A stretch of DNA of 35,769 nucleotides, taken from NCBI GenBank assembly GCA_016946835.1, contig JACVTC010000374.1:1-35769 (forward strand). Direction: 5' to 3'. The notes under the pieces are model-generated. The model was not told the DNA's origin. It made no database searches and worked only from the letters and a program-made list of their open reading frames with translations. Below are positions 1 through 35,769 of the stretch, in pieces; the stretch's first letter is position 1, and the number at the start of each line of letters is the position of its first letter. Position numbers and translations under genes: made by a program. Origin of the DNA: Neocallimastix lanati (nom. inval.) (Eukaryota; Neocallimastigomycota; Neocallimastigomycetes; Neocallimastigales; Neocallimastigaceae).

Positions 1-3000
1 ACCCCTTGGTTCACTGCTTCCGATTCTTCCGCTACTAATACTGACTTTTGGTTAACGCTAGGAAAACAATTTCTCCTTTATTTTTACCATAAATTTCATT
101 GACTTCATTAGCTCGGAACGCTATATACCTTACTTCTTCCTCTTCCGTCGGAACTGGAACTCCTAGTCCCTTACCGAAACATACTTTTTTACCATCTTCT
201 TCTTCTCCTAACCTTCCCTCATCCCCATCAGCGCAGGGCCTCTATCTTCCTCTTCAACGACAACACATCCTTCTTTCTTCCATCCATTACACCGATTAAC
301 AATTTCTTCTTGACTACCCTGACTACCCTTACCATCCGATATTAAGTAGCCCTTAACAAGCACACATTTCTCTTGAGGAAGCATATCGCCTGCATTGAAG
401 GTACATTGATATGCCATAATATTGGAATCCCCTTTCTGTTGATCATACGTATTTTCTTCCGTTTCAGAGACTGCTTCCCCATTTACTTCTTTATACTTAT
501 TGCCTTTGTTATCAAAGTAAAGTATCGCCTTTCCTGCATTCCCAAGATCGGCATGCTCACTTCCATTAATATCTGTACATATTCCTTCAATTCCTACTTG
601 GATTTTATCGCTATTGATGCAATAATAATCATTAGCGCAGGCGCTATCCTCATTGCAATTTGAAAGTAAATTATCTTCAAGATAAATAATACTACCATCC
701 GTTCCAATTTTTATTGATACATTTTTTTCTGAATCTTCGCTTTGAACTCCTGGAAATTCATTATCTCTAATCGGAAGTGCTTGATATTTATTTACCTTCT
801 TCCGGTTTAATATCCATTGTGTCACTATCTTTAATTTGTAATTTGATATTGCCATCTCATCAACAATAAGATCTCCAATTTTTTTATTTTGACTTGGTTT
901 GAGGTCGTCTTCGCTTAACTCTTCACATTTCTTATTTTCACATTTAATTATACGTTTTTCATCTTCGTTCGCGTCGTTCGAGGTATTTATAAAGTATCCG
1001 TTGAGATCACTATCCTTTATCGAACACTCCGTCTTACCTTCACTTTTCGTACAGGTAATCAATTCTCCATTACCTCCTACAAAGTACTCTGGTTTGCCTT
1101 CTTCAGGATGACTTTCAATAGACGTACATTTAACGCTTCCATCTTCATCACTCACTGAACAATATATTAATTTACTCGGATCCCCTCCATCAATATACGC
1201 CGATGTTTCACTGACTTCTTCCAATTTACATTCAACGCTCCCATCGTCCTTTTCTTCACAATGTACAATACCTTTTTCATTACCATCTGGATAATATCCT
1301 GTATCATTACTGTCTGCTCTTTTACCAGTACAGTACGCATTTACACAGTGTACAATGACATCCGTGGGTTCTGTATTTACCTCCTTGATAACTACACTAC
1401 TCCCTTTAACCAGATAATATCCATCCTTTTCATCTGGCTTTCCTATAATCGTTTGTTCCGTATTACCAACAAATTTTTGATATTCAACTGTTTCCTTGAT
1501 TTGAACCATATAATTATCCGATTTGTCAATTAATTGACGTTCCACTCCTTGATCATTATTTCTTAAACAAATATTTAATTTATTAGGCGTTTGACTCTCA
1601 TCAATTTTAATAGTGCTTAGAAGTGCTGCTGTACAATCATTCGTTGATGATTCTTTGCTCCAATTTTTAGATTTAGTATATTTATGGATGATATCGCTAG
1701 TATCTTCAATAACCATATATCCATCACTTTCTATACACTCTCCAGATTCACAATAAAAGAGATAAATACGATCGCCCGCTGATAATTTGGGTGAAATATC
1801 TTCATACACATTATCATAATCTTCTTCCAATTGCTTGTACGCGCTTATTTCATCCGATGGATCATTCTTCCACTTATAAACTTCGCCATCTTCTTGGAAT
1901 TCATAGAGATAATATTCATTTCCCACTTTAATGACATAATTCTTTTGGTCTTTTCCTTTGAAATATTCATCATTCACAATATAACTGATCGTATTCGCCG
2001 TACTTGAAGAATAATATTTAATCATTTTTTCAATTGTTAATGGTGAGTTTTTCCCTTTAGTACCAACTGCTACATAATTTCCCGCGTTGTCTTGAGAAAG
2101 TTCAACACTGAGTTCCTTTTTTAAACAAAGATAATTCTTTCCCGATTTCTTGAGAATTTCTCCGCTTTTATCTTCACATTTTAATTTTGAATCTTCTTTA
2201 GCTACATATGGACTCGCTCCAGATCGGTCGTTAGTAAAAGTATAAATAGATGATCCTGTGAGTGCATAACCAGCGACCAACTGACATGTATTTGTCTTCC
2301 CTTCACATTGGTAGATACCAACACCTTCACGCGAACTTTCATTATTAAAATCAGTAGTTGATGCTGGTCTTACAACATTTCCTCCATCTTTATAATTGAC
2401 TTGATAGCCATCTTCCATGGTTTTCAACGTAAATGAATTCGTGGTAGCTTTCACTACTACATACGAATCTTGGTGACTGCCGTTAAATATACTTCCGCTT
2501 GATGCATCAATGATATATTCTTTACCATTAATCATTCCTCCATTCTTTGAGTCATTTATATTTATACAAAGATTATCACCATTTAAAAGAGCTCCAACTG
2601 TACTGCATGAAGTATCCGTTGGTACAATTCTTTCATTCGTCGCCGTCGTAGCAATACTCACTGAATAATAACCGCTTACAGGGTTACTATCCGTAGATTT
2701 TAAATAACCATACGTTTGTTTACACCCCTTACTACTATCACAATCATACAATCCCAAACTACTTAATCCTTCTTCTATTACGGTGGTGTTCGCTGGTAAT
2801 GAAAATGCCTTGCCATTATCTCGAATAACTCCATATAATCCACTATCAAGTGTCGTTCCTGTAATATCCCCGACAGAGAAAATATTATGAATGGCTCGAA
2901 CTAGCATTTTTTTATTATTCTTATCAATTATATAGTCGACTTTTTCTTCACTACTTTCAACGAATGGTATGCTTTCCTTGGAATTAATGCAAAATTCAAT

Positions 3001-3737
3001 TTTACCATTACTTTCATCTTCAATTTTAATAATTCTACCAACATTAGAGGAACAATCCCCTGTTGATAACGGTTCAACTTTTCCATTACTATTATTACTG
3101 AAACTTTGAATTTCATAATAATCGCTACCATCAGTAATATATCCTGTATTAGAGACACAAATACCATTACTATCACAATTGAAAAGCTTCAAATCTATAA
3201 ATTTCGTAGCAAATTGTAAAGATGTATATTCTTTCATTGAATTTTTATCGATGAGATTGGGTCCTGCTTTTTCATCATAGAGATTATTTAGAATGATACT
3301 ATTACTACTTATACTCGCTACAATGGCCTTACTGCTATAGGCTTTAAATACTGAACCACTAACTGGTGATGGAATAATAATATTCGTAGCTGACGAATCC
3401 GTAGTCCAATCGTTTGACACTCCATTTGAACAGAATTGTCCAGAAGAAATTAATTGTCCATTACCTTCAGTGTTTGAACATGCTGAATTTGTAGGTGAAA
3501 CTACTGTATTAGAAGTACTAGCTGGATTGTCAATAGAGTAATAGACTGTTGGGGTATCCTCCGATTTTAAATAACCCACTGTTTGTTTACAAATATTGGC
3601 ACTGGTTCCGGTTTTACAATTAAAGTACGCTAAATTATTTAATATAAGAGAAATGTCTAAACTTGTTTGTGCTGTATCCATAAGCGTTGCCGTTTCAACA
3701 TTCACTAAATTGGCACCATCCGCAATAATTCTAGATC
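1..3737 (-). CDS. Gene L exon 11 (partial): A/B modules then short acidic Cys repeats; indel-damaged
   Basis: The acceptor is AAATAG before 3737. There is no intron in at least 3.7 kb. It opens with A (I-C-K-Q-T-V-G-Y-L-K) and B (C-D-S-N-G-I-C-V-S-N-T-G-Y-I) modules, then another A (K-G-C-K-Q-T-Y-G-Y-L-K). From about residue 840 it becomes short ~30-40-residue acidic repeats of the form I-x-C-x(n)-C-x(n)-G/Y-Y/F. Compared with gene R there are single-base indels near 52, 239, 792 and 857. The 792/857 pair compensate and garble about 22 codons. The 239 deletion causes the stop at 208, and homology continues in another frame to base 1. Confidence 0.68.
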
Positions 3738-5909
3738 CTATTTCCGTTATTATGTTATTATGTTATTATGTTATGATGTTATGATGTTATGATGTTATGA
3801 TGTTATGATGTTATGATGTTATGATGTTATAAATTTTAATATTAATTTTTTTTTTTTTTTTTTATTTTTTAATATTTTTTTTTTTTATAATATTAAATAT
3901 ATTTCTTTATTTAATAAAATTTTATAAAACAAAAAATATATATACAAATAAAAGGAAAAAATAAAAAATAATTAAAAAAAAATTTTTTATAATTTTTATT
4001 TTACCATTCAAGGTCTCCTTCATAAATATATTGGTAATGGCCCGGATGAAGAAAAAGCTGTTGCTGCTACTTTCATACCCAATATAATAACTCGATCCTG
4101 CCGTTAAAAATGGAATGCTTTCCTTTCCCAAACAAAGTTTTCCATAGGAAAGTAATTTCCAACCGTTATTACTGGTGCATGTATTCACAAAATCACTAGT
4201 AGATGATATTTTATTATTTGTCATTGTTGTACTAATCGCGTAATAATTATTATTATTACCACTTTTGATGTAGCCCTCACGGGCTGTACAATGGCCTTCT
4301 TCTGTACAATAACAAAGTTGTGTATTATTAATATTGCTATTCACTTGGGAGGTATCTTCAGTCCTCTTCAATGAAATAAAAAGATTTACCCCCTTTTCTC
4401 GATAATAATTATCTAAATAAAATGCATTCGCTGTCGATCTTACAATAATGCTTTCATCATTATTACTATCATTATCATTACTATTATTATCATTACTATT
4501 ATTATCTTTCTTGAAAAATACACTATCGCTGTTGGTAGAGAGAGAATAAATGTCGCCATTACTACTCATTGGATGTTCATTACCACTCTTAATACAAAGA
4601 TTTCCATTTTCAAGTAATTTACCTATATCATCATTATCTATTGAACATTTAGCATTTAAAACTTCTAATAATTGACCTTTTCCATTATTTTTAATATCAA
4701 AAGAATAATACTTTTTTGAACTATCACTGTCACTGGATGCTGCTAAATAACCATACGTTTGTTTACAAACAGTTAATTCGGAATTACATCTAAATAATAT
4801 CAAATTACCAATTATAGCCTTTAATTTAAAAGCTTTTATATCGTCGGGAATTTTTATAACTTTTATTTTTATACTATCTACTAAATTGAAATCTGATAGT
4901 TTATCATCTAATAAACAATAATTTATATTTATGAAAAAATAAATAAATAAGTAAATAAATAAATAAATAAATATGTAAATAAATAAATAAATATGTAAAT
5001 AAATAAATAAATATGTATATAAATGAATGAATATAAATATAATTTAAAAAATATAATTTGTAATATATAAAAAATATTTCGTTATAATATAAAAATATAT
5101 ATACATATATTTTTTTTTTTTACTTAATAATATTTAAAAATAAATAAATATTAATAATAAAAAATTTTTTATGGTGTTAAAATACAACAAAATATAAAAA
5201 ATAAAATATAATAAAAAAATTAAAATTTTCTATAAATATTGTTATTACTAATTAATAAACGAAATATATATACATTATTATTATTTTAAACTATTTTATA
5301 TTTATCTATTCATTCATTCAATCATATACTATTTCTATTTCTATCTCTATCTCTATCTTTATTGTTTATCTTTATTTCTATTTATTTATCTCTTATTTCT
5401 ATCTATTTATTATTTTTATTCGATTATTTATTTTTTCTTATTTTATATCTATTTATTTATTATTTATTTATCTTTTTTAATTAGTTTTTAATAAAATTTT
5501 AATGTTTGTTACTGTAAACTACTCTTATTTATTTATTTATTTATTTTTTTTTTTTTTAATTAGTTTTTTATAAAATTCTAATGTTAATTACACTGTAAAT
5601 TACTCTTATTATTATTATTATTATTATTTTAATTAGTTTTTTATAAAATTTTAATCTTATTTACTGTAAATTATTTTATTTCTTTATTATCTACTTATGC
5701 TTCATTCATTTTTATTTTACTTGAATTGAATTGAAATGATTTAATTTACTTTGAATTATTAAATTATAAAAATTAAATTGAATTTTATCATCAATTTCTC
5801 ATTTTTATTTTTATTTTATATTTTTTTACATCGTTAAATAGTAAAAATATTTTAATATATATATATATATATTTTTTATATATATTTCTTCATAAAATAT
5901 GTATTTTAA

Positions 5910-5976
<67 letters not shown>

Positions 5977-8900
5977 TTTATTTTTAATCTTTCAATAATT
6001 TTGGATATTTACCCTCTAATTTTATTTTGGCAATTATATTTGGAATTAATTTTGTCAATTTATATGTATCATCATCTTCCTTGATAATATAATTACTTTG
6101 ATTTGATGAAGTTGATGGAAATTCTACACTATTAACACTATCAATACAAAGTTTTTTACTGCTATCAATTTCTATTATTTTGCCTGTTGCTGAATTACAA
6201 GTGGAACCAAAACTATTTAGTGTAGGATTCTCTGATGGTATTTCATAATAAGCGTTATTGTTATTTGCATAACCTTCAGCTTTCAAACAAAAACCGTCTT
6301 TATCGCAAATATAAAGAGATAACTCAGAAGGAGAAGAAATACCTGAAGGACTAATTAATTTATTGGATTCAAATAATTTTACTCCATTATCAACTGAAAC
6401 TTTAAATAAAAAAAGTATATATATATATATATATATTAAATATTATTTTTAAATAATATATTAATAATGTATACAAAGAATATATATAAATAAATTAAAT
6501 AAATAAATGCATAGATATTATGATATTATGTAAATAAATAAACATTACATATATTATAATATATATATAAATAAATAAGTCAAAATAAATAATTTAAATA
6601 GATTTAAATAAATAAAAAAAAAAAAAAAAAATTAAATGAATGTATGTAATATAAATAAAAATAAAAATAAAAAAAAAGAAATTAAAATAAAAATTAAAAA
6701 CTTACTATTAACAATATTTTGAAAGACATAAGAGTTGGCGTCAGAATAAATTAAAATGTTGTTGGTTGTACTATCAAATACTGACCCTCCAGGATTATTT
6801 ATAATATAAGTATTATTATTTGTTGTTGCAAATTCCCCTTTAAGATTACCTCCCAAACATAGACTTTCATCACTCATTAATTTTGCAGTTTCAGTATTTG
6901 AACAACTAGTACTCGACGACAACTCATTGGGTTTAATCTCCTCATTATTTTTATTATATCCAATAGAATAATACTTAGTACTTAAATTGCTTCCTAACTT
7001 AATATATCCATAGGTTCGTTTACAGGACAAGACATCACTATTAGATTCTTCTTGAACACAATAGTAAAGGCCAATATTATTTAAATCAGTTAGTTCAGGA
7101 GTATCTTCCTGCTTTATCGTTTGTGAGGTTTTATTATTTACTATATTCGTTCCTGATTTAAGATCTTTTATTTTATATTTTATAGGGTAATTATTTTTAA
7201 TATAAAAATAGTTATTATATAATAATTGAAATAAAGTAAACAAAACGAAAAAGAAAGCAAAACAAAATAATAAATTTATATATATATATATATATATTAT
7301 TATTGTTATTAATAATAATTTATTGTAATTTAGTATTATTATTATTATTAATAATAATTTATTGTAATTTAGTATTATTATTATTTATTATTATTATTTA
7401 TTATTATTATTTATTATTATTATTATTTATTTTTATTATTTATTATTATTATTTATTATTATTATTTATTATTATTATTTATTATTATTATTTATTTTTA
7501 TTATTTATTTTTATTATTTATTATTATTATTTATTATTATTATTTATTATTATTATTTATTATTATTATTATTTATTATTATTATTTTAATTATTAATGG
7601 TCAATTACCTTTAAGTACATCAATTAAAAATATAGAATGGATAGAGGTAACAAGTTTATATGTTTGTTCGATACTATCATTTTCATTTATCTTTGCTACT
7701 CTAATTATATAATTTTCTACCAATGAACTATTTTTATCTAAAAAATCAATAGTTTCATCATTAATACTTATACATAGTTTTCCATCACTTCTTAATTCAC
7801 CAATGTTATTGATTTCTTTACAAGTTGCTTTAGTTTCATACATTTTTGAAACTGTTCCATCAGATACAAATGAATAATAATTATTGTTATTAGTAACAAA
7901 ACCTGTTTTTTGAATACATTTACCATTTATTTCACAAGTAAAGACTTTCAATTTATTGTATGAATCAATATTAATTTCTTCTACTTTGATTTGGGTATTT
8001 GAAATGGTAAGAACAACATAATCACCACTATAGAGATTATCATAATAAAATGAATTCAATGTGGCATTATATCCGATTACAATATTATTCTTGCTTTCAC
8101 TATTATCGTCTGCAGAAGCAGGATCAGGTATACTAATAAATACGTTGTGTTTTGGAACGTTAATTACATATATTTCATCTTTACTTTGTTTAAATTCAGC
8201 GACCGCCGCATTAGCCTCATCAGTATCAAGATAAAGTCCTTCATTTTCAGTTTTTATTTTACCAACAGTACATATCGCCTCTGCTGTAGTTATTGAATTA
8301 GTTCCACTAACATTGATTTCATAAACGGTGCTTCCTCCTTTCAAATAACCATAAGTTTGAACACACTTTTTCAAAGAATCATCGATTTTACAATTGAAGA
8401 AAAATAAATTTGAAAGGATGGAGGCTTCAATCTCTTTGGAGACGTCGGCGTTTGTAAATTTTTTTATTTGGAATCCGATATTATAAATATTAAGACCATT
8501 ATTGGGATACTCATTCTCTATATTATTTTTGTATAAAAAAAATATTAATAAAATTAATAAATAAGATATTATTGTTTAATTTAATTTTTCATTATATAAA
8601 ATAAGATACACATATATGTAATATATGCTAAAAAGCAAAAATATTTTATATATATATATATATATAAATTTATCTTAAATTACCTAATAATGTAACTTTA
8701 GCTATTAAATTTTTGGCGGTTTTTACTAATCGATATTTATTATTGATTTCATATATAATATAATTATTTAATTTGTTGGAAGAATCCGGAAATTCTATAG
8801 AATCAGTACCTCCAATACAAAACTCTTTATTGCTATTCAGGACACCTGTTGTATTATTGTCTAAGCAATCACTATTAGCATCACCATTCATTTTTGTAGA

Positions 8901-11900
8901 TGATCCTGAAAGTATGGAATAATAACCATTACTATTCTTTGCGTATCCTTCTGCGGAATAACAAATTCCTTCAGAATTACAAATATATAGTGATAAACTA
9001 CTTCCATCATCAATATCAGAAGTTACAGTTAATAATTTGTTTTTTTCAAATAATTTTACACCCCCATCATTCGTATCTAAATATCAGTGAAATATAAATT
9101 ATAAAATATTATATAATAGATTTTAATAAAAAAAAAGTTTAGAAAGTTAAGAAAAAAAATTTTTTATTAATAAAAAAATGAAATATAAAATGGTCAGTTT
9201 CATGAAAAAAGATAAATAAATAAAATAAAAAATAGTAATTATTTATTTTTTTTTTTTATTTCTTTTTTTTTTTTTTTTTAATATTATTATTTTTTTTAAA
9301 AAATATACATATATTATATTATTTAAGAAAATAAAAAAAAATAATGATAAAAATATATATATAATAAAGAAAAACTTACTATCTACAAGATTATTAAGAA
9401 CATGAGAATTGATCGTGGATTTTATTAAAATGCTTTTAGTACCGTTTGAAAATATCGAATCACTGCGACCGGACATAACGTAAACTGAATCCGCTAATGA
9501 TCCAGAATTTGTACCACCAAGACAAAGTCCACCTGAAGAAGTTAACTCTCCAATTATACTTTGAACGTCTTGACATGTTTTAACTCCAGAATTTGAATAC
9601 TTACTATTTGTGTTATTAGAGGCAATAGCATAATATTCTGACTCAATTTTAATATAACCAAAAGTTTGATTACATAATTTAGTCTTGTTACGATCGCACA
9701 AAAATAGTACTATATTCTTTAAAACATAGTAATTGATTTTATCTGTAGTCGTAACTATTTCGGAGGTTTCAACATTTACTATATTTGTTCCATCACTCGC
9801 ATCTAGAAAAACAATTTTTTAATATTTTTTTTTTTTTAAAAAAAAAGATTACAAAAAAAAAAAAAAAAAATACGTTATTTAAGAAAAATGAATAAAAAAA
9901 ATGTATGTATATAAAGTAATATATATATATTAAATCAATTTAACATAAAAAATAAAAAATAAAAGAAAATAAAAAAAAAAATAAAAAAAAAATTGAAAAG
10001 TAAATAAAAATTTTCTATTTATGTAAAGTGGATGAATTATAAAATATAAAATTTTCCATTCTTAACAAATAAAGTAAAATAAAATAGAAATAAAAAAAAA
10101 TAAAGAAATAATTACCTTCAACTTCTCTAATTATAAATATATTTTTTTTAGCTATTATTAAACTATAGGTAGATCCATTATAACTCATATAATATTTGGT
10201 ACCGTCAGTCAAGAATCCAAGAGCATAACTAATGTTATTATTTACACAGAGTTTTCCACCAGTAGTTAATTGATTAATGCTACTACAATCAGTATAAAGT
10301 GATGCTACTTTTGATGAATTACTACTATTTGTTAATTCGAAATATTCATTTTTTCCATTTGTGACAAAACCACCTACTTGAGTACAGATACCCTCTATAT
10401 TACAACTGTAAGCTACCAAGCTCGATTCATCTATTGTTTTATCAATTGCAGTAGTTTCAATTTTTGAAGCTTTTGTGGTAAGAACAATGTCTTCACTACA
10501 AAAGTTATCATAGTAAAACGCTGAATCAGTTGCTTTAATAACAATATTTTTTTTTGTATCATCTTCGTTTTTTAAAAAGATATTATCAGTACTGACACTT
10601 ATAACATATTCTTTATAGTTAATCATAGTTTCTTCTATTACAGAACTTTCTGAATTAATAAGACATAAACTTCCATTCGGTTGTAATTTTCCTACATCAT
10701 TATCTGTAGCACATGTTGGTAATGGTGTTGAGGTTAAATCAACAATTGTATTTATTTTATCTTTATTAAATGAATAATACGTCGGAGAACTATCATTTGA
10801 TTTAATATAACCAAAAGTTTGTTTACAAACATTAGTAGAGGTATCACAATTAAAGAGTGCCAAATCATCTTTATTGTTTGTTAAATCTATAGCAGTACTA
10901 GTTCCTAAATCAATTTTGTCTAAACTATCGGTGTTAATTACATTAAACTTTGGAAGGTCACCTATAAATATAGCATAATAAAATATAATAAATAAAAAAT
11001 AAAAAATAATTGATTCATTATTATTAATAATTCTATTTTTTTTATCAATACTATAATAACATAATTAAATGAATGAATATATTATAAAAATTGAGAAAAT
11101 TAGCTGATAAAAAATATTCTTTCATTTTAACTGCCTCTCAAAAATAAATAAATATATATATATATATATATTTATATATAATTTTATTTTTTTATTATTA
11201 TTTTACTTTTTGAAATGTTGACCTTTTTTTTATTTGGATTGTAATTGTAATTTATTTATATTTTTAAAAATAAATATATATACTTTTTTTTTAATTTTTT
11301 ATTTTAATATTGATTACTCTAACTTTTTTTTTTATTATTTTTATTTTAATATTGAATACTCCAATTTATTTATTTTTTTTTTTTTTTATTTTAATAATGG
11401 GTACTCCAACTTTTTTATTTTATTTTATTTTATTTTTTTTATTTTAATATTGAATTACTCCAACTTATTTTTTTTTTATAATATGTACTCTTTTTTTTTT
11501 TTTTTTTTTTAAATTAGCCTTTTTTTTATTTTTTATTTTTTATTTTTTTTTTTTTTTTTTTTTTTTTTTGAATTTTAATAATGAAATGGTTTAATTTTTG
11601 TTTTGTTTTATTTATTTATTTCTTAATAATAAGTATTTAAACTTTTTTTTTTTTTATAATAATTCTTTTTATAATTAAATTTAATTTATCATACCTGAAT
11701 AGTTATGGTCTTCTATTGCAAATATATTCGGTATTCCTCTAACAAGTGAATAGTTATTTCCATCTTTTTTGAAAATATAATATGCTTTATCACCATTTGT
11801 TAAAAAACTAATACTCTCATGCCCAAGACAAAATTTATGATAATTATCTAATTTACCGATGGACTCAGAGGTACATTCATTGTCTTGATTTACTGGAGTT

Positions 11901-14006
11901 GAATCACTTCCATCAGAGTAAATTTGATAATAATTATCATTACCGTCAGTAACATATCCATTTAAGGATTTACAAAGACCTTTATCATCACAGTAATAAA
12001 GGGTAAGTGCATTTTGGAATTTATTAATATCTGATTCTTCAACTTTAATAATTGCACCATTGCCAAAGAGCTTTAATCCCTTATTTGTACTGAGCCCATC
12101 AAAGATAAGAGTATTTGTTGTTGCTGAAATTATTAAGCTTTTTCCCATATCTTTATCATGAAATATAGTTTTTTCTTCTGCTGATATAATATAATAAATA
12201 TATTTATCTCCAACTGGTTCTTTCATTGGATCTGTAATAGAATAACCTATTTTTTGACAAAAATTTCCTCCAGTTATAAGTTTACCGATATCAGCATTTG
12301 TATTACAATTGGAAATAAAATCCCTATCAGTTAGTTTCGTATTGTTAAATTTTGGATATGAAATAGAATAATAGAAGTCATCACTGGTTTTGATATATCC
12401 ATAAGTTCTTTTACAGGAATTATCATCACAGTTAAGTATTGCAATAGAAGCTAAATATTCACTATCAAAATATGTCGAGGTGGTATTATTAAGATTAATT
12501 ATATCTGTAGTTTTGACATTAACGACATTATGTCCATAATATATTTCACAAATACCACTGTTACATTTATAAATATTATATTTACTTAAATCAGAATCAC
12601 TTAAATTATCTTTTTTGAATGTCTCTTCTAATGAATTAGAATCAACTTTTTGTTTAGTGTCCATATCTACTATTACAGTTGATTCTATTTATGTATATAT
12701 AAAAAAAATTAATTAAATTATATAAAAAATATGATATAATAATAGAATATATTCAAGTTTAGTAATTAAATAATTTTTTTTAAAATATTTTTCATTTAAT
12801 AATTAAAAGATTATCTTTCTTTTTTAATATTATTATTACTATAATATATAAAAAATAATAATAGTAAAAAATATATTTACCATCATTACGTAAATTGTAA
12901 TGATAAATTATATTTGCTGTTCGTTTTAATATGAATGATTGTCTTAAATTTATAGAAAATCCAGTATTACCTGTGGATTTGGTTAAATAATATTCAGGGC
13001 TATCAAGATAATCAAATTCAATTTCTACAGGAGTTTTGTCTTCACTTTTTACACCTAAACATAACCCTGATTTATATTTCTCTGAATTATCTTCCTCTGA
13101 ATTATCTTCTTCTGAATTATCTTTATAATAAAACAAATTACCTTCTTGACCAACCCCACAAATTGCATTAGCATTAACAGGTAAATTTTGATCATTGGTA
13201 TGATTAATAAAATAAAAAATATCATATTTTAATTCATAGTAGGGATTATTTTTCCATAATTCTTCTGAACAAACAGTAGAATGAGTCGTTTGTAACTCTT
13301 CAAATTTATCATTTGATGTATAAAGATAATAACTTCTACAATTATTTTCCCAATCTGAAGGTATTTCATTCAACTTTTTATAGAAATTATCAATCTTAAT
13401 ATAACCTGAAGTTTTACTACATGTTAAAATTGAACAAACATACATAACATAATTTTCTACAAAATTTTCTCCATTTACCCCTTCTTCCGTTAGATCTATT
13501 AATTCGTTATTAGCATTGAATATATAGATATCTTGATTTAATTTTGAAAAGCATGAACCTAATTCATGTCTATTTCCACTGCTCATCTTATATGAAAATT
13601 TTATTTCCTTTATTTCATTATCTTTTGATATGCAATAATCGTAATCATATTTAATACCAGAAACATTACTGGGAGTCGAGCATTCTGTTTGTGTTAAATT
13701 GGTTAAACTTTCACATGATTGCAACTTTTTTTCTTGTCCATCTTTAATTTATTATATTTAAACAATTCAATTTTATTATATATTTTTATTATTATTTATT
13801 CAAATTTTCAGAATTTTGTTATAAAAAAAAATATATATTTATAAATATATTAAACAACCAATTTAATGAAATATTTTATTATTTTAATAATATCTATAAA
13901 AAAAAGTGAACTATTTACCAGCCAAAACATATCTCAGCTGATATAGTAGCAGTATACATAATAGACTAATTTTAAATAAGTGATATAGGGAATTCCTTAA
14001 TATCAT
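1..14006 (-). CDS. Gene L: giant secreted scaffoldin-like Cys-rich modular protein, 11 exons (3' end missing)
   Basis: Spliced coding sequence read on the minus strand: 14006-13919, 13741-12881, 12666-11695, 10961-10116, 9802-9380, 9076-8684, 8517-7609, 7164-6706, 6399-6013, 4907-4005 and 3737 to the window edge. Junctions were chosen from GT..AG sites, an unbroken frame across all exons, and agreement with gene R. The short introns are 13742-13918 (177 bp), 12667-12880 (214), 8518-8683 (166) and 3738-4004 (267). The product starts with a signal peptide and continues as alternating A and B Cys/Gly/Tyr modules, so it is expected to be exported. Large repetitive non-catalytic secreted proteins of gut fungi with Cys-x(n)-Cys..Gly-Tyr repeats are the cellulosome scaffoldins, which hold dockerin-bearing enzymes. 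I infer that role here. As read, the frame ends at a stop at 208 (3,256 residues), caused by a 1-base deletion relative to gene R near 239. Confidence 0.72.
3746..3825. repeat. 8-bp minisatellite in gene L intron 10
   Basis: Ten tandem 8-bp units (three GTTATTAT, seven GTTATGAT on the plus strand) ending 8 bases from the exon 11 acceptor. Confidence 0.85.
4005..4907 (-). CDS. Gene L exon 10: A+B module pair
   Basis: 301 codons, phase 1. The acceptor is TTAG and the donor GTAAAA. The A core is F-R-C-N-S-E-L-T-V-C-K-Q-T-Y-G-Y-L. An Asn/Asp/Ser-rich low-complexity stretch (KDNNSNDNNSND type) sits mid-exon. The B core is C-Y-C-T-E-E-G-H-C-T-A-R-E-G-Y-I, then LCLGKESIPFL and ITNIF. Identical to gene R. 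Confidence 0.72.
4908..6012 (-). other. Gene L intron 9 (1,105 bp, the longest)
   Basis: GTAAAT..TTAG. Contains an AAT microsatellite (5,911-5,975), a three-copy ~60-85-bp repeat (5,473-5,680) and TAAA/TTTA runs. No coding potential seen. Confidence 0.65.
5911..5975. repeat. AAT microsatellite in gene L intron 9
   Basis: About 21 copies of a trinucleotide. Same length as the mirrored run. Confidence 0.85.
6013..6399 (-). CDS. Gene L exon 9: single B module
   Basis: 129 codons, phase 1. The acceptor is AAAG and the donor GTAAAT. GVKLFES is followed by core L-Y-I-C-D-K-D-G-F-C-L-K-A-E-G-Y-A, KLCIDSVNSVEF, YIIKE and IPNIIAKIKLEG. It closely resembles exon 6, so exons 5+6 and 8+9 look like duplicated A|B pairs. 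It is identical to gene R. Confidence 0.7.
6400..6705 (-). other. Gene L intron 8 (306 bp)
   Basis: GTAAGT..TTAAAG. A/T-rich with an 18-A run and an AT dinucleotide run. No other content seen. Confidence 0.62.
6706..7164 (-). CDS. Gene L exon 8: single A module
   Basis: 153 codons, phase 1. The acceptor is AAAAG and the donor GTAAGT. NIVNNKTS is followed by L-Y-Y-C-V-Q-E-E and L-S-C-K-R-T-Y-G-Y-I-K, then SLCLGG, YIINN and GSVF. It is identical to its gene R counterpart. The open frame extends upstream into intron 7, so the ATG at 7243 is not a real start. Confidence 0.7.
7165..7608 (-). other. Gene L intron 7 (444 bp)
   Basis: GTAATT..AAAAG. Mostly a TTATTATTATTT-type microsatellite (about 7,297-7,590) followed by an AT run. 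Open frames through it are low-complexity shadows. Confidence 0.65.
7609..8517 (-). CDS. Gene L exon 7: A+B module pair
   Basis: 303 codons, phase 1. The acceptor is ATAG before 8517 and the donor GTAATT. The A core is F-N-C-K-I-D-D-S-L-K-K-C-V-Q-T-Y-G-Y-L-K. The B core is F-T-C-E-I-N-G-K-C-I-Q-K-T-G-F-V, then KLCISI and IHSIF. The translation is identical to gene R over the part compared. Confidence 0.72.
8684..9076 (-). CDS. Gene L exon 6: single B module
   Basis: 131 codons, phase 1, same length as gene R exon 6. It has a GGVKLF opening, an L-Y-I-C-N-S-E-G-I-C-Y-S-A-E-G-Y-A core, an EFCIGGTDSIEF segment and a KNLIAKVTLLG end. The central stretch after the GY core is diverged from gene R, while the N-terminal and C-terminal thirds are conserved. 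This is the last diverged exon before the near-identical outer tract. Confidence 0.67.
9077..9379 (-). other. Gene L intron 5 (303 bp)
   Basis: GTAAGT..TTAG. A/T-rich only. Lacks the long A44/T40 pair found in the gene R counterpart. Confidence 0.62.
9380..9802 (-). CDS. Gene L exon 5: single A module
   Basis: 141 codons, phase 1. The acceptor is TAG and the donor a consensus GTAAGT. It holds one type A module: NIVNVETS, then L-C-D-x5-L-C-N-Q-T-F-G-Y-I-K, GLCLGG, S-I-F and a conserved LNNLVD end. The two ends match gene R closely. The middle (residues ~20-115) is strongly diverged and 7 codons shorter. The matching B module lies in the next exon. Confidence 0.68.
9803..10115 (-). other. Gene L intron 4 (313 bp)
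   Basis: GTAATT..TCTAG. A/T homopolymers and an AT dinucleotide run. Near-identity with gene R ends inside it, near 10,080. 22 bp shorter than the gene R copy. Confidence 0.62.
10116..10961 (-). CDS. Gene L exon 4: A+B module pair
   Basis: 282 codons, phase 1 at both ends. The acceptor TAG ends at 10962 and the donor is GTAATT. The A core is F-N-C-x6-V-C-K-Q-T-F-G-Y-I-K and the B core is Y-S-C-N-I-E-G-I-C-T-Q-V-G-G-F-V, followed by KLCVNN and KKNIF. I see no amino-acid difference from gene R exon 4. The true exon extends about 33 codons upstream of the open frame's first start-like codon. Confidence 0.72.
10962..11694 (-). other. Gene L intron 3 (733 bp)
   Basis: GTATGA..TAG intron. It contains long T runs and a four-copy degenerate ~40-55-bp repeat (about 11,285-11,520) with a recurrent ATTTTAATATTGA..TACTCCAAC motif on the plus strand. 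It has the same length as intron 3 of gene R. Confidence 0.65.
11695..12666 (-). CDS. Gene L exon 3: A+B module pair
   Basis: 324 codons, symmetric phase 1. The acceptor TAG abuts 12666 and the donor is GTATGA. It begins with a short Y-K-C-x3-I-C piece, then a type A module (VVNVKTT, L-N-C-D-D-N-S-C-K-R-T-Y-G-Y-I-K, NFCQ, YYIIS), then a type B module (KLFGNG, L-Y-Y-C-D-D-K-G-L-C-K-S-L-N-G-Y, KFCLGHESISFL, GIPNIF). The first 48 residues differ from gene R at 11 positions. The remaining 276 differ at only two. Confidence 0.72.
12881..13741 (-). CDS. Gene L exon 2: N-terminal mature region, divergent A-like module
   Basis: 287 codons, phase 1 at both ends. The acceptor is AAG at 13744-13742 and the donor GTAAAT starts at 12880. 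The first ~95 residues hold spaced cysteines (QSCESL, TECST, YDYC, GSCF). A long A-like module follows, with core Y-V-C-x4-C-S-K-T-S-G-Y-I-K and an LCLG segment. It is 54 bp longer than gene R exon 2. Part of the difference is a 15-bp, three-copy in-frame repeat encoding D-N-S-E-E near 13,080-13,125. This is the most diverged exon between the two genes. An ATG lies at the exon start, but the upstream exon 1 is the better start. Confidence 0.68.
13919..14006 (-). CDS. Gene L exon 1: start codon and signal peptide
   Basis: The exon encodes 29 residues plus one carried base. It starts MILRNSLYH, has a hydrophobic core (LLCILLLYQL) and ends V-L-A, a typical small-x-small signal peptidase site. 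The donor GTAAAT follows at 13918-13911. 23 of 29 residues match exon 1 of gene R, while the surrounding spacer is much more diverged, so the peptide is under constraint. The exon is too short for ordinary ORF calling. Confidence 0.75.
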
Positions 14007-15060
14007 GGTATAATATATTATATAGAAATTAAAATATATATATAAATAAAAATAAAAATAAATTTTTTATTTATGTATTATTCTAATTTTGTTTTTCATA
14101 TCATCAATTATTTCTATTATATTGATTATTTTTTATAAGAAAATAAATATATATATTTTTAATTTATTTTAATGTATATTTTTATTATATTTTTATTATT
14201 AAAAAAAAATTTTTTTTCCTGTACTATTAATTATTTAATTTTTAGTTAAAAAAAAAAAAAAAAAAAGTTTAATTTGTATTGTTCTTACTATTAAAAATAT
14301 TATAGTTCTGTTTATAGATTCATTTATAAATATAATAAAATTATTTATTTTATCATTATTTATTTATTAATTCCTTATATTAAATTTATTTAATTTCTAT
14401 TTATTAATTCATTAATATTGTATTTTTTATAATTTTTCAAACTTAATTGTAAATTTTTTTTATTTAAAGTTTTAATTATTAGAAGGGTAGTTATAATCTG
14501 TTTATGATTAATAATATTATTAATATTATTACCAGCTCTTTATACTGTTCATTTATGTTAATTAATATATTTATTTAAGTAATATTTATTTGTTCATTTA
14601 TAAAATATAAAGTTTTTATTTATTTTATTGATCAAAATTATTTAATTCTATTTATATGTTTATTCATATTAATTATTACATTTATTATAGTTTTATTTAT
14701 TTCTTTATTTATATTAATTATATTATTTATTTAAATATTATTAATTCATTTGTATTAAATACAATATATTTATTTAAATTCTATTAATCTGTACATTTAT
14801 ATTAATTGGTATATGATTCTATTTATTTGTTCAATTAAATATATTTTAATATTAATTATATTTATTTGTTCATTTATATTATTTTTTTATATAAGTTCTA
14901 TCAATTTGTACATTTATATTGATCAGTACATTTATATTAATTAGTACATTTATTTAGATACTAGTTATTTGTTCAATTAGATTTATTATAAATTCTAATT
15001 GTGTGTTTATAATTTATTCATTTATATTAATATTATTTAATCATTTTTATTTAAAAATTT
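14007..15060. repeat. Upstream region of gene L, diverged inverted homology with the gene R upstream region
   Basis: No gene seen. Several blocks still match 20,455-21,201 in reverse complement, for example the stretch around 14,210-14,330 with 20,820-20,950, and around 14,930-15,040 with 20,455-20,570. The homology is far lower than in the tracts. It holds the presumed gene L promoter. I cannot assign a TATA box in this AT background. Confidence 0.5.
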
Positions 15061-15069
15061 ATTTAAATA

Positions 15070-15450
15070 TTATTTATTTCAATCGATCAGGACAATACAG
15101 ATTACTGAAGTGGTTGGGGTTCGAATACCAAACATACACCAAAAAAACTCAGATATTTACCATCCAGGGTTACCATGCAAATACAATGGTGTCTAAAAAA
15201 CTTACTCTTGGCTGCTTATTCACCCAACCCTGATGCTACCCTACTTATAATTATAGACATTGATGATGTTTCCGGTTCTGATGCTTGTGGTCAATGAAAA
15301 TATATGGGGGAATGTATAGGGAATCCAGCTCCAAGCAGATATGTGGCGACGTTTTGTGTGCGGCGACGCTGTACTGGTATAATATATAACATCAAACCTA
15401 CAATATTAAATATTGGGCCATTACTAGGAGATGGGACCATATTATATATG
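15070..15450. other. Less AT-rich island of unknown nature (possible mobile-element relic)
   Basis: Mixed-composition sequence inside nearly pure A/T DNA, with no mirror copy in the right half of the spacer. Short open frames (15,003-15,233; 15,304-15,489) match no family I recognise. GGGGTTCGAATACC near 15,116 resembles a tRNA/SINE B box. A GGCGACG motif occurs twice near 15,347 and 15,362. The absence from the right arm suggests insertion. Confidence 0.3.
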
Positions 15451-15501
15451 TGTATTTTATATGTATTTATTACTATATTAATAACTTAACTTTAGATTTA
15501 C

Positions 15502-15555
15502 AATTAAAATAAAATCAGTTTTATTTATAATTAAAATAAAATCAGTTTTATTTAT
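15502..15555. repeat. 27-bp tandem duplication
   Basis: Two identical 27-bp units, 15,502-15,528 and 15,529-15,555. Each contains AAATAAAA-TCAG-TTTTATTT, a perfect 8-bp stem with a 4-base loop. It lies at the edge of the island just upstream. Confidence 0.7.
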
Positions 15556-16119
15556 ACATGACTAATTTTATATATATTCTAATTTATTTAATGTATTACA
15601 AGATATTCGTATATTCATATTCATTTAACATTAATATTAATATATTTATTATATATTTTTTAAATATTACTGATTTATTCATTTATAATAATTATTACAT
15701 TTATTTGTGTATTAATTATTTGTTCATTAATATTTATTATAACATTTTTATCTAAATTATATTTATTTGTTCAATTAAATTTATTATAATATATTATAAA
15801 AATTTTATTTATTATTTATTTTTAATTATTTATTATTTATTATTATTTATACATTTATTGTGTATAAATAAATAATTAAAATTTTAATTTAATTTATTTT
15901 ATATTTATTTATTATTTAATTATTTATAATTTATTACTTATTTATTATTTATTATTTATTATTATTTAATATTTAATATTTAATTATTTAATATTTATAC
16001 TCATTATTTATTATTTATTATAAATTACATATTACTTATTATTTAATTAATTATTATTATTTAATATCAATTGCATGTTACATATTATTTATTATTCAAT
16101 TTATTTATTTATATATTGA
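15556..16119. other. AT-rich spacer, no gene seen
   Basis: TTTA/TTATTA low-complexity sequence. The short open frame 15,558-15,755 is Ile/Tyr/Phe composition noise. Confidence 0.5.
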
Positions 16120-16340
16120 CTTTTTTTATCCACAAGATAGAAAAAAATACTATACACAAGTCAATATAGATAAACTCTATTACTAAACCCTTAAATATAT
16201 CTTACACAAATAGTAATAAACGTTCTTCACACAACGAATCTAAAGAAATTAATTATCTTGATAATATTTCTCTTGGAGTCTAGCGAATTCCACATCATCG
16301 ACTTTAAACAAATATTCACTTTTCGCTTTTTTATTATTAA
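16120..16340 (-). other. Less AT-rich island with a possible terminal-exon remnant
   Basis: On the minus strand a short frame from about 16,341 down to a TAA near 16,252 reads K-A-K-S-E-Y-L-F-K-V-D-D-V-E-F-A-R-L-Q then a short tail. It looks like ordinary protein sequence and unlike the surrounding poly-Ile/Asn/Lys noise. An in-frame stop lies just upstream. No partner exon recognised. Confidence 0.25.
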
Positions 16341-16904
16341 ATTAAGTAATTTCAATTATCATAATTTTTTTTATTTAAATTCATTGTTTTAATTACAATG
16401 AACTTTATTCTATATTAAATTTTTATTATTAATAAATTTATATTATTTAATAAATTCATTTTTTTTTATTTAATGTATTTGAATATAATATTTTTGTTTG
16501 TTTTTTTGCTTTTTTAATTTTTATAATATGAAAAAAAATATTAGATTCAATAAATATTTAATATGATAAAAATATAAATTATTAAAAATAAAATTTACTT
16601 AAATATTAAAAGACTACTTTGCAAAAAATCTTTTTAAATTTTAAAATATTAAATAGATTATTAATTAATATTATTTATTAAATATTTTTATATAATATCA
16701 TAAAAATCTAAAAAATCTTAAATAATTTATAACAAATAATAATAAAAAAAAGTCATATTTAACATTATAATATACAACAAAACAATAAATAAATAATAAA
16801 TATTTATTAAAAATAAATTTTAAATAATAAATTATAATTAATTAAATATTAAAAAAAAAATTCAAGAAATAATAATTATAAATTAGTAATAAATGATAAA
16901 TAAA

Positions 16905-17222
16905 TAAATAATAAATAATTAATAATTAATAATTAATAAATAATAAATAAATAATAAATAATAAATAATAAATAATAAATAATAAATAATTGAATAATAA
17001 ATAATAAATAATAAATAATAAATAATAAATAATAAATAATAAATAATAAATAATAAATAATAAATAATAAATAATAAATAATCAATTATAAATAATAAAT
17101 AATAAATAATTAACTAATAAATAATAAATAATAAATAATAAATAATAAATAATAAATAATAAATAATAAATAATAAATAATAAGTAATAAATAATAAATA
17201 ATAAATAATAAATAATAAATAT
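16905..17222. repeat. AATAATA heptamer tandem array
   Basis: About 320 bp of a 7-bp unit (AATAATA/AATAAAT register) in more than 40 copies with a few interruptions (for example near 16,990, 17,083 and 17,112). Confidence 0.75.
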
Positions 17223-18060
17223 TAGATATTAAATAATAATAAATATTTTATTTATATCAATATTTATTAATAATAAATTATTAAATTTATATTCAAAGTC
17301 AATACAATAAAGTATATTATGTACATTATAAGCAATTCATGAATTTACTATAATAAAATATTTAATTTTAATTTAATAAACTTTATTTTTAACAATTTAT
17401 ACAATAATAAATAATAAAAAATAGACTAATAAAATAATAAATAGTAATAAATATTAAATAAAAAGTATAACATTAAATATTTTGAAGGATAAAACAAATG
17501 ATTAATTATTAATAATAATTAAAAATTACTAATTGATAAATAATTTATATGACATAATAAATCATAAAAATTTTAAATTTAAGCATTAAATATTTTTATT
17601 AAACATAAAAAAAAGTAATAAATAATAAATTTATTTTTAAAGAAGATTTTATTTAAACATTTAAAGATTTTATATAGTCTTATTTTTTTTTTATTGATAT
17701 TTTTAAGATAAATAAACCCTTTTCTTTTTTTATTTTTTATTTTTATTTTCTTTTTTTTTTTTTTTTTTTACTTTATTTTATTCAAAATACTTTTTATAAA
17801 TTTCAATAATATTTTATTTTTATCTTTTTTAAATATAATGAACACTTTAAAAATAAAAATAAAAAATTAATAAAAAATTATAAAATATTTTTGAAGAAAA
17901 TTTTATTTTTTAATTAATATTATATTTATATATTTATTTTTAAGATATATAAAGCTTATTATTTTATTATTTTTTTTAATATAAAATTTTTTCAAAATAA
18001 TAACACTGAACGATTTTATTTTTATTTTATTTTATTTTTTATTATTATTTTTTTTCCTGT
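17223..18060. other. AT-rich spacer, no gene seen
   Basis: Only A/T-rich low-complexity sequence with poly-T stretches (about 17,750-17,770). Centre of the palindrome falls near 17,560-17,610. Confidence 0.5.
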
Positions 18061-18090
18061 CTTTTACAAGAAGAAAAAAAAATAAAATAA

Positions 18091-18121
<31 letters not shown>

Positions 18122-18326
18122 GGAAAGAAAAGAAATATATATAAATTAAACCAAAATAAAGAAAGACTAATTTATTTTGATAATAAAGCTTTTTTTTTTT
18201 TGGCTTGTTTTGTTTTATTTTTGTTTTTGTTTCTCAAATAAAAATAAATAAATAAATAAATAAATAGAAAAGACTTCTCCATCTATCATTCCTCTTATAG
18301 TTAGTCTCTTCACTTCTTGCATTTAA

Positions 18327-18357
<31 letters not shown>

Positions 18358-18502
18358 AGGACCATAGATTAATAATACCTAAAACATAAAGAATTAGCAA
18401 CTACCCTGAAGAAAAATGCGAAAAAGTTTTTTATTTGGTGAAAATATATATATATATCTTTTTATTTATCATTATTTATTTATTGTCTCTTCCTCTCTTT
18501 TT

Positions 18503-18545
<43 letters not shown>
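18061..18545. other. Spacer segment with poly(A) runs, TAAA repeats and a pyrimidine-rich patch
   Basis: Runs of about 26 A (18,096-18,121) and 39 A (18,504-18,542), two AAAT tetranucleotide runs and a C/T-rich patch (18,272-18,320). Composition is like a promoter or 5' leader, but no downstream gene was found. Confidence 0.35.
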
Positions 18546-18546
<1 letters not shown>

Positions 18547-18804
18547 GAAATACCAATAATAATTATTATATAAAAATTTTTTGTTAATAAAAAAAAACCT
18601 ATTTTATAAAAAAAATATATTTAAATATTTATAAATATATATTTTAATTATTAGTATTATAAAATATGATGCAAAATAATATTTAAAAGTTGGAAAAATC
18701 AATTTTAAAATTTTTTTTTTTTTTTTAATTTATATAAAACTAAATTCTATTGACAATTTTTTCTTTACAAATAATTCTATTTTTTCTTTCTCAAAAGATT
18801 TTTA

Positions 18805-18840
<36 letters not shown>

Positions 18841-20454
18841 TTTCTCTTATCAAGTTTTTAATATTATTGATAATTTTTTTTTATCAAATATTTTTTTTTT
18901 TTTTTCTCTTATCAAAGTTCATAATTAAAATAAAGTTACGCTCAAGATTCTTTTTTTTTATTCTTTTTTTTTGTTCATTTATTTATTTTTACTCATATCT
19001 TTTTATTATTTTCATAAATTTGATATATATTATTATTTTTTGTTTTTTATATGATATTAAAAAAACAATTACTATTTTTTTTTTTTATTTCATTTGTTTA
19101 AACATTTTTGTTAATCAAACAAAAAATTATTTTTAATTACCTTAATGGAAAAATCTAAAATAATAATAATAATAAAAATAATAGTAATAATATAGATAGA
19201 TCAAGGTTTGTTCCTTTATCTTTTTAATTTAAATTCAAAGAAAAAACTTTTTTAATTCTTTCCTTTTAATTAATAAATTATGGAAATGATCGACAAAAAA
19301 TTTAGAATCTTTCTTTCTTTACTATTTCATACCCAAAAACAAAAAGGTTGAAATTAAAAATTAAAACAGTAAAATAAAACATAGAGAATAAAAAAAAATA
19401 AAAAATTTTCTAAAGTTATAAATGTTTATGGTATACCATCCTATCCAAGGCCTATAGTAAAAAAAATATTGATAGATATAGAAACTATTTTTTTACATTT
19501 AAGATTATATATGTTTACATAAAGAAATTAATAATGATAAAAAACAGAAAAAAAAAATAAAATAAACCGTGAATATTTCAACTTCTAAGTATTAAACATA
19601 CATAATGTTGGTTTGAAAATACTTCTAGTATAAAATAAAATAAATTATGTAATTAGAGTATTTAATTGAAAAAGAGTTTATATATATTTTTACATGAAAA
19701 AAATAAAAAAATAAAAATAAATAAAAATAAAGTTATTAGTATTTAATTATATATATAAATTTATTATTTATTATTCTTGTATTCCTTCATTTCACATTCA
19801 ACATATAAATAAATTTGAATATATAATTTAAATGAATAAATGAATAAATTTAAAAAATAATATAGTATTTAATGTATTTGAATAGATTATGAATAAACAA
19901 AATTATAATTAAAATTATAATTATTTATTATATATAATAAATACATAAATATTTAGAATTTAAATAAATGCAATAGTTAATATTAATAAATAAACATATA
20001 CTTTAAATAAATTTTATAATTATTAAAAATTGAATTTTTATATATAAATTTATTTATAATTTTTTAATTACAAAATCAATAGAATTTTTATTATAGTAAA
20101 TTTAATTAAATAAATATAATTTAGGTAAATATTTTATAATTAATATAAATGCACAAATAAATAATTTTTAAATGAATTTAATAATTAATATAAATGAATA
20201 AATCATTATTTTTTAATAAGTATATAATAAATAATATACATATTTTAATAAATATTAAAATAAATTTAATTGAACAAATAAATAATATTTAAATAAATTT
20301 AATAATTAATATAAGCCTACAAATAAATATCATTTTAATAATTATATAATAAATAATATATAAATAAACAAATAAAACTTGATTAAAATAATATTAATTA
20401 TTTATTATAATTAGTATTATTATTAACTTGTTATTAATATAGTTATTATTTTTA
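18546..20454. other. AT-rich spacer, no gene seen
   Basis: Contains a 30-T run (18,807-18,836) and an open frame 18,750-19,136 that is almost only Phe/Ile/Leu from T-rich DNA. Around 19,425-19,460 and 19,565-19,625 the composition is less extreme, without a recognisable feature. Confidence 0.45.
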
Positions 20455-21201
20455 TTTATGAATAATATTAAATAAATGAATGAATTATAAATACATAATT
20501 AGAATTTATAATAAATGTAATTAAACAAATAATTAGTGTCTAAATAAATGTACTAATCAATATAAATGTATGAATTAATACCACTTAAATAGATTTTTGT
20601 TAATTAATATAAATATATAAATTAATAACATTTAAATAAATTATAAAATTAATATAAAGCAAGAAATAAATAAAATCTTTAGAAATTTGATATAAACGAA
20701 CATATAAATAGATTTATCAATAAAAAATGTTTGAATGACCATAAAATAATATATTAATAAATTGATAAATAGAAATTAAATAAATTGAATATAAAAGATT
20801 AATGAATAAATAAAGATAAAATAAATAATTCTTATATTATTTATAAATGGATCTATAAACAAAACTATAATATTTTTAAAAGTAAGAATAATACTAATTA
20901 AATTTATTTTTTAACAAAATAATTAAATAATTAATTGTACAGGAAAAAAAATTTTTTTTTTTTTTTTTTAATTTTATTTATTATAATAAAAACATTTTAC
21001 ATATAAAATTAAATTTAATTAAAAAAATATATTTATTTATTTATTTTTTTCCTTAACAAAAATTAATCAATATTTATATATTACATAAGAAATAATTCAT
21101 GATATGAAAAAAATTGAAATATTCAATAAATAAAAAATTCCATTTTTATTTTTATTTCTATTTTTTATATATTTTTAAAAATCCTATATAATATATTATT
21201 C
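20455..21201. repeat. Upstream region of gene R, diverged inverted homology with the gene L upstream region
   Basis: No gene seen. Blocks correspond in reverse complement to 14,007-15,040. Presumed promoter of gene R; no element assignable. Confidence 0.5.
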
Positions 21202-21289
21202 ATGATATTAAAGAATTCCCTATATTATATATTTAAAAATAGTCTATTTTGTATACTGCTACTGTATCAACTACGATATGCCCTGGCTG
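21202..21289 (+). CDS. Gene R exon 1: start codon and signal peptide
   Basis: Starts MILKNSLYY. It has lysines in the n-region, a hydrophobic core LFCILLLYQL and an A-L-A end, then the split codon G|AA. The donor GTAAAT starts at 21290. Length and phase match gene L exon 1. The ATG is the first in frame. Confidence 0.77.
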
Positions 21290-24200
21290 GTAAATAGTTG
21301 ATTTATATATATATATATATATGTAATTAGGTATCAAATAGAATTTTAAGATATTTATTATATATAAATTTTTTTATAACAATATTTTGAAAATTTGAAT
21401 TAATAAAATAAAGAAAATGAGAGAAAATTACAAGAATGCCAAACAATAGAAAAGTGTAGGAAAGCAGATAACACTGAAGAAAATACTAGAACTGGCTATA
21501 ATAAACAAAATTGTATAACAACAGATGATGTTATATATACCAAATTTACTACGACCAATGAAGAAACCGGTGAAACAAGCACATGTTATAAAAAATTAGA
21601 CCCAGGTGTTCATGTATTTGACTCAAAAAATAATGAAGTAAATCTAAAAGAAGATAGAAAATTTATTAATAAGGATGTTTTAAATTATAGAATGTATACT
21701 TGCTCAACAAATAAATGTGTAAAAACTTCTGGTTACATTAAGATTGATAAATTATATATTAATCCTGATAGTTTACCAGATGATTTTGATCTTACATGTA
21801 CTAATTATTTTATGATTTTATGTTCTGAAAATTATGATAATAATGATATGGATTGTAGTATAGGTAAACTAAACAAAAATAGTGAGGGTCAATGTCTAGA
21901 AAATAACATAGAATATGTGCTTACCCAAGATCCAGTTGAAGCTGTATACTCCATTACTCCAAATAATGTTTCAAAATTAGAAGCTAATGTAAATTGTATG
22001 GATGGTCAAGGAGGTAATTTTTCTTCTGGGAATAAAATATGTTTAGGTGTAAATAGTAAACTAGAAACTGTTGAAATTGGATTTCAATCTAATAATGATA
22101 ATCCTTATTATTATTTAACAAAATCCTCAAGTAAGGTATTTATCATTCCAAATGATGCAAATGCCATTATATTGAAACAAACTGCTAACGTAATTTATCA
22201 TGAAAATTCATCTAGTACTGGTAAATATATTTTTTTTATTATTATTATTATTTTATTTTATATAGTGTAGTAATAATATTAATAAAAAAGAAAAAAGAAA
22301 AAAAAGACATTTTTTTCTTATTAAGTGAAAAATATTTTTTTAAAAAAATTTTTAAATTACTAAGCTGGAATATATTCAATTATCATATTATATTATAATA
22401 TAATTTAATTAATTTTTGTTGTATACACATAAATAGAATCTACTGTAATAGTAGATATGGACACTAAACAAGAAGCTTATTCTAATGAATTAGAAAAAGC
22501 ATTCCAAAAAGATAATTTAAGTGATTCAGATTTAAGTAAATATAATATTTATAAATGCAGCAGCGGTAATTGCCAAATATATAATGGACATAATGTCGTT
22601 AATGTCAAAACTACAGATATAATTAATCTTAATAATACCACCTCGACATATTTTGATAGTGAATATTTAGCTTCTATTGCAATACTTAACTGTGATGATA
22701 ATTCCTGTAAAAGAACTTATGGATATATCAAAACCAGTGATGACTTCTATTATTCTATTTCATATCCAAAATTTAACAATACGAAACTAACTGATAGGGA
22801 TTTTATTTCCAATTGTAATACAAATGCTGATATCGGTAAACTTATAACTGGAGGAAATTTTTGTCAAAAAATAGGTTATTCTATTACAGATCCAATGAAA
22901 GAACCAGTTGGAGATAAATATATTTATTATATTATATCAGCAGAAGAAAAAACTATATTTCATGATAAAGATATGGGAAAAAGCTTAATAATTTCAGCAA
23001 CAACAAATACTCTTATCTTTGATGGGCTCAGTACAAATAAGGGATTAAAGCTCTTTGGCAATGGTGCAATTATTAAAGTTGAAGAATCAGATATTAATAA
23101 ATTCCAAAATGCACTTACCCTTTATTACTGTGATGATAAAGGTCTTTGTAAATCCTTAAATGGATATGTTACTGACGGTAATGATTATTATTATCAAATT
23201 TACTCTGATGGAAGTGATTCAACTCTAGTAAATCAAGACAATGAATGTACCTCTGAGTCCATCGGTAAATTAGATAATTATCATAAATTTTGTCTTGGGC
23301 ATGAGAGTATTAGTTTTTTAACAAATGGTGATAAAGCATATTATATTTTCAAAAAAGATGGAAATAACTATTCACTTGTTAGAGGAATACCGAATATATT
23401 TGCAATAGAAGACCATAACTATTCAGGTATGATAAATTAAATTTAATTATAAAAAGAATTATTATAAAAAAAAAAAAGTTTAAATACTTATTATTAAGAA
23501 ATAAATAAATAAAACAAAACAAAAATTAAACCATTTCATTATTAAAATTCAAAAAAAAAAAAAAAAAAAAAAAAAAATAAAAAATAAAAAATAAAAAAAA
23601 GGCTAATTTAAAAAAAAAAAAAAAAAAAAGAGTACATATTATAAAAAAAAAATAAGTTGGAGTAATTCAATATTAAAATAAAAAAAATAAAATAAAATAA
23701 AATAAAAAAGTTGGAGTACCCATTATTAAAATAAAAAAAAAAAAAAAATAAATAAATTGGAGTATTCAATATTAAAATAAAAATAATAAAAAAAAAAGTT
23801 AGAGTAATCAATATTAAAATAAAAAATTAAAAAAAAAGTATATATATTTATTTTTAAAAATATAAATAAATTACAATTACAATCCAAATAAAAAAAAGGT
23901 CAACATTTCAAAAAGTAAAATAATAATAAAAAAATAAAATTATATATAAATATATATATATATATATATTTATTTATTTTTGAGAGGCAGTTAAAATGAA
24001 AGAATATTTTTTATCAGCTAATTTTCTCAATTTTTATAATATATTCATTCATTTAATTATGTTATTATAGTATTGATAAAAAAAATAGAATTATTAATAA
24101 TAATGAATCAATTATTTTTTATTTTTTATTTATTATATTTTATTATGCTATATTTATAGGTGACCTTCCAAAGTTTAATGTAATTAACACCGATAGTTTA

Positions 24201-25884
24201 GACAAAATTGATTTAGGAACTAGTACTGCTATAGATTTAACAAACAATAAAGATGATTTGGCACTCTTTAATTGTGATACCTCTACTAATGTTTGTAAAC
24301 AAACTTTTGGTTATATTAAATCAAATGATAGTTCTCCGACGTATTATTCATTTAATAAAGATAAAATAAATACAATTGTTGATTTAACCTCAACACCATT
24401 ACCAACATGTGCTACAGATAATGATGTAGGAAAATTACAACCGAATGGAAGTTTATGTCTTATTAATTCAGAAAGTTCTGTAATAGAAGAAACTATGATT
24501 AACTATAAAGAATATGTTATAAGTGTCAGTACTGATAATATCTTTTTAAAAAACGAAGATGATACAAAAAAAAATATTGTTATTAAAGCAACTGATTCAG
24601 CGTTTTACTATGATAACTTTTGTAGTGAAGACATTGTTCTTACCACAAAAGCTTCAAAAATTGAAACTACTGCAATTGATAAAACAATAGATGAATCGAG
24701 CTTGGTAGCTTACAGTTGTAATATAGAGGGTATCTGTACTCAAGTAGGTGGTTTTGTCACAAATGGAAAAAATGAATATTTCGAATTAACAAATAGTAGT
24801 AATTCATCAAAAGTAGCATCACTTTATACTGATTGTAGTAGCATTAATCAATTAACTACTGGTGGAAAACTCTGTGTAAATAATAACATTAGTTATGCTC
24901 TTGGATTCTTGACTGACGGTACCAAATATTATATGAGTTATAATGGATCTACCTATAGTTTAATAATAGCTAAAAAAAATATATTTATAATTAGAGAAGT
25001 TGAAGGTAATTATTTCTTTATTTTTTTTTATTTCTATTTTACTTTACTTTTTTTGTTAAGAATGGAAAATTTTATATTTTATAATGCATCCGTTTTACAT
25101 AAATAGAGAATTATTATTTATATTTCATTTTTTATTTATTTATTTATTTTTTTTTTTTTATCATTCTTTATTTTTTATCTTTTATGTTAAATTTATTTAA
25201 TATATATATATATATATATAATTTTATATACATACATTTTTTTTATTCATTTTTCTTAAATAACGTATTTTTTTTTTTTTTCGTAATCTTTTTTTTTTTA
25301 AAAAAAAAAAAAAAAAAATATTAAAAAATTATTTTTCTAGATGCGACTAATGGAACAAACATAGTAAATGTTGAAACCTCCAAAATAGTTAATCCTCCAA
25401 GTAGTACAGAAGAAATCGACTATTATGTTTTAAATAATATAGTACTTTTCTTGTGTAGTACTATTAATAGTATTAATTTGTGTAAACAAACCTATGGTTA
25501 CATTGGTAATCCTACCTCAGGAAAATACTATTCCATTGCTTCGAATAATACAAATAGTAAGTATTCAGATTTCGAATTCTCTTGCTCAACTACTTATATT
25601 GGAAAATTAAATTCATCAGGAGGTCTCTGTCTTGGTTCTAATACAGGTGTATTAATTACCAATGAGAATTCCAATGCAGTTTACGTCATGCCCGGTGCCA
25701 GTGATTCAATATTTTCAAATAGTGCTAATAGTATTTTAATCAAATCCACCACCAATTCTCATGTACTTAATAATCTTGTAGATAGTAAGTTATTCTTTTA
25801 TATTATATATATTTTTTATTATTATTACTTTTTTTTTATTTTCTTAAATAACATAATATATGTATATTTTTAAAAAAAATAATA

Positions 25885-25935
<51 letters not shown>

Positions 25936-26035
25936 TACTACCTTCTATTTTATTTATTTATTTTATGAAACTAACTATTTAATATTTCATTTTAATTTTT
26001 TTTAAATTAAAAATATTTTTTTTCTTTCTTTCTTT

Positions 26036-26082
<47 letters not shown>

Positions 26083-26101
26083 ATATTTTTTTTATTATAT
26101 T

Positions 26102-26137
<36 letters not shown>

Positions 26138-29100
26138 AGATACCCAAGATGGGGGTGTAAAATTATTTAAAGATAATAAATTATTAAGTGTAACTTCTAC
26201 CATTGTTGATGGAAATAATTTATCACTGTATATCTGTAATTCCGAAGGAATTTGCTATCCAGCAGATGGATATGCAAAAATTGACGATAATAAATATTAT
26301 TATATAAATGATGGGGTATCTAATGAATGGATAACATCTAATTGTAGCTGTATAGACAATACTAAAATAGGCATGCTGAATAGCAATAATGAGTTTTGTA
26401 TTGGAGGTACTGATTCTATAGAATTTCCGGATTCTTCCAACAAATTAAATAATTATATTATTTACGAAACCGGTAAAAATTATCGATTAGTAAAAACCGC
26501 CGAAAATTTAATAGCTAAAGTTACATTATTAGGTAATTTAAGATAAATTTATATATATATATATATATATAATATTTTTGCTTTTTAACATATATTATAT
26601 ATATGTGTATCTTATTTTATATAATGAAAAATTAAATTAAACAATAATATCTTATTTATTAATTTTATTAATATTTTTTTTATACAAAAATAATATAGAG
26701 AATGAGTATCCCAATAATGGTCTTAATATTTATAATATCGGATTCCAAATAAAAAAATTTACAAACGCCGACGTCTCCAAAGAGATTGAAGCCTCCATCC
26801 TTTCAAATTTATTTTTCTTCAATTGTAAAATCGATGATTCTTTGAAAAAGTGTGTTCAAACTTATGGTTATTTGAAAGGAGGAAGCACCGTTTATGAAAT
26901 CAATGTTAGTGGAACTAATTCAATAACTACAGCAGAGGCGATATGTACTGTTGGTAAAATAAAAACTGAAAATGAAGGACTTTATCTTGATACTGATGAG
27001 GCTAATGCGGCGGTCGCTGAATTTAAACAAAGTAAAGATGAAATATATGTAATTAACGTTCCAAAACACAACGTATTTATTAGTATACCTGATCCTGCTT
27101 CTGCAGACGATAATAGTGAAAGCAAGAATAATATTGTAATCGGATATAATGCCACATTGAATTCATTTTATTATGATAATCTCTATAGTGGTGATTATGT
27201 TGTTCTTACCATTTCAAATACCCAAATCAAAGTAGAAGAAATTAATATTGATTCATACAATAAATTGAAAGTCTTTACTTGTGAAATAAATGGTAAATGT
27301 ATTCAAAAAACAGGTTTTGTTACTAATAACAATAATTATTATTCATTTGTATCTGATGGAACAGTTTCAAAAATGTATGAAACTAAAGCAACTTGTAAAG
27401 AAATCAATAACATTGGTGAATTAAGAAGTGATGGAAAACTATGTATAAGTATTAATGATGAAACTATTGATTTTTTAGATAAAAATAGTTCATTGGTAGA
27501 AAATTATATAATTAGAGTAGCAAAGATAAATGAAAATGATAGTATCGAACAAACATATAAACTTGTTACCTCTATCCATTCTATATTTTTAATTGATGTA
27601 CTTAAAGGTAATTGACCATTAATAATTAAAATAATAATAATAAATAATAATAATAATAAATAATAATAATAAATAATAATAATAAATAATAATAATAAAT
27701 AATAAAAATAAATAATAAAAATAAATAATAATAATAAATAATAATAATAAATAATAATAATAAATAATAATAATAAATAATAAAAATAAATAATAATAAT
27801 AATAAATAATAATAATAAATAATAATAATAAATAATAATAATACTAAATTACAATAAATTATTATTAATAATAATAATAATACTAAATTACAATAAATTA
27901 TTATTAATAACAATAATAATATATATATATATATATATAAATTTATTATTTTGTTTTGCTTTCTTTTTCGTTTTGTTTACTTTATTTCAATTATTATATA
28001 ATAACTATTTTTATATTAAAAATAATTACCCTATAAAATATAAAATAAAAGATCTTAAATCAGGAACGAATATAGTAAATAATAAAACCTCACAAACGAT
28101 AAAGCAGGAAGATACTCCTGAACTAACTGATTTAAATAATATTGGCCTTTACTATTGTGTTCAAGAAGAATCTAATAGTGATGTCTTGTCCTGTAAACGA
28201 ACCTATGGATATATTAAGTTAGGAAGCAATTTAAGTACTAAGTATTATTCTATTGGATATAATAAAAATAATGAGGAGATTAAACCCAATGAGTTGTCGT
28301 CGAGTACTAGTTGTTCAAATACTGAAACTGCAAAATTAATGAGTGATGAAAGTCTATGTTTGGGAGGTAATCTTAAAGGGGAATTTGCAACAACAAATAA
28401 TAATACTTATATTATAAATAATCCTGGAGGGTCAGTATTTGATAGTACAACCAACAACATTTTAATTTATTCTGACGCCAACTCTTATGTCTTTCAAAAT
28501 ATTGTTAATAGTAAGTTTTTAATTTTTATTTTAATTTCTTTTTTTTTATTTTTATTTTTATTTATATTACATACATTCATTTAATTTTTTTTTTTTTTTT
28601 TTATTTATTTAAATCTATTTAAATTATTTATTTTGACTTATTTATTTATATATATATTATAATATATGTAATGTTTATTTATTTACATAATATCATAATA
28701 TCTATGCATTTATTTATTTAATTTATTTATATATATTCTTTGTATACATTATTAATATATTATTTAAAAATAATATTTAATATATATATATATATATATA
28801 CTTTTTTTATTTAAAGTTTCAGTTGATAATGGAGTAAAATTATTTGAATCCAATAAATTAATTAGTCCTTCAGGTATTTCTTCTCCTTCTGAGTTATCTC
28901 TTTATATTTGCGATAAAGACGGTTTTTGTTTGAAAGCTGAAGGTTATGCAAATAACAATAACGCTTATTATGAAATACCATCAGAGAATCCTACACTAAA
29001 TAGTTTTGGTTCCACTTGTAATTCAGCAACAGGCAAAATAATAGAAATTGATAGCAGTAAAAAACTTTGTATTGATAGTGTTAATAGTGTAGAATTTCCA

Positions 29101-29239
29101 TCAACTTCATCAAATCAAAGTAATTATATTATCAAGGAAGATGATGATACATATAAATTGACAAAATTAATTCCAAATATAATTGCCAAAATAAAATTAG
29201 AGGGTAAATATCCAAAATTATTGAAAGATTAAAAATAAA

Positions 29240-29306
<67 letters not shown>

Positions 29307-32300
29307 TTAAAATACATATTTTATGAAGAAATATATATAAAAAATATATATATATATATATTAAAATATTTTTACTATTTAACGATGTAAAAAAATATAA
29401 AATAAAAATAAAAATGAGAAATTGATGATAAAATTCAATTTAATTTTTATAATTTAATAATTCAAAGTAAATTAAATCATTTCAATTCAATTCAAGTAAA
29501 ATAAAAATGAATGAAGCATAAGTAGATAATAAAGAAATAAAATAATTTACAGTAAATAAGATTAAAATTTTATAAAAAACTAATTAAAATAATAATAATA
29601 ATAATAATAAGAGTAATTTACAGTGTAATTAACATTAGAATTTTATAAAAAACTAATTAAAAAAAAAAAAAATAAATAAATAAATAAATAAGAGTAGTTT
29701 ACAGTAACAAACATTAAAATTTTATTAAAAACTAATTAAAAAAGATAAATAAATAATAAATAAATAGATATAAAATAAGAAAAAATAAATAATCGAATAA
29801 AAATAATAAATAGATAGAAATAAGAGATAAATAAATAGAAATAAAGATAAACAATAAAGATAGAGATAGAGATAGAAATAGAAATAGTATATGATTGAAT
29901 GAATGAATAGATAAATATAAAATAGTTTAAAATAATAATAATGTATATATATTTCGTTTATTAATTAGTAATAACAATATTTATAGAAAATTTTAATTTT
30001 TTTATTATATTTTATTTTTTATATTTTGTTGTATTTTAACACCATAAAAAATTTTTTATTATTAATATTTATTTATTTTTAAATATTATTAAGTAAAAAA
30101 AAAAAATATATGTATATATATTTTTATATTATAACGAAATATTTTTTATATATTACAAATTATATTTTTTAAATTATATTTATATTCATTCATTTATATA
30201 CATATTTATTTATTTATTTACATATTTATTTATTTATTTACATATTTATTTATTTATTTATTTACTTATTTATTTATTTTTTCATAAATATAAATTATTG
30301 TTTATTAGATGATAAACTATCAGATTTCAATTTAGTAGATAGTATAAAAATAAAAGTTATAAAAATTCCCGACGATATAAAAGCTTTTAAATTAAAGGCT
30401 ATAATTGGTAATTTGATATTATTTAGATGTAATTCCGAATTAACTGTTTGTAAACAAACGTATGGTTATTTAGCAGCATCCAGTGACAGTGATAGTTCAA
30501 AAAAGTATTATTCTTTTGATATTAAAAATAATGGAAAAGGTCAATTATTAGAAGTTTTAAATGCTAAATGTTCAATAGATAATGATGATATAGGTAAATT
30601 ACTTGAAAATGGAAATCTTTGTATTAAGAGTGGTAATGAACATCCAATGAGTAGTAATGGCGACATTTATTCTCTCTCTACCAACAGCGATAGTGTATTT
30701 TTCAAGAAAGATAATAATAGTAATGATAATAATAGTAATGATAATGATAGTAATAATGATGAAAGCATTATTGTAAGATCGACAGCGAATGCATTTTATT
30801 TAGATAATTATTATCGAGAAAAGGGGGTAAATCTTTTTATTTCATTGAAGAGGACTGAAGATACCTCCCAAGTGAATAGCAATATTAATAATACACAACT
30901 TTGTTATTGTACAGAAGAAGGCCATTGTACAGCCCGTGAGGGCTACATCAAAAGTGGTAATAATAATAATTATTACGCGATTAGTACAACAATGACAAAT
31001 AATAAAATATCATCTACTAGTGATTTTGTGAATACATGCACCAGTAATAACGGTTGGAAATTACTTTCCTATGGAAAACTTTGTTTGGGAAAGGAAAGCA
31101 TTCCATTTTTAACGGCAGGATCGAGTTATTATATTGGGTATGAAAGTAGCAGCAACAGCTTTTTCTTCATCCGGGCCATTACCAATATATTTATGAAGGA
31201 GACCTTGAATGGTAAAATAAAAATTATAAAAAATTTTTTTTTAATTATTTTTTATTTTTTCCTTTTATTTGTATATATATTTTTTGTTTTATAAAATTTT
31301 ATTAAATAAAGAAATATATTTAATATTATAAAAAAAAAAAATATTAAAAAATAAAAAAAAAAAAAAAAAATTAATATTAAAATTTATAACATCATAACAT
31401 CATAACATCATAACATCATAACATCATAACATCATAACATCATAACATAATAACATAATAACATAATAACGGAAATAGGATCTAGAATTATTGCGGATGG
31501 TGCCAATTTAGTGAATGTTGAAACGGCAACGCTTATGGATACAGCACAAACAAGTTTAGACATTTCTCTTATATTAAATAATTTAGCGTACTTTAATTGT
31601 AAAACCGGAACCAGTGCCAATATTTGTAAACAAACAGTGGGTTATTTAAAATCGGAGGATACCCCAACAGTCTATTACTCTATTGACAATCCAGCTAGTA
31701 CTTCTAATACAGTAGTTTCACCTACAAATTCAGCATGTTCAAACACTGAAGGTAATGGACAATTAATTTCTTCTGGACAATTCTGTTCAAATGGAGTGTC
31801 AAACGATTGGACTACGGATTCGTCAGCTACGAATATTATTATTCCATCACCAGTTAGTGGTTCAGTATTTAAAGCCTATAGCAGTAAGGCCATTGTAGCG
31901 AGTATAAGTAGTAATAGTATCATTCTAAATAATCTCTATGATGAAAAAGCAGGACCCAATCTCATCGATAAAAATTCAATGAAAGAATATACATCTTTAC
32001 AATTTGCTACGAAATTTATAGATTTGAAGCTTTTCAATTGTGATAGTAATGGTATTTGTGTCTCTAATACAGGATATATTACTGATGGTAGCGATTATTA
32101 TGAAATTCAAAGTTTCAGTAATAATAGTAATGGAAAAGTTGAACCGTTATCAACAGGGGATTGTTCCTCTAATGTTGGTAGAATTATTAAAATTGAAGAT
32201 GAAAGTAATGGTAAAATTGAATTTTGCATTAATTCCAAGGAAAGCATACCATTCGTTGAAAGTAGTGAAGAAAAAGTCGACTATATAATTGATAAGAATA

Positions 32301-35300
32301 ATAAAAAAATGCTAGTTCGAGCCATTCATAATATTTTCTCTGTCGGGGATATTACAGGAACGACACTTGATAGTGGATTATATGGAGTTATTCGAGATAA
32401 TGGCAAGGCATTTTCATTACCAGCGAACACCACCGTAATAGAAGAAGGATTAAGTAGTTTGGGATTGTATGATTGTGATAGTAGTAAGGGGTGTAAACAA
32501 ACGTATGGTTATTTAAAATCTACGGATAGTAACCCTGTAAGCGGTTATTATTCAGTGAGTATTGCTACGACGGCGACGAATGAAAGAATTGTACCAACGG
32601 ATACTTCATGCAGTACAGTTGGAGCTCTTTTAAATGGTGATAATCTTTGTATAAATATAAATGACTCAAAGAATGGAGGAATGATTAATGGTAAAGAATA
32701 TATCATTGATGCATCAAGCGGAAGTATATTTAACGGCAGTCACCAAGATTCGTATGTAGTAGTGAAAGCTACCACGAATTCATTTACGTTGAAAACCATG
32801 GAAGATGGCTATCAAGTCAATTATAAAGATGGAGGAAATGTTGTAAGACCAGCATCAACTACTGATTTTAATAATGAAAGTTCGCGTGAAGGTGTTGGTA
32901 TCTACCAATGTGAAGGGAAGACAAATACATGTCAGTTGGTCGCTGGTTATGCACTCACAGGATCATCTATTTATACTTTTACTAACGACCGATCTGGAGC
33001 GAGTCCATATGTAGCTAAAGAAGATTCAAAATTAAAATGTGAAGATAAAAGCGGAGAAATTCTCAAGAAATCGGGAAAGAATTATCTTTGTTTAAAAAAG
33101 GAACTCAGTGTTGAACTTTCTCAAGACAACGCGGGAAATTATGTAGCAGTTGGTACTAAAGGGAAAAACTCACCATTAACAATTGAAAAAATGATTAAAT
33201 ATTATTCTTCAAGTACGGCGAATACGATCAGTTATATTGTGAATGATGAATATTTCAAAGGAAAAGACCAAAAGAATTATGTCATTAAAGTGGGAAATGA
33301 ATATTATCTCTATGAATTCCAAGAAGATGGCGAAGTTTATAAGTGGAAGAATGATCCATCGGATGAAATAAGCGCGTACAAGCAATTGGAAGAAGATTAT
33401 GATAATGTGTATGAAGATATTTCACCCAAATTATCAGCGGGCGATCGTATTTATCTCTTTTATTGTGAATCTGGAGAGTGTATAGAAAGTGATGGATATA
33501 TGGTTATTGAAGATACTAGCGATATCATCCATAAATATACTAAATCTAAAAATTGGAGCAAAGAATCATCAACGAATGATTGTACAGCAGCACTTCTAAG
33601 CACTATTAAAATTGATGAGAGTCAAACGCCTAATAAATTAAATATTTGTTTAAGAAATAATGATCAAGGAGTGGAACGTCAATTAATTGACAAATCGGAT
33701 AATTATATGGTTCAAATCAAGGAAACAGTTGAATATCAAAAATTTGTTGGTAATACGGAACAAACGATTATAGGAAAGCCAGATGAAAAGGATGGATATT
33801 ATCTGGTTAAAGGGAGTAGTGTAGTTATCAAGGAGGTAAATACAGAACCCACGGATGTCATTGTACACTGTGTAAATGCGTACTGTACTGGTAAAAGAGC
33901 AGACAGTAATGATACAGGATATTATCCAGATGGTAATGAAAAAGGTATTGTACATTGTGAAGAAAAGGACGATGGGAGCGTTGAATGTAAATTGGAAGAA
34001 GTCAGTGAAACATCGGCGTATATTGATGGAGGGGATCCGAGTAAATTAATATATTGTTCAGTGAGTGATGAAGATGGAAGCGTTAAATGTACGTCTATTG
34101 AAAGTCATCCTGAAGAAGGCAAACCAGAGTACTTTGTAGGAGGTAATGGAGAATTGATTACCTGTACGAAAAGTGAAGGTAAGACGGAGTGTTCGATAAA
34201 GGATAGTGATCTCAACGGATACTTTATAAATACCTCGAACGACGCGAACGAAGATGAAAAACGTATAATTAAATGTGAAAATAAGAAATGTGAAGAGTTA
34301 AGCGAAGACGACCTCAAACCAAGTCAAAATAAAAAAATTGGAGATCTTATTGTTGATGAAGATGGCAATATCAAATTACAAATTAAAGATAGTGACACAA
34401 TGGATATTAAACCGGAAGAAGGTAATAAATATCAAGCACTTCCGATTAGAGATAATGAATTTCCAGGAGTTCAAAGCGAAGATTCAGAAAAAAATGTATC
34501 AATAAAAATTGGAACGGATGGTAGTATTATTTATCTTGAAGATAATTTACTTTCAAATTGCAATGAGGATAGCGCCTGCGCTAATGATTATTATTGCATC
34601 AATAGCGATAAAATCCAAGTAGGAATTGAAGGAATATGTACAGATATTAATGGAAGTGAGCATGCCGATCTTGGGAATGCAGGAAAGGCGATACTTTACT
34701 TTGATAACAAAGGCAATAAGTATAAAGAAGTAAATGGGGAAGCAGTCTCTGAAACGGAAGAAAATACGTATGATCAACAGAAAGGGGATTCCAATATTAT
34801 GGCATATCAATGTACCTTCAATGCAGGCGATATGCTTCCTCAAGAGAAATGTGTGCTTGTTAAGGGCTACTTAATATCGGATGGTAAGGGTAGTCAGGGT
34901 AGTCAAGAAGAAATTGTTAATCGGTGTAATGGATGGAAGAAAGAAGGATGTGTTGTCGTTGAAGAGGAAGATAGAGGGCCCTGCGCTGATGGGGATGAGG
35001 GAAGGTTAGGAGAAGAAGAAGATGGTAAAAAAGTATGTTTCGGTAAGGGACTAGGAGTTCCAGTTCCGACGGAAGAGGAAGAAGTAAGGTATATAGCGTT
35101 CCGAGCTAATGAAGTCAATGAAATTTATGGTAAAAATAAAGGAGAAATTGTTTTCCTAGCGTTAACCAACAAGTCAGTATTAGTAGCGGAAGAATCGGAA
35201 GCAGTGAACCAAGGGGTGTATTTGAATTGGAGTGCTAAGGAAGGATTCAAAGATGGTATAATCTATTGTGGGACGGAAAATGACATTGAACAATGTAAAA

Positions 35301-35769
35301 TCATGAAAGGATCAGGATATTATCTTGATGCCAGCTCATTGTTTAAAGAAAAGGGACAAACGAAGAAAAGAAAAAGAGCGGAAGAGACAGGAATTTATAA
35401 TTGGTTAATTTATTGTGGCGACAGGAAATGTCAAATGATTGCACCAGATAAGGGTTATTATGTTAATGCAGATACGTTAGATAAAGGAAGTCTATTATTA
35501 GATCATGCGTTAATTCGATGCCCAGACAATACCTACTGTATTCCAGTTGATGGAGAAGAGAATCAAACGTTTATAAACCATCATAATGATACGATAATTC
35601 AATGTGATAGTACAAGTTGTTCTGGAGAAAACAGGAACATATTAGGAAGTAAGAAAATTCCGACATACTTTATAAATTATGACGAGGATCATGATGATTC
35701 TACGATTTTGATTAAATGTAGTGGCTATACTAATCAACAAGGTACGTGTATAGCAACATCAGTACCCGC
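21202..35769 (+). CDS. Gene R: giant secreted scaffoldin-like Cys-rich modular protein, 11 exons (3' end beyond window)
   Basis: Exons: 21202-21289, 21414-22220, 22455-23426, 24160-25005, 25341-25784, 26140-26532, 26699-27607, 28052-28510, 28817-29203, 30309-31211 and 31479 to the edge. The spliced frame is open for 10,499 nt with no stop. Donors are GTAAAT, GTAAAT, GTATGA, GTAATT, GTAAGT, GTAATT, GTAATT, GTAAGT, GTAAAT and GTAAAA. Acceptors all end in AAG or TAG. The short introns are 21290-21413 (124 bp), 22221-22454 (234), 26533-26698 (166) and 31212-31478 (267). A signal peptide leads into repeated A/B Cys-Gly-Tyr modules and then short acidic repeats. I see no catalytic domain, dockerin-like motif or membrane segment in the visible part. 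A scaffoldin role (extracellular non-catalytic assembly protein) is inferred from family resemblance. A surface or adhesion protein of unknown function is the alternative. Confidence 0.75.
21414..22220 (+). CDS. Gene R exon 2: N-terminal mature region, divergent A-like module
   Basis: 269 codons, phase 1. The acceptor is ATAAAG and the donor GTAAAT. An N-terminal ~90 residues with cysteines (QEC, EKC, QNC, STC) precede a Y-T-C-S-T-N-K-C-V-K-T-S-G-Y-I-K core and a KICLGVNS segment. The ends (KLQ-x-C near the start, TAN-x-IYH at the end) match gene L. The interior differs strongly, and the D-N-S-E-E repeat of gene L is absent. The coding frame is open well upstream of the internal ATG at 21692. 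Confidence 0.7.
22455..23426 (+). CDS. Gene R exon 3: A+B module pair
   Basis: 324 codons, same length and architecture as gene L exon 3. After the diverged first 48 residues only two amino-acid differences remain, at bases ~23,186 and ~23,226. The donor is GTATGA, the one donor differing from the GTAA pattern. Confidence 0.75.
23427..24159 (+). other. Gene R intron 3 (733 bp)
   Basis: GTATGA..TATAG. Same length and repeat content as gene L intron 3 (degenerate repeat about 23,601-23,836, AGTTGGAGTA motif). Inside tract 2. Confidence 0.67.
24160..25005 (+). CDS. Gene R exon 4: A+B module pair
   Basis: 282 codons beginning G-D-L-P-K-F after the TATAG acceptor and ending R-E-V-E before GTAATT. 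The A core contains CKQTFGYIK and the B core IEGICTQVGGF. Lies wholly inside near-identical tract 2. Confidence 0.75.
25006..25340 (+). other. Gene R intron 4 (335 bp)
   Basis: GTAATT..TCTAG. A/T homopolymers. Divergence from gene L begins about 36 bases into the intron, near 25,042. Confidence 0.64.
25341..25784 (+). CDS. Gene R exon 5: single A module
   Basis: 148 codons, phase 1. The acceptor is TCTAG and the donor GTAAGT. NIVNVETS opening, L-C-S-x7-L-C-K-Q-T-Y-G-Y-I core, GLCLGSNTG, DSIFSN and LNNLVDS end. Seven codons longer than gene L exon 5 and diverged in the middle. Confidence 0.72.
25785..26139 (+). other. Gene R intron 5 (355 bp)
   Basis: GTAAGT..ACATAG. Contains a run of about 44 A (25,890-25,933), about 40 T (26,038-26,077) and 27 T directly before the acceptor. 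Confidence 0.65.
26140..26532 (+). CDS. Gene R exon 6: single B module
   Basis: 131 codons. No complete internal frame flags it, but the spliced phase is continuous. The acceptor ACATAG follows a 27-T tract and the donor is GTAATT. Core L-Y-I-C-N-S-E-G-I-C-Y-P-A-D-G-Y-A, then EFCIGGTDSIEF and LIAKVTLLG. A NCSC cluster in the middle replaces a different sequence in gene L. Confidence 0.7.
26699..27607 (+). CDS. Gene R exon 7: A+B module pair
   Basis: 303 codons, first codon completed as GAG after the ATATAG acceptor. The A core contains KKCVQTYGYLK and the B core NGKCIQKTGF. First exon of near-identical tract 1. The donor is GTAATT. Confidence 0.74.
27608..28051 (+). other. Gene R intron 7 (444 bp)
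   Basis: GTAATT..AAAAG. Filled by the AATAATAATAAA microsatellite (about 27,627-27,921), same length as in gene L. Confidence 0.66.
28052..28510 (+). CDS. Gene R exon 8: single A module
   Basis: 153 codons after an AAAAG acceptor, ending with consensus donor GTAAGT. SCKRTYGYIK core and SLCLGG segment. The in-frame ATG at 27973 lies in the intron. Confidence 0.72.
28511..28816 (+). other. Gene R intron 8 (306 bp)
   Basis: GTAAGT..TTAAAG, A/T-rich, 18-T run and AT run. Nothing else seen. Confidence 0.63.
28817..29203 (+). CDS. Gene R exon 9: single B module
   Basis: 129 codons after a TTAAAG acceptor. DKDGFCLKAEGYA core, KLCIDS and YIIKE. The donor is GTAAAT. Same sequence as gene L exon 9. 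Confidence 0.72.
29204..30308 (+). other. Gene R intron 9 (1,105 bp)
   Basis: GTAAAT..TTAG. Mirror copy of gene L intron 9: ATT microsatellite 29,241-29,305 and three-copy repeat 29,536-29,743. Confidence 0.66.
29241..29305. repeat. ATT microsatellite in gene R intron 9
   Basis: Mirror of 5,911-5,975, no length difference. Confidence 0.85.
30309..31211 (+). CDS. Gene R exon 10: A+B module pair
   Basis: 301 codons between the TTAG acceptor and the GTAAAA donor. TVCKQTYGYL core, Asn/Asp-rich linker, EEGHCTAREGYI core and SIPFL..ITNIF end. Same as gene L exon 10. Confidence 0.74.
31391..31470. repeat. 8-bp minisatellite in gene R intron 10
   Basis: Seven ATCATAAC then three ATAATAAC units, directly before GGAAATAG and exon 11. 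Copy number identical to the left arm. Confidence 0.85.
31479..35769 (+). CDS. Gene R exon 11 (partial): A/B modules then short acidic Cys/Gly/Tyr repeats
   Basis: 1,429 codons open to the edge, no introns. Residues ~1-160 are type A, ~165-295 type B, ~300-455 a further A, then degenerate modules. From ~840 on there are short repeats (cores such as IVHCEEKDDGSVEC, LIYCSVSDEDGSVKC, LITCTKSEGKTEC, IIYCGTENDIEQC and LIYCGDRKCQ), usually followed by Y-Y/Y-F. The short-repeat part is rich in Glu/Asp/Lys and visibly less AT-rich than exons 2-10: 28 of the 60 bases at 34,921-34,980 are G or C by my count. A basic KKRKR run is encoded at 35,363-35,377. Most of the short repeat region probably lies beyond the window. 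Confidence 0.75.

Follow-up and report, generated by a model that had tools for sequence, protein, structure and literature searches.

We describe a locus at which two giant scaffoldin-like genes appear to stand head to head as a genuine pair, the product of an old inverted duplication with two arms of about 20 kb that have probably been exchanging sequence by gene conversion. The window analyzed is one whole contig (C306, 35,769 bp) of the AT-rich, 199-Mb genome of an anaerobic, plant-fiber-digesting gut fungus, and both of its ends lie inside exon 11 of a gene. The same reading, to which as a whole we assign a probability of roughly 0.7 on sequence evidence, places this separately assembled contig between C212:949427 and C212:949428, which makes the window only the inner 35.8 kb of the rejoined palindrome.

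Each arm carries 11 exons in mirror order, with GT-AG phase-1 introns (Table 1). Window positions 1-13063 pair in inverted orientation with 22038-35217 (96.4% identity over 13,230 columns), a further inner match joins 13785-15079 to 20155-21412 (72.7%), and the longest ungapped inverted match extends for 8,022 bp. These arms, together with the junction with C212 and the right reading frame that it restores, bear out the head-to-head imperfect palindrome proposed in a first-pass annotation, and the start codons diverge from a 7.2-kb spacer as proposed there. The outer parts of the spacer (14007-15079 and 20155-21201) align with each other, and its middle does not align as one block. C306 fits flush, with neither gap nor overlap, between two neighboring bases of C212, and the two sides of that junction supply the 3' halves that C306 lacks, oriented as a head-to-head order requires. 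Across the join the right frame runs on for 3,502 codons, and the rejoined right gene encodes 5,569 aa (619 kDa) in frame. The palindrome is thus present as described but larger than the annotation had it, with the rejoined arms of about 20 kb being 97.6% identical. The left frame is broken within exon 11 by four single-base length differences (window 48-858) relative to the right arm; these look like consensus errors and point to thin support at the left end. The signal-peptide-like character of exon 1 in both genes was judged by eye.

Table 1. Features of the window and their continuation in contig C212
Feature	Position	Strand	Remarks
Left exon 1, signal-peptide-like, 29 aa	13919..14006	-	start codon 14006
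Left exon 2	12881..13741	-	diverged; 38% aa identity to right exon 2
Left exon 3, module pair A+B	11695..12684	-	
Left exon 4, A+B	10116..10961	-	aa 100% identical to right
Left exons 5+6, diverged inner patch	8684..9802	-	exon 5 9380-9802; exon 6 8684-9076
Left exons 7-10	4005..8517	-	7609-8517, 6706-7164, 6013-6399, 4005-4907; aa 100% identical to right
Left exon 11, cut by contig end	1..3737	-	goes on in C212 from 949427 down to 942527
Spacer between start codons	14007..21201	.	7.2 kb, strongly AT-rich; nothing coding recognized
Right exon 1, signal-peptide-like	21202..21289	+	start codon 21202
Right exon 2	21414..22220	+	three other loci give higher scores than left exon 2
Right exon 3, A+B	22437..23426	+	
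Right exon 4, A+B	24160..25005	+	
Right exons 5+6, diverged inner patch	25341..26532	+	exon 5 25341-25784; exon 6 26140-26532
Right exons 7-10	26699..31211	+	26699-27607, 28052-28510, 28817-29203, 30309-31211
Right exon 11, open at contig end	31479..35769	+	in-frame continuation in C212 from 949428
Near-identity tract 1	22584..25041	.	2,458 bp, 99.8%; two substitutions and two single-base indels vs left arm; both sides diverged
Near-identity tract 2, right copy	26599..35769	.	on to C212:955611, 15,355 bp in total; left copy window 1-8617 plus C212 from 949427 downwards
Right-arm segment with no mirror in window	35218..35769	.	552 bp; matches the left gene's copy at C212:948876-949427 with 100% identity

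As assembled, C212 contradicts C306 in joining the two 3' halves directly, and either this junction arose in assembly or it represents a real allele that lacks the centre of the palindrome. The second possibility, an allele or nuclear type from which the 35,769-bp centre was deleted and in which the 3' halves mirror each other 552 bp apart, is compatible with the pair described above, and we consider it somewhat unlikely. C306 is, to the base, the segment missing from C212, as would be expected of a bubble between two true structures, and the breakpoints lie 552 bp out of register, both ends having one base in common. Centre loss is known in long palindromes. Assemblers could nevertheless produce such a junction from a few chimeric reads or by omitting a hairpin edge.

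It is improbable that C306 itself joins two non-adjacent genes, or two alleles, wrongly head to head. In favor of such a false join, this 35.8-kb contig has length differences that look like errors at one end, breaks and overlaps occur between contigs of the assembly at scaffoldin loci (C320, for example, is collinear with the start of C75 at 100% over stretches of 9.0 and 5.1 kb), and long-read foldbacks are described as tangling assembly graphs (PMC12870357). A foldback, however, would copy one arm exactly, whereas these arms differ in the centre, in exons 5-6, and in the tails; both distinct flanks are present in C212; and neither a flush fit nor a restored frame is expected from a random join. 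No second full-length copy of the left flank was found in the assembly among the 40 of 11,385 candidates scored, and PMC12870357 found foldbacks to be virtually absent from the HiFi sample it examined, a read type that may differ from that of this genome.

Identity between the arms is distributed as a mosaic. At the amino acid level, exon 4, exons 7-10, and exon 11 over the first 950 aa compared are 100% identical and exon 3 is 96% identical, and to this extent the earlier description of both arms as encoding the same 11-exon protein holds; it fails for exon 2 (38%, or 59.5% at the nucleotide level), exon 5 (67%), and exon 6 (72%). Along right-arm positions 26599-34358, there is not one difference from the left arm over 7,760 bp, which excludes chance. 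Throughout tract 2 (about 15.4 kb), the arms differ by the four single-base length differences only, and even microsatellites are identical; part of this 100% may reflect pooled reads, as the tract may exceed read length. The two substitutions kept in tract 1 indicate that there the assembler held the arms apart. The two introns flanking exon 2 (82-88%) and the upstream region (82-89%, against 69-74% in three shuffles) exceed the nucleotide identity of exon 2 itself, with low-complexity DNA inflating these intron and upstream values. Tract 2 stops abruptly inside the last ~45 codons, and similarity persists beyond it for a short stretch (score 27 vs 19.7 +/- 2.7 for shuffled sequence, reached by 5 of 500 shuffles). 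The 3' tail encodes a hydrophobic end in the left gene and none in the right.

Such a mosaic is what a gene-converting palindrome would leave: inverted arms with long near-identical tracts, bordered by homologous, diverged sequence that is clear on the inner side and in the exon 5-6 patch and short on the outer side. The shortness of the tail similarity beyond tract 2 counts against conversion. A recent inverted duplication, in which exon 2, exons 5-6, and the tail were later imported from family members or diverged under fast selection, could also account for the very long identity, microsatellites included, and for the closer match of right exon 2 to three other loci than to its mirror. We regard it as quite improbable, since no exon 5 donor above 40% appears among 112 matches once the mirror (70%) is set apart, no match elsewhere exceeds 43% for exon 2 of either gene, and the diverged patches differ in their introns and upstream region as well. 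The exon 5 copies are still each other's closest relatives, and the exon 2 copies have drifted as far apart as members of the family generally are. Conversion is favored over a young duplication because tract 1 lies between diverged stretches and because tract 2 ends abruptly with short similarity beyond it. Dispersed copies of the same gene family, which are not palindromic neighbors, likewise show 90-100% identity across many kb, so a palindrome is not needed for homogenization.

The scaffoldin label fits by size, modules, and genome, in agreement with the first-pass annotation, which had called these giant, multi-exon, modular genes scaffoldin-like. Fungal scaffoldins are described as giant (>500 kDa), repeat-rich, secreted, multi-copy proteins unlike bacterial cellulosome parts, some with a membrane anchor and others with none (PMC8262932), and a published table gives 23-101 per genome (PMC12341934). 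Here, the right protein exceeds 500 kDa, begins with the signal-peptide-like exon, and contains eight strong A modules and as many strong B modules (i-E below 1e-30 against profiles made from modules of the window itself). The genome carries many cellulosome dockerins, with PF02013 above its cut-off in at least 150 places (150 of 1,440 candidates scored), and several scaffoldin-like paralogues; a long exon 11 homologue (48-49% aa) occurs in at least 12 further places (40 of 610 candidates scored). Likeness to bacterial cellulosome components was absent from a Pfam search of six proteins, in which no family passed its cut-off, and from a PDB sequence search with exon 11, in which no chain reached E<=1. 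A protein collection gave no match to exon 11; the module profile retrieved from it eight JGI relatives, none of them named, the best at 66-69% over 88% of the query. These empty searches and nameless homologues would also suit giant secreted repeat proteins of another kind, such as adhesins or wall proteins. We think this hardly likely, as size, repeats, signal peptide, copy number, the lack of a bacterial counterpart, and a dockerin-full genome are all published traits of fungal scaffoldins (PMC8262932, PMC12341934). The cohesin of the fungal system is described in PMC8262932 as not yet identified.

Under the preferred reading of an old converting pair, an inverted duplication would first have placed the two giant genes head to head, and arm-to-arm conversion would since have homogenized most of both arms, sparing exon 2 along with the spacer, the patch at exons 5-6, and the 3' tail. 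The likely outcome is two scaffolds that have a common backbone of paired repeat modules and different first modules, the left one, with its hydrophobic C-terminal tail, probably cell-bound and the right one, lacking it, probably released. The suggestion that this architecture generates variants was not upheld: the mosaic keeps the arms alike over most of the gene, the opposite of variant generation there, with differences confined to exon 2, exons 5-6, and the 3' tail. The earlier interpretation as a whole is partly supported. A bolder version, which we consider unlikely, would make the palindrome a concerted-evolution device: conversion would keep two scaffoldins the same over ~5,000 aa but leave them distinct in their first modules, in one inner module pair, and at the C-terminal anchor, a shared divergent promoter region would yield a cell-bound and a released scaffold, and a second allele lacking the centre (both N-termini and the spacer) would have been caught in the assembly. 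If the preferred reading is true, fungal scaffoldin families undergo concerted evolution, scaffoldin copy counts and sequences in current assemblies are unreliable at these loci, and a common backbone with varied ends offers a natural test of the roles of the first modules and the C-terminal tail. C306 would also exemplify how an assembly can cut out a real palindrome centre as a loose contig.

Compared with the ScaA-group scaffoldins of Neocallimastigomycota, the proteins are alike in size above 500 kDa, repeats, a signal-peptide-like start, multiple copies, and the absence of bacterial likeness (PMC8262932), whereas the palindromic head-to-head order and the homogenized arms are features of this locus. 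In titles and opening lines of abstracts on Neocallimastigomycota scaffoldins, gene conversion, and palindromes, we found no palindromic pair or arm homogenization. Mirror-image sequence and assembly-graph trouble are shared with foldback artefacts of long reads (PMC12870357), but the present arms are distinct at the centre, in the middle, and in the tail, and each is linked to a flank of its own. Another parallel is human Y palindrome P6, which likewise has inverted arms >99.9% identical over long tracts and a divergent gene pair, and whose conversion tracts average 2,068 bp with a maximum above 9 kb (PMC3723533). Unlike sex-chromosome palindromes, the present one lies in a fungal genome with no sign of a sex chromosome, retains strongly diverged arm segments such as exon 2, and belongs to a family whose dispersed copies are homogenized too. 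The best reading of the sequence would be a palindrome kept alike by conversion, as on sex chromosomes, but in a scaffoldin-like family.

The window, a complete contig (C306, 35,769 bp) of the 199,045,447-bp, 762-contig assembly, had been described as an inverted palindrome with an 11-exon gene diverging on each arm, and this was borne out by arm alignment and exon maps. The arms pair in an outer block (window 1-13063 with 22038-35217, 96.4% identity) and an inner block (13785-15079 with 20155-21412, 72.7%). Each carries one outwardly transcribed gene with 11 exons and phase-1 GT-AG introns. Exon 1 appears signal-peptide-like by eye; exons 3, 4, 7, and 10 each encode one pair of the repeat modules A (~150 aa) and B (~130 aa), exons 5 and 8 carry A, exons 6 and 9 carry B, and exon 11 opens with two further A+B pairs. 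An array of 8-base units (TCATAACA-like; window 31388-31470), with the same sequence in both arms, abuts the exon 11 acceptor. The spacer holds about 63 tandem copies of a 7-base unit (window 16788-17239), and similar arrays recur at dozens of sites elsewhere in the genome.

The palindrome is larger than the >30 kb first proposed, the rest being found in a second contig, C212. Window 35218-35769 has no mirror within the window and matches C212:948876-949427 at 100% identity, and C306 can be inserted between C212 bases 949427 and 949428 with none lost or duplicated. At this point C212 contains two ORFs, one running left (2,300 aa) and one running right (2,069 aa), which supply the 3' halves that the genes lack in the window. 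Once rejoined, the arms align over 19,998 columns at 97.6% identity, and the frame of right-gene exon 11 stays open across the join (3,502 codons), giving a full right protein of 5,569 aa (619 kDa). A graph bubble would produce such an exact fit, and the direct junction in C212 reflects either a hairpin centre omitted in assembly or a deletion allele. The single-base length errors at one end of C306 suggest thin support there; a published study of an anaerobic fungus of this kind, not necessarily the source of this assembly's method, describes 6-10 kb HiFi reads and Flye in the available part of its text (PMC12341934).

The left protein retains a C-terminal tail that is hydrophobic (highest Kyte-Doolittle mean over 17 residues, 2.32), as does, by eye, the next C212 paralogue (966435-976212); the right protein ends before such a tail (0.96 in the last 100 residues). 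Past C212:955611 the right arm diverges abruptly, with one short stretch still similar. To the right of the right gene lies a mobile element (C212:961999-965220) with MULE transposase and FLYWCH domains, found at at least 38 other places (~2.6-3.6 kb, 86-97%; 39 of 9,843 candidates scored).

In size, repeats, secretion, and absence of known domains, the proteins agree with fungal scaffoldins as described in the available parts of published work (PMC8262932, PMC12341934, PMC10978972, PMC12063362). Exon 11 had no match in the protein collection, and the module profile matched eight unnamed proteins. Two unnamed proteins from JGI contigs (P0001 and P0002) match the module pair of exon 4 (window 24162-25004) at 66-69% identity across 88% of its length. 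Dockerin domains (PF02013) are plentiful in the genome, at at least 150 places (150 of 1,440 candidates scored).

From the centre outwards, amino acid identity between left and right is 79% for exon 1, 38% for exon 2 (59.5% in nucleotides), 96% for exon 3, 100% for exon 4, 67% and 72% for exons 5 and 6, and 100% for exons 7-10 and for exon 11 as far as it was compared (its first 950 aa). A single young duplication does not account for a mosaic in which 2.5 kb at 99.8% is flanked by exons of 38% and 67% identity. Gene conversion between the arms of an older inverted gene pair would produce this mosaic, and the palindrome is best seen as a gene-converting pair of scaffoldin-like genes. Pooling of reads from the two arms is an unlikely cause of the identity in tract 1, given its two substitutions and the diverged stretches flanking it a few kb apart, and may partly account for it in tract 2, where the only differences are four single-base length differences, all at the left contig end. 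The first-pass observation is confirmed and extended. The first-pass interpretation, a palindrome of scaffoldin-like genes that would generate variants, is supported in part, for the divergent pair of scaffoldin-like genes itself.

Table. Positions of gene starts, near-identical tracts, and the mobile-element ORF
Feature	Position	Strand	Length	Remarks
Left gene start	window 14006	-		
Right gene start	window 21202	+		
Tract 1	window 22584-25041 (right arm)		2,458 bp	differs from left arm by 2 substitutions and 2 single-base indels
Tract 2	window 26599 to C212:955611 (right copy)		15,355 bp	arm comparison
Mobile-element ORF	C212:962955-964389	minus		MULE transposase, FLYWCH domains

Left and right exon 5 are sisters, closer to each other (70%) than to the next best of 112 matches (40%). 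For right exon 2, three other loci outscore its mirror, and for left exon 2 one other locus scores about equal to it; divergence here is as great as among other paralogues. Identity between the arms exceeds that of exon 2 in its flanking introns (82% and 88%, figures raised by low-complexity DNA) and upstream (82-89%; three shuffles, 69-74%). With dN 0.55 and dS 0.73 for exon 2, fast or diversifying change in the first modules is possible. A bolder proposal would be a single shared backbone with two differing ends.

A long homologous exon 11 (48-49% aa) occurs at at least 12 further places (40 of 610 candidates scored), and the palindromic pair is its own lineage within this family. Some of the 12 are redundant contig ends, such as C320 and the start of C75, which are collinear at 100% identity (C320:10001-19000 with C75:15082-6083; C320:20001-25083 with C75:5083-1), so scaffoldin copy counts are inflated by unmerged overlaps. 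C320:10001-19000 matches 13 other places at 90-100% over at least 5 kb (28 matches). Homogenisation is thus family-wide and extends beyond the palindrome, making it less likely that the palindrome plays a special part in it; no further head-to-head family pair within a few kb was present among the matches listed. Adjoining the C320 scaffoldin gene, a ~5.8-kb stretch (20573-26433) found at more than 10 other places at 96-99% is probably a mobile element. As known systems with which to compare the palindrome, we used foldback reads and Y palindromes, as presented in the available parts of published work (PMC12870357 and PMC3723533, respectively).
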